Shown here piece after piece: positions 1-64,000 of a stretch of DNA of 64,000 bases (the first letter of the stretch is position 1; each line of letters starts with the position of its first letter). The DNA comes from Rufibacter sp. DG15C (lineage in GTDB: Bacteria; Bacteroidota; Bacteroidia; Cytophagales; Hymenobacteraceae), in assembly GCF_001577755.1 (NCBI RefSeq), contig NZ_CP010776.1, forward strand, positions 2,356,001 through 2,420,000, in the 5' to 3' direction. The notes below the pieces were generated by a model, which did not search any database, had not been told where the DNA came from, and saw nothing but the letters and a program-made list of their open reading frames with translations. The position numbers and the translations under genes were made by a program.

Positions 1-1
1 C

Positions 2-601
2 TCTGAGCTCCACCTAAGGAGGGCCCGTTTTCTGGACCCCTTGCAGTTGGTAGCCATAGGCGGCATTCATTACAAACTTACGCCAGACGTTCAAGTCACC
101 GGATCCTACACTTTTACCCACACGCACCCGTATGGTGAGGCGCCCGCGCGCAACCATTTCACCGAGCACCGCCTCACAGAACAACTACAACTCAAGGCAG
201 CCTACGGACCATTCTTGCTACAGCACCGGTTCAGGTTGGAGCAGCGGTTTATCAAGCGGCCAGCCCAGGAAAATGCTACCTTTCTGAACAGAACCCGCTA
301 TCAACTAAAAGCGGTTCTACCGTTACTAGGAGCTACGTTAGAAGAGAAAGAGCCTTTTCTGGTTGCGTCTAATGAAGTGTTTATCAATTTCGGGGAGAAC
401 GTGCAGGCCAATATTTTTGACCAGAACAGAGCTTATGTCGGGGTGGGCTATAAGTTGAGCCAAGCAGCGTCTTTTGAGGTTGGCTACTTGCATCAACTGG
501 TACAGCAAAGCAACGGCATCAACTTTCTAAATAACCACACCTTGCAGTTCATGGTGAGCTACAACCTTACTTTCAAGCCCAAGCCAACCATCCCAAACTA
601 A
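2..601 (+). CDS. DUF2490-like outer-membrane beta-barrel protein, 5' partial
   Basis: The reading frame is open to the left edge of the window, so the N-terminus with any signal peptide is missing. An in-frame TTG at 41 is not a convincing start because residues before it also fit the family. The visible part has alternating hydrophobic/polar strands typical of a barrel and the DUF2490 pattern: an EHRLTEQL segment, then RFRLEQRF, an NRTRYQL segment, FDQNRAYVGVGY and a VGYLHQ motif near the end. It ends in a short basic tail. DUF2490 proteins are outer-membrane proteins of unknown function common in Bacteroidota. Family call is from recognised motifs only; function unknown. Confidence 0.75.
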   Translation, partial: SELHLRRARFLDPLQLVAIGGIHYKLTPDVQVTGSYTFTHTHPYGEAPARNHFTEHRLTEQLQLKAAYGPFLLQHRFRLEQRFIKRPAQENATFLNRTRYQLKAVLPLLGATLEEKEPFLVASNEVFINFGENVQANIFDQNRAYVGVGYKLSQAASFEVGYLHQLVQQSNGINFLNNHTLQFMVSYNLTFKPKPTIPN

Positions 602-640
602 ACTAGTCAGCCGCTTTTTGCCTACCTTGGCCGGGTCTTC

Positions 641-678
641 CGTTTTTGCCCCGTTTTCTGGAAAGTAGGCCAAAACCG
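641..678. repeat. Palindromic intergenic element, copy 1
   Basis: Imperfect inverted repeat with half-site CGTTTTTGCCCCGTTTTC and right arm GGCCAAAACCG. It lies 39 bp after the stop of the DUF2490 gene and before the next plus-strand gene. First of about 22 copies. Confidence 0.8.
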
Positions 679-704
679 AAGCTTGGATTAAGGCCTTCTC
701 TCTT

Positions 705-1223
705 GTGAAAAAAATAGCCATCACCGGCCCCGAAAGCACTGGCAAGTCAACCTTGGCCGCACACCTAGCCGCCCATTTTCAAGCGCCTTGGGTACCCGAG
801 TACGCCCGTCACTACATCGCAGAACTAACCCGACCGTACCTAGCCCATGACCTGGACCAGATCCTAAAGGGACAGTTACACCGTTGGAAGGCCGCCGAAG
901 CTTCAAATCCCCATCTCCTGATTCTGGACACCGAGGCGCTGGTCATGAAAATCTGGTCTGAACATGCCTACGGTCAGGCCTCATCTTACATCTTGCAGGA
1001 GCTGGACAAGCAGCAAATAGACCTGTACCTGCTCTTAAACGTAGACTTGCCCTGGGAGCCCGACCCGCAGCGCGAGCATCCGCATTTGCGGCAGTATTTC
1101 TATGAATGGTACAAGCGCGAGCTGCAGCAAAGGAACGCCCCGTTTGTTGAAATATCTGGTACCCACCACGCTCGTTTCCAGGCGGCCGTACACGCCGTAG
1201 AACAAATATTAATTGCAGACTAA
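705..1223 (+). CDS. NadR-like P-loop kinase (AAA family ATPase)
   Basis: 172-residue P-loop NTPase starting at GTG. The Walker A motif GPESTGKS is at residues 8-15, followed by the EYAR motif at 32-35 and an LLILDT segment with Asp75 that fits Walker B. The pattern GxESTGKS plus EYAR is that of the ribosylnicotinamide kinase domain of NadR, which phosphorylates nicotinamide riboside in NAD salvage. There is no NMN adenylyltransferase or HTH domain here, so this is a stand-alone kinase-type protein, common in Bacteroidota and usually annotated AAA family ATPase. Substrate is inferred from family only. The next gene starts 34 bp downstream, suggesting co-transcription. Confidence 0.75.
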   Translation: MKKIAITGPESTGKSTLAAHLAAHFQAPWVPEYARHYIAELTRPYLAHDLDQILKGQLHRWKAAEASNPHLLILDTEALVMKIWSEHAYGQASSYILQELDKQQIDLYLLLNVDLPWEPDPQREHPHLRQYFYEWYKRELQQRNAPFVEISGTHHARFQAAVHAVEQILIAD

Positions 1224-1257
1224 CGAGTGTCAAGACTCAGAACTCAAGACTAGTAAC

Positions 1258-2139
1258 ATGTCCATTGCCTACTTAGAGAATGAATTGGTGCGCGTTGGCG
1301 TCAAAAGCCACGGCGCAGAACTGTGCTCGTTCCTCAAGAAATCTGAAAACCTGGAATTTATCTGGCAAGCTGATGCCCAGTTCTGGAACCGCCATGCGCC
1401 GGTGCTTTTCCCCATCGTGGGCCGATTGCCGCAAGATCAGTACCTGCACCAAGGCCAGACGTATTCCTTGCCCCAGCACGGTTTTGCCCGGGACCAGGAA
1501 TTTACGGTGCTCTCCCAAACTTTAGATCAACTAGTGTATGAACTACGGTCATCTGAGCAGTCTTTGCAGGTGTACCCTTTTCAGTTTGCGTTGAGGATAT
1601 TTTATACCTTGCAGGACCAGACCCTGGAGGTGAAATACCAGGTGCAGAATTTAGCCGAAGGGGAGATGCTGTTCTCCATTGGCGCGCACCCGGCCTTTAA
1701 TTGTCCGCTCACGCCCAATACCACTTTTGAGGACTACTACTTAGAATTTTCCCATCCAGAAACCTTGGCGCGCTACCTGCTAGAAGACGGAACTGGGCTG
1801 CAGAACGGACAGACAGAACCGGTGCTGGACAACATGGCCATCCTGCCTTTGCGCTACAGCCACTATGAGAAAGATGCGCTGGTCTTTAAGAACGTGCGCT
1901 CAGAAAAGATTGCCTTAAAATGTGACCAACACCCGCATTACGTACAGATGCAGTTTGCCGGCTTCCCGTACCTGGGCATCTGGACCAAGCGGCCGGGCGC
2001 GCCTTTCCTGTGCCTGGAGCCGTGGCACGGCATTGCCGGAAGCGCTGGCTCGCCCCTAGAGCTAAGCCAGAAGGAAGGTATGGTTTCTTTGGGGAGCCAC
2101 CAGACTTTTGAGGCCGCCTATACCATTGCCATCGGGTAA
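1258..2139 (+). CDS. Aldose 1-epimerase family protein (LacX-like)
   Basis: 293 residues from the ATG at 1258; an in-frame upstream start at 1213 would overlap the previous gene and adds non-conserved residues. The galactose-mutarotase fold is indicated by an early GAELCS segment, HGFAR (His74) and GAHPAFN with His144, plus a late PWHGIAG segment. These match LacX-type aldose epimerase relatives, which interconvert or bind sugar anomers in the cytoplasm. No signal peptide. Exact substrate cannot be read from the sequence. Confidence 0.82.
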   Translation: MSIAYLENELVRVGVKSHGAELCSFLKKSENLEFIWQADAQFWNRHAPVLFPIVGRLPQDQYLHQGQTYSLPQHGFARDQEFTVLSQTLDQLVYELRSSEQSLQVYPFQFALRIFYTLQDQTLEVKYQVQNLAEGEMLFSIGAHPAFNCPLTPNTTFEDYYLEFSHPETLARYLLEDGTGLQNGQTEPVLDNMAILPLRYSHYEKDALVFKNVRSEKIALKCDQHPHYVQMQFAGFPYLGIWTKRPGAPFLCLEPWHGIAGSAGSPLELSQKEGMVSLGSHQTFEAAYTIAIG

Positions 2140-2175
2140 ATCCACAACCCTTTCGTTTTCATACTTATGCCATAT

Positions 2176-2225
2176 GAAGTCCGTTTTTGGCTTGTTTTCC
2201 TAGAAACAGGCCAAAAACGGACTTC
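2176..2225. repeat. Palindromic intergenic element, copy 2, with extended stem
   Basis: Core half-site CCGTTTTTGGCTTGTTTTCC with right arm ACAGGCCAAAAACGG. The stem is extended by copy-specific outer arms GAAGT/ACTTC. It lies 37 bp after the aldose-epimerase stop. Confidence 0.85.
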
Positions 2226-2394
2226 GGCGTTTATGCTCCTCACGCCATTTCCCTTGATAATAAAGCCTCTTTCTCAACTTCGGGTAAAATCATGAGTATC
2301 AAGTAATAAGAAGGCTTTCGTTGAGGACGAGGGAAGGTGTTTTCCTTTTCTTATTAGTTGACCTTAATGGTGGGGAGTTGTTGGAAGGTGGGCC

Positions 2395-3483
2395 ATGAAA
2401 AAATACATTCGGGTGATAGTGCTGTTACTGCTGTTGGTGGTTTCCTGTAAAGAGAAACAGGAGAAAACCAAGCCCCGGCTGAGCGCCATCACGGAGTCTG
2501 TGTATGCCTCGGGCACGGTGAAAGCGGCAGAGCAGTACACGGCCTTTCCGGTGGTGAGTGGTATTGTGCAGACCATCCTAGTCAAAGCCGGAGACACCGT
2601 CCAGAAAGGAGCGCCGCTTTTTCTGCTGGAAGACAATACCGCCTCGCTCAACGCCCGCAACGCCCAACTAGCCCTGGAACTCAGCCGCGAAAACAACCTG
2701 GCTTCTTCTGGAAGGCTGCAAGAGGCCCAGTCGGCGGTGCGCATTGCCCGTGAGAAATACCAGCTGGACTCATCCCTCTACCAACGCCAGAAACGCCTGT
2801 GGCAGCAAAGGATTGGCACCCAAGTAGAGTTGGAACAGCGGCAACTGGCCTATACTTCTTCCCGCAGCAATTACACCGCCGCACGCGCCAATCTGGCCCA
2901 ATTGAACAAGCAGTTGCGCAATGAGTGGCAACGCGCCAATGTGACTTATGACATCAGCAAACAGCTACAGAGTGATTTTGTGGTGCGCAGCAGCATTTCG
3001 GGTAAGGTGTATGACGTGCTCATGGACAAAGGTGAGTTGGTGAGCCCTCAGACGCCGCTGGCCATTCTGGGGCAGGCCAATAATTTTCTGTTGGAACTGG
3101 AAGTAGATGAGAATGACATTGTGCGGGTGCGCCGGGGGCAGCCGGTAGTGATTCTGCTGGACAGTTACAAAGGGCAGGTGTTTGAAGGCGTGGTGGAGAA
3201 AATCTATCCCATCATGAACGAACACTCCCGCACCTTCAAGGTAGAAGCCCGCTTTGTAAAACCACCCGCCACGCTGTATCCCAATCTCTCCGCCGAGGCC
3301 AACATTGTCGTGCAGACCAAGAAAAATGCCCTGCTCATTCCCGTGGAGTACCTGGTAGAAGACCAATATGTGCTAGTAGAACCAGACCAGCGCCGCCCAG
3401 TCAAAGTAGGCCTGCGCGATTACCGCAAAGCCGAGATCCTGCAAGGCCTGGATACTACCCAGTTTATTTATAAACCCCAGTAA
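2395..3483 (+). CDS. Efflux periplasmic adaptor lipoprotein (HlyD/MacA-like)
   Basis: 362 residues. The N-terminus is a lipoprotein signal ending in VVSC with Cys18, so it is probably anchored to a membrane. A biotinyl-lipoyl-like half domain lies around residues 50-80 (PVVSGIVQTILVKAGD), followed by a long helical hairpin rich in Gln, Arg and Ala at about 80-175, then the second lipoyl half (SGKVYDVLMDKGELV) and a beta-barrel domain. This is the membrane-fusion-protein plan. It is the first gene of a three-gene operon: the permease starts 2 bp after its stop and the ATPase follows, so it is probably the adaptor of a MacAB-type exporter. Substrate unknown. Confidence 0.88.
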   Translation: MKKYIRVIVLLLLLVVSCKEKQEKTKPRLSAITESVYASGTVKAAEQYTAFPVVSGIVQTILVKAGDTVQKGAPLFLLEDNTASLNARNAQLALELSRENNLASSGRLQEAQSAVRIAREKYQLDSSLYQRQKRLWQQRIGTQVELEQRQLAYTSSRSNYTAARANLAQLNKQLRNEWQRANVTYDISKQLQSDFVVRSSISGKVYDVLMDKGELVSPQTPLAILGQANNFLLELEVDENDIVRVRRGQPVVILLDSYKGQVFEGVVEKIYPIMNEHSRTFKVEARFVKPPATLYPNLSAEANIVVQTKKNALLIPVEYLVEDQYVLVEPDQRRPVKVGLRDYRKAEILQGLDTTQFIYKPQ

Positions 3484-3485
3484 GC

Positions 3486-4745
3486 ATGAACCTGAAACTG
3501 ATCTTGAACATTGCCGTGGGGCTGCTCAGGGCACGCATGAGTCAGTCCATCGTGGCGGCGGCAGGCGTGACCTTCGGGATTGGGATGTTCATTGCCTTGG
3601 TTAGTTTCATGAATGGCTTGAATCAGTTGCTGGACGGGCTTATTTTAAACCGCTTGCCGCATGTGAGGCTCTACAATGAAATAAAGCCGTCTGCGGTGCA
3701 GGCCGTAGAACGCACCTCCAAATATGCAGGCCATGAGCATTTCATCAGGTCTGTCAAGCCCAAAGACCGGGGCAAGGAAATTTACAACAGCCAAGCCATT
3801 ATCAAAGCCCTTAAGGAAGACCCCCGGGTGGTGGGTGTAGCGCCCAAGGCCATCACGCAAGTATTCTACAACACGGGCACCATTGAGTTGGGCGGCGTGA
3901 TAGACGGCATAGACGTGGTCATGGAAGACAAACTGTTTTCTATTAGCGACTACATCATTGAGGGGAATTTACAAGACTTGGCCACGGTGTCAAACAGCAT
4001 CATCCTGGGCAAGGGCATAGCGGAGAAGATGATGGTAGATCTAGGTGATGTGGTGCGCATCACGGCGCCCAACGGACAGCAGGGGACGCTAAAAGTGGTG
4101 GGCGTGGTGCAGCTGGGCATCATGGAGATAGACAACGTCCAGAGCTTCGCGTCTATTGAGACGGTGCAGAAACTACTGGGCCAGCCCTCTGCCTACCTCA
4201 CAGACATTCAAGTCAACCTCACCGACCTGAACCTGGCTCCGGCCACTGCCAAGGAATACGCCGCCCTATACGGCCTGGAAGCCACCGACATCCAGGCGGC
4301 CAACTCGCAGTTTGAGACGGGCAGCAACATCAGGAGCATCATCTCTTACGCCGTGGGCATCACGCTGCTCATTGTGGCGGGCTTCGGGATTTACAATATC
4401 TTGAACATGATGATTTATGAGAAGATGGATGCCATTGCCATTCTCAAGGCTACGGGCTTTTCGGCGCCAGACGTGCAGTACGTCTTTCTCTTGCTGTCCA
4501 TGATTATTGGCGTGGCCGGCGGGGTGATGGGTTTGCTGTTAGGATACGTGATCTCTGTAGTCATAGACAACGTGCCGTTCAAGACCGAGTCCCTGCCCAC
4601 CATTGACACGTTTCCCGTGTATTTTAACCCGGTGTACTACCTCATAGGCATCACGTTTGCGTTAGTGACAACGTATTTTGCCGGCTTGTTCCCGGCCCGG
4701 AAAGCCAGCAAAACAGATCCGGTGAGCATAATCAGGGGGAAATAA
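3486..4745 (+). CDS. ABC transporter permease, MacB/FtsX type
   Basis: 419 residues with the four-helix MacB/LolC layout: one membrane segment near residues 8-45, a large periplasmic MacB-PCD-like domain, then three segments in the last 150 residues. The C-terminus has the conserved FPARKASKTDPVSIIRGK signature. Starts 2 bp after the adaptor stop and ends 2 bp before the ATPase, so the three are translated as one operon. MacB-type systems are mechanotransmission pumps that drive outer-membrane export rather than moving substrate through the inner membrane; no TolC gene is present here. Confidence 0.9.
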   Translation: MNLKLILNIAVGLLRARMSQSIVAAAGVTFGIGMFIALVSFMNGLNQLLDGLILNRLPHVRLYNEIKPSAVQAVERTSKYAGHEHFIRSVKPKDRGKEIYNSQAIIKALKEDPRVVGVAPKAITQVFYNTGTIELGGVIDGIDVVMEDKLFSISDYIIEGNLQDLATVSNSIILGKGIAEKMMVDLGDVVRITAPNGQQGTLKVVGVVQLGIMEIDNVQSFASIETVQKLLGQPSAYLTDIQVNLTDLNLAPATAKEYAALYGLEATDIQAANSQFETGSNIRSIISYAVGITLLIVAGFGIYNILNMMIYEKMDAIAILKATGFSAPDVQYVFLLLSMIIGVAGGVMGLLLGYVISVVIDNVPFKTESLPTIDTFPVYFNPVYYLIGITFALVTTYFAGLFPARKASKTDPVSIIRGK

Positions 4746-4747
4746 CC

Positions 4748-5431
4748 ATGGAAGGCATTGTTCTGGAGGCAAGAGGCATCAACAAGTATTTCTATGACCC
4801 GGTAAAGTTTCAGGTGCTCACCAACATCTCGTTCCAGATCACGCACGGCGAGTTTGTGTCGGTGGTGGGTAAATCTGGCTGCGGAAAGTCTACGCTACTC
4901 TACATCCTCTCCACCATGGACACTGACTATGAAGGCGAACTCTTCCTGGACGGTGAATTGATGAGCCAGCGCACGCCCACGCAGCTGGCCCAGATCAGGA
5001 ATGAAAAGATTGGGTTTGTATTCCAGTTTCATTACCTCATCCAGGAGTTTAACGTGCTCAGAAACGTCATGCTGCCCGGTCTGAAACTAGGAAAATATGG
5101 GGCGCCAGAAGTGGAGCACCGCGCCATGGAGTACCTGGAAACGTTGGGCGTGGCAGACCAGGCACTCAAAATGCCCAATCAGTTGAGCGGCGGCCAGAAA
5201 CAGCGGGTGGCCATTGCGCGCGCGCTCATCAATGACCCCGTGCTCATCATGGGTGATGAGCCCACCGGCAACCTGGATAAGAAAAACTCAGACATCGTGT
5301 TCGGGATTTTCCAGGAGCTCTGCCAGGACAAAAAACAGACGCTGCTCATTGTCTCGCATGACCCAGACTTTGCCAGCCGGTCAGACAGGGTGATTGAAAT
5401 GGAGGACGGTCGCATCATAAGCGGGCATTAG
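4748..5431 (+). CDS. ABC transporter ATP-binding protein (MacB/LolD type)
   Basis: 227 residues with a complete nucleotide-binding domain: Walker A GKSGCGKST at 41-49, Q-loop Gln93, signature LSGGQ at 146-150, Walker B LIMGDE at 166-171 and switch His204. The sequence falls in the LolD/MacB/FtsE group. It energises the permease encoded immediately upstream. Last gene of the efflux operon; a palindromic element follows 13 bp after the stop. Confidence 0.92.
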   Translation: MEGIVLEARGINKYFYDPVKFQVLTNISFQITHGEFVSVVGKSGCGKSTLLYILSTMDTDYEGELFLDGELMSQRTPTQLAQIRNEKIGFVFQFHYLIQEFNVLRNVMLPGLKLGKYGAPEVEHRAMEYLETLGVADQALKMPNQLSGGQKQRVAIARALINDPVLIMGDEPTGNLDKKNSDIVFGIFQELCQDKKQTLLIVSHDPDFASRSDRVIEMEDGRIISGH

Positions 5432-5444
5432 AACCTAACCCATC

Positions 5445-5482
5445 CGTTTTTGGCCTGTTTCCTGAGAAAGAGGCTAAAAACG
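5445..5482. repeat. Palindromic intergenic element, copy 3
   Basis: CGTTTTTGGCCTGTTTCC left arm, GAGGCTAAAAACG right arm, between the convergent ATPase and SIMPL genes. Confidence 0.8.
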
Positions 5483-5524
5483 CATTAACTATACTAGTCC
5501 TTGGTTAGAAGATGCGTGGAGTTT

Positions 5525-6256
5525 CTAGTCAAGCTTGTATTCCACGTGCAGCGTTTTGGAAAGGTACACAGAACCGTAGTTGAGCGTAATTCTGGAGTTG
5601 GCGGCGGCGTCAGTGGCCATTCCAGATTCTGGGCGCACCACCGATGCCGCATGAACTTCTTGTACCGTAGGCAATTCAACATTGGCTATCCTCAGGATTT
5701 CCTTGCCAGACAAGCCCATCTTCTTGACCAGTTTATCTGCCAGCGTGTTGGCATTGGTGAGCGCCTTTTGGTAGGCTTCCTGGCTTAGGCTGTCCAGCTT
5801 GCTATGCGAATACGCCAGGTTGCCAATGGTCACGTTTTCATTGGTGAGCAACGCCGGGTACAACTCTTCCAGCACCGCCAGGCGGCGCACTTTCAAGGAA
5901 ACCGTGATAGAAGACCTGAAGCCCAAAAACACGTTGGAGTTGTTCTGCCAGCCATACTCTTTGGATTGGTTGATGGAGGTGGTGAGAATGTCTTCGGGGG
6001 CTATTTTATACGATTTGAATAGGTTGTTGAGCGCCTCAGACTTCTCCAGCAGGCATTGCTTTGATTGCTTGATGTCCTTGTCCATGCACTGCAGGTGCAG
6101 GGTAATGCTGGCCTCATCGGGCAACGTTGAAATTTCCCCTGAGCTGCTAAGAATCATGGTCTTGCCGCGTCCGGTGGGCCCTGCCGTATCTGTTCCGCAG
6201 GATTGTAGAAAAAAGGCAAGCGCGCAAAGTTGAAGCAATAGCAAGGACGTTTTCAT
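5525..6256 (-). CDS. SIMPL domain (DUF541) lipoprotein
   Basis: 243 residues. The signal ends in FLQSC with Cys20, a lipoprotein signal. The mature part has the DUF541/SIMPL hallmarks: a start such as ILSSSGEISTLPDEASITLHL, a middle DILTTSINQSKEYGW segment, and NANTLADKLVKKMGLSGKEI near residue 170. Family members are periplasmic or surface proteins related to Omp26 of Brucella and E. coli YggE, linked to oxidative stress by experiments in other species. Molecular activity unknown. Monocistronic, convergent with the efflux operon. Confidence 0.85.
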   Translation of the reverse strand: MKTSLLLLQLCALAFFLQSCGTDTAGPTGRGKTMILSSSGEISTLPDEASITLHLQCMDKDIKQSKQCLLEKSEALNNLFKSYKIAPEDILTTSINQSKEYGWQNNSNVFLGFRSSITVSLKVRRLAVLEELYPALLTNENVTIGNLAYSHSKLDSLSQEAYQKALTNANTLADKLVKKMGLSGKEILRIANVELPTVQEVHAASVVRPESGMATDAAANSRITLNYGSVYLSKTLHVEYKLD

Positions 6257-6506
6257 AGGATAACAGCATTTGGTTTGACTACCGAATGTGCCTTATACGG
6301 CTTCCCTAACTTTTGTCTTCAAATCTTAATGCGTAGCGTGCCAGCCTAGGCAATGTAAATCAAGCGTAAGCCTTATAGAATGCTGTAGAAAAAATGCATC
6401 TTTACCTGACAAGGAGTCCTCAGGGCTGCAAACATTTGGTCCTTACAACGGTTCTTTCTCAAGATCCCCCGCTACTTACGTTATCATTTATTCCGTTTCA
6501 TTTTCT

Positions 6507-6944
6507 ATGCGCTTAGAAGCCAAAAACTCTTTTGACAAGACCTTTTACGTGGTGGAGTATAACCAAACCCTGGACCTAATTGACACGCACTGGGATGGCT
6601 ACGCGTCTCAACAGGATTTGCGGGTTGCGTGTGGCATGGGTCTAGAGCTTTTAGAGAAAACCAGATGCGCTTTTAAACTGAACGACAACAGCCACCAGTC
6701 TGGGCCCTGGAGCCAAGCCGTAGAATGGCTGGAAGAGGAGTGGTTGCCAAGGGCCATGCAGGCCGGCTTAAAGTATTTGGCGCACGTAGCCAACAAACAT
6801 TCTTACGGCGAAACGGCTGGTGACGTCATGCACATCAGTAAGATTGGAAAGCAGTTGCAATACCGCATGTTCTTCTTCAGGGAAGACGCTCTGGCTTGGT
6901 TGAAGGCCTGCCAAGAACTTGAGCAATCTGCCGTATTATCGTAA
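6507..6944 (+). CDS. Hypothetical protein, possibly SpoIIAA/STAS-like
   Basis: 145 residues, soluble, no signal peptide. The order of elements (a strand with FYVVEYNQTLDLIDTHW, a helix, then CAFKLNDNS, GPWSQAVEWLEEEWLPRA, and a C-terminal FFREDALAWLKAC) resembles small SpoIIAA/STAS-like hypothetical proteins common in Hymenobacteraceae. That assignment is a guess from general pattern and no catalytic motif is visible. Single gene with its own upstream gap of 250 bp; no clear TAnnTTTG box was found there. Confidence 0.7.
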   Translation: MRLEAKNSFDKTFYVVEYNQTLDLIDTHWDGYASQQDLRVACGMGLELLEKTRCAFKLNDNSHQSGPWSQAVEWLEEEWLPRAMQAGLKYLAHVANKHSYGETAGDVMHISKIGKQLQYRMFFFREDALAWLKACQELEQSAVLS

Positions 6945-6955
6945 TTTGTTTCCTC

Positions 6956-6993
6956 CGTTTTTGGCCTATTTTCTGGAAAGTAAGCTGAAAACG
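6956..6993. repeat. Palindromic intergenic element, copy 4
   Basis: CGTTTTTGGCCTATTTTC left arm and a weaker right arm (TAAGCTGAAAACG). It lies 11 bp after the stop of the preceding gene in a convergent gap. Confidence 0.75.
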
Positions 6994-7059
6994 AGTTGTT
7001 ATTTTTTGTAGCGGCTCTGCTTCCTTTCTTAGCTCTTAGCCTAGGTTTATTGCCATAAA

Positions 7060-7094
7060 AAACGCCACCTACTTTTTTACAATAGGTGGCGTTT
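7060..7094. terminator. Bidirectional hairpin terminator
   Basis: Arms AAACGCCACCTA and TAGGTGGCGTTT are perfectly complementary around an 11-nt loop, with A-rich bases before and T-rich bases in the loop and arm. It lies between convergent genes and can end both transcripts. Confidence 0.75.
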
Positions 7095-7156
7095 AGCTAG
7101 GCTTAAATGATGACGGTGGCCTACAGTAGGTAGTAATGTTGTAGAAAACGTCCGGA

Positions 7157-7666
7157 TTACTTTTTGGCTCTAGAGGCCTCGGCGGCTTTCATGTCACAGC
7201 CTTCTTTGCGACGGGTGTCAGTGATGGAGAAAATCTTCCAGCCGTCTTGGGCGCGGTACAATTGGAACGCGTCCACCCCGCAGTGGCTGAACGTGTCACC
7301 CACAAACAGCGCATAGTCGCACCACAGCGTGGCGAAGTCTCCGTCAATATTCACTTTCACGTTCCAGATGCCTTCGTCCAGCATCTTCTCGTGCTTCTGA
7401 CCCACCATCTCAATGAATTTCTGCATGGGCGTCTCTCTGGGCTGCACCATGCCGTCTTTGCCCTTGGCTACGGATTGCAACCGGGCCCCCGGCGCCAGCA
7501 CCGACCTGGATAGCGTGCTGTCGCTTTGGCGCATGCCGTCAAAGAACTTGACCACCGCGGCCTCCACGGCTTTGGCATCTTGGTTGACTGTGGCCGCTTT
7601 TTTGGTCTGGGCAGAGGCCGTCAGGCTGAGCACTGCCATGGAAAGAAGAAGGAAGAAATGACGCAT
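7157..7666 (-). CDS. Secreted NTF2-like (SnoaL/DUF4440-type) protein
   Basis: 169 residues. Cleavable signal peptide of about 20 residues (LTASAQ end). The mature part has an NTF2-like cone pattern: a helix VEAAVVKFFDGMRQSDSTLS, then QKFIEMVG, then strands NVKVNIDGDFATLWCDYALF and a final WKIFSITDTRRKEGC. Such proteins are usually annotated nuclear transport factor 2 family. The role is unknown; some bind small ligands, others are enzyme remnants. It is exported to the periplasm by the look of the signal. Confidence 0.82.
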   Translation of the reverse strand: MRHFFLLLSMAVLSLTASAQTKKAATVNQDAKAVEAAVVKFFDGMRQSDSTLSRSVLAPGARLQSVAKGKDGMVQPRETPMQKFIEMVGQKHEKMLDEGIWNVKVNIDGDFATLWCDYALFVGDTFSHCGVDAFQLYRAQDGWKIFSITDTRRKEGCDMKAAEASRAKK

Positions 7667-7753
7667 CTTATGTTAGTTAAGAGTTAAAAGATATGAGTTT
7701 AAAGTTGGTTCTTGTTTGCCGGTGGCAAAATCCTAGGAGTTCTTGAACTTAGT

Positions 7754-8161
7754 TTAATAGGTTGCTTTGTGTTTTAATATGAGATAGAAGATGCCAGTAC
7801 TCAGCAAAATGGAGGTGAAATAGAATATAATACTCTCCAACAAATCTGGAGATTCTAATAATCCATAATAGTCATCGTATCCATAAAGCACTCCTAATGT
7901 TGCATCTGTGAAGAAAATCCCTCCAAGCATGGAAAAGAATGCTATCAATAAACCATATATTATTTTTTCAGCGGTAACTATCTTTTGGACAGGTAATAGA
8001 TATAGAATCGTATTTATAAAAATGATTAAAAAATAGAAGGAATACCTTGGTTCTTCATAATGGAGATGAGCAAACGGAGATTCAATTAGAAAAGCAGCGG
8101 TTAGTAATGATATAGTAATAGCTAATAGTCTGTATTTGCTTAGTTTTTCAATCACTTTCAA
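7754..8161 (-). CDS. Small AT-rich integral membrane protein, unknown
   Basis: 135 residues with four predicted membrane helices (about residues 12-30, 43-58, 65-90 and 105-128). No family recognised. Its DNA is clearly more AT-rich than the genes on both sides and uses A/T-ending codons, unlike the neighbours. That may mean recent acquisition or weak codon selection. It is followed closely by the minus-strand NTF2-like gene, so the two may share a transcript. Confidence 0.6.
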   Translation of the reverse strand: MKVIEKLSKYRLLAITISLLTAAFLIESPFAHLHYEEPRYSFYFLIIFINTILYLLPVQKIVTAEKIIYGLLIAFFSMLGGIFFTDATLGVLYGYDDYYGLLESPDLLESIIFYFTSILLSTGIFYLILKHKATY

Positions 8162-8216
8162 GCAGTATGTGACGGTTGAGATTGTTTTCAGCAGAACTCC
8201 AATTGCCTTCCGTAAC

Positions 8217-8819
8217 TTAAATCAAGACCAGCCGGTCATGCAACAAGGCCCGCAGCTCGGGCGGCAATCCGAAGTGGGTGTCCATGAAATCATCCAGGAC
8301 CTGGCGGGTGTGCGGCGAGATGAGTTCTTGCAGTTGTTCCAGGGCTTCGTCGCAAATCATGTAGGGCAGGTAGCCATACACCAAATCCGGTCCGTCGCAC
8401 TGCCCGAAGATTTGGTACTCGGTGCAGGCTTCGCGGGGTTTGCCAGTGACTAGGCAATGCGAAAGCCAGTTGTCCAGGTGCAGTGGGTTGGGTAGGCTGA
8501 GCAGGGCTTCGCGACGGGCTACCAGGTTCACGTGCTGGGCAAAGAAGGCCTCTATGCGGGCTTTGGAGTCCACAGAGAGCTCTTCGCGCAGTTTCTGGGC
8601 ACAAGTCAGGCAGATGGCGTACTCAAAGATGACGTCCTGCAACTGGGCCTCTGGGTAGTTGCGGATGGATTTCTCCACCATGTAGGCCGTGCCGTCTTCG
8701 CGTAGGGCGCAATCACACGTAAGGCAGGTCTGGAACGGCTGGCCCGTGCCCGCAGACTGAAACAGGGCTGGGACCGGTTCAAACTCATGCTCTATCTGAA
8801 GGGGTGGTAAGGCATCCAT
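8217..8819 (-). CDS. Hypothetical cysteine-rich protein with CxxC pairs
   Basis: 200 residues, no signal peptide. It has two CxxC-type pairs (CLTCDC near residue 35 and CLTC near 75) plus further Cys residues in CLVTGK, CTEY and QIFGQC, suggesting metal (zinc) binding. The C-terminal half (LPYMICDEALEQLQELI, then VLDDFMDTHFGLPPELRALL) is helical. It looks like an uncharacterised Bacteroidota protein; no enzyme motif seen. Codon use and GC fit a real gene. Confidence 0.65.
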   Translation of the reverse strand: MDALPPLQIEHEFEPVPALFQSAGTGQPFQTCLTCDCALREDGTAYMVEKSIRNYPEAQLQDVIFEYAICLTCAQKLREELSVDSKARIEAFFAQHVNLVARREALLSLPNPLHLDNWLSHCLVTGKPREACTEYQIFGQCDGPDLVYGYLPYMICDEALEQLQELISPHTRQVLDDFMDTHFGLPPELRALLHDRLVLI

Positions 8820-8887
8820 GCGGCAGAAAAATCTAGAAGAGACAAGGTAGTAACTCTTGCCAAGCGGCGCAAGCGAAGAAGGACCGA

Positions 8888-8925
8888 CGTTTTTGGCCTC
8901 CTTTCCAGGAAATACCCCAAAAACG
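8888..8925. repeat. Palindromic intergenic element, copy 5
   Basis: CGTTTTTGGCC left arm, CCCCAAAAACG right arm, weak centre. This is the only copy seen in a divergent gap (between starts at 8819 and 9029). Confidence 0.7.
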
Positions 8926-9028
8926 AAGCGCTTACCGTATAGAGTTTGACTAAAAGCGACAACCGATTCCTGACAAGAGCTGGGAGAATTGGCGTCTACT
9001 TGTCATCTTTGGCTTTTGAACCTCTGCT

Positions 9029-9997
9029 ATGAAACTACCCCTGCATCGTTTGTTGCTGTGCTGCCTGTTGGTGCTAACGGCCTCTGCCTGTACCAAACAT
9101 CCCTACGCCGACGCCAATAAGTCCTACAAAAAACAGGTAAAGGCCCTCGCCAAATCCTTGCGCACCACGCCCGTCACCAACCCCGGCGAGGATTCCCTGA
9201 AACAAGGCGACTACTGGGTGGGCACCACCAACTTCAACCTGCGCAAGCCCAACTACGTGGTCATCCACCACACCGCCCAGGATTCCACGGCGCAGACGCT
9301 CAAAACCTTTACCTTGCCCAGAACGCAGGTGAGCGCGCATTACGTGATTGGCCGTGACGGCAAGGTCTACCACATGCTCAATGATTATTTGCGCGCCTGG
9401 CACGGCGGTAGCGGCCGCTGGGGCAACAACACGGATATCAATTCGTCGTCCATTGGCATTGAGTTGGACAACAACGGGACGGAGCCGTTTCAGGAGGCGC
9501 AGTTAGAAAGCCTGCAGCAGGTTCTGGCTATCTTAAAGAAAACCCACAAAATCCCGACGGAGAACTTTATTGGCCACTCAGACATAGCGCCCACCCGCAA
9601 AAACGATCCTAGCCGCATCTTCCCCTGGAAACGCTTATCTGAGGCTGGTTTTGGCCTTTGGTATGACGAGGCCGAGGTAGAGAAACTGATTCTGGAGGAG
9701 ACCCTGGACCGGGACACGCTGGCGCAGGACTCCTCGTTGGCCTTGGTCTTGATTACGCCGCAAAAGCCAGACGTGCTGCCTACCACCGTTCCCACGCTGA
9801 TTGACTCCACGTACCTGGTGCCCACGTCCTTCAACCCGAAGGATGCCTTGAAAATCATTGGCTATGACACCAAAGACCTGCCGGCAGCCATCAGGGCTTT
9901 CAAGCTGCACTTCATCCAGGCAGATGTGAGCGCCGTGCTCACCGACCGTGACAAAAAGGTGCTCTATTACTTATATAGGAAGTATCTGGACTTATAG
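9029..9997 (+). CDS. N-acetylmuramoyl-L-alanine amidase lipoprotein (Amidase_2/AmpD type)
   Basis: 322 residues. Lipoprotein signal with Cys21 (TASAC). The amidase_2 domain spans about residues 70-200: IHHT at 79-82, HYVIGRDGKVYH, AWHGG, SIGIELDNNG, then GHSDIAP with His183 and Asp193 in KNDP. His80 or His81, His183 and Asp193 fit the zinc ligands of AmpD-type enzymes. These cut the bond between muramic acid and L-alanine in peptidoglycan. The last 120 residues are an extension of unknown role. As a lipoprotein it probably acts in the periplasm on wall turnover; the downstream PBP1A gene fits. Confidence 0.88.
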   Translation: MKLPLHRLLLCCLLVLTASACTKHPYADANKSYKKQVKALAKSLRTTPVTNPGEDSLKQGDYWVGTTNFNLRKPNYVVIHHTAQDSTAQTLKTFTLPRTQVSAHYVIGRDGKVYHMLNDYLRAWHGGSGRWGNNTDINSSSIGIELDNNGTEPFQEAQLESLQQVLAILKKTHKIPTENFIGHSDIAPTRKNDPSRIFPWKRLSEAGFGLWYDEAEVEKLILEETLDRDTLAQDSSLALVLITPQKPDVLPTTVPTLIDSTYLVPTSFNPKDALKIIGYDTKDLPAAIRAFKLHFIQADVSAVLTDRDKKVLYYLYRKYLDL

Positions 9998-10059
9998 GTT
10001 GAGCTGACAAAGGGAAGAACTAGGCGGCTTTTTACAGTCGCACCAAGTAGACGGAACTG

Positions 10060-10097
10060 CGTTTTTGGCCTATTTTCTGGGAAACAGCCTGGAAACG
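10060..10097. repeat. Palindromic intergenic element, copy 6
   Basis: CGTTTTTGGCCTATTTTC left arm, GAAACAGCCTGGAAACG right arm. It is the one copy whose better-kept inner arm is on the right (reverse orientation). It lies just upstream of the PBP1A promoter. Confidence 0.75.
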
Positions 10098-10131
10098 CCT
10101 GGCCAACCTCTGGAAAGCCAACACTTTCCCG

Positions 10132-10139
10132 TAACTTTG
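10132..10139 (+). promoter_or_regulatory. Candidate -7 box for PBP1A
   Basis: TAACTTTG matches the Bacteroidota -7 consensus TAnnTTTG, 40 bp before the ATG. No clear TTG at -33 with 17-23 bp spacing. Confidence 0.5.
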
Positions 10140-10179
10140 TGCGTTTTTGAATTCGTAGGTCCCACTGCGCCGTTACCGC

Positions 10180-12504
10180 ATGTCAGAAAAAAAGAAGAAG
10201 ATACAACCGCAATCCAAGTACAACAAATGGGTGAGAAACCTGTGGAAGGTGTTTGGCGCGGGCGTCGTGTTTGTGATCCTGTACTTTGTAGCCGTAGACG
10301 TCAACTTCCTGTACCTCTTCGGGGAAAGCCCGGGACTGGACGAGTTGGAGAACCCGCGCAGCAACGTGCCCTCAGAAATCTACACCGCAGACGGCGTCAT
10401 GATAGGCCGTTACTTTAGAGAAAACCGCGACCCGGTGCCGTTTGACAGCATTGCGCCCATCATGGCCAAAGCCCTCATTGCTACTGAGGATGAGCGTTTC
10501 TACAAGCACCAGGGCATTGACCCCATCGGGTTGCTTGCCGCTGTAAGAGACAACCTAAGCGGTGACACCCGCGGGGCCTCTACTATCACGCAGCAGCTGG
10601 CCAAGAACCTCTACAAGACCCGTACTAAGAATACCAAAGGCGTGCTGGGCTACATACCGGGCATTTCTACCCTCATTGCCAAAACCAAGGAGTGGAACAC
10701 CGCCATTAAGCTGGAGCAGCGCTATACCAAAGATGAGATTCTGGGCATGTACCTGAACACCGTGGACTTCGGGAGCAACGCCTTCGGGATTAAAGTGGCC
10801 GCCAGCACGTTTTTCAGCACGACACCAGATAAACTAAAGCCCGAGGAGGCCGCCATGCTGGTGGGCGTCCTGAAAGCCCCAACCACCTACAACCCACGCT
10901 TCAACCCGAAGAACGCCTTGGCCCGCCGCAACGTAGTGTTGGAACAGATGGCCAAGAACAAGGTCATCCCCCAAGCGCAGGCGGACTCTCTAACGCAGGT
11001 TCCCATCAGCCTACAATACCACGTAGAGGAGCACTTGGACGGCGTGCCGGCCTACTACCGCCAGGCCGTGAATGAGTTTGTGCGCAGGTGGTCAGAGGAG
11101 AAGGGCCTGGACTTTTATTCTGAGGGGCTTAAGATTTACCTCACTATTGACTCCAGAATGCAGCGTCTGGCAGAGGAAGCTTTGCGCGAGAAGATGAAGA
11201 ACCTGCAGCGCCGCTTTGAGAGCCACTGGAGCAGGCGCAACCCCTGGGTAGATGACCAGGACAAGGAGATTCCTAACTTCATAGAGAACTCTATCAAGCG
11301 CACGGCGGTCTACCAGTCCTTAAAAGCAAAGCACGGCGATGACACCGCGGCCATTAACCGCGATTTGAACACGCCCAAGAAAATGCAGGTCTTCACCTGG
11401 AAGGGCATGAAGGACACCACCTTGAGTTCTATGGACTCATTGCGGTACTACAAACGCTTCTTGCACGCCGGCATGATGACCATGGACCCGTACACCGGGC
11501 ATATCAAAGCCTGGGTGGGTGGCATTGACTACGAGAACTTCAAGTACGACCACGTGAAACAGGCGCGCCGTCAGCCGGGATCTACCTTTAAGCCGTTTGT
11601 GTACGCTGCCGCCATTGACCAGGGTTACTCGCCATGTGATAAGTTGCAAGATAAGAACGTGACCATTAGGTACGTAGAGGATGGCAAGGACATGGAATGG
11701 ACGCCGCATAACGCAGACTATTCCATCTCTGGGCGTCAGATGAGTTTGCGCCATGCCATGGGTCGTTCCATTAACACGGTGACTGCACAATTAACTGAGG
11801 CTATTGGCTGGGAGACCGTGCGTAAGTTCGCCCGCCGTCTGGGCATCACTAGTCCTTTAGAGGCAGTGCCGTCCATTGGTCTGGGTTCCTCAGATGTGAG
11901 CGTGTTTGAGATGGTGAACGCCTACAGCACGTTTGTGAACAACGGCTTTTTGAACAAGCCTATCCTGGTCTTGAAGATTGAAGACCGCAACGGCAACCTC
12001 ATTGAGCAGTTCAACCCGCAGCAGAAGCGCGTGATTAGTGAAGAAACCGCTTTCTTGATGGTACATATGCTCAAAGGCACCATGGAAGAACCCGGCGGAA
12101 CCTCTCAGGCGCTTTGGGAATATGAGCTCTGGAAGAAGGGCAACCAGGTGGCGGGTAAGACCGGAACCACCTCTAACCACTCAGACGGCTGGTACATGGG
12201 CGTGACCAAAGACTTGGTGACGGGCGTTTGGGTAGGCGGCGAGGATAGAAGTATCCACTTTAGGACCTCGGCGTACGGCGAAGGTTCCAAGACGGCCTTG
12301 CCTATTTTTGGGCGCTTCATGGAGAAAGTCTACCAAGACCCTACGCTGGGCATCAAACTAGGACCGTTCCCTAAACCTGCGGTGAAAATACGCAAGCCAT
12401 ACAACTGTATCACTGTGGTGCCGCGTAAACCGAAGGTGATTGACTCTGTGGCTGTGGATTCTCTGTTGCAGCAACTCAACGACAGTATCTCCGCGCAATT
12501 CTAA
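10180..12504 (+). CDS. mrcA: Penicillin-binding protein 1A (bifunctional glycosyltransferase/transpeptidase)
   Basis: 774 residues. A cytoplasmic basic start (SEKKKKIQ) and one membrane helix at about 22-45 are followed by a GT51 domain with EDERFYKHQG (catalytic Glu103), GASTITQQLAKNLY at 132-145 and an EILGMYLNTVDFG segment. The transpeptidase domain has all three motifs: STFK with Ser468, SIN at 530-532 and KTG with Lys660. It polymerises and cross-links peptidoglycan on the periplasmic face. Length is normal for Bacteroidota class A PBPs. It has its own -7 box at 10132 and ends in an extended palindromic element. All catalytic residues expected are present. Confidence 0.95.
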   Translation: MSEKKKKIQPQSKYNKWVRNLWKVFGAGVVFVILYFVAVDVNFLYLFGESPGLDELENPRSNVPSEIYTADGVMIGRYFRENRDPVPFDSIAPIMAKALIATEDERFYKHQGIDPIGLLAAVRDNLSGDTRGASTITQQLAKNLYKTRTKNTKGVLGYIPGISTLIAKTKEWNTAIKLEQRYTKDEILGMYLNTVDFGSNAFGIKVAASTFFSTTPDKLKPEEAAMLVGVLKAPTTYNPRFNPKNALARRNVVLEQMAKNKVIPQAQADSLTQVPISLQYHVEEHLDGVPAYYRQAVNEFVRRWSEEKGLDFYSEGLKIYLTIDSRMQRLAEEALREKMKNLQRRFESHWSRRNPWVDDQDKEIPNFIENSIKRTAVYQSLKAKHGDDTAAINRDLNTPKKMQVFTWKGMKDTTLSSMDSLRYYKRFLHAGMMTMDPYTGHIKAWVGGIDYENFKYDHVKQARRQPGSTFKPFVYAAAIDQGYSPCDKLQDKNVTIRYVEDGKDMEWTPHNADYSISGRQMSLRHAMGRSINTVTAQLTEAIGWETVRKFARRLGITSPLEAVPSIGLGSSDVSVFEMVNAYSTFVNNGFLNKPILVLKIEDRNGNLIEQFNPQQKRVISEETAFLMVHMLKGTMEEPGGTSQALWEYELWKKGNQVAGKTGTTSNHSDGWYMGVTKDLVTGVWVGGEDRSIHFRTSAYGEGSKTALPIFGRFMEKVYQDPTLGIKLGPFPKPAVKIRKPYNCITVVPRKPKVIDSVAVDSLLQQLNDSISAQF

Positions 12505-12523
12505 GCGCAAGATTATAAAAATA

Positions 12524-12579
12524 CACCGGCCCCGTTTTCGGCCTGATTTCCAGAAATCAGGCCGAAAACGGGGCCGGTG
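12524..12579. repeat. Palindromic intergenic element, copy 7, long GC-flanked stem
   Basis: 56-bp near-perfect palindrome: core GTTTTCGGCCTGATTTCC with copy-specific outer arms CACCGGCC/GGCCGGTG. It lies 20 bp after the PBP1A stop, between two convergent genes, and probably helps end both transcripts. Confidence 0.88.
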
Positions 12580-12595
12580 CTGTATAGGATACTCC

Positions 12596-13642
12596 TTAAT
12601 TTTTAGAGGTCTCGTACTTGAGTACTTCATTCACCATAAACTCAGTGGTATCAATGCAGTCCTCCAGCAATTTGTCTCGTAACTGGCTGTACTTGGCTTT
12701 GCCGCCGGTGTCTTGGATAATCTCCAAACCTCTCTCAATGGCTTTTTCCTGGTCTTGCGGGCTTTCTGTAAAGTAAGAGGCCAAGCCATATTTTTCGCCT
12801 TGCTCATCTATGTAGCCCAATCGGTTGCTGTTCACAAAGATGGCCGGCGTGCCCAATACCGCGGCCTCTGAGGCCATGGTGCCGCTTTCGCCAAACAATA
12901 GGGAACAATAATACAGCGCGTCATGCATCTTGTGGAACGGGATCTTGATTCTAAGCGATTCCAGGTCTTCGGGCAGTTCGCCTTCTGAGGAGATGAACAC
13001 ACGGGCGTGCTTGGAGAGCTCCTTCACCGCTTTTCGTTTGTTCTCTAAGGTCATGCCATTGTGGCCAAAGTCATGCGCAGCCGCCCAAGACACAAACCGT
13101 ACTATCACAAACTTCTCCTCTGGCGCCACGCCTAGGATGTCCAGGATGGACGGGTCTGGTTTGTAGTAGTTAGGGTGTAGGTAGGCAAGCTCCATGTAGC
13201 TTTTGAAGCGGTGCTGTTTCTGGCCCAGGTCAATGGTGTAACAAGAGGGAGTAAAGATTTTGGTTGCATAGGGTACGGTTAGTTTGTGGTGTAATTTGGC
13301 ATGCTCAGAGTCACTGAAGACCAAGGTGGTTTTGTTCATGAACTTGGCCACCTGTGACGGGTAGGGATGCAGAAAATTCAGGAACACGTCTGGTTTGAAC
13401 TTCTGGGCAATCTGCCAGATCTTGAGGTCGGCGTAGAGCAGGTAAAGGAACTTGCCAATTTTGCCGTTCTGTCCTTTGCCGCGGTTAATGTACGGGATGT
13501 TATACAGCTGCAACAGGTTGTGCTCAATTTCTTTGTTTCTGGATACAAACAGAATCTCATGATTCTTCTGCGTCATGATCTTGTAAAAATTTCTGAAGTA
13601 ATGCACATGCGCAGGATGGTTGATGTCTATCAGTATTTTCAT
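12596..13642 (-). CDS. DUF354 family glycosyltransferase-like protein
   Basis: 348 residues. Typical DUF354 start KILIDINHPAHVHYFRNF, then a Rossmann-like first half and a second half with FVSWAAAHDFGH, then LYYCSLLFGESGTMASEAAVLGTP. That last part resembles the nucleotide-sugar site of GT-B enzymes (UDP-GlcNAc 2-epimerase/MurG-like). DUF354 proteins are frequent in polysaccharide clusters. It is the last gene of the minus-strand EPS gene run; 142 bp separate it from the gene before it. Donor and acceptor are unknown. Confidence 0.8.
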   Translation of the reverse strand: MKILIDINHPAHVHYFRNFYKIMTQKNHEILFVSRNKEIEHNLLQLYNIPYINRGKGQNGKIGKFLYLLYADLKIWQIAQKFKPDVFLNFLHPYPSQVAKFMNKTTLVFSDSEHAKLHHKLTVPYATKIFTPSCYTIDLGQKQHRFKSYMELAYLHPNYYKPDPSILDILGVAPEEKFVIVRFVSWAAAHDFGHNGMTLENKRKAVKELSKHARVFISSEGELPEDLESLRIKIPFHKMHDALYYCSLLFGESGTMASEAAVLGTPAIFVNSNRLGYIDEQGEKYGLASYFTESPQDQEKAIERGLEIIQDTGGKAKYSQLRDKLLEDCIDTTEFMVNEVLKYETSKN

Positions 13643-13784
13643 ACACTTCTAGTAGGAGGTAAGGGGTTTACAGCGGAGGCAGCAGGACATGGTAGCCCAT
13701 CCAATGGGGTTGGAGGCTAGTGGCAGGGGTATAGAAAGGATTTGCGGCAGAGAGCGGTGCCCGACTGGCAAATACGGTTTGGAT

Positions 13785-14822
13785 TTAGGTAATGCCTACG
13801 TGTTGTACTTCTAGCGGTGCAAAGGGCGCCGGCGACACGGGGGTATCTATCTGGTTGACGGCCACTTTGTAGATATCTACAATTCTGTTGGCCACTGTGT
13901 CAGCATCTAGTCCCAGGTCTTTAATACGTTGAGAACCGTTGGTCCTGCCATGGTTTTCTGCAAAATTTAAAGATTTTTTTAGCTTTTCGGCAAAGTCTTG
14001 TGGGTCAAAACTAGACGTGTAACAACCAGAGGTATCCCCTAAGACCCATTTGGCATCGCCCATGTCTGTGGAGACGATGGGGCAGTTGCAGGCCATGGCT
14101 TCTTTGATGACGTTGGGAGAGCCTTCCATCAGAGAAGGGACCACCAGCACATCTACCGCGTTCAGGTATTTGGGGATTTGGTCATGGGTAACCGGGAAAG
14201 GGTTAATCAACTCCACATCTGGCCGGTCCAGGCTATCTACGGCTTGCTTGGCCAACGGGTAGTTCTTGCGCACATTGGTCTTGTTCCCCAGAAACAGCAC
14301 CAGCTTCTTGTCTTGCGGCAAGCCCAGTTCAGCCCGGTAATCCTCGGCAGAAGGCTTGAATTTCTCTTTGTTGATGCCGTTGGGCACTATGTAGGACTTG
14401 TCTTTTAAGTAGACGTATTTCTCAATGTTGCTGGATTTGGAGATTAGGATGGTGGTAAGCGGCTGGATAAGATAGGTAAGCAATGTAAAGTACCGACTGC
14501 TGAATTTTACCTTGTTCACCCCTATGTACTCGCCATAGGCATCACTGCCCATCAAAGACAATACCACCGGCGTATTTCTGGCGCCTAATACCGCAGACCA
14601 GCCAGACAGCGTGAAGTGGGCATGAATGAGGTCATACTTTTTGTTTTGCAGGTGTTTCCTGAGTTGCAAACCGGCTTTTAGGTAGCCCGGCAAGCCTTTG
14701 CCCACAATAGGATAATAGTCTACCTCAATGCCGCGCCTTACCAGAGAATCTCCCTGCTCTTTAATGAAAGGCACCACCTCAAAGTTCTTACTGTTTCCGG
14801 AGCACACAAAAAGTACTTTCAT
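13785..14822 (-). CDS. Glycosyltransferase family 4 protein
   Basis: 345 residues, GT-B fold. Start KVLFVCSGNSKNFEVVPFI, acceptor-domain segment YDLIHAHFTLSGW, linker PNGINKEKFKP, and donor-side VLVVPSLMEGSPNVIKEA with the E-x7-E pattern followed by MACNCPIVSTDMGD. These are GT4 hallmarks (retaining transferase using nucleotide sugars). Starts 24 bp after the stop of the polymerase-like gene, so same transcript. Likely adds one sugar of the EPS repeat unit on the cytoplasmic side; which sugar is not visible. Confidence 0.88.
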   Translation of the reverse strand: MKVLFVCSGNSKNFEVVPFIKEQGDSLVRRGIEVDYYPIVGKGLPGYLKAGLQLRKHLQNKKYDLIHAHFTLSGWSAVLGARNTPVVLSLMGSDAYGEYIGVNKVKFSSRYFTLLTYLIQPLTTILISKSSNIEKYVYLKDKSYIVPNGINKEKFKPSAEDYRAELGLPQDKKLVLFLGNKTNVRKNYPLAKQAVDSLDRPDVELINPFPVTHDQIPKYLNAVDVLVVPSLMEGSPNVIKEAMACNCPIVSTDMGDAKWVLGDTSGCYTSSFDPQDFAEKLKKSLNFAENHGRTNGSQRIKDLGLDADTVANRIVDIYKVAVNQIDTPVSPAPFAPLEVQHVGIT

Positions 14823-14846
14823 AGTTCTGCTGTTTTATGGGATTGG

Positions 14847-16145
14847 TCAATGGGTTACATCTGGGGTTTGGGTTGAATGAAAGGCAAGCAATGGGTTGCT
14901 GTTTTCCTGGATGGTGATGGCAGACAGCTCTGGTTTGTCCACCACCTTACGGTGCTTAATGGCAGTCAACAGCATAAGAAGAAACGGCGCGAAGGTAAGC
15001 GTGCCAATAAAGCGTCCTGGCAAAATCACCACCAACAGCATGACCAGCAAAGGGTAATACAGCATTTTGTGGCTGGGCGCTATGACGTGGTTGTTCCTGA
15101 TGAAATAGTGCACAAGAAACACCAAGAACAATACTACCCCCACCAACCCCGTGCTGTACAAAAGCATGTTGAGGTCACTGTGAATGGGCCGGTCGCGGCC
15201 AAAGTATTTCACGCCAAACTCACGAGTGTCAAAGAGCTTCACCCCGAAGAAGAGTTGCAAGGGCCTTTTCTTTTCCTGGTGGTAGTCCATGATGTACATC
15301 GTCTCCAGCACTCGCCCTTCCTCTTCATAGGTGTCTAAGTCCTGGATTCTGTCTCTTTTCTCTAATTGCGCGGTGAGCCGGGCTTCATACAAGGGATACG
15401 ACACTATGAGCGCCACCACCAAGACAAAAAACAGCGTGATCATCTTGAACAGCATCTGTCGGTTAAAGAAGGCATAGACCGCCAAGGCTAGAAACAGCAT
15501 GCCTATGGCCGTCCTTCTGGTGTTGATGAGCAGGATGCAGATGTTCATTAAGATAAAGGTGGCATCTGTGGCCTTAATCAGAAAGGTTCTGTTTTTGTTG
15601 GTAATCACGTAATGGATGGCCAGAAACACCACAATGGGTACTATGTACATTCTGGAGGTAATCAAGAAGCCGGTTGAGAACTCCTCTGTGTAAGACTCGC
15701 CAAACCCGTATTTATTGGCCAACACCACGTACACCGGCAGCAGAATGAGCAAGGCCCGGTTATATGGCTCAAACTCCTTTATGAAGTCTGCCCGGGTGGC
15801 CACATGCTTGCCAATGGGTATCATGAGCAAGGTAATCATCACGGCCATGGTCACTCTGGAGGTAATGATGAGGTCACCCGCGTTCACCAGCCACAAGACA
15901 ATCAAATAGCAGAAAAGGTAGAACAGCAGGGTATCAGACTTTTTGAGCGCGTTGTACTTGGCAATGTAAATACCCATGAGGATAAGAGGAACCAGGTACC
16001 GTACCGCAGCATAAATCTTATCATCCTTGTAAAAGCCGTCCAGCATGTCAAACAGCACAAAAAAGACCATCAAGGCATACACAAACACCTTGGTGCTGTA
16101 AAAGAAGCTGGCAATGAGCAGGGCGCAGAGGAGGAAGAGAGCCAT
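14847..16145 (-). CDS. O-antigen polymerase/ligase-like membrane protein (Wzy-like)
   Basis: 432 residues with 10 or more hydrophobic helices and one large periplasmic loop near residues 255-300 (about YEARLTAQLEKRDRIQDL to FGVKLFD), the layout of Wzy polymerases and WaaL ligases. Wzy proteins polymerise lipid-linked repeat units in the periplasm. Context (Wzx-like, Wzc-like and Wza-like genes in the same run) favours the polymerase role. Sequence does not separate Wzy from ligase. Its upstream gene ends 14 bp before this start. Confidence 0.8.
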   Translation of the reverse strand: MALFLLCALLIASFFYSTKVFVYALMVFFVLFDMLDGFYKDDKIYAAVRYLVPLILMGIYIAKYNALKKSDTLLFYLFCYLIVLWLVNAGDLIITSRVTMAVMITLLMIPIGKHVATRADFIKEFEPYNRALLILLPVYVVLANKYGFGESYTEEFSTGFLITSRMYIVPIVVFLAIHYVITNKNRTFLIKATDATFILMNICILLINTRRTAIGMLFLALAVYAFFNRQMLFKMITLFFVLVVALIVSYPLYEARLTAQLEKRDRIQDLDTYEEEGRVLETMYIMDYHQEKKRPLQLFFGVKLFDTREFGVKYFGRDRPIHSDLNMLLYSTGLVGVVLFLVFLVHYFIRNNHVIAPSHKMLYYPLLVMLLVVILPGRFIGTLTFAPFLLMLLTAIKHRKVVDKPELSAITIQENSNPLLAFHSTQTPDVTH

Positions 16146-16159
16146 GGGCTGTGTTGTAC

Positions 16160-16897
16160 TTAGGTGAGTTGCTGCAGAAAATGGGCTGCGTTTTCTTCTG
16201 GGGTGTTGTTAGTGGAAATCACGCGCTTGTCTGGACACCGCGCATACTGGTACAGGTTATACAAGTACTGGTTGTACTGTTTGAGTTTGCGGACCCGGCG
16301 CTGCGGATCCATCCTGTCAAAACGGCTCAGCTTGCTGGTTCTGTTGGTGATGCGCACAGAGGCGGTCTCCATGTCAATATCAAAGTAGAGCAACTGGTCT
16401 GTTTTAAGGTAGTACCGGTGCAGCTGCTTTTCTATGCGGTCATACGACTTGAGCCGGAAGATGGTAGCCGACCACAACTCTTGGATCATCCATTGCTCCA
16501 GCAGCACAAAATCATATTTTTTGGCTTTGATTATTTGATGGAGCGCCGTGTCAAAAGCGGCAATTCTGAGGTATCTTAAAATAGAGTTGATGCTGAAGAT
16601 GCGGTTGAAGACCAAGGTCAAAGAATAGGAAACAACCTTTGGCAAGTGAAGCAACAGGGTTTTAGCCAACAGTTGGGTGCGCTGCATTTTGCCCAGCCGC
16701 CTGATATGGGTTTTAATGTCATTTAAGGTGAGCACCTTGTACCCAATGTTCCTTAACAAAGCGGTATAGCAATAGCAATTAGAGGTTTTGCCAGCCCCCG
16801 GCGGGCCTACAAACTCAATAATCTTTGCTTTTTGGGTAGGGCGTAGCAGTGGTTTAAAGACTGCCTCCTGCTCGGTTATTTGTTCCTGTACCTCCAT
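16160..16897 (-). CDS. P-loop NTPase of the EPS cluster, unknown substrate
   Basis: 245 residues. Walker A GPPGAGKTS at 31-39 follows a short acidic start. Downstream are a basic helical stretch (HIRRLGKMQRTQLL), YDFVLLEQWMIQELW resembling a kinase DxD/E region, and QLLYFDIDMETASVRITNR near residue 170, which resembles the arginine-rich lid of thymidylate-kinase-like enzymes. It sits between the Wzx fusion and the polymerase, so it probably works on a cluster-specific substrate. Not assigned to a named family. The fusion protein next to it carries another P-loop kinase. Confidence 0.7.
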   Translation of the reverse strand: MEVQEQITEQEAVFKPLLRPTQKAKIIEFVGPPGAGKTSNCYCYTALLRNIGYKVLTLNDIKTHIRRLGKMQRTQLLAKTLLLHLPKVVSYSLTLVFNRIFSINSILRYLRIAAFDTALHQIIKAKKYDFVLLEQWMIQELWSATIFRLKSYDRIEKQLHRYYLKTDQLLYFDIDMETASVRITNRTSKLSRFDRMDPQRRVRKLKQYNQYLYNLYQYARCPDKRVISTNNTPEENAAHFLQQLT

Positions 16898-16963
16898 CTA
16901 TCTACTCGGTTTCTCTTTCTACTACATTGGGGCCTTAACAGGCAATGACCGGTGGGCGGCGTT

Positions 16964-17009
16964 CTTCCGTTTTTGGCTTGTTTTCTAGAAATGGGGCCAA
17001 AAGTGGAAG
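16964..17009. repeat. Palindromic intergenic element, copy 8
   Basis: CGTTTTTGGCTTGTTTTC left arm and GGGGCCAAAAGTGG right arm, with outer arms CTTCC/GGAAG. It lies inside the EPS gene run between two minus-strand genes. Confidence 0.75.
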
Positions 17010-17064
17010 CAGTCTGCTCTCTTTTATGGTTCTTGGTTAGGTTGTCTTTCTCATAGGCGTTGGG

Positions 17065-20000
17065 TTAGTGGTACGCCTGCCATATTTCTTTTTTGACGGT
17101 AGAAAGCACCTGGGCTAAAGGCTGGGTGGCATCTACGGTAATCACTTTGCAGGTGTCTTTAAATTGCAGGCTTTTAAAACCAGATATTTTTGCTTCAAGC
17201 GTCTCTAGTAAGGTCTCGCCGGGTTTGCGGGCTTCCACCACCTTCGCCTCTGCTATGAGCTTGAAAATGACGTCTGGCGGGGTGTTGTCTGCCTTGGCGT
17301 AGATGTTGCTCTCAATTTTGGACATCATCCTAAAAATCGGGTTTTTGGACGAAGCCAGATGGTGAAGCAAAGGCCCGTCGTTAAAGCCCATGATCTGGTT
17401 TTGTGGGTAGCGGTCGCAGATAATGAGCATGCCTTTCTGTTTGGCCTCTTGCATGAGCTGTAGGTTTCTGCGCTTTTCATTGGCTACTATGAGCGCATTG
17501 ATACACCGGTACGCCTCGGCTAAGGCGCCTTTTTTACGTGGGGTGGTCATTGCCACCTTCCGGCCGTTGGCTGACTTTTTGGGCGCTTGGTGAAACACAC
17601 CTTTTAAATTGATGAGTGCTTTTCTGGGCCATGATATTTTGCCGTCGCCGCGGCCATAGTAAATGCGGTACACATCCAACTTTTTCTGGAAGGTGTCTCT
17701 AAGGTTGGCCGTCACCGTAGATTTGCCAGAGCCGTCAGCACCAATAACGGCTATAACCATGCCGCCTCTTGGGTTAATTCTCTGGCTGATGATGGGGCGG
17801 TTCAACAACTGGGCGGTTTTCCTGGAGACTTTGACCGTGATCTCTCTGTACCAGCGCACCAAAGACGCCGTGAGCGGGGAGTAGAGCCGGTCCTGCTCAA
17901 ATTCTTTTCTCACCAAAAAGGAAAGTTTAAGCAACTGCTTCTTGGTAAACCCACCGTTCATAATCTGTATCATGGCAGCATACTCCTTGAACATGGCCGC
18001 CAGAAAGGCTTCTATCTGCACAGGCGTGGTTCTGGCCTTCAGCCATCTGTATTCTTTGAGCACGTTCTCTGAATAGTGGATTTTGCCGAACAGGCCCATC
18101 ATGAGAATGTCCCGGTTTCTGAGTTTGAGCGCTTCTCTAATGTAGAGTAAGATTAACTCAATGGCCGGGTCTGACCGGTATATCCCGAAGGTCTCATCAT
18201 ACACCCTGGTGCTTAGAATCTCTTTCTCAATGTTGAGCTGGTATCCCTTAAGGTAGGTTTCGCCCATGGTCATCTTGAAATGTGCGTGTAGGTGTATAAC
18301 CTTGCCAGAGGCATCATCCAAGGCTATGTAATCTTCAATGTCTTTGTACTGCTTTTCTTTAATAGACTTGAAGTTCTTGAACCCCAGTTTAGCCAGCAGA
18401 GCCTCCAACTGTTCCTTCTGCTCATGATGGAACAGCACGTCTAAGTCTGTGTCTCCGGTCATAGAGGCATCTAGGTGCTCATTGCTCTTCCAGTGACAAT
18501 ACAGGATATTCTGGTGGTGCAAAGCCTCCAGAAGCGTTTGCACGGTGGCTAATGGCGCAATGGGCGTCTGGCCGTTAAGGGCGGAGTCTGGGTAGGCTGA
18601 GTGAAACATACTGGTAGGATCTTGGATGGGTTGTAGAGTTAGTTCAGATGCTTTCTTGTGATTGCCCTTTTTAAATTTCTTAGCGATTAAGTGATGAAAA
18701 AGGTCATTTAAGTCATCACTGATGATGTACCTATGAAAGAACTTTACCGTGAGGTAGAGTTGGGCCAACAATCCCACCCCAACTAGAACCAGAGTCACAG
18801 GCGGCGAGAAGCCTAAGCCTCTACAAAGAGACACCAGTAGGTAGCAGGCTGCGCCTATGGATGCCATCAGGAACAAACCTGCCCAGTGCACTTTTATTAT
18901 GCTGGCCCATGTAATGGATGCTAATTGAATACTTAGTTGAGCCATCATAAAGAAGTTAGCCGTTAACGCGACCGCCACCCCAATGGCTACGCCATATAGG
19001 CCCCAGTATGATCCAATGAGTGCTCCAGCAAATACTAGGCCCGCGTAGATAATCTGGCGCCAGGCTCTTTTGTATACAGCGCCGGTGGCCCTAGCCAAAG
19101 TGTCACTCAATTTGTAACTCATCCTAAACAGGAGACTGCACGCCAGAATCTGGAAAGGGAGCACGACATCTGTCCATTTGTTGCCTAGCAAGGTCAACAC
19201 AATCTCTGGGGCCAGTAGCACCAGTACGGCACTCAAGGGCATGGCTAAGAGGGCAATCATGTTTACCCCGGTCAAGAAGGCTTTGCCTATTTTTTGCTTG
19301 TCTTGCTGCACCTTGGCCATGGCCGGGAACAGGGCTTTGTCTAAGGCCGTCCCAAACAAACTGGCGGGCATCACCATGAACTGGTAGGCTCTGCCGTAGA
19401 TGCCCAAAGCTGCCGGGCCCAGGGTGCGGCCAATCACCAAGTTGTCTCCCTGCGTAGCCAAGAAGTTGCCAATGCGGCCCATGGTCATGCCGCCTCCAAA
19501 GTAGACTAGTTCTTTAAAGGCTGTTTTGTCAAAGCCCAACCGTTTCGGGAAAGGCTGCAACTTGAGGAGAAACATAGAGTGGAGGACTGCCTGGCAAATG
19601 TGGGCAACCACTAAAGCCCAAACGCCCCAGCCCATTTTTCCTAAAATGATACCTATGGCCCCATAGCCTATGGCATAAGATGTCAGCTCAATAATGGCAC
19701 TGGTCTTAAACTGCATGGTGCGCTGTAAAAGTGCCTGCCCAATCAAGGTGAACGAGTCTACCAGGAACACAAAGGAGATAGCCCTTAACACTGGGGTGAG
19801 GCTCTCCATCTTAAAGAAACCGGCCAGCACCGGCGCTCCCAGCAGCAGTAGCCCAGAGAAGAAAAGGCCCATTACAATAGACAGGGTAAACCCAGTTTGC
19901 AAGTGGCGTTCCTCCAACTCTGCCCGCTGCACAATGGCGGGACCCACCCCCATTTGGGTGAACATCTTAGAGAACTCTACTATGATTAAGGCAAGGCCAA

Positions 20001-20142
20001 CTACCCCAAATTCTTTGGGACTTACCAATCTAGCCAAGACGGCCAGCACGCCAATTTTTAAAACTACTTGTAGGCCGCTGCCCGTGATTAGGTACAGGAA
20101 GCCTGAAAAGGTGCGTTCGGTAAGTTTCTTATCATGCGCCAT
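17065..20142 (-). CDS. Fusion: Wzx-type flippase + nucleotidyltransferase-like + thymidylate-kinase-like domains
   Basis: One uninterrupted 1025-residue frame. Residues 1 to about 490 are a MOP-superfamily lipopolysaccharide flippase with 12-14 hydrophobic helices (start RTFSGFLYLITGSGLQ). A linker at about 490-540 leads to a soluble region opening with CHWKSNEH at 549-556 and G-D-T-D-L-D at 563-568, which resembles the metal-binding motif of nucleotidyltransferases. A P-loop kinase domain follows with Walker A GADGSGKS at 801-808 and an ICDRYPQ motif around Asp910, as in thymidylate kinases. Flippases of this type are normally about 480 residues. In the EPS run it may couple flipping to a phosphorylation or nucleotidyl transfer. 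No frameshift or internal stop was seen. The cytosolic placement of the C-terminal half is inference. Confidence 0.85.
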   Translation of the reverse strand: MAHDKKLTERTFSGFLYLITGSGLQVVLKIGVLAVLARLVSPKEFGVVGLALIIVEFSKMFTQMGVGPAIVQRAELEERHLQTGFTLSIVMGLFFSGLLLLGAPVLAGFFKMESLTPVLRAISFVFLVDSFTLIGQALLQRTMQFKTSAIIELTSYAIGYGAIGIILGKMGWGVWALVVAHICQAVLHSMFLLKLQPFPKRLGFDKTAFKELVYFGGGMTMGRIGNFLATQGDNLVIGRTLGPAALGIYGRAYQFMVMPASLFGTALDKALFPAMAKVQQDKQKIGKAFLTGVNMIALLAMPLSAVLVLLAPEIVLTLLGNKWTDVVLPFQILACSLLFRMSYKLSDTLARATGAVYKRAWRQIIYAGLVFAGALIGSYWGLYGVAIGVAVALTANFFMMAQLSIQLASITWASIIKVHWAGLFLMASIGAACYLLVSLCRGLGFSPPVTLVLVGVGLLAQLYLTVKFFHRYIISDDLNDLFHHLIAKKFKKGNHKKASELTLQPIQDPTSMFHSAYPDSALNGQTPIAPLATVQTLLEALHHQNILYCHWKSNEHLDASMTGDTDLDVLFHHEQKEQLEALLAKLGFKNFKSIKEKQYKDIEDYIALDDASGKVIHLHAHFKMTMGETYLKGYQLNIEKEILSTRVYDETFGIYRSDPAIELILLYIREALKLRNRDILMMGLFGKIHYSENVLKEYRWLKARTTPVQIEAFLAAMFKEYAAMIQIMNGGFTKKQLLKLSFLVRKEFEQDRLYSPLTASLVRWYREITVKVSRKTAQLLNRPIISQRINPRGGMVIAVIGADGSGKSTVTANLRDTFQKKLDVYRIYYGRGDGKISWPRKALINLKGVFHQAPKKSANGRKVAMTTPRKKGALAEAYRCINALIVANEKRRNLQLMQEAKQKGMLIICDRYPQNQIMGFNDGPLLHHLASSKNPIFRMMSKIESNIYAKADNTPPDVIFKLIAEAKVVEARKPGETLLETLEAKISGFKSLQFKDTCKVITVDATQPLAQVLSTVKKEIWQAYH

Positions 20143-20240
20143 ATTCTTGTTAAACTAATAATGCGTTGCGATGTGATGAAAAAAACCTTTGACATCTTGC
20201 CAACAGGCTTACAGTGGAATAGGTAAGACAATCTGTTTTT

Positions 20241-21326
20241 TTAAGCGGCTGCTGCTTTGGCTGGGGCTGCAATCTCTAAGGCATAATATGCTTTGTACCA
20301 GTCTGTGAACTTCTTGAGTCCTTCTTGAATGGTAGTGTCTGGTTTGTAGTTAAAGTGCTCTATAAGGTCATCTACATTGGCCCAGGTAGACACCACGTCA
20401 CCGGGTTGCATGCCTTCCATCTCCAGGATGGCTTTTTTACCCATGTTGGCCTCAATCTCCTGGATGAAGCTCATCAATTCCACTGGGTTGTTATTCCCGA
20501 TGTTGTAGATACAATAAGGAGCCGTTGATCTGGACAGGTCTGGGCAAGCACCATCCCAGTCTGGGAGCGGTTCGGCGGGTTTGTCAATCACGTTGATCAT
20601 GCCCGAAGTGATGTCATCTATATAGGTGAAGTCACGCTTCATTTGCCCGAAGTTGAATACCTTGATGGGCTTGTCCTTGAGAATGGCTTCTGTAAAGGAG
20701 AAGTAGGCCATGTCTGGTCTTCCCCAGGGGCCGTACACGGTGAAGAACCGCAGGCCAGACGTTGGTATTCTGTACAGATGGCTATAGGTGTGGGCCATTA
20801 ACTCATTGGCTTTCTTGCTGGCTGCATACAAAGACACCGGGTGGTCTACGCAGTCTTTCACTGAGAAAGGCATTTTGCCGTTTAGGCCGTACACGCTAGA
20901 CGAGCTGGCATATACCAAATGCTTGATCTTGTTGTGGCGGCTGGCCTCCAGAATGTTTAGGAAGCTAACTAGGTTGGACTGCGCGTAGGCATCTGGGTTG
21001 GTGATAGAGTAGCGCACGCCTGCCTGGGCAGCCAAATGCACAATGACATCAAACTTTTCCTTGGCACAGAGCGATAGCAAGGCGTTTTTGTCCTCTAGGT
21101 TCATCCTGATGAACCGGTAGTTGGGATATTTAAAACTTCTCACCTCTTTGTACCATTGCACCAGGCCCTCGCAGATGCCGCTTTCTGTCAGGCGGTCAAA
21201 CTTAAGCTTGGTGTCATAGTAATCATTGATGTTGTCAATACCCACTACCTCGTCTCCTCTAGAAAGGAGCTTTTCGGCTAGATGAAATCCAACAAAACCG
21301 GCGGTCCCTGTCACTAATATCTTCAT
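20241..21326 (-). CDS. UDP-glucuronate 4-epimerase-like NAD-dependent epimerase
   Basis: 361 residues, extended SDR. The NAD motif is TGTAGFVG at residues 6-13, with Asp31 in GIDNINDYYD, then HLAAQAGVRYS at about 98-107, and the catalytic Tyr167-Lys171 (YAASK). The DNINDYYDTKLK start and GVRYSITNP are typical of CapI/UDP-glucuronate 4-epimerases, which make UDP-galacturonate. This suggests uronic acid in the polysaccharide. An Ala-rich tail (APAKAAAA) is unusual. The next gene in the run starts 98 bp downstream. Confidence 0.86.
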   Translation of the reverse strand: MKILVTGTAGFVGFHLAEKLLSRGDEVVGIDNINDYYDTKLKFDRLTESGICEGLVQWYKEVRSFKYPNYRFIRMNLEDKNALLSLCAKEKFDVIVHLAAQAGVRYSITNPDAYAQSNLVSFLNILEASRHNKIKHLVYASSSSVYGLNGKMPFSVKDCVDHPVSLYAASKKANELMAHTYSHLYRIPTSGLRFFTVYGPWGRPDMAYFSFTEAILKDKPIKVFNFGQMKRDFTYIDDITSGMINVIDKPAEPLPDWDGACPDLSRSTAPYCIYNIGNNNPVELMSFIQEIEANMGKKAILEMEGMQPGDVVSTWANVDDLIEHFNYKPDTTIQEGLKKFTDWYKAYYALEIAAPAKAAAA

Positions 21327-21665
21327 GTCTGCGGTGTTAATGATAACTCAAGTAGGATGCTGTCCACGCTTTCCTACTAGAGAATGCTGCCCATGAAAAT
21401 GGAGCTCATCGTTCTTGGCCTGTTTTCTGGAAATCAGGCTAAAAACGGCCTTCAGGTGAAAACTCATGATAAGCTTTGAACTGAAAGGCCAGCAAACAGG
21501 AAAGGGGATGTAAGAAGGCAATGCAACAACGAGAGCCACGTGACATAGGAGGACCTCCATACATCAGACAGCGTACCACGGGAGAGGCAGGGTGTAGGCG
21601 AGCTACCGGTTTTCTTTCATAGAAAGGGTGCTATGAAAGGGAGAGTGTCTTTTTGTAAAACTTAG
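21327..21665. other. 339-bp gap between antiterminator and epimerase genes
   Basis: No gene is supported; a 70-residue frame (21348-21560) has no conserved look and overlaps the palindromic element. The gap holds copy 9 of the element. No TAnnTTTG box was seen on the minus strand. Confidence 0.7.
21410..21447. repeat. Palindromic intergenic element, copy 9
   Basis: CGTTCTTGGCCTGTTTTC left arm, ATCAGGCTAAAAACG right arm, 84 bp upstream of the epimerase start. Confidence 0.8.
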
Positions 21666-22184
21666 TTATCTATTGACAGAGCCAATTTTCGTCTTGGTCC
21701 TGGTGGTGCTTTTCTTGGTTTCTTGGGCGTATAATAAAACACCTAAGGAGGGGAGGGTCACTTTGGTCAACTGCGTCTTGGTAGGAATCACAGTGCCTTC
21801 TCTATCCAGGAGCATGTCTTCTACCTGCAGGGCTACGCTTTGTTTGCTCTGGTTGGTGATGGCAAACCGCACGTTCTGGTGGGCTTTCATGAATTCCTTA
21901 ATCGCCTTCACTTCTGTGTCTATCGCCACTATAGGTCCTTTTTTTCTGTGTACCACTTGCACCACCTCGGGCAGTAGTTGCAGGGTGCGGAGCTGCGCCT
22001 CTGTGGTTTTGATAAATACATAGGTAGCAAACAGGGGCTCATAAATAGTTTCCTGCCGCTTTCCCCACTTCTGCACCTTTTTGTTGATGGGGCAAAAATG
22101 TTGGATGCGCAGTTCCTTTAAGCTTTGCGCTACTTTTCTTTCCCGCTTAGGTTTAGTGCAAAGGATATACCAGTTACAATCCAT
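21666..22184 (-). CDS. UpxY/NusG-like transcription antiterminator
   Basis: 172 residues. The NGN domain is recognisable: NWYILCTKPKRERKVAQSL, HFCPINKKVQKWGKR, EPLFATYVFIK and a VVHRKKGP segment, followed by a C-terminal KOW-like part. UpxY proteins of Bacteroidota are NusG paralogues encoded in capsule loci that let RNA polymerase read through the long operon. In Bacteroides they usually sit at the operon start; here the gene lies third after wza-like and wzc-like genes, 156 bp after the latter. It probably promotes expression of the downstream EPS genes. The C-terminus is rich in Thr/Lys. Confidence 0.85.
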   Translation of the reverse strand: MDCNWYILCTKPKRERKVAQSLKELRIQHFCPINKKVQKWGKRQETIYEPLFATYVFIKTTEAQLRTLQLLPEVVQVVHRKKGPIVAIDTEVKAIKEFMKAHQNVRFAITNQSKQSVALQVEDMLLDREGTVIPTKTQLTKVTLPSLGVLLYAQETKKSTTRTKTKIGSVNR

Positions 22185-22340
22185 TGGTTTACTATGTAAA
22201 AAAGGACTAGACTAATAAGTGCCGAGGGAGGCTGGATAGGTGCCAACGCCAATGACCATCTTTTCTTCTGATAAGTCATTCTGCGTAGTGGGGCTCATTT
22301 ATTAACGTGTTTGATAGCTTTTTGGCTATCTATTTTTCAA

Positions 22341-24650
22341 TTAAGTATTCTTGGCCAGATAGGCGTTGTTGCCATAGTTCAGCTCATAGCCGTAGCCGTA
22401 CTCAATGCCATGATGGCCTTTGAACAAGCCTCTTGGTTTTACGCCGTTGAACACTATGGCCATGTTGTTCATAAACTTGAATTTGTTGTTTTTGGGCAGG
22501 CGTTTCACCAGGGCTTTTGGCGTGTACCCGTGCCGCATAATGAGCAAGGTCATGTTGCAGAACTCAGTGAGGATAGAGGCGCCAGAGATGATGTCTGCCG
22601 GGGCAGTGTCTACCAGTATGTAGTCAAACTCGTTTTCCAGATAGCTGAATAAGTCTTCCAGTTTTCCGTTGAGCAGGAGTTCGGTGCTGTCGCCCACAAA
22701 GACGCCCGCGGGTACCACGTACAGGTTTTCAGATTCAGTGGAGTTGATGATCTGGTAGGGCTCAATGTCCTCCATGAGGTACTCAGTTATGCCTTTGTAA
22801 TTGGTTAAATTAAAGAGGCGGGTAGTGGAAGGGTTCCGTAAGTCGAAATCCAGTAAAGCCACTTTTCTGCCTGAGGAAGCTAAACTGTGGGCCAGATTGG
22901 TGCTCACGTAGGTTTTCCCCTCACCAGCGATGCTGGACGTAATCATGATTTTCTTCTTGACAAAGGTGCGGCCAAACAAGCCAATGGTGGCCCGCATGTG
23001 CCTGAACTCCTCAATCACAAAACCGTCTGTAGGCTTCTGGTGCAGTTTGTCTTTGGTCTTGGTGTATTGCAGCTCGGCCACCACGGGGATGTCTGTATTG
23101 GACAGAATCTCTGACAAGAACAACAGCTTGCCGTTCATCATCTCCCTTCCAGAAATCATGACCACCCCTAGTACGCAAGACATCACCGCTGCTATGAGGT
23201 AGATGTACAATGACCGTGGCGCTACGGGGTACAAAGAGGACTCGGCCATGTCTACAATGCGGGTGTCTTCATCTGTTGGCGCATAAGAGAGAACTGTTTC
23301 TTCGCGTTTCTGCAGCAAGAAATTATATGCGTCGTTCTTGGTGGCTTGCTGTCTGCTTATTTCCAGGAGCTCTCTTTCTTTGCGCGGGATGGTCTGCAAC
23401 TGGGAGTTGTACCGGCTGCTGGTAGAGGCCATACTGGCTCTACTGGCTTGTAAGGCCCTGCGCTGGTTGCGGATATTGTCCAAGATACTTGGCCGTATCT
23501 GCTCAATCTCACTCACCACCGACAATAAGACCGGGTTGTTCTCGGCGGTGGTTCCTTTTAACCGCTGGTATTGTATCTCAGAATCATACAGCTTTTGGAG
23601 TAGTTGGGTTAAGCCCGGGTCTTTTATGCCTAAAGTGGAAGGCGCCATGCCCGCCGAGTTGCTTTTCAGCATCACGTACTGTTCCACCTCACTTAGAATG
23701 GCTAGTTGCAGGTTGATGTCAGAGAGGTTGCGGTCACTTTCACCCACGCTGCTCAAGTACATCTTGCCTTGCTCGCTTAAGTCCACCACTCCACGGCTGG
23801 ACTTGTACTGCACCATCTGGTTTTCCAGTTCCTTGAGTTCTTTGCCTACCAGAATAATGCGGTTGTTAACATAGTCCAGGGTTTTGGCGGCCAAATCATT
23901 GCGCTTGTCAATGGCCACTTGGTTGTATTCCTCAATGAGTTTATTTAAGATGTCTTCGCCGCGGGCAGGGGAGGCATCTGTAAAATTTAGGTTTACGGCG
24001 GTTGATAGTTTGTTTTCTGCCTGAATGGACAAGCTGCTGATGATGCCGTCTGTTACTTTCTTAGGGTGAACAATGGAGAAATAAAGTGGTAGCTCTGCCT
24101 GGTCAGACTGTTTGTCATTGGGTAAAAACATCATCTCACCATAAGGCGTCTCTGCCCAAGTGTTCAAGGGATATTTTTTACCGTCAATCTTTACCTGCTG
24201 GGTAGCCTTGTCAAAGGTGAAGTAGACCTTTTCTACTTCTTTGGCTTGCTCTGGTATTTTAAGGCGCACCTTAATGGGAGAGGTAGAATAGGCCGGAATT
24301 GCTTTAAACTTATCTTCCTCATAAAAGGGAGCATATAAACCAAGGTCATCAATCACTTGTCTAGTGAGGGCTCTGGACTGGATGACTTTTATCTCATTCT
24401 CCACAATGTTGTTAGAGGTGAAGGCGTCAATGGATTGGGTCATTCTGGACTCATCCACCCCTTTCTTCTCATCTTTGATGATGATGGTGGCAGAGGTCTC
24501 ATACGTAGGAATAGCTAGGTAATGCAAATAGGCCCAAGCGCCTGCCATGGCTAGCATGAACAGAATAAGGAACATTGGCCAGTAAGGCACATATTTATGC
24601 GCCAAAGAGTCAAACAGACCTTCTTCTTGGGTGTTGGTTTGGTCAGTCAT
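22341..24650 (-). CDS. Wzc-like polysaccharide chain-length/tyrosine autokinase
   Basis: 769 residues. A Wzz-like N-terminal half has membrane helices near 23-43 and about 495-515 with a long coiled periplasmic region between (LEISRQQATKNDAYNFLLQKREE). A cytoplasmic BY-kinase domain follows with Walker A SIAGEGKT around Lys579, KVALLDFDLRNPS as Walker A' and DYILVDTAP as Walker B. The tail has a tyrosine cluster (EYGYGYELNYGNNAY) typical of autophosphorylation sites. It controls chain length and export together with the Wza-like protein, whose gene ends 16 bp before this start. Confidence 0.93.
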   Translation of the reverse strand: MTDQTNTQEEGLFDSLAHKYVPYWPMFLILFMLAMAGAWAYLHYLAIPTYETSATIIIKDEKKGVDESRMTQSIDAFTSNNIVENEIKVIQSRALTRQVIDDLGLYAPFYEEDKFKAIPAYSTSPIKVRLKIPEQAKEVEKVYFTFDKATQQVKIDGKKYPLNTWAETPYGEMMFLPNDKQSDQAELPLYFSIVHPKKVTDGIISSLSIQAENKLSTAVNLNFTDASPARGEDILNKLIEEYNQVAIDKRNDLAAKTLDYVNNRIILVGKELKELENQMVQYKSSRGVVDLSEQGKMYLSSVGESDRNLSDINLQLAILSEVEQYVMLKSNSAGMAPSTLGIKDPGLTQLLQKLYDSEIQYQRLKGTTAENNPVLLSVVSEIEQIRPSILDNIRNQRRALQASRASMASTSSRYNSQLQTIPRKERELLEISRQQATKNDAYNFLLQKREETVLSYAPTDEDTRIVDMAESSLYPVAPRSLYIYLIAAVMSCVLGVVMISGREMMNGKLLFLSEILSNTDIPVVAELQYTKTKDKLHQKPTDGFVIEEFRHMRATIGLFGRTFVKKKIMITSSIAGEGKTYVSTNLAHSLASSGRKVALLDFDLRNPSTTRLFNLTNYKGITEYLMEDIEPYQIINSTESENLYVVPAGVFVGDSTELLLNGKLEDLFSYLENEFDYILVDTAPADIISGASILTEFCNMTLLIMRHGYTPKALVKRLPKNNKFKFMNNMAIVFNGVKPRGLFKGHHGIEYGYGYELNYGNNAYLAKNT

Positions 24651-24666
24651 ATACGTCTTAGCTGAT

Positions 24667-25461
24667 TTATCTGGTTAATCTATCAACGGCAACTACAACG
24701 ACAGTCAGCCCGCTAAAAATCAAGGGCAAAAGCTGTCTCACTGGACTTGCGGTGGCTACTTTGGCTTTGTCTGGCTCTACATACACAATGTCATTGGGCT
24801 GTAGGTAGTAATACTGGGAGTTGAACAGCTCTGTAGAGTTAAGATTAATTCGTTTAATGATTTTCTTATTGTCCACTTCCCGTATGATCAGGACGTTGCT
24901 ACGCTTGGCGTAGATGGTTAAGTCACCCGCTAGGCCTAGGGCTTCTAACAAGGTGATCTTCTCATTGGGGGCATTTACCACGGTAGGGTGGGCTACTTCG
25001 CCCAGGACCGTTACGCGGTAGTTGAGGTACCTGATGTTGATGATGGGGTCTACCAAGAGTTTACGTTCTGTAAGGCTTTTGGTAAGGCTTTCCTTTAATT
25101 GTCTTTTGGTTAACCCTACGGCTTTGATGTTTCCTAAGATGGGGAACTGAATGTACCCTTGAGAGTTGACCAGATACCCTGACACGGAAGTGGCTCTGCC
25201 TGAGAAGTCAGGGGCCTCTGAGTCTGTTACGTTGGGGGTATTGAAGATTTTGGTGGCCTCTGGGTTAAGGCTGCTCACAGAAATGCTTAACAGGTCGTTT
25301 TTCTGAATAAGCGGTTCAATGTTTTCTACGCCCGCCGGCAGTTCACTGTCTTGAATGTTATTAAAGTACACCACTTTTTTGGTGCTGGCACAAGAGCAGA
25401 AGAAAAGGAAGCAAGGCACAAGTAACAAGTAGGACAGCGATTTTCTTAGTGGTACAATCAT
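24667..25461 (-). CDS. Wza-like polysaccharide export lipoprotein
   Basis: 264 residues. Lipoprotein signal with Cys24 (FFCSC). Family signature: VVYFNNIQDSE, then IQKNDLLSISVSSLNPEA (Poly_export domain), GYLVNSQGYIQFPILGNI and SLBB-like VTVLGEVAHPTVVNAPNEKITLLEALGLAGDL. A hydrophobic helix at the very end (SGLTVVVVAVDRL) may serve in membrane attachment. Forms the outer-membrane channel or periplasmic ring for EPS export with the Wzc-like kinase. First assembly/export gene of the minus-strand run after the propeller gene. Confidence 0.92.
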   Translation of the reverse strand: MIVPLRKSLSYLLLVPCFLFFCSCASTKKVVYFNNIQDSELPAGVENIEPLIQKNDLLSISVSSLNPEATKIFNTPNVTDSEAPDFSGRATSVSGYLVNSQGYIQFPILGNIKAVGLTKRQLKESLTKSLTERKLLVDPIINIRYLNYRVTVLGEVAHPTVVNAPNEKITLLEALGLAGDLTIYAKRSNVLIIREVDNKKIIKRINLNSTELFNSQYYYLQPNDIVYVEPDKAKVATASPVRQLLPLIFSGLTVVVVAVDRLTR

Positions 25462-25592
25462 AGCGTTTGGTCTGGTAGGATTAGAAGTGTTTCTATAAGC
25501 GTACTTTTATGGGTGTAGAAGTTCTCTGGCCCAAAGGCCAGAGAATTCAAAAATCTCATATTCATCTCACCGCCCTGTCAGCGGAGGTACTT

Positions 25593-27920
25593 TTACCTAG
25601 TGTGCAGTAATTTCATGGTCTCAATGCCTTGCGCCGTCTGCAGTTTAAGGATGTAGAGGCCCGAAGGCAGATGATTCGCTTTCACCTCAACAGCAGTAGA
25701 AACTCCACCGGCAGCGTTTCCTTTTGTAGGGTCTGCTACCTGCTCTCCTTTGTTATTGTACAAGGCCAAGGTGTAGTCTCCTGCGGTGGGCAAAGTGAAC
25801 AGCACGGTGGTGGTTCCTTGGAAAGGATTAGGATACGCCTTGAGCATTTTATGACTGTGCTCTGGTAATAAATTGGTAGTCACCGTGGCAGCCGCGTTGC
25901 CGTCTGTCACTAAAAAACCAATTGCTTTCCAGGCGGTGGTGGAAACATCTGTGGCAATGATGACCGTCTCTCCCGTGTAGCTGTCCTTGGTGCTGCTGGT
26001 ATAGTTGTACAATCCTCTCAATAGAGGAATGGTAGGGCTAAAGGAAATATTACTGATAGCAGACTCTCTGTATAGGATGTCACCGCCATTTTCATGCGAG
26101 GTAAAGATGACCTGCATTTTATTTGCGGCCTCATTCAGGATGAGCATAGGCCGGGTGCCTTCAAACTCAGTCACTTCATACGCATTATCCCAAATCCCAG
26201 TAGGTCTCCGGACAAGAAGCGCTAGCTTTGTATAGCCCGGCGACTCATAGCTAGTCTTAACCGCGCAATACAAAGTACCATCGCTGGCAATTTTCATGTT
26301 CAGGTGGTCATCAGCGAAGCCAGTGCCCACTTTCAAGGCAGACTGGGAGGCAGGTTTTTCATCTACAGACCAGGTGTTGGGGTCGTCCCCGTCATTATGT
26401 GTCTTAAAGCCAAAAAAGTCTGCACTCTGGTTGCTCCACAGTACCCCAATCTTGCCTTGGGTAGGCAGGGCGATAATGCTACAAATGTCATCATTGACTA
26501 TGCCAGTCTGTATAACAATAGGTGCACTAAAAGTAGTATAAGGACTATCACTCCAGAGGACGTTGACCGCTCCGGGGGTGTCATAGGCTATCCACAGCCT
26601 TCCGGTGCCGTCCCGGTCCAGCGTGGCAGTTTCGGCATCTGGTCCTAAGGTAAGAGATGTTCTAGTGGTTCTGGCGCTCCAAAGTTTGTAGTTGGCAGAT
26701 GTGGGCACATATTCCAGAGATACCAGGTAAGAAGTGCTGCTGCCTCTATATAGGAGTACATGCACTACATTGTCCACTACCTTACAGTCTGCTCTGGAAG
26801 AGGTGCCGCCATACACAGATAACATCTTGGTCCAAGTAGTGCCGTCTAGCCTCCAAAGGAAGGTTCCATCTGCCGTAGGCAGCACCGTCCAGAACTTGCC
26901 CGCATACTGCCATACCTTAGATTGAGGTTTGTCTGCGGTGTTAATGGAAATGGGCATGGGGCTGAGGTTAGTCACTGAACTGAACCCGGTCCCGCTGCTT
27001 AAGGCTTCAAGGGTGTAAGTCTGCCCTGAAGTATAACCAGTGGCAATTAGGTTGTTGGATGAGTCTATAATGCCAGTGGCAGAAGATTTTAAGTTTAGAC
27101 GCAGCGTCCCTACTCCGCTAAGGTTGATGGAGATGTCATATTGCGTCTTCTTAGTCCCTACAGCAGTTACACTAGCAATGGTAGCTGTCGCGCTACCACT
27201 TACAGTAAAAGTGAAATCATCTGCAGTGACACCCGTAACAGCTTCAGAGAAAGTGGCTCTAAAGATAGCGGTGCCCGGAGAGGTGACAGTTGAGGCGGTA
27301 GGCGCCTGCCTATTGATGCTTACTACTGCTGGTGGCGTGACATCTGTGCCTGGCCCAATCAGTTCCAAGTCAAAGGCCATGTCAGAGGTATTGGCCTTCT
27401 GTTGATGGACCTCAACCGCTACCACATTGGTGCCCACTACAAACGCAGATGCTGGAATGGCAAAGTTGATAATGTTGGTTCCATTGCCGCTAGAGCTAAT
27501 GGAGGCAAGGGTGTTATAGGCGATAGTGCCGGTGGGCATGTTGTAGCGTAGAACCTCTGCGCCATTCACATACACCACCACGCCATCATCCATTTTAATG
27601 TTGGCTGAGTAGGAGCTTTGGGAGGATAGGTCTGGGATATTGACTGTTTTTCTAAAGTAGGTGGTAATGTACTTGGGGCTGGTGGTGGGCCCATAATTGA
27701 TGGTGGTTACTGCATCATCTATGCCGTAGCCAAATTTGCCCAACCCAGATTTCCATGCGGTAGTCTCAGTAAACGAGGGGTCTTTCCAAGAAGTGCCTTG
27801 GTTTGACCCGTTGTCCAGATACGACCAGGTAGAACCAAATGGTATAAAGACATTTTGGGCATTTACTGAAAATACAAAGAGCACAGAAAGTGCAAATAAG
27901 AGAGTTGAAATTTTTTTCAT
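25593..27920 (-). CDS. Large secreted T9SS beta-propeller protein with Ig-like and carbohydrate-binding-like parts
   Basis: 775 residues from ATG 27920, where a clear signal peptide starts (KKISTLLFALSVLFVFSVNAQ); an upstream in-frame start at 27941 adds seven non-signal residues. The N-terminal part (about 20-190) looks like a galactose-binding/lectin module (NIKMDDGVVVYVNGAEVLRY). Next comes a bacterial Ig-like repeat (APTASTVTSPGTAIFRATFS). About residues 320-680 form a propeller-like region with repeats such as FLWRLDGTTWTKM and GRLWIAYD. The C-terminus is a T9SS type A sorting domain (LKAYPNPFQGTTTVLFTLP). Residues 330-775 are paralogous to the gene at 31923-33335. Target not known, probably a surface polysaccharide by context. 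Confidence 0.85.
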   Translation of the reverse strand: MKKISTLLFALSVLFVFSVNAQNVFIPFGSTWSYLDNGSNQGTSWKDPSFTETTAWKSGLGKFGYGIDDAVTTINYGPTTSPKYITTYFRKTVNIPDLSSQSSYSANIKMDDGVVVYVNGAEVLRYNMPTGTIAYNTLASISSSGNGTNIINFAIPASAFVVGTNVVAVEVHQQKANTSDMAFDLELIGPGTDVTPPAVVSINRQAPTASTVTSPGTAIFRATFSEAVTGVTADDFTFTVSGSATATIASVTAVGTKKTQYDISINLSGVGTLRLNLKSSATGIIDSSNNLIATGYTSGQTYTLEALSSGTGFSSVTNLSPMPISINTADKPQSKVWQYAGKFWTVLPTADGTFLWRLDGTTWTKMLSVYGGTSSRADCKVVDNVVHVLLYRGSSTSYLVSLEYVPTSANYKLWSARTTRTSLTLGPDAETATLDRDGTGRLWIAYDTPGAVNVLWSDSPYTTFSAPIVIQTGIVNDDICSIIALPTQGKIGVLWSNQSADFFGFKTHNDGDDPNTWSVDEKPASQSALKVGTGFADDHLNMKIASDGTLYCAVKTSYESPGYTKLALLVRRPTGIWDNAYEVTEFEGTRPMLILNEAANKMQVIFTSHENGGDILYRESAISNISFSPTIPLLRGLYNYTSSTKDSYTGETVIIATDVSTTAWKAIGFLVTDGNAAATVTTNLLPEHSHKMLKAYPNPFQGTTTVLFTLPTAGDYTLALYNNKGEQVADPTKGNAAGGVSTAVEVKANHLPSGLYILKLQTAQGIETMKLLHTR

Positions 27921-28502
27921 GCCACAAACACTAATAATCAAACAGATGATCTGGCAGTAGGTGCAGTAGAATAGAAGGCCGGGGCAGCCTGGATAAGCAT
28001 GTACCTAAAGCAGAAGCTTTCTTTGCAGTTACATGAAGTCAGCGGGCAAATAAGATTATCTGCGGCTGGCGCTGGAGGGCAATATGCAAGGGTGCTCCGC
28101 ATGTTTTCAGACGTTCATAGCACCACATGAACGTAACTGTGAGAGGTGTTAAGGCATTAGACGCCTAAAGGTTCTGGTTGATTGGCCTATTCAGAAGTGT
28201 ATGTTACTTTTTCAATAACTGAATAGTGAGAATATAAGATGCTATACGCGGGCCAAAAGTGAATGTTTGCGTTTTAATACGGATAATCTCAAAATCTAGA
28301 ATATAGCAAACCCTCTCTGGAAATAGGTTGGATGACGATTTGGTGGAGGTAGTTCGTCTACCAGCTATTCTAAGTGAAAGACCAATCCCTTAATAAAGAG
28401 ACCTGCACAGATGACGAATAGCCTACAGCCACTTCCATCTAACATTATCTAAGATATTATTTCAATCAGTAGCCACATCCTCTACTATAAGAGGTCTCCT
28501 TT

Positions 28503-28534
28503 CAAATCTAATACTCTGATTGAAGCTCTACCAA
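28503..28534 (-). promoter_or_regulatory. Candidate promoter for the minus-strand EPS run
   Basis: On the minus strand: TTG (28534-28532), 21 bp, then TAGATTTG (28510-28503). This fits the Bacteroidota/Flavobacterium pattern TTG-N17-23-TAnnTTTG. Start would be near 28496, giving a leader of about 570 nt before the propeller gene. Confidence 0.5.
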
Positions 28535-28890
28535 TCTATAAACGCGCCTTATCCAAAAAATGAGCCTTAGAACAGTGTGTTCAATTATCAAGAATAAATA
28601 CTTCTAAACTGACACGGATTAATGCAATATGTAGCATTAGTGTATTGGTTAATAGCTAGTTAGAATATAACAATCTATGTTTTATTGAATGAGGGCGTTT
28701 CTTTGACTAAAAGATTATAGTCTCTTGCTATACTGAAGAATCAAGTATAGTGGATGTTTGATATAAGTGATTGATATACAGATAGTTGAAATATTTAGTT
28801 GTGTACTTTTCTAACAAAGTGTAGAAGGGAATAAAGAACTTTAGCTTTTTTTTATAACAATTTGATACAATATGGTAATAATGGAGGGTC

Positions 28891-28924
28891 TTTGAAAAAT
28901 GTATTAATATTGTTATTAACTTTG
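28891..28924 (+). promoter_or_regulatory. Candidate promoter for the first polysaccharide lyase
   Basis: TTTG (28891-28894), 22 bp, then TAACTTTG (28917-28924). Fits TTG-N17-23-TAnnTTTG. Leader to the ATG at 29221 would be about 290 nt. Confidence 0.55.
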
Positions 28925-29220
28925 CAACTACGGAATTGGTAATAAGGAGGTTACAAGATTCTGAAAGATAAAATGAGAATTTACAAAAGGTAAAAATACA
29001 ATTCACGCAAAACGGTACCAGATGGTGTTTCTGGTTTTAGTGCAGAAAGAGAAAAGGAAGAAGTTTAACCAAACAGTCGTCTATGAGGCACTTTTAGAAG
29101 GAAGTAGTAAGGTCAGTTTTAGCTGACTGATATTTAAACGCTTAAGCCGCCTAATTATTACACGGGGCTTGAGAACTAAGCCAAACCTTTTACAAAATCC
29201 CTTTATTAATTTTTTTCAAC

Positions 29221-30528
29221 ATGAAGTTTAACACCAAATATATCGTATTGCCATTGCTAGTAGGTTTCATCTCTGCCTCTTGTGAAAAAGATGAACTAGA
29301 AGAAATGAACCCAACCGCAGAAGTAGCTTCTACTTCTAACCTTTCAACCAACTTGATTTTTGAGGAAACTATGGAAGGTACGTCTCCTTTCTCTACTGCT
29401 CATGGTAGAGAAATTGGAACTTGGGATTATGCCTTTCAAATTGTAAATACTCCAGTATGGAGAGGTACTAAAGCAGCCCGCTTTGAGATCAGAAAGGATC
29501 AGCCGTTGGTGAATGATGGTAAAAGATCTGAATTCACTATTGTAAAGGGTGCTGAAGGTGATATCACCAAGAATACCTGGTACTCTTTCGCTGCTTATTT
29601 CCCTTCTAAAGGATATGAGTACGACACGGAGCGTGAGATCATTAACCAGTGGTACCAGAGCGGAAGCCCTTCTACTTCATTGAGAACGGACAAAGATAGA
29701 ATCACTTTTGAAGTAGGAAACACGCCAGAAACACGCGTAGTACATGATCTAGGTGCCATCAAGAAAGACACTTGGACTGAGTTTGTGTTCCACTTCATTC
29801 ACTCATATGGTTCTGACGGACTTGTTGAGATCTGGATGAACGGTGTGAAAGTGAAGACTTTGACTGGTGGTAACATGTACAATGACGTATTGCCTAAGTG
29901 GAAAATTGGTTTGTATAAGTCTGCTTTCAAATATGATGAGACAATCGTGACCAACCGCGTGATCTATTTTGACAACGTAAAAGTAGGTAACGCAAACGCC
30001 ACCTTCGCTGACATGAGCTCTGGTACTGGTTCAGGAACTACTGCTACTACCACAACTGGTACAACTACTACTACAGGCGGTACAACTACAACAGGTGGAA
30101 CGACTACAACTGGTGGCACGACCACAACCACGACGACTACTCCTACTACCACAACTTCAACAGACGTTCAGAAGGTTGTTAGCTTCACCTTGGTAAATGC
30201 CACTACAGACAAAGACATCATGACTATCCCTAATGGTGGCGTGATTGACCTAAGTGTTGTTGGTACAAACAGATTCAACATCAGAGCCAACACGGCCAAA
30301 GCCGGTGGTGTAGTGAAATTTGTAATGTCAGGTGCTAAGAGCGAAACCAGATTGGATGACGCAGTTCCTTACGCTTTGTTTGGTGACAACAGAGCAGGTG
30401 ACTACTACTCTTGGACTGCTGCAACAGGTTCTTATACCTTGACTGGTAGCACGTACACTGGTACTAAGAGCAGCCTTGGATCTTTAACAGCTCCTGCGTA
30501 CACCATCAACTTCAAAATTCAGAACTAA
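29221..30528 (+). CDS. Surface polysaccharide lyase lipoprotein with Thr/Gly-rich linker
   Basis: 435 residues. Lipoprotein signal ending FISASC with Cys22. Residues 45-265 match the Polysacc_lyase (heparin lyase I-like, jelly-roll) family: LIFEETMEG, GKRSEFTIV, REIINQWYQ, WTEFVFHFIHSYGSDGLVEIW and a WKIGLYKSAF segment with the conserved Lys and Tyr. Next is a Thr/Gly-rich linker (30019-30170) with GGTTTT repeats, then a C-terminal beta module of about 110 residues of unknown kind. Expected to cut glycosidic bonds by beta-elimination next to a uronic acid. Codon use is rich in GGT/GCT/ACT, like highly expressed genes nearby, so expression may be high. Followed by a strong terminator. Confidence 0.85.
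   Translation: MKFNTKYIVLPLLVGFISASCEKDELEEMNPTAEVASTSNLSTNLIFEETMEGTSPFSTAHGREIGTWDYAFQIVNTPVWRGTKAARFEIRKDQPLVNDGKRSEFTIVKGAEGDITKNTWYSFAAYFPSKGYEYDTEREIINQWYQSGSPSTSLRTDKDRITFEVGNTPETRVVHDLGAIKKDTWTEFVFHFIHSYGSDGLVEIWMNGVKVKTLTGGNMYNDVLPKWKIGLYKSAFKYDETIVTNRVIYFDNVKVGNANATFADMSSGTGSGTTATTTTGTTTTTGGTTTTGGTTTTGGTTTTTTTTPTTTTSTDVQKVVSFTLVNATTDKDIMTIPNGGVIDLSVVGTNRFNIRANTAKAGGVVKFVMSGAKSETRLDDAVPYALFGDNRAGDYYSWTAATGSYTLTGSTYTGTKSSLGSLTAPAYTINFKIQN
30019..30170 (+). repeat. Low-complexity Thr/Gly coding repeat
   Basis: Imperfect 18-bp coding units encode GGTTTT three to four times, followed by a Thr/Pro run. Synonymous codons differ between units, so DNA slippage is probably weak. Forms a flexible linker between the lyase and C-terminal module. 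Confidence 0.75.
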
Positions 30529-30585
30529 GAACCTGGCCAAATGCCAACCTTAACCTGACTAGTAATAACAGATACTAAACCCTTT

Positions 30586-30618
30586 AAAAAGGAGCAGCCA
30601 CCTAGCTGCTCCTTTTTT
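30586..30618 (+). terminator. Rho-independent terminator after the first lyase
   Basis: Stem AAGGAGCAGC/GCTGCTCCTT with loop CACCTA and a following run of six T. 58 bp after the stop. Confidence 0.88.
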
Positions 30619-30676
30619 GTTTGTACAAGCTTGAGATGATTATGGAATTGATGCTAAACAAAGATGAGAGGAGAAG

Positions 30677-30714
30677 CGTTTTTGGCCTGTTTTCCAGAAA
30701 ACAGGCCAAAAACG
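30677..30714. repeat. Palindromic intergenic element, copy 10
   Basis: Perfect 38-bp palindrome: CGTTTTTGGCCTGTTTTCC followed by its exact complement. It lies downstream of the terminator of the first lyase gene. Confidence 0.92.
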
Positions 30715-30909
30715 GAAGAAAATTCTACATAGCTCAAGTATGAAATCACTTATGCTTCTGCCCAACTTCGGGCTAAATAATAGTAGAGGAAACCTTCAGT
30801 AAATTAATATCACAAAGGTGGCCATACTTGCGTAGAAGGTTGAATAGTAACAGCTAAGGAATTTGCTTCGCGCAATTTCGGCTACTTTCCATGCGGCACC
30901 TCTCTTTAC

Positions 30910-31794
30910 ATGATTATGGTTCTATATTCTAATGGTTTGCTTTTGCTGCAGATGCTGTTGGCGGTTTCGTGCGCAGGTAAAAAAGGAGAAAAGTCTACGG
31001 CTCTAGATACTCACCCAATCTCTGTAACCAAGTCATCAGCCAATTCCAATCTCCTGTTTGAAGAAACCTTTGAAAATGACGCACCATTTTCTGCCGCCCA
31101 CGGCAAAGAAATAGGAGACTGGGACTACGCCTTGCAATATGTCACCTCGCCGGTGTTCAAAGGCAGAAAAGCAGCCCGGTTTGAGATAAGAGCTGACCAG
31201 GCTTTGGTGAAAGACGGCAAACGCGCCGAAGTCACCATTGTAGGGCCGGTCACTTCTAAGGAGCGCTGGTATTCTTTTGCGGTGTATTTTCCGTCAGATG
31301 GGTTTGCCAAAGACACGGTGCGTGAAATCATTTCGCAGTGGTACCAGCGCGCCGACCAGCATTTAGGGGAGAAGTCTTCTAGTCCTGCCACAGCCCTACG
31401 CGTGAATAAGGACAGGTTTGTGTTAGATACCGGGTTCAATGCAAACTTGGTCTCTGACGGCGTAACCCCCGAAAGTAAAAAGAAACTGGACCTAGGCGAA
31501 GTAACCAAAGACACCTGGCATGAGTTTGTCTTTCATTTTGTGCATTCCTTCCATGAAGACGGACTCATTGAGGTATGGCACAACGGAAACAAAATTCTCA
31601 CACATGCTGCCGGCAACATGTACAACAATGCGGTGATGCCCAAATGGAAGCTCGGATTGTACAAAGCGGCCTTTAAAAACGGGACTTCGGCCGTGACCAA
31701 CCGGGTGGTGTACTTTGACAACATTAAAGTGGGTAATGAGCACGCCACCTACGCAGAAATGGCGCCCAGCGCCGAAACCACGGCCCAAAAGTAA
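30910..31794 (+). CDS. Second polysaccharide lyase lipoprotein (paralogue)
   Basis: 294 residues. Lipoprotein signal with Cys21 in LLAVSC; ATG at 30916 is an alternative start. It shares the order of blocks with the lyase at 29221: NLLFEETFENDAPFSAAHGKEIGDWDY, FKGRKAARFEI, REIISQWYQ, FVFHFVHSFHEDGLIEVW, WKLGLYKAAF and TNRVVYFDNIKVGN. It lacks the Thr/Gly linker and C-terminal module. Heparin lyase I-like fold, probable uronate-containing substrate. Codon use is more GC-rich than in the first copy, so the duplicates have diverged in expression or history. Confidence 0.85.
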   Translation: MIMVLYSNGLLLLQMLLAVSCAGKKGEKSTALDTHPISVTKSSANSNLLFEETFENDAPFSAAHGKEIGDWDYALQYVTSPVFKGRKAARFEIRADQALVKDGKRAEVTIVGPVTSKERWYSFAVYFPSDGFAKDTVREIISQWYQRADQHLGEKSSSPATALRVNKDRFVLDTGFNANLVSDGVTPESKKKLDLGEVTKDTWHEFVFHFVHSFHEDGLIEVWHNGNKILTHAAGNMYNNAVMPKWKLGLYKAAFKNGTSAVTNRVVYFDNIKVGNEHATYAEMAPSAETTAQK

Positions 31795-31819
31795 TCCCAC
31801 TATCTGGCCATGAACCTGT

Positions 31820-31857
31820 CGTTTTTAGCCTGTTTTCCAGAAATAAGGCCAAAAACG
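31820..31857. repeat. Palindromic intergenic element, copy 11, overlapping a second hairpin
   Basis: CGTTTTTAGCCTGTTTTCC left arm, AAGGCCAAAAACG right arm. Its last six bases (31852-31857) are also the start of the neighbouring hairpin's left arm. Confidence 0.85.
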
Positions 31858-31896
31858 AAGTCGCCAGCTAGTGTAGGTAGCTGGCGACTTCGTTTT
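31852..31896. terminator. Long perfect hairpin between lyase and propeller genes
   Basis: 19-bp arms 31852-31870 and 31878-31896 (GTCGCCAGCTA/TAGCTGGCGAC core) are perfectly complementary around a 7-nt loop. A-rich left end and T-rich right end make it a likely bidirectional terminator between convergent genes. Confidence 0.85.
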
Positions 31897-31922
31897 AGAT
31901 AATCTATTGTCTGAGCAGCTTT

Positions 31923-33335
31923 TTACTTCTCAAGCAATACTTTAATATGCTGCATGCCCGTGCTGGTTTTAAGGCGAGCTATGTAAAGGCCACTGGCTAA
32001 ACTTGAGCCGTTGAAGGTAACCTTGTTTTGTTTGCCTTTAATGGCGCTGCCTTGTACAAATGAGGTTACTTGTAAACCCTTGCTGTCATAGATGCCAATA
32101 GAATAGTCGCTGTCCTCTGGCAAAGAGAAGGCTATGGTGCACATCATATTGAATGGGTTTGGGTAGGCTTTTAGGGTAGAACCAAGGGCGTCTACCGTTA
32201 ATACTCCTACCGCCTGCAAGTTGAGGGAAGATACGTTGGTGGCAATCACGATAGACTCTGGTGCATTGGGATTGTTCTTGGCTGTAGAAGCATAGTTATA
32301 AGGCCCGGCAAGCAAGGTGCGCGGCGAGTCAAACAAGATGTTAATGGTAGAGGACTCTCGTTGTAAGATGTCGCCGCCGCCTTCATCAGCGGTATAGATT
32401 ACTTTCAGCTTGTCCTGTGCTTCGTTTAAGATGACAATGGGCCGGGTGCCGGTGCCAGATACTTTGTACATTTCATCCCAAGTGCCATATGGTCTACGTA
32501 CCAGCAAGGCTATTTTGGTGTAACCGGCGGTTTCAAAGGAAGTTTTGACGGCGGCATACAAAGTGCCGTCACTGGCGGCCGTCATGTTTAAATGGTCATC
32601 TGCCATGCCGGCGCCAACATCCATGGCTGACTGGTTGGCCGGAATCTCGTCCTCTGACCATGTGTTGGGGTCAGCGTTGTCATCGTGTAACTTAAAACCG
32701 AAGCGCTTGGTGGCAATGTTAGACCAGAGTACGCCTATTTTATTTATACCGGGTAGCGCAATGACACCAGATAGATCATCGGTGCTGGTGTTGTTAGCCA
32801 AGGTAATGGGGGCGCTCCAGGTAGAGTAGGGGGCATCGCTCCATTGGGCATAGATTTCTTTACTGCCGTCATAGGCTATCCACATTCTGCCTTTGCTGTC
32901 AATGTCCAGGGTGGCCACTTCCACATTAGGATCCAGGTTCAATACCACCCTAGACGGACGTTGTGACCAGAGTTGATAGGTGTTGTCCTTGGCAGAATAC
33001 TCTAATGACATCAGATAAGACATATTGGTCTCCCTGAATAAAAGGATGTGCGCAATGTTGCCCACCACTTTGCAATCTGCCTTGGCATAATCCCCAGGAA
33101 GCAGCAGTTGTAGTTTGGTCCAGGCGGTACCATCCAGGCGCCAGAGGTGGGTACCAACGGCATCTGGTAGAATGCTCCAGTATTTTCCTTCATAAAACCA
33201 CACTTTTGACTGTGGCTTATCACCGGTGTTGGTAGCAACGCCAACGGGTTGTAGTACTTTAAAGGAGGAAAGTTGCGCCGTTAAAGGCAGAGATAAAAAG
33301 ATAGAAAATATGAACAGGAGCGTAAATTTTCTCAT
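31923..33335 (-). CDS. Secreted T9SS beta-propeller protein, shorter paralogue
   Basis: 470 residues with a signal peptide (FLSLPLTAQ end). The propeller-like part (residues about 35-370) has the same repeat phrases as the protein at 25593-27920: GTHLWRLDGTAWTKL, CKVVGNIAHILLFR, GRMWIAYDGS, and DDHLNMTAASDGTLYAAVKTS. It ends in a T9SS type A sorting domain (LKAYPNPFNMMCTIAFSLP). It lacks the N-terminal lectin-like and Ig-like modules of the larger protein. Convergent with the second lyase. Function inferred only as a surface or secreted binding/processing protein linked to the EPS locus. Confidence 0.85.
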   Translation of the reverse strand: MRKFTLLFIFSIFLSLPLTAQLSSFKVLQPVGVATNTGDKPQSKVWFYEGKYWSILPDAVGTHLWRLDGTAWTKLQLLLPGDYAKADCKVVGNIAHILLFRETNMSYLMSLEYSAKDNTYQLWSQRPSRVVLNLDPNVEVATLDIDSKGRMWIAYDGSKEIYAQWSDAPYSTWSAPITLANNTSTDDLSGVIALPGINKIGVLWSNIATKRFGFKLHDDNADPNTWSEDEIPANQSAMDVGAGMADDHLNMTAASDGTLYAAVKTSFETAGYTKIALLVRRPYGTWDEMYKVSGTGTRPIVILNEAQDKLKVIYTADEGGGDILQRESSTINILFDSPRTLLAGPYNYASTAKNNPNAPESIVIATNVSSLNLQAVGVLTVDALGSTLKAYPNPFNMMCTIAFSLPEDSDYSIGIYDSKGLQVTSFVQGSAIKGKQNKVTFNGSSLASGLYIARLKTSTGMQHIKVLLEK

Positions 33336-33472
33336 GGTTCTTTGTTTTAGGACGCTATAGGGTGAGGGAATGGTAAGGCAACAGTAGCTAAACAGAGAAC
33401 TCTTACTGGCTTTACGTAGGTAAAAGCCAGGCTACTGTGACGGGAAGAATATTGAATTCATATATATACGTA

Positions 33473-34939
33473 TTAGAAGACATTTTTGTGGGTGTTTTTT
33501 CCGAAAATTGTCATGTATATGATCTTGATATCCAGCCACAAGGACCAATTCTCTACATACCATAGGTCATGGCAGGTACGTTGGTTTTTCTGTTCCTTGG
33601 TATCTGTAGGCCCGCGCCAGCCATTCACCTGTGCCCAGCCCGTAATGCCAGGTTTAAAGTAATGGCGCACCATGTACTTGTCTTCGCTTTCCTGCAACTG
33701 TTGGTTTAAGAAACTTCTATGTGGTCTGGGACCTACCACGCTCATGTCACCTAACAGCACGTTTATAAACTGAGGAAGCTCATCTAAGCTGTATTTTCTT
33801 AATATGCGACCCAGTTTAGTGATTCTGTTGTCGTTTTCCTGAGTAGACATGGTGCCACCTAAGGCGCTATCGTTCTCGCGCATGCTTCTAAACTTGAACA
33901 CCTTGAAAGGTTTGCCAGACTTGCCAATCCTTACCGGGCAATACAGAATAGGGCCTGGTGAATCTAACTTGATGAGCGCGGCTATCACCAGAAACACTGG
34001 TGCCAGAAATAGGAGCGCTGCCAAGGAGAAAATCTTGTCAAAGGTATTCTTCAATAAGAAGGCATAGGTCTCATCTAACGGGGTCTGGCGCACGTTCACA
34101 ATGTCCAGGGAGCCTACGCGGGTAGCCTTGTAATTCTTCCCGAAGAGGTTCTGGTAATCTGGAATGTATTTTACCCGAATGCCGTAGTAGTCAGCGGTTT
34201 CTAAGATGCGTTTTACTTTTTTAGACGTTTTGACCGGCAGTGCAATCACAATCTCATCTACGGTATTATCTCTTAGGTAATTTTTAAACTGCGCCAGGTC
34301 AGAGACAATATTCTCTTGCTGTACCTCGCAGGCCTCGTTCTTGCATTTCACAAAGCCTTTTATCTGATAACTGGCGTCATGGCAGTTGTAGAACTGTTTC
34401 TGAATGGTTTTAGCAGTATTGCCTATGCCTGCTATCAGGGTATATTTCGTTTTGTGGTCTACTGCAAAATTTTTGATGGAAGAAAATATGGGTGTATGAA
34501 ACTGCGAGGCAGTTTGTTGGTTCCCCTCTCTCACGGGCATCATAGGTTTTAAGAAAGAAAGGGAAAGCAATTCTAAGGGAGTAGTTACCTGATCAATCCA
34601 TAAAGTGGTAGCCGGCGCAAACGTGTAGTGTAGGAATAGATTATTGAAATAAATGTAGAACAGAGTTAGAAGACTGGCAGAAATAATAAAATAGACAGAA
34701 AATTTATAAGAGTTGATGGGTCTTCTGTAGGAGACAACAGTGGTTATCAAATAGGCCAAGCAATAGATGGACACCAGGCTACTTACCGCCCATTTAGCAT
34801 CTTGAGTATATTGAATTAAGAAGAATAGGTATAAAAGCGCCAAGAGGCCTACTAGTAACCTAGGTGTTTTTCTAGAGATGAAGGAACTTGGATCTGTTAA
34901 AGAGCTATCTGGTAGAAAAGTAGGTATAGGCTGAATCAT
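33473..34939 (-). CDS. Initiating polyprenyl-phosphate sugar phosphotransferase (WcaJ-like)
   Basis: 488 residues. Four N-terminal membrane helices, a cytoplasmic Rossmann-like domain (residues about 160-290), then a fifth helix and the Bacterial_sugar_transferase domain: KLDSPGPILYCPVRIG, FKVFKFRSM, LRKYSLDELPQFINVL, MSVVGPRPH and PGITGWAQVNGWRG. These match enzymes that transfer a sugar-1-phosphate to undecaprenyl phosphate and start repeat-unit synthesis. It is separated from the other assembly genes by the lyase/propeller block but is on the same strand. Typical of UDP-glucose-type starters; the actual sugar is unproven. Confidence 0.92.
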   Translation of the reverse strand: MIQPIPTFLPDSSLTDPSSFISRKTPRLLVGLLALLYLFFLIQYTQDAKWAVSSLVSIYCLAYLITTVVSYRRPINSYKFSVYFIISASLLTLFYIYFNNLFLHYTFAPATTLWIDQVTTPLELLSLSFLKPMMPVREGNQQTASQFHTPIFSSIKNFAVDHKTKYTLIAGIGNTAKTIQKQFYNCHDASYQIKGFVKCKNEACEVQQENIVSDLAQFKNYLRDNTVDEIVIALPVKTSKKVKRILETADYYGIRVKYIPDYQNLFGKNYKATRVGSLDIVNVRQTPLDETYAFLLKNTFDKIFSLAALLFLAPVFLVIAALIKLDSPGPILYCPVRIGKSGKPFKVFKFRSMRENDSALGGTMSTQENDNRITKLGRILRKYSLDELPQFINVLLGDMSVVGPRPHRSFLNQQLQESEDKYMVRHYFKPGITGWAQVNGWRGPTDTKEQKNQRTCHDLWYVENWSLWLDIKIIYMTIFGKNTHKNVF

Positions 34940-36161
34940 GGGTACTCAGATTTAGGCGATGTACTACAATTGCAATAAGGTAAATGGCCAAAGTGGCCCA
35001 CAAGTAGGAGGTCTTTAAGGATTGGAAGCGTGTCTGGCTCCCTGGCTGCTTAGCAAAAGAAAAGTTTACCGCCACTGGTGTTGACAAAACTGCACGCAAA
35101 ACCAGCATGGGTAGAAATCACCAAGCCCAGGAGAAGACTTGTTCAAGTGCACCAACTACATCTGCATGCAAAAAGCTTTGCAGATATACTTATTCACTTT
35201 TGTATGTCGTAAGGGTAGGGCCTCACGCTCAGAAAGAGGATAGGGGAATTCACGAGCCATAGACAGCCAAGCCAAGTGAAGAATAGATTCCTATTCAAAA
35301 CCTGATGAGAGTATTTTCACCTTAACAGTGAAAGCTTGCCTTAAATGGTAGTTGAGTCTGTGAGGGAAACCTCACCAGAGGGTGTGCGCTCAGGTACTAA
35401 TCTGAGTAAGTAGAAGGGAAAAGGTTTTTCATAGAGTAGCATTATTTGTTTACCAACCGCAACTTGCCATTCTCACAAAGGGAGGCTCCTTCTTGAATTG
35501 CTATTAAAAGCAAAATTCATTCATCACCGTTCAACCCTTACAACACTAGTGCCTATTACTCTAAAATATACAGATGATCTAAAGGATTTGCTGAAAGAGA
35601 AGTTCAGAAATTAAATCTCTTAAGTGCTCTGTATGTCACTGAGATAGCAAAGGTAATGAGATGTAAATATTACCGTTTGCTATATAACCTATATACTAAG
35701 ATTCTCTTATAAAGTTGTGGCCAATTTTTACAAAAGCGACAATTTATGTCGTGCCAGCCTAAATGAGAATTTACAGAAAGTCCAATAGATTTCTTCTAAC
35801 AGTACTACTTTGAAAAATTGACGGATTTAATTAAATATATGATTTATATAATATTCAATATGCTTATGGGTAAACCCTGAAAAGGAGAGTGTGGATTTGA
35901 TTGGGGACCTAAATCACCCAGAGATTTAAAGGAGTTACTTCTTGTTTTTCGGATCCAATAGATGAATACGAATCCTTACACCATAAGGTGAACCAAAACC
36001 CGAATAAAAAATCTATATATCCTAAGTTGCAGGAGTTTGCAAAGAAATTGCAGCCTTGCATCCGATTAACTAGACAAGAAGACAAAAGGGGAAGAGGTAA
36101 GTATGCAAGAAGAGTCAATGGGACTGAATAATGATCTGCATGACCCAGTCCCATTCACCAC
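34940..36161. other. 1.2-kb AT-rich gap upstream of the initiating transferase gene
   Basis: No gene is supported. Frames at 34905-35108 and 35909-36154 (both minus) look random and lack family features. A candidate -7 box is at 35648. The gap resembles the one at 27921-29220 in composition and may carry long leader RNA. Reading for a promoter on the plus strand gave nothing clear. Confidence 0.6.
35648..35655 (-). promoter_or_regulatory. Candidate -7 box for the initiating transferase
   Basis: TACCTTTG on the minus strand; no clear -33 TTG. Would imply a leader of about 700 nt. Confidence 0.35.
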
Positions 36162-37079
36162 TTAACTATTCTTATCATATAGAGACTCCAGAGCCTCTTG
36201 AAGCTGGCCGTACTCAAACGTGAAGCCAGTCTGTAGCACTTTGTTGGCACTCACTCTGGAGCCACCTAACACAATTTCACTCATTTCGCCCAACATCAAC
36301 TTTAACCCGAAGGCTGGTACGTTAGGGAAAACCAAAGGCTTGTGCATCACTGAGGCCAAAGCTTTGGTGACTTCTTCATTGGTACTAGGATGAGGAGATA
36401 CGGCATTGTACACTCCTTGCATGCTAGTGTCTTCAATGGCTTTGATAAACAAACGGCACATGTCATCAATGTGAATCCAGGACATGTACTGCTTGCCAGA
36501 ACCAAGCGGTGCACCGGCTAGCATGCGTATGGGTTTGGCAATCTGGGGCAGCGCCCCGCCTTTGTTGCTCAACACAATCCCAATCCTGAAGATAACCGTC
36601 CTGATCCCCAAGCTGTGCACCTGCCAAGCAGAATGCTCCCATTGCTTGCAGACTTCGGCTAAAAAGTCAGAGCCGTAAGCGCTTTCTTCCAGCATCAGCT
36701 TGTCTCCAGAGTTGCCGTAAATGCCCACCGCCGATGAGGAGATGAACCCCTTCACGTGGTGCTGCACCTTTCCTAAGTAGTCACAGAGCACATGCGTGCT
36801 TTGCGTACGGCTGTGCAGGATTTCTTTTTTGCGGGACCCAGACCATTTCTCCTCAGAGACGCTGGCGCCTGCCAAGTTGATGACGTAGTCTGCATACTTC
36901 AAGGCGTTCTCATCCAAACAGCCTTTTTTAAGATCCCACTTAAAGGTCTTGTAGTGCGCGTATTTGTCTGGGTTGCGGCTGAGGTGGGCTACTTCATACC
37001 CACTGTCAATCAGCATCTCTGACAAACGTGTCCCTAACAAACCAGTGCCTCCGGCAATCAGTATTTTCTTTCCTGACAT
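36162..37079 (-). CDS. TIGR01777-family NAD(P)-dependent oxidoreductase/epimerase
   Basis: 305 residues from ATG 37079, where GKKILIAGGTGLLGTRL begins; an in-frame ATG at 37112 adds 11 poorly conserved residues. Rossmann signature GGTGLLG near residues 8-14, then YVINLAGASVSEEKWS, the FISSSAVGIYGNSGD segment with the active-site Tyr, and a C-terminal YNAVSPHPSTNEEV segment followed by a DUF1731-like end. Members are often annotated SulA-like/epimerase; biochemical role unknown. Transcribed away from the AT-rich gap of the EPS locus, so probably not part of it. Confidence 0.88.
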   Translation of the reverse strand: MSGKKILIAGGTGLLGTRLSEMLIDSGYEVAHLSRNPDKYAHYKTFKWDLKKGCLDENALKYADYVINLAGASVSEEKWSGSRKKEILHSRTQSTHVLCDYLGKVQHHVKGFISSSAVGIYGNSGDKLMLEESAYGSDFLAEVCKQWEHSAWQVHSLGIRTVIFRIGIVLSNKGGALPQIAKPIRMLAGAPLGSGKQYMSWIHIDDMCRLFIKAIEDTSMQGVYNAVSPHPSTNEEVTKALASVMHKPLVFPNVPAFGLKLMLGEMSEIVLGGSRVSANKVLQTGFTFEYGQLQEALESLYDKNS

Positions 37080-37224
37080 GTTGCTTTCTATACGATCTGC
37101 GTTCACAGCCATCTTTCCCTTCTGAAAAATCAGTTAAGAATAGATGTGCCTGCTCCTTTTAAAGAGGCAGTGCACTGGAAAACGCAGCGAACGTCTGAAA
37201 AATTCATCTTCTGGAAGATTTGCA

Positions 37225-37893
37225 TCAGCTTTTGTTATGGCGTATGGCCTGCATGAATTCCAAGCGGTACGCTTCCTGTTCAAATAGCCCCGAATACTCA
37301 GAGGTAATGGTGCTGCTGCTCACATCGTTTACGCCGCGGCTCATTACGCAGAGGTGGTCTGCTTCTATTAAAACGGCCACGTTCTCAGTCTTCAACACAT
37401 CTCGTAATTCCTGCGCAATCTGGCGCGTCAAACGCTCCTGCACCTGCGGTCTTCGCCCGAAGTACTGCACAATGCGGTTCAATTTAGACAAGCCAATCAC
37501 ATGCTCATTAGGGATATAGGCCACATGGGCTTTGCCGATGATGGGCACAAAGTGGTGTTCACAGCTGGAGTACAAGGTAATGTCACGCTCTACCAGCATC
37601 TGGCGGTAACCGTAGCGGTTCTCAAACAGACGGGCGGCCGGCCTGTTCTCTGGCTTTAGGCCGTCAAAGATCTCTTTCACGTACATCTTGGCCACGCGGC
37701 GTGGTGTGCCTTTCAGGCTATCGTCTTCCAGGTCCAGGCCCAGAAGCTGCATGATCTCTTTAAAGTGGTATTCTATGCCCTCAATCTTCTGCTCATCCGT
37801 CAGGGCAAAGGCATCTGGGCGGAGCGGCGTATCCAAAGAACCAGTCATATGGTCTTCTTCAGGATCCTGATCATTGTCCTCCCGTCTATCCAT
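37225..37893 (-). CDS. folE: GTP cyclohydrolase I
   Basis: 222 residues from ATG 37893; a longer frame to 37992 would run through the upstream gene with non-conserved residues. Zinc/active-site pattern: SSCEHHFVPI with Cys111 and His113/114, then EADHLCVMSRGV with Cys182; also SKLNRIVQYF and GTPRRVAKM. Converts GTP to 7,8-dihydroneopterin triphosphate, the entry to folate, biopterin and queuosine synthesis. Its start overlaps the stop of the queD-like gene by 8 bp (37886-37893), a sign of translational coupling. An acidic extension precedes the catalytic core. Confidence 0.93.
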   Translation of the reverse strand: MDRREDNDQDPEEDHMTGSLDTPLRPDAFALTDEQKIEGIEYHFKEIMQLLGLDLEDDSLKGTPRRVAKMYVKEIFDGLKPENRPAARLFENRYGYRQMLVERDITLYSSCEHHFVPIIGKAHVAYIPNEHVIGLSKLNRIVQYFGRRPQVQERLTRQIAQELRDVLKTENVAVLIEADHLCVMSRGVNDVSSSTITSEYSGLFEQEAYRLEFMQAIRHNKS

Positions 37894-38293
37894 GGTATTC
37901 AACAAAGTTTCTTTCGGTTTCAAATAGTGTGACGGACAAAGCCAGGTTTTCTGAGAGGTGGGGGCGCAGGCGTTGCCAGATGACCATGGCAATGTTTTCG
38001 GCGGTGGGGTTCAGATGTTTGAACTCGTCTGTGTCCAGGTTTAAGTTTCGGTGGTCAAATTTATCTAAAATTTCTGCTTTAATCAGCAGACTCAGTTTTT
38101 TCATGTCATAGACATAGCCTGTGTCTGGGTCTACGGGGCCCGTCAGTCGCACCACCAGCTCATAATTGTGCCCATGGTAATTAGGGTTGTTGCAGAGCCC
38201 GAACACCCGGGTATTCTGCTCATCTGTCCAGGCAGGATTATGCAGGCGGTGGGCGGCGTTGAAGTTCTCTTTTCTACAGACGGTTACGTTCAT
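37886..38293 (-). CDS. queD: 6-carboxytetrahydropterin synthase (QueD/PTPS family)
   Basis: 135 residues. Zinc histidines His15 (FNAAHRLH), His40 and His42 (NYHGHNYEL) and catalytic Cys34 (GLCNNP) are present, as in the PTPS/QueD family. Uses the FolE product dihydroneopterin triphosphate. The same operon encodes FolE, so it probably makes 6-carboxytetrahydropterin for queuosine, or a pterin cofactor; sequence alone does not separate these. Promoter-like box at 38344. Confidence 0.88.
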   Translation of the reverse strand: MNVTVCRKENFNAAHRLHNPAWTDEQNTRVFGLCNNPNYHGHNYELVVRLTGPVDPDTGYVYDMKKLSLLIKAEILDKFDHRNLNLDTDEFKHLNPTAENIAMVIWQRLRPHLSENLALSVTLFETERNFVEYHG

Positions 38294-38343
38294 AGTGCAT
38301 CAAACAGGCAAATGGGCCAATAGGTTTTTAGTGGCGCTTGGCT

Positions 38344-38351
38344 CAAAGGTA
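38344..38351 (-). promoter_or_regulatory. Candidate -7 box for queD-folE
   Basis: TACCTTTG on the minus strand, 51 bp before the queD start. No good -33. Confidence 0.45.
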
Positions 38352-38423
38352 AAATTTTATACGGCTCTGTGCCTATTCTGATTTTTTGCCTAATTTCAGG
38401 ATTGAATACCTCACTACAATAAG

Positions 38424-39185
38424 ATGAAAGGCAAACGTACGCACATGAAGGCAGTAGCGCTGTTGTTCATGCTTTTAGGCATGGCAACGATGGGTTGGGC
38501 ACAGCAGCGCTCAACGGTAGACGAAAAGGAAGTGGACATCAATGGCATCGTCCGGAAGGGGCAGCGCATCATGATCCAGCTGGACAGCAAAGTGGTGGAG
38601 AAGGCCTGGGCCTCTTATCTAAAGGAGAAGTCCGGCGGCACCGTGAAAGGTCCATCTATTTTACCTACCGCCAAAGCACAAGCGGGTAAAGGCGTGTACA
38701 CCGTGGAGAAAGCCCAGATAGACACCATTACCACCAACCCCATGCGCATCATGTCTAAGGTAGAGGGCTCTGACCAAGGGACTATGGTCTGGTGGTCTCT
38801 GGACTTAGGCAACGCGTACCTGAGCAAAAAGGAAACCACCAAAGAGTGGGCCCGCTCTGAGGCCATGTTGCAGCAGTTCGCGCGCCAAGTATACAAGCAA
38901 GACGTGCAGCAACAGATTTCTGATGCCGAGAAAGTATTGGTAAACTCTCAGAATGAGGCCGACCGCGTAGCGCGCCAGGCGGATGAAATCAAATACAAAA
39001 TCACCAAGAACCAAGCCCGCAAACAAGAACTGGAAGCCGAACTGGCCGCCAACGGCAACGAACTGACTCAGCTAAACCAAGACGTAGAAAACAACCTGAA
39101 GCAGCAAGAGGCCGCTAAGAAGGAAGTAGAGAACATGCGCCGCGCCGTGGAGATTGTAAAAGCCAAAATGGACAAGATTAACTAA
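38424..39185 (+). CDS. Secreted coiled-coil protein of unknown function
   Basis: 253 residues; signal peptide ends at MGWAQ (ATG at 38445 is an alternative start). The middle part (30-140) carries FIG-like strands such as VRKGQRIMIQLDSKVVEKAW and DQGTMVWWSLDLGNAY. From about residue 145 to the end there is a long heptad-rich coiled coil (ADRVARQADEIKYKITKNQ, then QELEAELAANGNELTQL). No family recognised. It may be a periplasmic structural protein. Downstream hairpins at 39204-39282. Confidence 0.7.
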   Translation: MKGKRTHMKAVALLFMLLGMATMGWAQQRSTVDEKEVDINGIVRKGQRIMIQLDSKVVEKAWASYLKEKSGGTVKGPSILPTAKAQAGKGVYTVEKAQIDTITTNPMRIMSKVEGSDQGTMVWWSLDLGNAYLSKKETTKEWARSEAMLQQFARQVYKQDVQQQISDAEKVLVNSQNEADRVARQADEIKYKITKNQARKQELEAELAANGNELTQLNQDVENNLKQQEAAKKEVENMRRAVEIVKAKMDKIN

Positions 39186-39203
39186 GCAGTACACTGTGAT
39201 TTG

Positions 39204-39250
39204 AAAACGGGAGGGCCCGATGTTTCTGCAACATCGGGCCCTCCCGTTTT
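39204..39250. terminator. Perfect 20-bp-stem hairpin between convergent genes
   Basis: Arms 39204-39223 and 39231-39250 are perfectly complementary (GGGAGGGCCCGATGT in the left arm) with a 7-nt loop, A4 before and T4 after. It overlaps palindromic copy 12 by six bases (39245-39250). Confidence 0.88.
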
Positions 39251-39282
39251 CAGGCTGTTTTCCGGAAATCAGGCCAAAAACG
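39245..39282. repeat. Palindromic intergenic element, copy 12
   Basis: CGTTTTCAGGCTGTTTTCC left arm, ATCAGGCCAAAAACG right arm; its first bases are the right arm of the neighbouring terminator. Confidence 0.82.
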
Positions 39283-39284
39283 AT

Positions 39285-40139
39285 TTAGTGCTTCCACTGC
39301 CCGAACTTGCCCTGCTGGTAGTCCTGGTAGGCCTGTCTAATCTCAGCCTCGGAGTTCATTACAAACGGCCCCTGCGCCACCACCGGCTCATTAAATGGCG
39401 CCGCATGCCCGAACAACAGAATGCTTTCCTCAGAAGCTTTCACCTCCAATTCCTCTCCGTCATTGTTAAACTCCACCAGGTTCCGGTAAGGCACTTCCTG
39501 CCCGTTCACGGTGAGTGAGCCTTTGATGATGTAGAAGAAGATATTACGCTCTGCGGGCACAGATACTTTCAACTCTCCGCCGGGCTGGAAGTAAATGGTG
39601 CCCAAAAGAATATCCGTCACGGTGTCAAAGGCGCCTTTGTGCTCGCCCCACGTGCCCGAAACCAAGTTGATGGTCACTTTGTCATCCTCAGGAGAAAAGC
39701 TGGGGATGTCTTCCTTCTGCAGACCTTTGTACGCCGGCTCCATCATCTTGTGCCTGGCGGGCAGGTTCATCCACAACTGTAGAATCTCCAGCGGTCCGCC
39801 CTTCGCTTTGAAGTCTAAAGAAGACACTTCGGCATGGATTAAGCCACGGCCCGCGGTCATGTACTGCGCCCCACCGGCCGTAATCACGCTCTCGTGGCCG
39901 CCGCTGTCTTTGTGCATGATGTCGCCTTCCAGAATGAAGGTCATGGTCTCCATGCCCCTGTGCGGGTGCGGCCCAAACGGCAATCCGTTGTTGTTGGGCT
40001 TGTACACCTGGTGCCCGTGGTGGTTCAGAAACAGAAACGGGTCAATCATCTGCAGTCCTCGGGACGGTAATGGCGAGTAGGTGATTAAGTCTGCGATGGG
40101 GGAGTATTCTGCTTTATGGATTTTCTTGATGGTTCTCAT
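39285..40139 (-). CDS. Pirin family protein
   Basis: 284 residues, no signal peptide. Pirin core: DPFLFLNHHG, then GPHPHRGMETMTFILEGDIMHKDS with His residues near the iron site, VITAGGAQYMTAGRGLIHAEVS and LEILQLWMNLPA, followed by the Pirin_C domain. Pirins are cupin proteins that bind iron, some with quercetinase activity. Substrate unknown. Likely its own transcription unit; a TACCTTCG sequence at 40182-40175 (minus) is one base off a -7 box, and a perfect 14-bp palindrome lies at 40206-40219. Confidence 0.9.
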   Translation of the reverse strand: MRTIKKIHKAEYSPIADLITYSPLPSRGLQMIDPFLFLNHHGHQVYKPNNNGLPFGPHPHRGMETMTFILEGDIMHKDSGGHESVITAGGAQYMTAGRGLIHAEVSSLDFKAKGGPLEILQLWMNLPARHKMMEPAYKGLQKEDIPSFSPEDDKVTINLVSGTWGEHKGAFDTVTDILLGTIYFQPGGELKVSVPAERNIFFYIIKGSLTVNGQEVPYRNLVEFNNDGEELEVKASEESILLFGHAAPFNEPVVAQGPFVMNSEAEIRQAYQDYQQGKFGQWKH

Positions 40140-40205
40140 AGTGACTAGGTTGGAGTAGGCTTATTACTTCCGTAGCGAAGGTAAGCGCCAAAAGGTTGTT
40201 ATGTG

Positions 40206-40219
40206 TATGTACGTACATA
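40206..40219. promoter_or_regulatory. Short perfect palindrome, possible operator upstream of pirin
   Basis: TATGTACGTACATA, a 14-bp perfect palindrome 67 bp upstream of the pirin start. Operator-like symmetry; chance occurrence is possible. Confidence 0.3.
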
Positions 40220-40266
40220 AAAAATGAAGTAATCTACCTGAAGTAAGTTCTTGTCACAGTAGGCTT

Positions 40267-40306
40267 CCGTTTTTGGCCTGTTTCCTAGGCAAGAGGCCAA
40301 AAACGG
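40267..40306. repeat. Palindromic intergenic element, copy 13
   Basis: CCGTTTTTGGCCTGTTTCCT left arm, GAGGCCAAAAACGG right arm, between pgi and the pirin gene. Confidence 0.82.
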
Positions 40307-40343
40307 AGTTTCAAGTAATAGCCTGTCGCGGAAACAGATGGAC

Positions 40344-40384
40344 AGAAAAAATCCCCTTCCAACTTTGCAGAAAGCTGAAAGGGG
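40344..40384 (-). terminator. Terminator of pgi
   Basis: Hairpin CCCCTTCCAACTTT/AAAGCTGAAAGGGG with two mismatches; on the minus strand it is followed by a T-rich tract. It lies 22 bp after the pgi stop. Confidence 0.75.
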
Positions 40385-40406
40385 AGTATAAGAGAAGTCT
40401 ATAGGA

Positions 40407-42062
40407 CTACTTGGTTCTAAACGCCTTAAACTGGTTGATCAAACCGTTGGTAGAGCTGTCATGTGACATGACTGGCTCCTCATTTAATAGCTCAGGCAGA
40501 ATCTTGGAGGCCAGTTGCTTGCCTAGTTCCACGCCCCATTGGTCAAAGCTGTAGATATTCCAGATAATGCCCTGCACAAAGATTTTATGCTCATACATGG
40601 CCAGCAAGGCGCCCAGCGTTCTTGGGGTCAGTTGCTTGAACAGAATAGAGTTAGTAGGGCGGTTGCCTTCAAACACTTTAAAGTCTTTCAAGGATTTAAT
40701 TTCCTCCTCAGACAGGTTGGCGGCACGCATCTCCTTTAAGACTTCCTCCTCGGTTTTGCCATTCATCAAGGCCTCGGTCTGCGCGAAGAAGTTGGCCATC
40801 AGTTTTGGATGGTGGTCGCTGAGCGGGTTGTGGCTGACGGCCGGGGCCAGAAAGTCACATGGGATCAGTTTGGTGCCCTGGTGGATGAGTTGGTAGAACG
40901 CGTGCTGGCCGTTGGTGCCGGGCTCGCCCCAGATGATAGGACCGGTCTGGTAATTTACCTTTTCGCTGTTCCGGTCCACCGACTTGCCGTTGCTTTCCAT
41001 GTCGCCCTGCTGGAAGTAGGCGGCAAAGCGGTGCATGTACTGGTCATACGGCAATAGCGCGTGCGCCTCAGCCCCAAAGAAGTTGTTGTACCAGATGCCC
41101 AGCAAAGCCAGAATCACGGGCGCGTTCTTTTCAAATGGCGTCTTCTGGAAGTGCTGGTCCATGGCATGCGCTCCATCCAGCAAGGACCTGAAGTTCTCAA
41201 ACCCGATGGTACAGCAGATGGACAAGCCAATGGCAGACCACAACGAGTACCTTCCGCCTACCCAGTCCCAGAAGGCAAACATGTTCTGCGGGTCAATGCC
41301 AAACGCTGACACGGCCTTGGTGTTGGTAGAGATAGCCACGAAGTGCTTTTTGATGTGCTCCTCATTCTTTGCATTCTCCAAAAACCAGGTGCGCGCACTG
41401 TGAGCGTTGGTCATAGTCTCCTGGGTGGTGAACGTCTTGGAGGCAATCATGAACAGCGTGGTTTCGGCGTCTACTTTCTTGAGGGTCTCGGCTATGTGCG
41501 TGCCGTCCACGTTTGACACAAAGTAGGTGGTGATGTTAGGCTTCTGGTACGGCTTCAAGGCCTCAGTGACCATCACGGGGCCTAGGTCAGAGCCACCGAT
41601 GCCAATGTTCACGATGGTGGTGATGGGCTTGCCCGTGTAGCCTTTCCAGCCACCCGAGATGATTTGTTCAGAGAAGGCCTTCATCTGGTCCAGCACGCGG
41701 TTCACGTCTGGCATCACATCCTGTCCGTCCACCAGAATAGGCGTGTTGGAGCTGTTGCGCAAGGCCACGTGCAACACCGCGCGGTCCTCGGTGAAGTTGA
41801 TTTTCTCCCCGGAGAACATGCCGTCAATGGCTTCCCGCAAACCGGTCTCCTGCGCCAATTGCAACAACAGTTGCATGGTCTCCTCGGTCACGCGGTTCTT
41901 GGAGAAGTCCAGCAGGATGTCCTCAAAGGTGAGGCTCAGTTTCTCGAAGCGCTGCGGGTCCTCCTGAAACAGGTCCTTGAGGTGCTGAGACTGCATCTGC
42001 TGGAAATGGGCGTCTAATTTCTTCCAGGCTTGGGTGGTGGTGGGATTTATAGCGGGTAACAT
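40407..42062 (-). CDS. pgi: Glucose-6-phosphate isomerase
   Basis: 551 residues, the length of the long PGI class. Signature [29 protein letters not shown], the [16 protein letters not shown] motif with the active-site Arg, [11 protein letters not shown], and a late [13 protein letters not shown] with catalytic His, then VELGKQLA with Lys. Interconverts glucose-6-phosphate and fructose-6-phosphate in glycolysis and provides precursors for EPS. A TAACTTCG sequence at about 42092 (minus) is one base off a -7 box. No sign of damage. Confidence 0.96.
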
Positions 42063-42170
42063 AGTTTCATTCTTATTATCTGGCGCGAAGTTAAGAAGAG
42101 ATTGAATAGAAATGCCAAAGGCCTTTTTACCTCTGGCATCACCTTACTATTCGTGCTTTTCTCTTTTTGG

Positions 42171-42761
42171 TTATTGAATCCACTGCTGAATTAGCTTTTC
42201 GGCGAAGGCCTCATCTTTCCAGCCCATCAGACGGGTGGGTTGCTGGCGGTCCACGTTCAGGTACCAGTTCTGCAAGATGGTCTTCACGGCCGGGTAGCGC
42301 CCCGAAAAATCCATGTAGTTGTGCGCCGAGATGGTCTGCTCACTGGGCCGGGCCGGTATAGCCACTATCAGATGGTACAGCTCCCCGCTTCGTTCCAGCA
42401 CCAGCACGCCCATGGGCAGAATCTCCAGCACCGTCCCCTGTTTTAATTGGTTGGAAAGCACCAGTACCGGCAACGGTGCGGCCGGCCTTCCCTTAGCTGA
42501 GTCTACCAGGGTGCTGGGAATAAAGCCCTCGTTGCCTAGATAGGGCAGAAAGTCCAGTTCTTTGGCTCGTCCGGCTTCTGTTTTACGGACAAACTCTTTT
42601 TTAATGAAGTCATAGCGCTGCGGCTCAGTGGAGCCGGCGGGCGTCACAATTACGGCCTGCCATTGCTTGGTGTCAGTAAAAGCGGGCACTTCCTGGTAAT
42701 TGGTGGTACAGCTGCTCAGCACCGCAAAAAGCAGGAGGCAAATAGGGAATAGGTATTTCAT
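42171..42761 (-). CDS. Lipoprotein resembling inorganic pyrophosphatase fold, catalytic Asp apparently lost
   Basis: 196 residues from ATG 42761, where a lipoprotein signal begins (KYLFPICLLLFAVLSSC, Cys18); the longer frame to 43106 crosses the divergent promoter gap. The mature part follows the soluble PPase order: AVIVTPAGSTEPQRYD, LPYLGNEGFIPSTLVD, then PLPVLVLSNQLKQGTVLEILPMGVLVLERSG and LYHLIVAIPA. But the usual Asp residues in D-G-D-P-x-D-V-L-V and in the following E/D-D pair are replaced (APLPVLVL, LERSGEL). It may be an inactive or altered surface relative. The fold assignment is from pattern memory, not a search. Confidence 0.6.
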   Translation of the reverse strand: MKYLFPICLLLFAVLSSCTTNYQEVPAFTDTKQWQAVIVTPAGSTEPQRYDFIKKEFVRKTEAGRAKELDFLPYLGNEGFIPSTLVDSAKGRPAAPLPVLVLSNQLKQGTVLEILPMGVLVLERSGELYHLIVAIPARPSEQTISAHNYMDFSGRYPAVKTILQNWYLNVDRQQPTRLMGWKDEAFAEKLIQQWIQ

Positions 42762-42976
42762 AAGGAAAGCAAGTCCTTTCAAGGTAACGTGATGGAGCGG
42801 GGTAGGCCCAGTACTAGAACAGAACGGGGGATTCTGTGAGACCAGTACGCCTCCTATAAACTTACACCTTTCCCGCCTAGGATTCCAGCGGTCACGGCAC
42901 TTTCTTTCTTTTACTTCCATGTTAACAGTTTTTGACTTATTTTTCTGGAAACACCACCAAATCAAACAACCTCTCC

Positions 42977-44314
42977 ATGACGCTTTTACAGAAACTAAGC
43001 CTTTGCACGCTGGCCACCGGCCTTTTTGTGCTACCAGCGGTGAGCTACGGGCAAAGCAACGACCTGCACGCCCAGATAGACCGCTTAGCCGACAAGATAG
43101 AACCAAAAGTCATCCAATGGCGAAGAGACTTCCACCAGAACCCAGAGCTGGGCAACCTGGAGTTCAAGACCGCCGAGAAGATTGCCAAGCACCTGAAATC
43201 CCTGGGGCTGGAAGTTCATACCGGCGTCGCCAAAACTGGGGTGGTAGCCCTTCTGAAAGGCGGCAAGCCCGGCCCCGTGGTCGCCCTCCGCGCCGACATG
43301 GACGCCCTGCCCGTGACCGAGCGGAACAGCCTGCCCTTCGCGTCTAAGGTGAAGACCACTTACAATAACCAGCAGGTGGGCGTGATGCACGCCTGCGGCC
43401 ATGATACGCACATTGCCATGCTCATGGGCGCCGCCGAAATCCTGACTCAGAACAAAAAAGACATTGCTGGCACCATCAAGTTCATCTTCCAGCCCGCCGA
43501 GGAAGGCGTACCCGCAGGAGAGGAAGGCGGCGCCAAACTGATGGTGAAGGAAGGCGTGCTGACCAACCCCAAGGTAGAGGCCATCTTTGGCGTGCACATC
43601 AATTCGGCCACAGAGGTAGGCACTTTGAAGTACAAGCCGCAGGGGACCATGGCCAGTTCAGACAACTTCAAGATTAAAATTAAGGGTCGTCAGGCGCACG
43701 GGGCGTACCCGTGGGCCAGTATTGACCCCATTGCCGTGTCGGCGCAGATAATTAACGGCATTCAGACCATTGTGAGCCGCCAGATGGAAATCACGCAGGA
43801 TGCCGCCGTCATCACCGTGGGCGCCATTCATGGCGGGGTGCGCTCTAACATCATCCCAGAGGAAGTGGAGATGATCGGCACCATCCGGGCGCTCAACACC
43901 GACATGCAGAAAGAACTGCACGCCCGCCTCAAACGCACCGCCGAGATGATTGCCGCCAGCGCCGGCGCCACGGCTATCGTTGAAATCACCGAGCAATGCC
44001 CCGTCACCTATAACCACGAGCTGCTCACCGCGCACATGTTGCCAAGCCTAGAACAGGCCGCCGGAAAGAACAACGTGAAACTGACCAAGGCCGTGACCGG
44101 CGCCGAGGACTTCGCGTTCTTCCAGCAGCAGATTCCGGGCGTGTACCTGTTTGTGGGTGGTATGCCGAAGGGGATGGACTCCAACAAGATTCCCGCACAC
44201 CACACCCCGGACTTCATGATTGACGAGAGCGGCATGAAACTGGGCATGCGCACCCTGGCCTACCTGGCCGTTGACTACCTGAATAAGCCTCTGCAGAAGA
44301 GCGCATCCAAGTAA
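42977..44314 (+). CDS. Secreted M20 family metallopeptidase/amidohydrolase
   Basis: 445 residues from ATG 42977 at the signal peptide (TLLQKLSLCTLATGLFVLPAVSYGQ); an earlier TTG at 42932 gives 15 extra residues. M20D-like pattern: RRDFHQNPELGNLEFKTA, VVALRADMDALPV, VGVMHACGHDTHIAMLMGAA, IFQPAEEG and a VTGAEDFAFFQQ segment. The metal ligands of the family (Cys/His in ACGHDTH, Glu in PAEEG, His in AHHTPDF) are present. Likely cleaves N-acyl amino acids or short peptides outside the cytoplasm. Divergent from the PPase-like lipoprotein. Confidence 0.9.
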   Translation: MTLLQKLSLCTLATGLFVLPAVSYGQSNDLHAQIDRLADKIEPKVIQWRRDFHQNPELGNLEFKTAEKIAKHLKSLGLEVHTGVAKTGVVALLKGGKPGPVVALRADMDALPVTERNSLPFASKVKTTYNNQQVGVMHACGHDTHIAMLMGAAEILTQNKKDIAGTIKFIFQPAEEGVPAGEEGGAKLMVKEGVLTNPKVEAIFGVHINSATEVGTLKYKPQGTMASSDNFKIKIKGRQAHGAYPWASIDPIAVSAQIINGIQTIVSRQMEITQDAAVITVGAIHGGVRSNIIPEEVEMIGTIRALNTDMQKELHARLKRTAEMIAASAGATAIVEITEQCPVTYNHELLTAHMLPSLEQAAGKNNVKLTKAVTGAEDFAFFQQQIPGVYLFVGGMPKGMDSNKIPAHHTPDFMIDESGMKLGMRTLAYLAVDYLNKPLQKSASK

Positions 44315-44329
44315 TTTTCTGTACTTTTG

Positions 44330-44379
44330 GCGCTTCGTTTTTGGTCTGTTTCTGAGAAAATAGGCCAAAAACGAAGCGC
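44330..44379. repeat. Palindromic intergenic element, copy 14
   Basis: CGTTTTTGGTCTGTTTCTG left arm, ATAGGCCAAAAACG right arm, with copy-specific outer arms. Confidence 0.85.
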
Positions 44380-44387
44380 TTTTTTTA
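44330..44387 (+). terminator. Terminator formed by palindromic element with extended stem
   Basis: Copy 14 of the element with outer arms GCGCTTCG/CGAAGCGC (44330-44379), directly followed by a run of seven or eight T. It can act as an intrinsic terminator for the M20 gene 16 bp upstream. Confidence 0.8.
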
Positions 44388-44469
44388 TGCCTAGAGCCAC
44401 CTTGTTCAGAGGCCTCTCGGCTGAAACTTGCGCTCAGTTACTTGAATCCATTATTAACAGATTACTCCC

Positions 44470-45339
44470 TTGAAACTCGCATTAGTAACCTATTCAGATT
44501 TGCACAGCTACGGCTCCTTGAGCAGCAGCGAAGACAGTGTATTGGTGGATTACCTCACGTCCAAAGGCCTGGACCTGACCGTGGAGGTATGGAATGACCC
44601 GGCCGTGAACTGGCAACAGTACGACGTGGCTATCCTTAAATCGCCGTGGGACTACTTTGACCGCATTGAGGAGTTCTTGGCGTGGCTGGACAAAATAGAA
44701 GGCTTGGGCGTGCGCCTGCTCAACCCCGTGGACATTGTGCGCTGGAATACGGACAAGCACTACCTGTTACAGATAGCTGAAACCGGTCTGCCCGTAGTTC
44801 CTTCTGCCTTGCTTAAAAGAGGCACTGACATTAACCTGGAGGAACTCTACACCCGCTTTGGCACCGATAAACTTATTGTGAAGCCTACGGTGAGCGGCGG
44901 TGCCAAGAACACGTTTATTGTAGCAAAAAACCAGGCCGCCGCCGAGTTGCCCAAGATTCAGGAGTTGACCGCCACAGAGGATTTTCTGGCCCAGCCATTC
45001 ATGCCGCAGATTCAGGAAGAAGGGGAGTGGTCGTTTCTGTTCTTCGGGGGGAAATATAGCCATACCTTGCTCAAGTCTGCCAAGAGCGGTGACTTTAGAG
45101 TGCAGCACTTTTTTGGCGGCACCATCCATCCTCAGGAAGCCCCCGCGCACCTATTGAGCCAAGCCCAGAAACTGGTAGACCAATTTGCCCAAGGCTGTCT
45201 CTACGCCCGCGTAGACGGCGTGGTGGTAGGAGAGGAACTCCAACTCATGGAACTGGAGCTGATCGAGCCGTTCCTGTTCTTGCACACCAATGAGCATGCA
45301 CTGGAGAACTACTATCATGCTTTGAAAAGCATGCTTTAG
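44470..45339 (+). CDS. ATP-grasp domain protein (glutathione-synthetase-like)
   Basis: 289 residues, TTG start. The order is that of small ATP-grasp proteins: a pre-grasp KLALVTYSDLHSYGSLSSSEDSVLVDYL, the phrase DVAILKSPWDYFDRIEEFLAWL, NTDKHYLLQIAETGLPVVPS, then KLIVKPTVSGGAKNTFIV with the ATP-binding Lys, QPFMPQIQEEGEWSFLFF, and a final ARVDGVVVGEELQLMELELIEP with Asp/Glu metal ligands. Similar proteins are annotated RimK-like or hypothetical ATP-grasp. Substrates unknown. Likely the lead gene of a short unit with the small AT-rich gene that follows 33 bp downstream. Confidence 0.82.
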   Translation: MKLALVTYSDLHSYGSLSSSEDSVLVDYLTSKGLDLTVEVWNDPAVNWQQYDVAILKSPWDYFDRIEEFLAWLDKIEGLGVRLLNPVDIVRWNTDKHYLLQIAETGLPVVPSALLKRGTDINLEELYTRFGTDKLIVKPTVSGGAKNTFIVAKNQAAAELPKIQELTATEDFLAQPFMPQIQEEGEWSFLFFGGKYSHTLLKSAKSGDFRVQHFFGGTIHPQEAPAHLLSQAQKLVDQFAQGCLYARVDGVVVGEELQLMELELIEPFLFLHTNEHALENYYHALKSML

Positions 45340-45372
45340 GCGTAGGAGATTTTTAGGGATAATCCTAACTAA

Positions 45373-45828
45373 ATGAGACTGTTAATCTTATTATTCGGTT
45401 TGATAATTAACATTCCTAATATCCAAAAGGGAATTAAAGCAGGCTTTGGAGTAGCAGCAAATAAATCTGTTACTTCACTAAATTCAAAGAAACCAACTCT
45501 TCATAAGATATGGGTTTTTAAGGAAATAAAGCACGTTAAGAATAGCGTAGGCACTATGTTCAACGTGCCGATAATTACGTTGATGGATTTTAGGGATCAG
45601 AGCACCTTGAGATATGAAATCAATGATTCTGTGCAATCTGTACATTATGAAGTAGAAATGAATCATATTAGGTTCAAACAAGAAGGTGTCCTAATTCCGG
45701 TGAGTTATAGAATCGAAAAACTTACAAAAAGGACTTTAGAACTTATTCTGGTTATTGACTATACACAAGGAGATAATAGACTGCAAGGAGACTTGGTCAA
45801 GTTAATATTTAATCAGATTGAAAAATGA
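45373..45828 (+). CDS. Small AT-rich protein, unknown
   Basis: 151 residues. A hydrophobic start (RLLILLFGLIINIPNI) may be a signal or anchor. The remainder alternates strands (KIWVFKEIKHV, VPIITLMDFRD, VSYRIEKLTKRTLELILVIDY) with no recognisable family, though it loosely resembles lipocalin-like small periplasmic proteins. Base composition is clearly more AT-rich than the neighbours, as for the gene at 7754-8161. It could be recent acquisition. It ends before palindromic copy 15. Confidence 0.55.
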   Translation: MRLLILLFGLIINIPNIQKGIKAGFGVAANKSVTSLNSKKPTLHKIWVFKEIKHVKNSVGTMFNVPIITLMDFRDQSTLRYEINDSVQSVHYEVEMNHIRFKQEGVLIPVSYRIEKLTKRTLELILVIDYTQGDNRLQGDLVKLIFNQIEK

Positions 45829-45936
45829 CTTCCTGAATAAGGCGCATAAGCTATGGCATGGCGGTAGGCATGCTTCATGCACGAAACTTTCCAAGAACTC
45901 AGGGGGATTGAAGACCTGCAAGTATTTTCCTTAAAA

Positions 45937-45976
45937 CCGTTTTTGGCTCATTTCCCAGAAAGTAGCCCAAAAACGG
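45937..45976. repeat. Palindromic intergenic element, copy 15, overlapping a second hairpin
   Basis: CCGTTTTTGGCTCATTTCCC left arm, AGTAGCCCAAAAACGG right arm. Its last seven bases begin the next hairpin. Confidence 0.8.
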
Positions 45977-46017
45977 AAAGCCCTCTCAAAATCAAATTTG
46001 AGAGGGCTTTCCGTTTT
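45970..46017. terminator. Perfect 21-bp-stem hairpin between convergent genes
   Basis: Arms 45970-45990 and 45997-46017 are perfectly complementary (AAGCCCTCTCAAA in the left arm), loop ATCAAA. A4 before and T4 after allow bidirectional termination. It overlaps copy 15 by seven bases. Confidence 0.88.
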
Positions 46018-46032
46018 ATAATGGTTTGATTC

Positions 46033-46806
46033 TTATGAGAAGTAGTTCACGCTCATGCCACCGTCCACAGCTATGCACTGGCCCGTAATATACGCCGCCG
46101 CGGGCATGCATAAGAAGGCGACCGCTCCGGCCACGTCTTCGGGGTTGCCGATGACGTTGAGCGGAGTGCGGCTCAACACGCTCCTTAAATACTCTTGGTC
46201 CTGTAAGACGGTCTCAGCTAGAGGGGTTTTAATGTACCAAGGCGCCACGCAGTTCACGCGGATGCCGTAGGGTGCCCATTCGCCGGCCAGGTTCTTAGAC
46301 AGCTGGATTAGGGCCGCTTTGGTCATGCCGTAGATGGTGCCCGTGCGCACGTGGCCCAAACCAGCCACCGAAGACACGTTCACCACGTTGCCCTGCGGGG
46401 ATTTCTGCAGCAGCGGCAAGGCATGCTGGCAGAGCTCAAAGGCACTGGTCAGGTTGGTCTGCAACAGAAAGCTGTATTCTTCTGGGCTGTAGTCTTGGAT
46501 TTTCTTTCTAATGTTGGTGCCCACGTTGTTGACCAAGATGTCCAGGCCGCCCCAGGTATTCTGAATCAATTGCAGGAGGTTGTGGCGGTCCGCCGAAAGG
46601 CTTACGTCTGCGACCATGCCAGAGGCTTTAAGGCCACGAGCCCGGTAGTCTACCACGGCTTGGTTTACCTCCAGTTCCTTGCGCGCGACAATAAGCACCT
46701 CGGCGCCCAAGGTAAGCAGTTCTTCTGCAATGGCGGCGCCTATGCCCTTGGTGGCGCCGGTGACCAAGGCCCGGCGGCCTTCTAAACTCCAACGGTTCTG
46801 TTGCAT
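46033..46806 (-). CDS. SDR family oxidoreductase (tropinone-reductase-like)
   Basis: 257 residues. NAD(P) motif TGATKGIG at 16-23, [10 protein letters not shown] near 93-102 (NNAG equivalent), catalytic Ser145/146 and Tyr159-Lys163 (YGMTK), and PWYIKTPL. The NVGTN-R pattern is that of tropinone-reductase-like SDRs, which reduce small ketones. Substrate unknown. Single gene; palindromic copy 16 lies 70 bp upstream of its start. Confidence 0.9.
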
Positions 46807-46876
46807 GTTCTGTGGTTCAATTTGGTAATGGAATCCAAGTCTACGCAGAAACTCTGTAACCTGATAGCTTTGCCGC

Positions 46877-46914
46877 CGTTTTTGGGCTGTTTTCTGAAAA
46901 AGAGGACAAAAACG
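46877..46914. repeat. Palindromic intergenic element, copy 16
   Basis: CGTTTTTGGGCTGTTTTC left arm, GAGGACAAAAACG right arm. Confidence 0.75.
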
Positions 46915-47002
46915 AGGAGGCCTTTACTCTATCAGTAACGGCCTATTGTATGTCCCTCGAGCAACTAACAACAAATAACGAGCAACAAAAAAATAGGGCA
47001 AT

Positions 47003-47033
47003 AAAAAAAGCCGGTGTAGAAACCGGCTTTTTT
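47003..47033 (-). terminator. Terminator of rplS
   Basis: AAGCCGGT/ACCGGCTT stem with A-run on one side and T-run on the other; on the minus strand it is 39 bp after the rplS stop. Confidence 0.88.
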
Positions 47034-47071
47034 CAAAACTAAAACTATGGGAAAACCAATTGGATATGGTC

Positions 47072-47425
47072 CTATCCTCTTCTTTCTTTGATACGAGCAG
47101 CTTTACCAGAAAGGCCTCTCAAGTAGAACAGACGAGCTCTTCTTACTTTACCTCTGCGGATCACCTCGATCTTCTCGATGTTTGGAGAAAGAAGCGGGAA
47201 AATACGCTCTGTACCGATTTGGTTAGACACTTTTCTTACAGTGAAAGTCTCGCTTACACCAGAGTTTCTGCGTTGCAATACCACGCCTTGGAATTGCTGG
47301 ATACGCTCCTTGTTACCCTCACGGATTTTCACGTGAATGTTCACGGTATCGCCAGCAGCAAAAGAAGGAATAGACGCACGCTTCTCAGTGTATTCCTGCT
47401 CTACTAATTTGATTAAATCGCTCAT
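47072..47425 (-). CDS. rplS: 50S ribosomal protein L19
   Basis: 117 residues. Start [68 protein letters not shown] and [25 protein letters not shown] are diagnostic. It lies at the 30S-50S interface. Downstream of trmD with its own promoter-like box at 47467. Codon use is biased toward highly expressed codons. Confidence 0.97.
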
Positions 47426-47466
47426 GACTATAATATAGTGTCTATTTTATCTCAAAATTCGGAGTG

Positions 47467-47474
47467 CAAATATA
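47467..47474 (-). promoter_or_regulatory. Candidate -7 box for rplS
   Basis: TATATTTG on the minus strand; a TTG lies 24 bp further upstream (47501-47499). About 42 bp before the ATG. It sits in the 88-bp gap after trmD, so rplS may have its own promoter. Confidence 0.55.
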
Positions 47475-47513
47475 GACGTAATTTTTGTAATTGTAAATCA
47501 AGTAGTAATAATT

Positions 47514-48197
47514 TTATTCTTCGGGCAATAAATCAGGCCTGCGTTCGCGGGTTCTCTGTATTGCCTGCTCAAAGCGCCACTCCTCTACTTTAGGGGTATT
47601 GCCAGAAAGAAGAATCTCTGGGACGGCATGTCCCTCAAAGTCAGCGGGCCGGGAATACACCGGCGGCGCCAACAGGTTGTCCTGGAAAGAGTCTGACAAG
47701 GCACTGCTCTCATCATTCAATACGCCGGGTATGATTCTGATGATGGAATCTGCCAGCACCGCGGCCGCCAGCTCCCCACCCGACAAAACATAGTCGCCTA
47801 TGCTTATCTCATGGGTCACAAACAAATCGCGCACGCGCTGGTCTACGCCTTTGTAATGACCGCACAGAATGATGATGTTCTCCAGCAGGGACAAGCGGTT
47901 AGAGGTAGCCTGGTTCAGCGTCTGGCCGTCTGGGGTCATGTAAATGACCGCGTCATAGCTGCGCTGGGCCTGCAATTCTCTTATGCACTTGGCAATGGGC
48001 TCTACCATCAAGACCATGCCCGCACCGCCGCCAAACGCATAGTCATCAATCTGACCGTGCTTGTTGATGGCGTACTGGCGTAGATCGTGCAGATGCACTT
48101 CTACCAGGCCTTTGTCCTGGGCACGCTTTAAGATGGAGTGGCTGAAGGGGCCGTCTAGCAGGCTAGGCTGGCAGGTGATAATATCAAACCGCGTCAT
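47514..48197 (-). CDS. trmD: tRNA (guanine37-N1)-methyltransferase
   Basis: 227 residues from ATG 48197, where TRFDIITCQPSLLDGPFSHSIL begins; the longer frame to 48224 lies inside rimM. SPOUT-family motifs: DDYAFGGGAGMVL, LCGHYKGVDQRV, SIGDYVLSGGELAA and RPADFEGHAVPEILLSG. Methylates G37 of tRNAs to prevent frameshifting. The start overlaps the rimM stop by 14 bp, so coupled translation is likely. Confidence 0.96.
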   Translation of the reverse strand: MTRFDIITCQPSLLDGPFSHSILKRAQDKGLVEVHLHDLRQYAINKHGQIDDYAFGGGAGMVLMVEPIAKCIRELQAQRSYDAVIYMTPDGQTLNQATSNRLSLLENIIILCGHYKGVDQRVRDLFVTHEISIGDYVLSGGELAAAVLADSIIRIIPGVLNDESSALSDSFQDNLLAPPVYSRPADFEGHAVPEILLSGNTPKVEEWRFEQAIQRTRERRPDLLPEE

Positions 48198-48780
48198 CGT
48201 CGTCGTCTTCCTCTTCACCGGCAATAGGTGGCTCTTCCTCCATTCTGTTAGAGGGCTTGGTGTAGACCTCCATCAGTCCTTCGGGCAGGGTCACGTACAG
48301 CTTTCTCTCTGCCTTGTCTGTCCTCTGGATGACCTCGTCGTTCACCGGAATCAGGATCTCATGGCCCTGGTACTGCATGGCCAATAGGTCTTGCGCCGGC
48401 AAATCAAAGAAGGTTTCTACCGTTCCCAGTTCACCCAGCACACTGTCCACCACGGTGTAGCCAATCACTTCATGGAAGTAGAACTGGTCTTCTTCCAACT
48501 CCGGCAGCATTTTCAGCGGAAGGTACAGGCTGGTGCCTTTCAACTTCTCGGCTTGCACCACGGTGTCCACATCCTCAAACTTGATGATGCTTTTGCCTTT
48601 GTCCTGCGGATTGAGGTCATCAATGAAAAAAGGAACCAGCTTCCCGTTAATTAACAGGAAAACTGATTCCAATTCATCGTACTCTTCCGGGAAGTCTACG
48701 TCAAAAAACGCGACCACCTGGCCCTTGGTGCCATGCGTACGGACGATATACCCCAACTGGAAGCATGCGTCTAACGTCAT
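48184..48780 (-). CDS. rimM: 16S rRNA processing protein RimM, with acidic tail
   Basis: 198 residues from ATG 48780, where TLDACFQLGYIVRTHGTKGQ (the RimM signature) begins; the longer frame to 48867 crosses into the rpsP end. Contains the two-domain RimM plan: N-terminal barrel, then FYFHEVIGYTV and a PRC-like end QYQGHEILIPVNDEVI. The tail EEEPPIAGEEEDDDDDAV is an unusual acidic run. Assists maturation of the 30S head. Starts 11 bp after the rpsP stop, in the operon rpsP-rimM-trmD. Confidence 0.94.
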   Translation of the reverse strand: MTLDACFQLGYIVRTHGTKGQVVAFFDVDFPEEYDELESVFLLINGKLVPFFIDDLNPQDKGKSIIKFEDVDTVVQAEKLKGTSLYLPLKMLPELEEDQFYFHEVIGYTVVDSVLGELGTVETFFDLPAQDLLAMQYQGHEILIPVNDEVIQRTDKAERKLYVTLPEGLMEVYTKPSNRMEEEPPIAGEEEDDDDDAV

Positions 48781-48790
48781 GGCCGTAAAA

Positions 48791-49366
48791 TTAAGCTTGC
48801 TCTTCTGTAGCGTCAGCAGCAGGAGCCTCAGTAGCACCTTCTTCTGTAGCAGTCTCAGCTTCAGCAACTGGAGCTTCTTCTTCTACTTCTGCAACTGGCT
48901 CAGGAGCCGGCGTGTTTTTCAAACGGATAGCTTCTGCACGAGCCGCGTTTACTTTGGCTTCAGCCTCAAGGTTAGCCTTTTTCTTAGCAGCTTTGTCAGA
49001 GCCTAATTGCTCTTTCTTGCCAGTAATCTTAGCGTCTTTGGCGTCTTTCCACTCTTGGTAACGGGCATCTGCCTGCTCTTGCGTCACGGCACCTTTGGCA
49101 ACACCAATCTGCAAGTGCTTTCTGAACATAACACCAGTGTAAGAAAGCATAGCTTTCACAGTGTCAGTTGGTTGAGCGCCTTTCAATACCCAATCCAACG
49201 CTTTGTCTTCGTTGAAGTTGATAGTGGCAGGGTTGGTTTGTGGGTTGTAAGTACCCAATTTCTCGATGAAACGACCATCACGTGGTGAACGAGAATCAGC
49301 TACTACGATGTCGTACATAGCTGCTTTTTTGCGGCCTCTGCGGGCCAGTCTGATTTTAACAGGCAT
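48791..49366 (-). CDS. rpsP: 30S ribosomal protein S16, with long Ala/Glu-rich extension
   Basis: 191 residues. The first about 80 residues are S16 ([49 protein letters not shown]). The rest is an extension: a Lys/Ala-rich helical part, then a long Ala/Glu/Pro-rich acidic tail ([17 protein letters not shown]). S16 in most bacteria is 80-90 residues; longer forms are known in Bacteroidota. First gene of the operon with rimM and trmD; good promoter box at 49411. Confidence 0.96.
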
Positions 49367-49410
49367 AACTAGTTTTGTTAAAGCGCCGGAACCCGTCCGG
49401 CATTGGGGGG

Positions 49411-49442
49411 CAAAGATACGCCAATTTCTAACAAATTGACAA
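49411..49442 (-). promoter_or_regulatory. Candidate promoter of rpsP-rimM-trmD
   Basis: On the minus strand: TTG (49442-49440), 21 bp, TATCTTTG (49418-49411); 45 bp before the ATG. Good match to TTG-N17-23-TAnnTTTG. Confidence 0.65.
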
Positions 49443-49550
49443 TGTGAAGTTTTGAAATTGATGGAATGTGCTAATTAACAACCTGCTTGTAATGTTAACG
49501 GAGATGCATGTATGAAAATGAGCGAGCAAGTTGAAGTGGCTGGGCTGCTT

Positions 49551-49590
49551 CCGTTTTTGGCCTGTTTTCCGGGAATTAAGCCAAAAACGG
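49551..49590. repeat. Palindromic intergenic element, copy 17
   Basis: CCGTTTTTGGCCTGTTTTCC left arm, GGAATTAAGCCAAAAACGG right arm. Confidence 0.85.
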
Positions 49591-49662
49591 GAACAAGCGC
49601 CAAGATAGGCGCAGATTAAAAGTCAAATAATCAGTCGCCTTCCAATAATCAGTCTAAAAAGC

Positions 49663-49698
49663 AAAACGCCTCAACACAAGTAAGTGCTGAGGCGTTTT
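49663..49698 (-). terminator. Terminator of the desaturase gene
   Basis: Stem AAAACGCCTCAACAC/GTGCTGAGGCGTTTT with one mismatch, followed by a T-rich tract on either strand; on the minus strand it is 17 bp after the desaturase stop. Confidence 0.8.
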
Positions 49699-49714
49699 TA
49701 TGATTTGGTCCTAA

Positions 49715-50458
49715 TTATGACCGAACTGGCGCTTTCTTCAATTTGATGATGCGCAATTTGTCCAAAGTCCAGATAACCGGATAGGTTGGGTCCACTTCCC
49801 ACCACTTCACCCCGAAGTTCACGCGGTTAGGCAATTTGTGGTGGTTGTTCTGGAACAACTCTCCGCCGGTCAAGAAGTCAAAGAACAGCGAGTTTCTGGA
49901 CTTGTCATTGTTGTCAAAGTTCTGGTAGCCGTATTTGTGGCCGCTCCAGTTCACAATGGCGCCGTGCAACGGACCCATCAAGAAATGCAAAGGCAGTAGC
50001 AGGTACAACCACCAGTGCTCGGCAAAATTGATATAGATGAGTACGTAAATCACGCCCCAAGCCAGACGAGAACCCCAGTGGTCGCCAATGCTCTCCAGCG
50101 CGCGCCAGGTTGGGTAGTTGCCGTCAAATCTTTCCTCCACCTCTGTGCGCTTATTCAAGAAATCATTGTAGATGTTCTTGGTCTTCCACATCATAGTAAA
50201 GGCATTGCTGGAGAAGTGCGGGGAATGCGGGTCACGCTCTGTATCTGAGAAGGCGTGGTGCATGCGGTGCATGATGGCATACGCCCTTGGCGACAAGTAA
50301 GAAGAGCCTTGGCTCACGTAGGTTAACAAGAAGAAGAATTTCTCCCAGAAAGCGTTCATGGTGAACATTTTGTGGGCGGCGTAGCGGTGCAGGTAAAACG
50401 TCTGTACAAACAGTGACAAGTACCAGTGTACTACAAAGAAAACGAGGATAACAAGCAT
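49715..50458 (-). CDS. Acyl-CoA/fatty-acid desaturase
   Basis: 247 residues, membrane protein. Three histidine boxes: HRYAAH near 24-29, HRMHHAF near 63-69 and NNHHKLPNR near 200-208, as in delta-9-type integral membrane desaturases. They use a di-iron centre, O2 and an electron donor to put a double bond into acyl chains. Short relative to eukaryotic forms but usual for Bacteroidota. Promoter-like box at 50528. Confidence 0.9.
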   Translation of the reverse strand: MLVILVFFVVHWYLSLFVQTFYLHRYAAHKMFTMNAFWEKFFFLLTYVSQGSSYLSPRAYAIMHRMHHAFSDTERDPHSPHFSSNAFTMMWKTKNIYNDFLNKRTEVEERFDGNYPTWRALESIGDHWGSRLAWGVIYVLIYINFAEHWWLYLLLPLHFLMGPLHGAIVNWSGHKYGYQNFDNNDKSRNSLFFDFLTGGELFQNNHHKLPNRVNFGVKWWEVDPTYPVIWTLDKLRIIKLKKAPVRS

Positions 50459-50527
50459 AGGTGTGAGATGATGTATTGTCTGCCAGTGGGTGGCAATTGC
50501 TAAACAGCCGGCAAGTATTTAAGTTCA

Positions 50528-50535
50528 CAAATCTA
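50528..50535 (-). promoter_or_regulatory. Candidate -7 box of the desaturase gene
   Basis: TAGATTTG on the minus strand, 70 bp before the ATG. No clear -33. Confidence 0.4.
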
Positions 50536-50637
50536 CGAACCTACAAGGAAAGGCCGTAAAGTCTGCTTTAAAAATTAACTGATAATGATGAAAGTCATCT
50601 TTTGCAGCCTGAATAACTGGCTACATGGAGAGGAAAA

Positions 50638-51321
50638 CTAAGATTGAAATGGTTGCCAGGCGGCTATCTTGGGAGGAGGAGCCTGCACCGTCAACCATTC
50701 TTTTGACACGGGATGCTCAAAGCCCAATTCGCGGGCGTGCAGGCAGATGCTTTTGTTGGGCAGCGGTTCTGGGGCGCCGTATTTGAGGTCGCCTACAATG
50801 GGGCATTTGAGTGAGGCCAATTGAACGCGTATCTGATGGGGCCTTCCCGTAATGGGTCGCACCTCTATCAAAAACTTGTTGCCTGCGGCTTTCAATAAAG
50901 AGTAACTGAGTTCGGCGCGCTGGCTGCCAGGTCTTTCTGAAGGGTGGGCTTTGGTGATGTTCTTGGCCGCGTCTTTTACGAGCCAATGCACCAAGGTGCC
51001 ACTCTCTGGTTGCGGGGCCCGAAGGGTTACCGCCCAGTAGACTTTCTGCGTTTTACGGGAGCTAAACTGCTCATTCAAGCGGGCCAGGGCTTTAGAGGTT
51101 TTCGCCAAGAGGACCACGCCGCTCACCGGCCTATCTAGCCTATGTACCACACCCATGAACACATTGCCCGGCTTCTGGTACTTCTCCTTTATGTATTCCT
51201 TGGCCAGTTCAGACAAAGGCTTGTCGCCGGTCTCATCACCTTGCACCAGCATGCCGCTGGGTTTGTTGACCACCAGAATATGGTTGTCTTCAAACAGTAT
51301 GTCTAGGGCAGGAGCAGGCAT
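50638..51321 (-). CDS. RluA family pseudouridine synthase
   Basis: 227 residues. ILFEDNHILVVNKPSGMLVQG start, HRLDRPVSGVVLLAKTSKAL with catalytic Asp63, and RPITGRPHQIRVQLASLKCPIVGDLKYG. Modifies uridines in rRNA or tRNA; the exact target is not visible. Palindromic copy 18 ends only 2 bp before the ATG on the minus strand, so the hairpin would sit in the translation-start region. Confidence 0.92.
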   Translation of the reverse strand: MPAPALDILFEDNHILVVNKPSGMLVQGDETGDKPLSELAKEYIKEKYQKPGNVFMGVVHRLDRPVSGVVLLAKTSKALARLNEQFSSRKTQKVYWAVTLRAPQPESGTLVHWLVKDAAKNITKAHPSERPGSQRAELSYSLLKAAGNKFLIEVRPITGRPHQIRVQLASLKCPIVGDLKYGAPEPLPNKSICLHARELGFEHPVSKEWLTVQAPPPKIAAWQPFQS

Positions 51322-51323
51322 GG

Positions 51324-51361
51324 CGTTTTTGGGCTGTTTTCTGGAAAAGAGGCGGAAAACG
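51324..51361. repeat. Palindromic intergenic element, copy 18, directly before a start codon
   Basis: CGTTTTTGGGCTGTTTTC left arm, GAGGCGGAAAACG right arm; 2 bp upstream of the pseudouridine-synthase ATG on the minus strand. Confidence 0.8.
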
Positions 51362-51366
51362 GAATT

Positions 51367-51431
51367 ATTGTTGATTGTCTATTGCTGATTGTTGTTCAAT
51401 GAAAATCAATCAGCAATAGACAATCAACAAT
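51367..51431. repeat. 25-bp perfect inverted repeat between panB and the RluA-family gene
   Basis: Arms 51367-51391 and 51407-51431 are perfectly complementary (TTGTTGATTGTCTATTGC in the left arm) with a 15-nt loop. It is AT-rich with no long T tail, 7 bp from the panB stop. Could be a terminator or a processing stem; unrelated to the palindrome family. Confidence 0.75.
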
Positions 51432-51437
51432 CAGTAA

Positions 51438-52253
51438 TTAATAAGCTTCTTTTTCAGTGGGGAAGTTGAGGGACTTAACGTCTTTGATGTAGTTGCCCAC
51501 GGCGTTGGTGATGGTCTCGTGTAGTTCGGCGTAGCGGCGCAGGAAACGTGGTTTGAACTCTTTGGTGATGCCAAGCAAATCATGAATCACTAATACCTGA
51601 CCGTCTACGTGCGGACCGGCGCCAATGCCAATGATAGGGATATGCAGTTCAGCGGCGACGCGTTTGGCCAGGCTAGACGGAATTTTCTCCAGCACAATGG
51701 CAAAACAACCTAGTTCCTGCAGCAAGTGGGCGTCTTCTATGAGTTTCTCGGCTTCGGCTTCTTCTTTGGCGCGCACCGAGTAGGTGCCAAATTTATAGAT
51801 GGACTGCGGGGTTAAACCCAGGTGGCCCATCACGGGTACGCCAGCGCTTAAGATGCGGGTGATGGAGTCTTTAATCTCAAAGCCGCCTTCCAGCTTTACG
51901 CCGTGCGCGCCAGACTCCTTCATGATCCTGATGGCAGAGCGCAGGGCTTCAGAAGAATTTCCTTGATACGACCCAAACGGCAAGTCCACCACCACAAAGG
52001 CTCTTTTGACCCCGCGCACCACAGAGGAGGCGTGGTAGATCATCTGATCCAGCGTGATAGGAAGGGTAGTTTCATGACCGGCCATCACGTTAGAGGCAGA
52101 GTCACCTACCAGTAACACGTCTGTGCCGGCGGCATCCAGCAGAGTGGCCATGGAGAAGTCATAGGCCGTGAGCATGGAGATTTTTTCGCCGCGCTCCTTC
52201 ATGGTGTGCAGCTGGTGGGTGGTGACAATCTTTACCTCTTTCTGTACTGACAT
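51438..52253 (-). CDS. panB: 3-methyl-2-oxobutanoate hydroxymethyltransferase
   Basis: 271 residues from ATG 52253 ([18 protein letters not shown]); an in-frame start at 52286 would overlap the -7 box at 52284 and is less likely. Typical motifs: [63 protein letters not shown] and [16 protein letters not shown]. Makes ketopantoate for pantothenate/CoA. Single gene, terminator-like inverted repeat after the stop. Confidence 0.95.
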
Positions 52254-52283
52254 ACGCTCCCGCCTGTTAGTGTAGGCTCCAAG

Positions 52284-52291
52284 CAAAGGTA
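52284..52291 (-). promoter_or_regulatory. Candidate -7 box of panB
   Basis: TACCTTTG on the minus strand, 31 bp before the ATG at 52253. Supports that start. Confidence 0.5.
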
Positions 52292-52316
52292 GGAAAAGAA
52301 CATTGGCACTAGAAAG

Positions 52317-52354
52317 CGTTTTTGCCCTGTTTTTTTCAAAAAGAGCCCAAAAAC
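52317..52354. repeat. Palindromic intergenic element, copy 19
   Basis: CGTTTTTGCCCTGTTTTTTT left arm, AAAGAGCCCAAAAAC right arm, next to the lptD terminator. Confidence 0.7.
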
Positions 52355-52382
52355 AAAAAAGCCACCGGGTAGGTGGCTTTTG
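52355..52382 (-). terminator. Terminator of lptD
   Basis: AAAAGCCACC/GGTGGCTTTT stem; on the minus strand it begins 5 bp after the lptD stop and is followed by a T run. Confidence 0.85.
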
Positions 52383-52386
52383 CTGC

Positions 52387-55089
52387 TTAGTAGCGGTACG
52401 GGTTGGAGCTTCCGGTTCTGCGTATTCTCAAGTCTTGCAGAATAGAAGACTTGGCGTTGATGTTGATGGAGTACATCTGGTACGGGCCAAACGGCACCCA
52501 GTTGATGGACATCTGCCAGCAGTGCAAGTCTCTGGTTATGGCAATGTTGGTGTAACTCAGCATCTTGTTCTTGAAGTCATAGTTGGTGGTGTAGTTAAAC
52601 ATCCACTTGTCTGTGAGCGTCACAGAACCATTGATCCCCGCCGATGTAGCCTGGTTCTCTAGTTTGCCGTTCTCAAAGTCCCTTCCAAAGTTAGAAGTCA
52701 GGTCAATGGCCAAAGTCCAGGGAATATTAAACGCTACGTAGTCTGCAGCGGTCAAATCACGTTGCAAGCTAGGTAGGTTGGTGGGAGGCGGCGCGGTAGA
52801 GTTCTGTTGTTGCTTGCGGGCCGTTGGGTTCAGCTCAAAGCTGGTGTTAAAGTACAGACTCGTGATTCTAGCAAAGCTAAGTCCTCCGCCCTCCACCAGC
52901 AGTCTGTCAATTCTTCGGTTGTTCTGGTCATACTGGTAAGGGTCCAGCACGGCACCGGCCGTCAACGGGAAGTTGTTGAACAGACGCGTGCTCAAGTCCA
53001 CGTTGATGTTGGAAAGCTTGAAGGAGTCGGCGGCGAAGTTATAGGCAGAACGTATGGCAAAGCGGTCAATCAAACTTACCTTCTTGAAGCCACCGGCACT
53101 GTCGCTCTCCGTCTTCACTTTCATCTCCACGTTGTTGTCAATACCAAAGGTCATGGCACTAGTAAGACCCGGCCCCGGCACGTTGCCCTCTAAGCCCTGG
53201 AACCTGGAGAGCAGTTGGGTGTTTCCATTGGCATCACTCTGAACGCGCTGGTAAAAGCCAAACTCCGGCCGGCCGAAGTCTGGTCTAAAGCTATAGCCCA
53301 AGTTAGGGGTGATGGTGTGACGGATGGCCTGCACCTTTTTCCCTTTGAAGTTGGCAATGCCGTACACGTTGGTGGTGAAGGAAACCCCACCTGAGTATTG
53401 GTACGCTCTATGGAACCCGCTCACCGTGTCAATCTTCAGCAAGTCTGAGTTGGGGATTGAACTGTACGTGAATTTCTTGGTGAACCAGCTTTCATTGTAA
53501 GACACGCTGGGCGTCAGCTTGAAAAACTTGAACAGGTTGATGGTCCCCAGTGTGATAGGAATGTCATGGTTGATAGACGTCCTGGCATTCCTGAATATCT
53601 CTGACAAGTTGGTGCCATTGATGGCCAGTGTAGTGTCTTTTCTCGCCGCGTCAGAGAAAGGATAGCCTGCATTGCCGCCACTAGAAACGGTATTGCTTAC
53701 ATTCTGGCGGGCGGTTAAGTTATAGCCAATCCGTATGCCTTCTACCCAACGACCGGTCATGGCTACTCCAAACCACTCCAGGGGGCTTTGGCTGGCCACC
53801 CCTAAACTGAAGTCAGGCAATACAAAACTCATGTTCTGCGTGGCTTCTGTGATGGTAGTGTCTCTTCCGTCTGGGGTCTGATAACTGTAAGAGTTAGTGC
53901 CTTGCGACTGGCTTTGGGAAACTTGGATGGAGTAGTTGATTGGCGAATTGGGACTGCTTTTACGATACGAGACCGTTGAGTTGAAAGACGGGCTCAACGC
54001 CTGCTGCGCGCTGGTAGGGTTGCGTTGGTTAAAGAACTGGCTACCGGCGTTCACACTGGCAGAGAATTGGCCTTTGCCTGGTCGTACAATAGGAGTGTGG
54101 CTCCAGCTAATCCAGATGTCCCTAGAGTCTCCAGTTAATCTGTAATCTTCATTTAAGTTAGCGCCACCCAAATCTTCTGCCCCTTTGGTGTAAGAGTGAC
54201 GAAGGTTGAAATTACCGCTGAACTTATAACGGCTTATGTAATTGGACTGAACCTGCACACCATAGCCGCCCAAAGAGTAAATGTCGCCGGTAAAGCGCAT
54301 GTCCAGGTAGTCATTCACGGCCCAGTAGAAACCTCCCTCGCGCAGATAGAAACCCTGCTGGGCAGACTCCCCGAAGGACGGAATGATAATCCCTGACCCG
54401 CGTTTTTGGGGAGAAGGAAAGAAACCGAAAGGAAACCCTATGGGCGTGGGTACATCAGCAAACACCAAATGGAAAGGCCCGGCCACCACGCGGTCGCTGG
54501 GAATTACTTTCATCTTGGTGGCTTTAATATAAAAGTGCGGATGCTCCAGGTTACACGTGGTGTAGCGGGCATGGCGTCCGTAAATCTCGTTGAGCTCATT
54601 CTTCTTGATGGTCTCTGCGTGGATGAAACCTTCGCCCTGCGTAGTGACCGCGCCAGAAACTTTACCCTTTTTTGTTTTGTAGTTGTAGACGATGCGCTGG
54701 GCTTGGTAGGTCTCAGCGCCGTTCTTGAACAAGGGCTTCTCTTGCATCACCCCGGCAGAGTCTAGAATACCGTCTGCGGTAAGGGTATTGGTTTTCCAGT
54801 TGATTTGAATGTAGGCCGCATCCAGGGCAATCTCGCCATAATCAATGTGCGCAGTGCCATACAAGTGCATGATTTGCTGGATGGCGTCATACCTTATGGA
54901 GTCTTTGGCCTTATAATTGATAGTGGTCTCAATGTCACCTTTGCGAGTCTTGGCCGTGTCTCTTACAGACACACTCAAAGTATCTGGCCGAGTGGGGCGT
55001 ACCTGAGCCTTTCCCTCCAAACTGGTGAATACGGCAGCAAGGACCAGGAGGGCGACTGCTAAAAACTGGAGGGATCTCTTCTGAATCAA
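52387..55089 (-). CDS. lptD: LPS-assembly protein LptD (OstA family)
   Basis: About 900 residues, TTG start with a signal peptide ([21 protein letters not shown]). N-terminal OstA-like beta-jellyroll (residues about 60-220: [37 protein letters not shown]). The conserved [20 protein letters not shown] motif precedes a large beta-barrel with the C-terminal [19 protein letters not shown]. This is the Bacteroidota-type LptD that inserts LPS into the outer membrane with LptE. A -7 box at 55122 supports a start near here. Divergent from the amidase gene. Another start codon further in cannot be excluded. Confidence 0.93.
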
Positions 55090-55121
55090 GTAGAATTTTT
55101 GTTGTTTTGTACTTATTAGTA

Positions 55122-55129
55122 CAAAGTTA
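55122..55129 (-). promoter_or_regulatory. Candidate -7 box of lptD
   Basis: TAACTTTG on the minus strand, 32 bp before the TTG start. No good -33. Confidence 0.5.
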
Positions 55130-55158
55130 TTAACTATAGCTTTTAACTAACGATACTC

Positions 55159-55935
55159 GTGAAAAATATTGTCTCCCTTTGCCTGCTTGTTTTTTTACTC
55201 CTCCCATCCTTTACGCCAGCTAAACGGAAAGAGGTGAAAGTGCGCACGGTGGTCATTGACGCTGGTCACGGTGGTAAAGATATAGGTTGTAACGGCAAAT
55301 CTGCCTACGAAAAACATGTGGCCTTGGCTGTGGCCCTAAAACTGGGCAAGCAGATAGAGGAGAACAACCCAGACGTGAAGGTGGTCTACACCCGTAAGAA
55401 CGACACCTTTGTGGAGTTGATTGACCGGGCCGGCATCGCTAATAAAAACCACGCAGATTTATTTATTTCCATCCATTGCAACTCAGGTCCTAGCGCTGCC
55501 TTTGGCACGGAGACGTACACCATGGGTCTGCATACCTCCAACGGCAACCTGGCCGTAGCCAAGCGCGAGAACTCGGTTATCTTACAAGAAGAGAACTACA
55601 AAGAGAACTACGGCGGCTTTAACCCCAACTCGCCGCAGAGCCATATCCTGTTCAGTCTCTACCAGAGCGCCTATATTGACAACAGCCTTCGGTTTGCCCA
55701 AAAGGTAGAGAAACAATTTAAATCCAAGTTAGGACGTTCCAGTAGGGGCGTAAAGCAAGCGGGCTTTCTGGTGCTCTGGAAATCTGCCATGCCTAGCGCC
55801 TTGATTGAGATAGGATTCCTGACCAATCCTAGTGAGGAGAAGTTCCTCAACGATAATAGCAACCAATCGTATATGGCTTCAGGCATATACCGGGCCTTCA
55901 AAGAGTACAAGCAAGAGCTTGAGGCCATGAACTAA
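55159..55935 (+). CDS. N-acetylmuramoyl-L-alanine amidase (Amidase_3 type)
   Basis: 258 residues, GTG start. Signal peptide (SLCLLVFLLLPSFTPA), then the amidase_3 domain: VVIDAGHGGKDIG with His37, YEKHVALAVAL with Glu51, DLFISIHCNSG with His106 and SALIEIGFLTNPSEEKFL with the catalytic Glu near the end. These are the zinc ligands and general base of AmiC-type amidases. Cuts peptide stems from glycan in cell separation. The MCE-domain gene starts 12 bp later, so they are co-transcribed. Confidence 0.93.
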   Translation: MKNIVSLCLLVFLLLPSFTPAKRKEVKVRTVVIDAGHGGKDIGCNGKSAYEKHVALAVALKLGKQIEENNPDVKVVYTRKNDTFVELIDRAGIANKNHADLFISIHCNSGPSAAFGTETYTMGLHTSNGNLAVAKRENSVILQEENYKENYGGFNPNSPQSHILFSLYQSAYIDNSLRFAQKVEKQFKSKLGRSSRGVKQAGFLVLWKSAMPSALIEIGFLTNPSEEKFLNDNSNQSYMASGIYRAFKEYKQELEAMN

Positions 55936-55947
55936 CCAATTCCAACT

Positions 55948-56961
55948 GTGAATTTATCTAAAGAACTCAAAGTAGCGTTGCTGGGCCTTGTGGCAGTAGC
56001 GGCACTCTATGTGGGCTTCATTTTCTTAAAAGGCTCTAGCGTCTTTTCTTCTTCGCGCACGTTTTTTGTAACCTATGAAAGTGTGTCTGGCTTGACGGTG
56101 TCCAACCCTGTGATCCTGAATGGTTTAAACGTAGGGATTGTCAAAGAGATGACCCTGCAGCCAACCAAAGGCAACCGGGTGGTGGTCACTGTGGAGATAA
56201 ATGAAGACATCATAGTAGGGGATTCTACCGTGGCCATGCTGGTAAGCTCAGATTTGTTGGGCGGCAAAGCCATTGAACTCTACATGGGTAAGAACAAGCG
56301 GCTTTATGACGGCGGTGAGAACTTGATTCCGTTTGTCAAAGAAAGCATCACAGACTTGTTTGCCTCCAGAGCCATGCCAGTCTTAGACACGGTTGACTCT
56401 ACCTTGGTACGATTGAACATGTTCTTGGACAAGGACGCCAAGCGCAGCATCCAGTCCATTCTCATGAACGCCGAGGCTACCTCAGAGACCATCAGGGCTA
56501 TGGCGCTGGCCAACCAAGGCAACATCAACCAGATTGCTGGTAACCTGGCGCAACTCACGGCCTCCTTAAAAGGCACAGAAAAGAAGTTCAGTCAGCTGGC
56601 GTCTAACCTCAATGAGATCACAGACACCATTGACGTGCAGACCATGAACCAGACCATTAAGAACTTGAACGCGACGGTGTCTGAGGCACAATTGGCCATG
56701 AAGAAATTCAATGAAAGCCAAGGCTCTTTCAACAAGCTCATGAACGATGATTCCTTGTACCGCAACTTGAATGCTTCCAGCGCCAGTTTAAACGCCTTGC
56801 TCATTGACTTTAAGGCCAATCCTAAGCGGTATGTGCATTTCTCGCTCATAGGGGGTGGCACCAAGGTAGAAAAAGCTGAAAACGTGAAAGAGGCCACCAA
56901 AGTGAAGAATGCCGCTACCGTTGAGAAGGCCGGCACCATTGAAGAAATAGAGAAGAAGTAA
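55948..56961 (+). CDS. MlaD/MCE family phospholipid transport protein
   Basis: 337 residues, GTG start. One N-terminal membrane helix (VALLGLVAVAALYVGFIFLKG), then the MCE domain FFVTYESVSGLTVSNPVILNGLNVGIVKEM and LVSSDLLGGKAIELYMG at about residues 35-115. The rest is helical and coiled (QIAGNLAQLTASLKGTEKK; NATVSEAQLAMKKF), with a tail of repeating VEKAENVKEATKVKNAATVEK character. Subunit of an ABC-type lipid transport system (MlaEFD-like). No permease or ATPase is next to it. Perfect palindrome with T run follows. Confidence 0.9.
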   Translation: MNLSKELKVALLGLVAVAALYVGFIFLKGSSVFSSSRTFFVTYESVSGLTVSNPVILNGLNVGIVKEMTLQPTKGNRVVVTVEINEDIIVGDSTVAMLVSSDLLGGKAIELYMGKNKRLYDGGENLIPFVKESITDLFASRAMPVLDTVDSTLVRLNMFLDKDAKRSIQSILMNAEATSETIRAMALANQGNINQIAGNLAQLTASLKGTEKKFSQLASNLNEITDTIDVQTMNQTIKNLNATVSEAQLAMKKFNESQGSFNKLMNDDSLYRNLNASSASLNALLIDFKANPKRYVHFSLIGGGTKVEKAENVKEATKVKNAATVEKAGTIEEIEKK

Positions 56962-56979
56962 ATTTCTCAAACAGATATT

Positions 56980-57027
56980 AAAAGCGTTTTTGGCCTGTTT
57001 TCTAGAAAACAGGCCAAAAACGCTTTT
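56980..57027. repeat. Palindromic intergenic element, copy 20, perfect 48-bp palindrome
   Basis: 24-bp arms, perfectly complementary, centred on TCTAGA, with outer AAAAGCG/CGCTTTT and a T run after it, so it can also serve as terminator of the MCE gene 19 bp upstream. Confidence 0.95.
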
Positions 57028-57058
57028 TTGCTTTTAGGGCTAAACAACTAGCTAACAA

Positions 57059-57090
57059 TTGTTAGGCTTTCTTTGAAATCCTTATATTTG
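57059..57090 (+). promoter_or_regulatory. Candidate promoter of the acyl-CoA carboxylase gene
   Basis: TTG (57059-57061), 21 bp, TATATTTG (57083-57090), 49 bp before the ATG. Good match to TTG-N17-23-TAnnTTTG. Confidence 0.65.
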
Positions 57091-57139
57091 TCCATAGCCC
57101 ACAAAGGGCCAACCTCAAAACTACCGTATTCATCCCCGC

Positions 57140-58768
57140 ATGGATTTAGAATTCAATAAGAACGAAGACGCCTTGAAGCAGCTTTGTTTTCAGTTAAGGA
57201 GCAAACACCAGAAAGTATCTTTGGGCGGCGGCGAGAAAGCCATAGCCAAGCAACACGAGAAGGGCAAACTCACGGCCCGGGAGCGCATTCAGTATTTGAT
57301 TGATGAGGCATCAGAGTTCTTGGAGATTGCCGCCTTTGCCGGCGAAGGCATGTACCAGGAGTACGGTGGTTGCCCTGGCGGAGGCGTGGTGGCTGGTATT
57401 GGCTATGTGAAAGGCCGCCAGTGCATGATTGTGGCCAATGACGCTACCGTGAAAGCGGGTGCCTGGTTTCCCATCACCGCCAAGAAGAACCTGCGCGCGC
57501 AAGAAATTGCCATGGAGAACCGCCTGCCGGTCATCTACCTGGTAGACAGCGCCGGCGTGTTCTTGCCCATGCAGGACGAGATCTTCCCAGACAAAGAGCA
57601 CTTCGGGCGCATGTTCCGGAACAACGCCATCATGAGCTCAGAAGGCATCGTGCAGATCTCAGCGATTATGGGTTCTTGCGTAGCAGGCGGCGCCTATCTG
57701 CCTATTATGAGCGACGAGGCCATGATTGTGGAAGGCACAGGTTCTATCTTCCTGGCTGGATCATACCTGGTGAAAGCGGCCATTGGCGAGACCATTGACA
57801 ATGAGACCCTGGGCGGCGCGTCCACCCATTCAGAAATCTCTGGCGTCACAGATTATAAGTTCGAGACCGATCAAGAGTGCCTGGACCATATCCGGAACAT
57901 CTTTGATAAAATGGGCGACAACCCCAAAGCAGGCTTCAGCAGAGTAGAGCCTGTGGCGCCTAAGTTAGACCCACAAGAAATCTACGGTCTGTTGCCCACG
58001 GACCGCGTGAAGCCCTATGACATGATGGACATCATCCTGCGCATGGTGGACAATTCTGAGTTTGAGCCATACAAGGATCTTTATGGGCAAAGTCTGATTT
58101 GCGGCTTGGCGCGCATAGACGGTTGGGCCGTGGGCATTGTGGCCAACCAACGCAAGATTGTCAAGAGCAAGAAAGGCGAGATGCAAATGGGTGGCGTGAT
58201 CTATTCAGACTCTGCAGACAAGGCCGCGCGCTTTATCATGAACTGCAACCAGAAGAAAATTCCGTTGTTGTTCTTGCAAGACGTGTCGGGGTTTATGGTA
58301 GGCAGCAAGGCAGAGCACGGCGGCATCATCAAAGACGGCGCCAAGCTGGTGAATGCCATGAGCAACTCTGTGGTTCCTAAGTTCACCATCCTGATTGGCA
58401 ACAGCTACGGCGCGGGTAACTATGCCATGTGCGGCAAAGCCTATGACCCACGCTTGATCTATGCCTGGCCAACGGCGCAATTAGCGGTCATGTCAGGAGC
58501 ATCAGCGGCCAAGACCTTGTTGCAGATTCAGGTAGCATCTTTAAAAGCCAAAGGCGAGGAGATTACTCCAGAAGATGAGAAAGCCTTGCTCGACAAAATC
58601 ACGGCCCGTTACAATGAGCAGTTGAGCCCGTATTACGCGGCCTCCCGCCTGTGGGTAGACGGCATCATTGACCCCCTAGAAACGCGCAAAGTCATCTCTA
58701 TGGGCATTGAAGCAGCCAACAACGCCCCCATCACCAAACCATTCAACGTAGGCGTAATCCAAACCTGA
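57140..58768 (+). CDS. Acyl-CoA carboxylase beta (carboxyltransferase) subunit
   Basis: 542 residues. N-terminal and C-terminal carboxyltransferase domains: GKLTARERIQYLID, FAGEGMYQEYGGCPGGGVVAGIG, ITAKKNLRAQEIAMENRLPVIYLVDSAG, GSCVAGGAYLP in the first half; IPLLFLQDVSGFMVG, GNSYGAGNYAMCGKAYDPRLIYAWP and MSGASAAKTLL in the second. Transfers CO2 from carboxybiotin to an acyl-CoA, as in propionyl-CoA or methylcrotonyl-CoA carboxylase; substrate not resolved. The biotin carboxylase subunit is not in this window. Confidence 0.93.
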   Translation: MDLEFNKNEDALKQLCFQLRSKHQKVSLGGGEKAIAKQHEKGKLTARERIQYLIDEASEFLEIAAFAGEGMYQEYGGCPGGGVVAGIGYVKGRQCMIVANDATVKAGAWFPITAKKNLRAQEIAMENRLPVIYLVDSAGVFLPMQDEIFPDKEHFGRMFRNNAIMSSEGIVQISAIMGSCVAGGAYLPIMSDEAMIVEGTGSIFLAGSYLVKAAIGETIDNETLGGASTHSEISGVTDYKFETDQECLDHIRNIFDKMGDNPKAGFSRVEPVAPKLDPQEIYGLLPTDRVKPYDMMDIILRMVDNSEFEPYKDLYGQSLICGLARIDGWAVGIVANQRKIVKSKKGEMQMGGVIYSDSADKAARFIMNCNQKKIPLLFLQDVSGFMVGSKAEHGGIIKDGAKLVNAMSNSVVPKFTILIGNSYGAGNYAMCGKAYDPRLIYAWPTAQLAVMSGASAAKTLLQIQVASLKAKGEEITPEDEKALLDKITARYNEQLSPYYAASRLWVDGIIDPLETRKVISMGIEAANNAPITKPFNVGVIQT

Positions 58769-58790
58769 GTTTGAGAATCAGACTATAAAA

Positions 58791-58834
58791 AAATACGGCA
58801 AAGAAATGACGCAGCTCACTTCTTTGCCGTATTC
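58791..58834 (+). terminator. Terminator of the carboxylase gene
   Basis: AATACGGCAAAGAA/TTCTTTGCCGTATT stem, 14-nt loop, T-rich bases following. It lies 23 bp after the stop. Confidence 0.8.
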
Positions 58835-58898
58835 GTTTTAATATTGTGAGAGATACTTCTTAATTTTTCACTTCTAATTATTAATTGAACACGCAGTT

Positions 58899-59807
58899 TT
58901 GACGAATAAAGAAATAAAGGCGCTGATTTCGCTGTTGGACGATGAAGACCCGGGGGTAGTCGCGCACGTGCATGGCCGCATTGTGGAGTTGGGGGAGACC
59001 ATTACGCCTTTTCTTGAGGAAGCCTGGGAGGAGAGCCTGGACCCAGACCATCAGAAGAAATTGGAAGACCTCATCCATGACCTTCAGTTTGAAGCTTTAC
59101 ACAGACGCTTGAAGGAATGGAAGGAGGAAGGTGCCCAGGACCTGCTGAAAGGCATGTGGCTGGTGAACACCTACCAGTACCCAGACGTGCGCATGGAAGA
59201 CGTCATGAAAATCATTGCCGAACTGCATTACGAGGTCTGGGTACAGGTTAAGCCCGACATGCACCCCTATGACCAGGTAAAGGCCATGAACCACGTGCTG
59301 TTCAAGTTGCAGCACTTCTCTGCCAATACCAAAAACTTCCACGCGCCCACCAACTCCATGCTGTACCAAGTGCTGGAAAGCAAGCGCGGAAACCCCTTGA
59401 CGCTGTGCGTGATTTACATGACATTGGCCCAACGCATGGGGCTGCCGGTCTATGGTGTTAATCTACCCAACCTGTTCATCCTTACCTACAAGAGCGACGT
59501 GGTGCCACAGTTTTACATCAATGCCTACAACCGGGGGCTCATCCTCACCAAAAACGACATTGACAATTACATCCTGCAGCTCAACCTCAACCCCGTTGAT
59601 ATTTTCTATGAACCTTGTGCGCCCATTGACATTGTACGGCGGGCCCTGCGCAACTTGTCCATGTCTTATGAAAAGCTCAACGAGGCAGAAAAGGCGACAG
59701 AGATAGAAAAACTGTTGGAGGTGCTCTCAGATACGCCAGCCCAAGACTCAGAAGAGAAAAATGAGGATGAGACCAACCAAGATGGAGACGGAGACTGGGA
59801 AGAATAG
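58899..59807 (+). CDS. Transglutaminase-like (SirB1/DUF1347-type) protein
   Basis: 302 residues, TTG start. Pattern of the Transglut_core2/SirB1 family: DDEDPGVVAHVHGRIVELGE, then HPYDQVKAMNHVLF, the segment YQVLESKRGNPLTLCVIYMTLAQRMGLPVYGVNLPNLF with the Cys/His-like region, and NPVDIFYEPCAPIDIVRRAL. Family function is uncertain. An acidic Asp/Glu-rich tail ends the protein. Palindromic copy 21 starts at the base after its stop codon. Confidence 0.85.
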   Translation: MTNKEIKALISLLDDEDPGVVAHVHGRIVELGETITPFLEEAWEESLDPDHQKKLEDLIHDLQFEALHRRLKEWKEEGAQDLLKGMWLVNTYQYPDVRMEDVMKIIAELHYEVWVQVKPDMHPYDQVKAMNHVLFKLQHFSANTKNFHAPTNSMLYQVLESKRGNPLTLCVIYMTLAQRMGLPVYGVNLPNLFILTYKSDVVPQFYINAYNRGLILTKNDIDNYILQLNLNPVDIFYEPCAPIDIVRRALRNLSMSYEKLNEAEKATEIEKLLEVLSDTPAQDSEEKNEDETNQDGDGDWEE

Positions 59808-59845
59808 CGTTTTTGCCCTCATTTCCAGGAAATAGCCCAAAAATG
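59808..59845. repeat. Palindromic intergenic element, copy 21, abutting a stop codon
   Basis: CGTTTTTGCCCTCATTTCC left arm, ATAGCCCAAAAATG right arm, beginning immediately after the TAG at 59805-59807. Confidence 0.78.
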
Positions 59846-59876
59846 AAAAGCCGCCTTGTAAGGGGTGGCTTTTTTT
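59846..59876 (+). terminator. Terminator after the SirB1-like gene
   Basis: AAGCCGCC/GGTGGCTT stem (one G-T pair) with T-run at the end. Confidence 0.75.
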
Positions 59877-60000
59877 ATGCCTTCGTCCTTTTGCTCAATG
59901 CAATAAGTTTAGGAAGCTGCGCAAGAATCAGGTTCAGAATTATTGTCCTAAAACGGTAAATGCGTATCTTACCTAGCTGAGGAAAGAGCTAATCTGTTCT

Positions 60001-62658
60001 ATGAGAAAGAAGTACGCGCGTTTTATCTATACATATTTTGTTTTTGGGCTTACCTGTTGCCTTTTTTTTGGACAACAGCCTGTGTTGGCACAAACTTCTA
60101 CCCAAGATCGTCAAGCGGAATCTGCCAAGATGGCCCCGGCCTTAAAAAGTGGCAACAGACAGCAGGAGTTTTCTAGAGTGAGGGTACGGGTAAAGGATTC
60201 AGCGTCTTTCCAGAAATGGCTTAAACAGCATGTCCCCAATGCCTCCTCTCAGCCTATTACTTCCTTGAATTCTGTTTTTTTGGTGTCTGGTTTAGAAAAA
60301 GGTGATCCTCAGAAATTAGGTCAATGCCCTTGGGTGACCTTTGTAGACGTTCCAGACAGAAAAGCCAAAGAAGAAGCCTACCTCCAAAACGCAGACTTGC
60401 GGGTAAACCGAGTGGATGCTTTGCATCTGGCCTATCCAGAGGTACATGGCAAAGGACTAACCGTTTCAGTGAAAGAACAGCCGTTTGACAGCCTAGACCT
60501 AGACTTTAAAACCAGAGTTCTTCCTTCCAGCGCCTTCAGTCAGACGTATACCCCACACGCTACTGCCATGGCCACCTTGATTGCCGGCGCCGGAAACACG
60601 TCTCCTACCTCTCAGGGAGTGGCTTGGCAAAGCAAGGTAACCGCTGCCAACTTCGCAAATCTGCTACCAGACAATACAGATGTGTTGAAAGCACAAGGCG
60701 TGACGGTGCAAAACCATTCCTACGGGGTGGGCGTGGAGAATTACTATGGCCTGGAGAGCCAGGCCTATGACCAACAAGCAAGACAACTACCATACTTGCT
60801 GCACGTGTTCTCTTCGGGGAATTCTGGCTTGCTGGCCCCAACCGAAGGGCCTTATGAAAAGATAGCGAGCTTTGCCAACCTCACGGGACAGTTCAAGGTC
60901 TCTAAAAATACGTTGAGCGTGGGCGCCATTGATACCTCGGGGCAGGTAAGTGTTTTGAGTTCTAAAGGTCCCACGTATGACGGCCGTATTAAGCCAGAAG
61001 TGGTTGCCTTCGGCGAAGCCGGAACCTCTGAGGCGGCCTCAGTCGTATCTGGCATTGCCTTGGCGGTACAGGATGCTTTTAAGAAGAAAAACGGAGGAGT
61101 TTTGCCGCCATCAGGTTTAGTGAAAGCGGCCATCATCAATGCCGCAGATGACAAGGGAAGAGCGCACGTGGATTATGCCGCCGGCTTTGGGAATGCAGAT
61201 GCGCTGGGAACGGTGCAGTCCATCATGGAAGGCCGCTATGCCAACGGTACCGCCACTCAAGGAACCACCCAGTCCATAAAATTCACAGTGCCGCCAACCA
61301 TGGCCAACGTAAAGGTCACTTTGGTTTGGCTGGACAAGGAAGGGGAACCTAATGCAGCAAGTGCGCTGGTGAATGACTTGGACCTGGTAGTAAAAGCAAC
61401 TGCTTCTGCGCAGCAATGGCTGCCTTGGGGCTTAAGCACGTTCGCCCACAAAGATTCATTACTGGCTCCCGCCAGAAGAAAGGCAGACCATCTCAATAAT
61501 GTGGAGCAGGTCACGTTAGAGAACCCTGCTCCCGGTGAATATGAAATCTTGGTGAGTGGGTTTCAGGTGGATGGCCAGCAAAGCTTTAGTGTAGTCTATG
61601 AATATGAAAAGGCTTTTTCTTGGTACTATCCTTCAGTGAGTAGCTATTTAGAAGCGGGTCAGAAAAGTAGGATTCGGTGGGTAGCGCCGGTTAAAGAAGT
61701 GGCTACCGGTAGGTTAGAATTCAGGTACGCCACCGCTGGTGCTCCCTGGCAGGTGTTAAAGAATGTTGTTGACGTCAGCAAAGAGGCCGTTGACATTACC
61801 TTGCCAGATACTACCGCGTTGGCTGAGTTGCGCATGGTTATAGCCGGTGAGGCATATGCCACAGGCGCTTTTGTGATTAGTCCTACGCTGGCGTTAAAGG
61901 TAGGCTACCAATGCGGCGATGAGGTCATGCTGTTCTGGCCCAAAGCCCCAGGCGCCGATAAATTCCAGGTCTATCAACTCGGTAGTCAGTTTTTAGAACC
62001 CCTCACGCAGACAACAGATACGGTGGTAGTCTTCAATAAGAAGCAGCAAGCAGCGGTGCATTATGCAGTAGCGCCTATGGTGCAGGGGACGCTGGGGCAA
62101 CGAAGCCTCACCCAGAATTACACCCAGCAGGCCGTGGCTTGCTACGTGAAGAGCTTCCTGCCAAAATACTTTGTAACCGATACGGTGCTCCTGGATTTGC
62201 AGATTAGCACTACGTACGGCCTTACGGCTATGTACCTGGAGAAAAAGGTAAACGGTGCCTTTAAAACGCTTCAGCCCATAGCCATTGGGCGGCAAACAGA
62301 TTTTGACTTACAAGATCTGGCCCCACTGTCTGGATGGAATGAGTACCGCATTAAGCTGGTCACCCAATCTGGGGCTACCTATTACAGCCAGCCCGAAGGT
62401 CTTTTCTACACGCCTGAGCGCTACATACAAGTATATCCAAACCCAGCGTTGGCCGGCGATGATATGAACATCATCACGCAGGATGATGCCACTAACAACA
62501 TATTTATCTATGACCAGGTGGGGCGGTTGGTAAGAGAGTTTTTACAAGACGGTTCCATCAAAGTCATTGAAACCAAAGGCTTGCGGCCGGGAGCATATTT
62601 TATCAGAGTGCTTTCTTCTACTGGCGTCCTTACGCAAACCAAAGTCATCCTACTTTAG
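60001..62658 (+). CDS. Secreted S8 (subtilisin-like) peptidase with T9SS sorting domain
   Basis: 885 residues. Signal peptide of about 30 (QQPVLAQ end), a propeptide-like part, then the S8 domain. Catalytic Asp lies in VKEQPFDSLDLDF around 163-168, His186 in PHATAM, oxyanion Asn274 in FSSGNSG, and Ser343 in GTSEAASVVSG, where the usual Met-Ala-x-Pro after GTS is changed. Next come beta-sandwich modules (about 400-800) and a C-terminal T9SS sorting domain (QVYPNPALAGDD, GAYFIRVLSSTG). Likely secreted and anchored by T9SS, degrading proteins outside the cell. No promoter was found; gap of 190 bp upstream. Confidence 0.92.
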   Translation: MRKKYARFIYTYFVFGLTCCLFFGQQPVLAQTSTQDRQAESAKMAPALKSGNRQQEFSRVRVRVKDSASFQKWLKQHVPNASSQPITSLNSVFLVSGLEKGDPQKLGQCPWVTFVDVPDRKAKEEAYLQNADLRVNRVDALHLAYPEVHGKGLTVSVKEQPFDSLDLDFKTRVLPSSAFSQTYTPHATAMATLIAGAGNTSPTSQGVAWQSKVTAANFANLLPDNTDVLKAQGVTVQNHSYGVGVENYYGLESQAYDQQARQLPYLLHVFSSGNSGLLAPTEGPYEKIASFANLTGQFKVSKNTLSVGAIDTSGQVSVLSSKGPTYDGRIKPEVVAFGEAGTSEAASVVSGIALAVQDAFKKKNGGVLPPSGLVKAAIINAADDKGRAHVDYAAGFGNADALGTVQSIMEGRYANGTATQGTTQSIKFTVPPTMANVKVTLVWLDKEGEPNAASALVNDLDLVVKATASAQQWLPWGLSTFAHKDSLLAPARRKADHLNNVEQVTLENPAPGEYEILVSGFQVDGQQSFSVVYEYEKAFSWYYPSVSSYLEAGQKSRIRWVAPVKEVATGRLEFRYATAGAPWQVLKNVVDVSKEAVDITLPDTTALAELRMVIAGEAYATGAFVISPTLALKVGYQCGDEVMLFWPKAPGADKFQVYQLGSQFLEPLTQTTDTVVVFNKKQQAAVHYAVAPMVQGTLGQRSLTQNYTQQAVACYVKSFLPKYFVTDTVLLDLQISTTYGLTAMYLEKKVNGAFKTLQPIAIGRQTDFDLQDLAPLSGWNEYRIKLVTQSGATYYSQPEGLFYTPERYIQVYPNPALAGDDMNIITQDDATNNIFIYDQVGRLVREFLQDGSIKVIETKGLRPGAYFIRVLSSTGVLTQTKVILL

Positions 62659-62668
62659 AACGAATTGC

Positions 62669-62728
62669 AGGTAAGCCTCCGTTTTTAGGCTGTTTTCTAG
62701 AGAACAGCCTAAAAACGGAGGCTTACCT
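62669..62728. repeat. Palindromic intergenic element, copy 22, 60-bp near-perfect palindrome
   Basis: 30-bp arms with one mismatch, centred on CTAG; core CGTTTTTAGGCTGTTTTC and copy-specific outer arms AGGTAAGCCTC/GAGGCTTACCT. It lies 11 bp after the subtilase stop. Confidence 0.93.
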
Positions 62729-63016
62729 ATTTTCCATGCAGACTCTCGTCCTCCTTCGGCTAGTGGTCTAAGTTGTCTTTTGCCCTTATTTGGCATGCAT
62801 CTATTGCTTCTGAAGATTAAGGATCGTGTAAAAGTAAGGCTACATCAAGAGGATTCTATTAGTGGCGGGCTCCAAAAAGAAACGCCAAGGCAACTAACCA
62901 GTTCATGTGAGTATGCCGGTAAAGAAGGATGAGCTTGAAAGTGCCTCGCTGAAAAAGGTTGAGTTATTTCATTACAGCCTTGAGGAAATTTGACCTGTAA
63001 TAAGCAAACCATAAAA

Positions 63017-63056
63017 AACGCAAAAGGGCCTCCAGTTTTCTGGAGGCCCTTTTTTA
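63017..63056 (-). terminator. Terminator of the HEIGH metallopeptidase gene
   Basis: AAAAGGGCCTCCAG/CTGGAGGCCCTTTT stem with T run; on the minus strand it is 28 bp after the stop. Confidence 0.88.
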
Positions 63057-63083
63057 TAGGGGTAAACTAGTTCTTAATAACTA

Positions 63084-63887
63084 CTAGTATAAGTAGCCAA
63101 GAGCAGTTACGTCGTTAGAGTTGAATGGACGGTTCTGACCAGATCCAATACAAGCCAACATCCAAGAAGTAGCATCAGCAGTTGTTGGAGTACCAGGGAT
63201 GTGGATAGCACCTACCGTAGAAGCACCTTCGTTGGTGTAAGAACCACCGCAAGAGTAAGAACGGTCCATGTAGTCCGTGTGACGGAAACCGATGCAGTGA
63301 CCAATCTCGTGTGCCAAGATAGTAGTGAACCAAGCTTGGTTAGGGTTTGTGCCAATGTAACGAGTAGCAATTTTGATGTTGTTATGAGGATTGCCATTCA
63401 CTGGGAAGCCAGCAGAAGCCAGGTACTGAGCAGACTTAGGAGCAGCCTGTAGATAGATTTCTCCACCAGAAGCTACACGGCTCATAGTGATCAACAAGCC
63501 TTGTGCATTGTAACGGGCAATAGCAGCGTCCAAAGCAGTTACATACGTAGCTGGCAAAGTAGGATCAATTGACAAAGTGATGTTACGGCCAGTACCAGCG
63601 TTCACTAGGTTAGTGGTGCGGTATTGCTCAGTCTCACCAACGCGCAAGAATTTGTGGTCATGCTTAGCGTTTAATTGAGCATCAGTCAACATGATGTCAC
63701 CTTCTACTAAATAGCCACCTTCTACAGCCTGAACATCTGTAGTACCAAAGCCCATTTCATAGATCTTGGCTAACGTTTCTTTTGAAACTGAAGCTTTTTC
63801 AACTACTTCTTCTTCGTTTTGAGAACAAGAAGAGAAACCAAGAACTAAGGCTACGGCAGCCAGTTTAAGAGTGTGAGTTAATTTCAT
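63084..63887 (-). CDS. HEIGH-motif metallopeptidase lipoprotein (M57-like)
   Basis: 267 residues. Lipoprotein signal (LVLGFSSC, Cys21). Astacin/M57-like zinc site HEIGHCIGFRH with His193, Glu194, His197 and His203. Upstream RYNAQGLLITMSRV and IATRYIGTNPNQAWF, and downstream YMDRSYSCGG, fit the Bacteroidota dual-action HEIGH peptidase family. Probably a surface zinc protease. Codon use is of the highly expressed type. Confidence 0.9.
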   Translation of the reverse strand: MKLTHTLKLAAVALVLGFSSCSQNEEEVVEKASVSKETLAKIYEMGFGTTDVQAVEGGYLVEGDIMLTDAQLNAKHDHKFLRVGETEQYRTTNLVNAGTGRNITLSIDPTLPATYVTALDAAIARYNAQGLLITMSRVASGGEIYLQAAPKSAQYLASAGFPVNGNPHNNIKIATRYIGTNPNQAWFTTILAHEIGHCIGFRHTDYMDRSYSCGGSYTNEGASTVGAIHIPGTPTTADATSWMLACIGSGQNRPFNSNDVTALGYLY

Positions 63888-64000
63888 AATGAGTTTTGTT
63901 AGAGAGTTGTTTGAAAATAATTGTTTGTAAGGTTTTTTGAAAGGATTTAGGTGTAGTACTGTGCTTTGTCTAGGGTGCTGCTAATTAGTTAAAGGGTGGA

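Follow-up and report, generated by a model that had tools for sequence, protein, structure and literature searches.

The 64-kb window, the whole stretch of the Rufibacter sp. DG15C chromosome analysed here, carries 22 copies of an inverted repeat scattered between its genes. When we searched for the half-site CGTTTTTGGCCTGTTTTC, allowing up to 3 mismatches, we found 35 matches in the window compared with 0.07 expected and a maximum of 1 in 100 shuffled sequences. The unit is a 38-bp dyad made up of an 18-bp half-site, 2 bp and the reverse complement of the half-site. We defined a dyad as a half-NN-rc(half) arrangement with at least 13/18 in the better half and at least 20/36 for the two halves combined. 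A first-pass annotation had listed about 22 copies, all of them intergenic, and all 22 places contain such a dyad in an intergenic gap. Independent gene calls on the window returned the same contexts that it had given (7 convergent, 14 tandem and 1 divergent gap). Nine of its start positions were displaced relative to the 38-bp core, which begins at 2182 (listed as 2176), 12533 (12524), 16968 (16964), 40268 (40267), 44336 (44330), 45938 (45937), 49552 (49551), 56985 (56980) and 62680 (62669). Two further candidates were dropped, one at 42927 being weak (14.6 and 4.4 bits per half) and probably a chance match, the other at 52318 being a one-base shift of 52317. Rfam gave no matches in the window at gathering scores and no description of the dyad family was found in the literature searched, which fits the earlier statement that no named family could be recognised.

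The dyads are given here without strand. Convergent gaps hold those at 5445..5482, 6956..6993, 12533..12570, 31820..31857, 39245..39282, 45938..45975 and 62680..62717, and the sole divergent window gap with a dyad holds 8888..8925. Tandem gaps contain 641..678 (22.9 and 23.0 bits per half), 2182..2219, 10060..10097, 16968..17005, 21410..21447, 30677..30714, 40268..40305, 44336..44373, 46877..46914, 49552..49589 and 51324..51361, the last having a neighbouring stop codon 2 nt away and a matching site in the relative G017. The dyad at 30677 is a perfect consensus palindrome and the core at 56985..57022 is likewise perfect, as had been read from the sequence before, when other copies were noted as degenerate. 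Right halves are weaker at 6956 and 10060 and weak at 52317. Outer stems extend several cores, namely GAAGTC/GACTTC at 2182 (2176 to 2225), 9 bp around the perfect arms at 12533 (12524-12579) and 11 bp at 62680 (62669-62728). The outer stem of the G017 orthologue of 12533..12570 differs in sequence and is paired too. Outer stems are followed by a T-run at 56985 (AAAAG/CTTTT) and at 44336 (GCGCTT/AAGCGC), where the dyad forms the upper stem of a terminator-like structure. Other dyads touch separate hairpins. Those at 31820 and 45938 share their right ends with hairpins at 31852-31896 and 45970-46017, respectively, and the left CGTTTTC of 39245 is T-tract-like and follows a GC hairpin (39202-39252). 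The dyad at 52317..52354 adjoins a hairpin, an arrangement also seen for the best site of the gap in 10/11 genomes, and 59808..59845 lies immediately 3' of a stop codon and precedes a separate hairpin that has a T-run. The gap of 56985 is occupied in 11 of the 11 genomes examined.

In the complete genome of 4.14 Mb (G000; other G-numbers denote relatives), 805 + 835 = 1,640 half-sites were found at up to 2 mismatches, far above chance, and a reversed control pattern gave none. The family comprises roughly 1,600 copies. Within 464 kb of G000 we identified 179 dyads, and none in shuffled sequence. Nearly all are intergenic, only 10 of the 179 falling within crude gene calls. Four of these lie no more than 40 nt from a predicted start, three are in ORFs shorter than 80 aa, and the remaining three, deep in long genes, are lower-scoring (25.9 to 31.1 bits). 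In blocks of two relatives, 6/137 (G017) and 10/183 (G048) sites fall within gene calls. Among gaps of at least 38 bp, a site is present in 27/33 convergent, 72/155 tandem and 8/35 divergent ones, and in the 464 kb the median distance is 35.5 nt past the stop codon and 96.5 nt before the next start. Sites are spread evenly over the G000 chromosome (20 stretches, chi-square p 0.34). Regular spacing is not supported, since coefficients of variation compared with permuted values were inconsistent across genomes (G000 0.682/0.797, fraction 0.043; G017 0.873/0.780; G048 0.659/0.719). No plasmid or viral copies were found with one 48-bp query and the exact inner core. The single exact-core match outside Rufibacter, in an Oceanospirillaceae MAG (L045), is taken as chance because the 8 kb of this locus lacked any half-site at up to 4 mismatches.

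The family was present in all 16 genomes examined for the genus (Rufibacter, with Sabulibacter) and was not seen in five sister genera. Rufibacter chromosomes are estimated to carry a thousand or more copies. The spelling differs between several species. G000-type half-sites number 1,640 in G000 and 2,074 in G017 vs 107 in G048 and 121 in G045. G048-type half-sites number 2,202 in G048 and 4 to 85 in each of the 15 others, and G045-type half-sites number 2,297 in G045 and only 11, 11 and 5 in G000, G017 and G048. The difference is evident at position 13, which is C in 351/366 halves of G048 vs 33/250 in G000. The three dialects (G000/G017, G048, G045) are almost mutually exclusive. Outside these genomes they intergrade, as indicated by the frequent G000 spelling in G060 (1,197), G012 (665) and G032 (536) and by 442 G045-type half-sites in G060. 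Six relatives (G006, G057, G022, G037, G042 and G063) show only a loose consensus of 14.6 to 17.9 bits per half, and G000, G017, G048, G060 and G045 are classed as tight; for G012, G027, G032, G051 and G054 the analysis covered half-site counts.

Positions are largely kept between species even where the spelling differs, as a comparison of orthologous gaps showed. Of the gaps with a site in either G000 or G017, the closest pair, 74/84 were occupied in both (38.5 expected if independent), and across the dialect change between G000 and G048 both were occupied in 29/47 (17.6 expected if independent). Orthologous sites have deviations from the consensus in common. At aligned sites, the core is constrained relative to other aligned intergenic columns, with identities of 85.2% vs 76.2% for G000/G017 and 78.1% vs 71.3% for G000/G048. 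Ten G000/G017 gaps were one-sided, and none of the 6 short enough for inspection showed a clean 38-bp insertion.

Each half-site of ca. 18 bp consists of two T-tracts about 10 to 11 bp apart that flank a GGCCT-like box. Positional conservation in the 464 kb of G000 is uneven, with T4 and T5 retained in 356/358 halves and G13 in 212/358, which is not the pattern one would expect if copies simply decayed neutrally. Covariation between the arms is absent at position 8 and throughout positions 10 to 18, where |z| does not exceed 1.1, and paired change was detected at core positions 1, 6, 7 and 9 (z 2.4 to 5.1). Further, arm mismatches read along the tandem-gene transcript comprise 395 G:U vs 427 A:C (p 0.28 pooled), with ratios that are not uniform among genomes (G000 175/224, G017 79/93, G048 141/110). 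Mostly independent arms, together with the lack of an overall G:U bias, favour a dimeric protein that reads double-stranded DNA over an RNA hairpin. Both halves are normally present, a strong half having a weak partner in only 10, 7 and 5 cases vs 119, 132 and 173 partnered ones in G000, G017 and G048. Two-fold symmetry, independent halves and the presence of both are the properties of a site for a dimeric DNA-binding protein. Exceptions to arm independence are the four core positions and a subset of perfect-arm sites, which exceed expectation (G000 11 vs 2.0, G017 10 vs 1.8, G048 17 vs 5.3); at some sites, template switching seems to have made the arms alike. Outer stems are also paired more than expected, and between G000/G017 orthologues 25/132 outer pairs had changed on both sides, so that stems of different sequence can still pair. 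The dyad centre is pyrimidine-purine in 126/178 sites of G000 vs about 30% of the CNNG background. In genome blocks this step was found at 97/125 (G000), 100/137 (G017) and 159/183 (G048) sites, and it is common only in these three, with 2/17 to 8/19 in eight other relatives. The genus-wide range, the species dialects and the mostly non-covarying arms go beyond the single-window view of the first-pass annotation.

On these sequence features, we lean towards the view that the dyads are recognition sites of a putative dimeric trans-acting factor which would mark or insulate gene ends. The double-stranded 38-bp dyad would be the target of a sequence-specific dimeric factor limited to the genus, and selection would keep sites, mostly one per gap, just 3' of genes and off promoters. 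As the specificity of the factor drifts, the sites would follow, resulting in dialects at inherited positions. The most likely function would be that of an architectural or roadblock protein between adjacent genes. At a minority of sites the dyad is fused to a terminator-like stem or provides its T-tract. A Pfam scan of 20 window proteins revealed no obvious candidate for the factor, 3 of the 20 being without a match. More speculatively, and with considerable doubt on our part, the family may represent a genus-specific punctuation of gene ends in which a dedicated dimeric reader on well over a thousand dyads insulates transcription units, reader and signs having co-evolved into dialects and decayed where the reader was lost. 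Such a reader would perhaps be a domesticated, bipartite mobile-element protein contacting about 18 bp per half.

Other explanations share part of this evidence. An RNA-level element, either a terminator or an mRNA 3'-end hairpin, would account for the bias towards gene 3' ends, for the paired outer stems that differ in sequence between orthologues, for the canonical hairpin adjoining the dyad at 15/139 facing ends, and for the more frequent canonical terminators at G000 gene ends whose gap holds a site (49/126) than at those whose gap holds none (24/95). Nevertheless, we judge it very unlikely. Selection for RNA-stem pairing is seen in the outer stems and the perfect-arm subset but not at most core positions, mismatches show no pooled G:U preference, the median core energy in G000 is only about -10 kcal/mol, and 88/139 facing ends have no canonical terminator. 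Replacement of ordinary terminators by dyads was considered as well. Canonical terminators are not clearly fewer than in sister genera, being present in 47/70 (G000), 18/36 (G017) and 23/44 (G048) convergent gaps and in 29/43 of those pooled from sister genera, which agrees with the earlier remark that the core is not by itself a standard terminator.

The site information poses a different problem for a dimeric-factor site. With ca. 46 bits compared with the 11.3 bits needed to locate about 1,600 sites, it lies far above need, so that a driven or copied sequence fits at least as well as the site of a regulator. One such possibility is that the dyads are palindromes that move or once moved in the manner of REPINs or MITEs, distributed by a transposase, and that each dialect represents a further wave of spread. 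High copy number, intergenic placement, strong uniformity in tight species alongside loose, relic-like ones and the excess of perfect-arm copies speak for it, and RAYT-like genes (Y1_Tnp matches at E 0.001) occur in 15/16 genomes, every relative having between 1 and 6 of them. G000, however, has none despite its 1,640 half-sites. At 4/17 RAYT loci (L214, L216, L217 and L218) a dyad starts no more than 200 nt from the gene on each side, gaps being often occupied anyway; at the other 13 the gene is not closely flanked on both sides, and many RAYT genes of relatives lie, by eye, near other REP-like repeats. Because most of these loci are not closely flanked and 4/17 are flanked on both sides, the mobile reading is only lowered. 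Conserved positions with shared deviations, and the lack of clean insertions in the 6 inspected gaps, further reduce it to a rather improbable account, and REP/BIME and MITE remain the mere analogies as which they had been introduced. Alternatively, the sequence could reflect the preference of a competence receptor of the genus, accumulating and drifting through uptake-biased transformation as in Neisseriaceae. The dialects, the very high information per site and the even chromosomal spread fit such a driven sequence, and in Neisseriaceae an association of inverted DNA uptake sequence (DUS) pairs with terminators, as well as overlapping dyad DUS pairs, is reported (PMC3630211). ComEC is present in 16/16 genomes, yet for that reason is uninformative and does not split tight from loose species. 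Lone half-sites are few, and so are intragenic sites (10/179 in G000, 3 of them deep in long genes), whereas intragenic DUS are described there as common (PMC3630211). We therefore regard uptake, too, as an unlikely origin, and retain recognition by a dimeric factor as the preferred reading.

In conclusion, a motif of ca. 46 bits in about 1,600 copies, with dialects in related species at largely inherited positions, makes a strong natural case for co-evolution of a trans-acting reader with the sites it would recognise. Should this reader be identified, the G000/G017, G048 and G045 dialects would allow a direct genome-scale test of specificity change, and if the sites insulate gene ends, they would constitute a bacterial analogue of boundary elements. 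Among known systems, the DUS dialects of Neisseriaceae are the nearest analogue. DUS is a motif present in many copies whose dialects each belong to a group of species, and it also occurs in inverted pairs associated with terminators and in overlapping dyad pairs, of which S. muelleri has 1,294 (PMC3630211). The Rufibacter family resembles it in copy number and dialects and differs in being built of 38-bp dyads, with lone half-sites and intragenic copies both scarce, whereas DUS also occurs as single copies, including within genes. REP and REPIN elements are characterised as short, high-copy, extragenic palindromic DNA often located 3' of genes (PMC3116915, PMC8049555, PMC3733652), and the Rufibacter dyads share these traits. 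Unlike REPs, whose stem-loops carry an unpaired GTAG or CGTC tag (PMC3733652), the symmetric dyad consensus contains no such tagged stem-loop; moreover, the genome of the window has no RAYT match, dyads do not closely flank the majority of RAYT loci in relatives, and positions are conserved across species. Intrinsic terminators are similar in location, and a minority of dyads is fused with a stem and T-run, but the arms of the dyad core vary largely on their own, the majority of facing ends lack a canonical terminator, and canonical terminators coexist with the dyads. Among genome-wide architectural motifs, the sites of parS/ParB, matS/MatP, Noc and SlmA are short, distributed chromosome-wide and read by a dedicated dimeric protein, and are far fewer and shorter than the Rufibacter dyads. 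The likeness lies in the proposed dimeric reader and in sites spread over the chromosome; the difference lies in the position of the dyads at gene 3' ends and in the drift of their dialects.

The repeat is a 38-bp dyad in which an 18-bp half-site is followed by two bases and the reverse complement of the half-site. The first-pass annotation had reported 22 such palindromes in the window, and all 22 were recovered, each within a few bases of where it had been placed. The Rufibacter sp. DG15C genome, a single contig of 4,143,738 bp that contains the window at positions 2,356,001 to 2,420,000, holds 805 + 835 half-sites with at most two mismatches, compared with 0 for a reversed control pattern. 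A position weight matrix applied to the window plus 20 evenly spaced stretches, 464 kb together, found 179 dyads, against 0 in shuffled sequence, which extrapolates to ca. 1,600 dyads per genome. Dyads are evenly spread, with 2 to 12 per 20 kb among the 20 stretches (chi-square p 0.34). One stretch, L084 (G000:C1:100001-120000), has 20 genes, only 2 dyads and 40% G+C, compared with ca. 49-50% for the sampled genome, and may be recently acquired DNA. In a block of the relative G017 (C1:3737001-4077000), mean spacing is ca. 3 kb and one interval between occupied gaps reaches 22 kb.

The 179 dyads were distributed over tandem (112), convergent (38) and divergent gaps (14), crude gene calls (10) and stretch edges (5). 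Four of the ten intragenic cases lie at most 40 nt from a predicted start, three are in open reading frames shorter than 80 aa and the remaining three, scoring 25.9 to 31.1 bits, are well inside long genes; 6 of 137 and 10 of 183 dyads fell inside gene calls in blocks of G017 and another relative, G048. Among gaps of 38 bp or longer in 324 contiguous kb of DG15C, dyads occupy 27/33 convergent, 72/155 tandem and 8/35 divergent ones; of the 107 occupied gaps that reach 45 bp, 99 contain exactly one. Within tandem gaps, dyads lie closer to the preceding gene, at a median of 35.5 nt from its stop compared with 96.5 nt from the start of the next. When only tandem gaps of 220 bp or more are counted, this 3'-end bias persists (medians to stop/start of 60/201 nt in DG15C, 75/202 in G017 and 106/188 in G048) and thus goes beyond an avoidance of sequence immediately ahead of a start codon. 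In the window, a perfect dyad at 30677 separates two adjacent polysaccharide-lyase-like genes (29221-31794, PF14099).

Among 120 genomes of the family, half-sites in the DG15C spelling numbered 40 to 2,074 in all 16 genomes of the genus and only 0 to 4, a control-like level, in 104 genomes of five other genera. A GTDB-wide scan for the exact inner core, which may omit records of the DG15C genome itself, returned 56 stretches, 55 of them in Rufibacter or Sabulibacter; the remaining match was judged chance-like. No shared half-site emerged when generic palindromes were read by eye across 13 genomes of five sister genera (400 kb), viral contigs yielded no exact core, and one 48-bp dyad query had no match in plasmids. 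Among open-access papers retrieved on palindromes or intergenic DNA of Rufibacter, on intergenic palindromes and terminators of Bacteroidetes and on nucleoid-protein sites at convergent genes, none describes the family in its title or abstract opening.

Dyad density in relatives is similar to that in DG15C, as judged with matrices that were trained from the DG15C matrix and may be biased, and the spelling is their own. Three spellings, typified by DG15C, G048 and a third relative, G045, are almost mutually exclusive. DG15C-type half-sites number 1,640 in DG15C, 2,074 in G017, 107 in G048 and 121 in G045; the G048 type is counted 2,202 times in G048, 85 in DG15C, 52 in G017 and 4 in G045, and the G045 type 2,297 times in G045, 11 each in DG15C and G017 and 5 in G048. 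Position 13 is C in 351/366 halves of G048 and 33/250 of DG15C. Intermediate genomes carry 1,197 (G060), 665 (G012) and 536 (G032) half-sites of the DG15C type, with 442 of the G045 type in G060 too. Eleven of the 16 genomes were classed, five as tight, with ca. 23 to 26 bits per half, and six as loose, with 14.6 to 17.9. The loose values and some of the tight ones come from 40 kb per genome, where a dialect-neutral matrix that found 0 in shuffled sequence gave sets of 10 to 22 intergenic sites. A 13-gene tree places the tight DG15C, G017, G048 and G060 together and the tight G045 apart, among loose genomes. In another relative, three near-G048-spelling half-sites lie within 200 bp (G057:C1:455179-455372), out of only 12 such matches in that genome, possibly in transferred DNA.

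Positions are shared between species. For 162 gaps conserved between DG15C and G017, both were occupied in 74, one only in 10 and neither in 78, with 38.5 both expected under independence. Across the dialect change, 81 DG15C/G048 gaps gave 29 both (17.6 expected), 5 DG15C only, 13 G048 only and 34 neither, and 82 G017/G048 gaps gave 32 both (21.3 expected), 6 G017 only, 14 G048 only and 30 neither. Omitting six and three longer gaps, sites aligned with each other in 66/68 both-occupied DG15C/G017 gaps (core identity 85.2% vs 76.2% elsewhere in the gap) and in 18/26 DG15C/G048 gaps (78.1% vs 71.3%). In the window's gap at 56,961-57,140, a dyad flanked by AAG and CTT lies 22 to 34 nt beyond the stop in all 11 genomes, and the tight species have it in their own spelling.

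Conservation within the 179 DG15C sites is strongly position-specific, and the arms are independent at most core positions (z > 2 only at 1, 6, 7 and 9). Arm mismatches along the tandem-gene transcript were balanced when pooled (G:U 395 vs A:C 427, p 0.28), with opposite leanings in DG15C (175/224) and G048 (141/110). A pyrimidine-purine step marks the centre of 126/178 DG15C sites and of most G017 and G048 sites, but is not prevalent in eight other relatives (2/17 to 8/19), and strong half-sites without a partner are rare. Because of these features, the dyad looks, from its sequence, like a symmetric protein site acting as duplex DNA rather than RNA. Counting against a purely protein-site reading, the outer flanks (positions -5 to 0) pair in excess (z ca. 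2 to 5), perfect-arm sites exceed arm shuffling (11 vs 2.0 in DG15C, 10 vs 1.8 in G017, 17 vs 5.3 in G048), and arms differ on average at 1.7, 2.1 and 2.5 positions, respectively, where the outer stem has at least 4 bp, compared with 5.0, 4.4 and 4.9 below 2 bp. Outer stems may differ between orthologous sites, each paired within its own species. In our reading, either dyads have fused with terminator stems or template switching has homogenised the arms, the latter being an established process according to the cited accounts (PMC7202029, PMC8604942, PMC8794818).

Of 139 gene ends that face a DG15C site, 15 have a canonical hairpin directly against the dyad, where CGTTTTT is able to act as its T-tract, and 88 lack a canonical terminator by our detector. 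In DG15C such terminators occur at 49/126 gene ends in gaps with a dyad vs 24/95 without. Rates in convergent gaps (DG15C 47/70, G017 18/36, G048 23/44) are not clearly different from the 29/43 pooled from small samples of sister genera, and there was no clear sign of dyads replacing terminators.

Other repeats were also seen. REP-like repeats near RAYT-like genes of eight relatives (L208-L224 in G048, G017, G012, G060, G045, G006, G032 and G022; most 176-187 aa) vary by locus when read by eye, e.g. GAGTCTGAAGACTCGCGCC. Beside dyads at 51341-51457 of the window and ca. 13393-13472 of the stretch L086 lies another dispersed repeat, rich in A+T and resembling TTGTTGATTGTCTATTGCTGATTG and its complement; several relatives have similar sequence in the orthologous gap. 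A few G048 intergenic gaps carry CCCCTCTCC...GGAGAGGGG with CTCACCC close by.

In the simplest account, a putative dimeric reader confined to the genus would recognise the dyads as duplex DNA, its specificity would have drifted, and sites at gene ends would be kept by selection. At gene boundaries the reader would, in the role we favour, insulate or serve an architectural function. Spread driven by RAYT transposases has no present engine in DG15C, which alone among the 16 genomes of the genus lacks a Y1_Tnp profile match; relatives do have RAYT genes, many of which adjoin other REP-like repeats, and at 4 of 17 RAYT loci dyads lie close on both sides. Each dyad carries ca. 46 bits, far over the 11.3 needed, and this excess of information leaves a driven sequence (an uptake signal, for example) as a live rival to the selected gene-boundary site.
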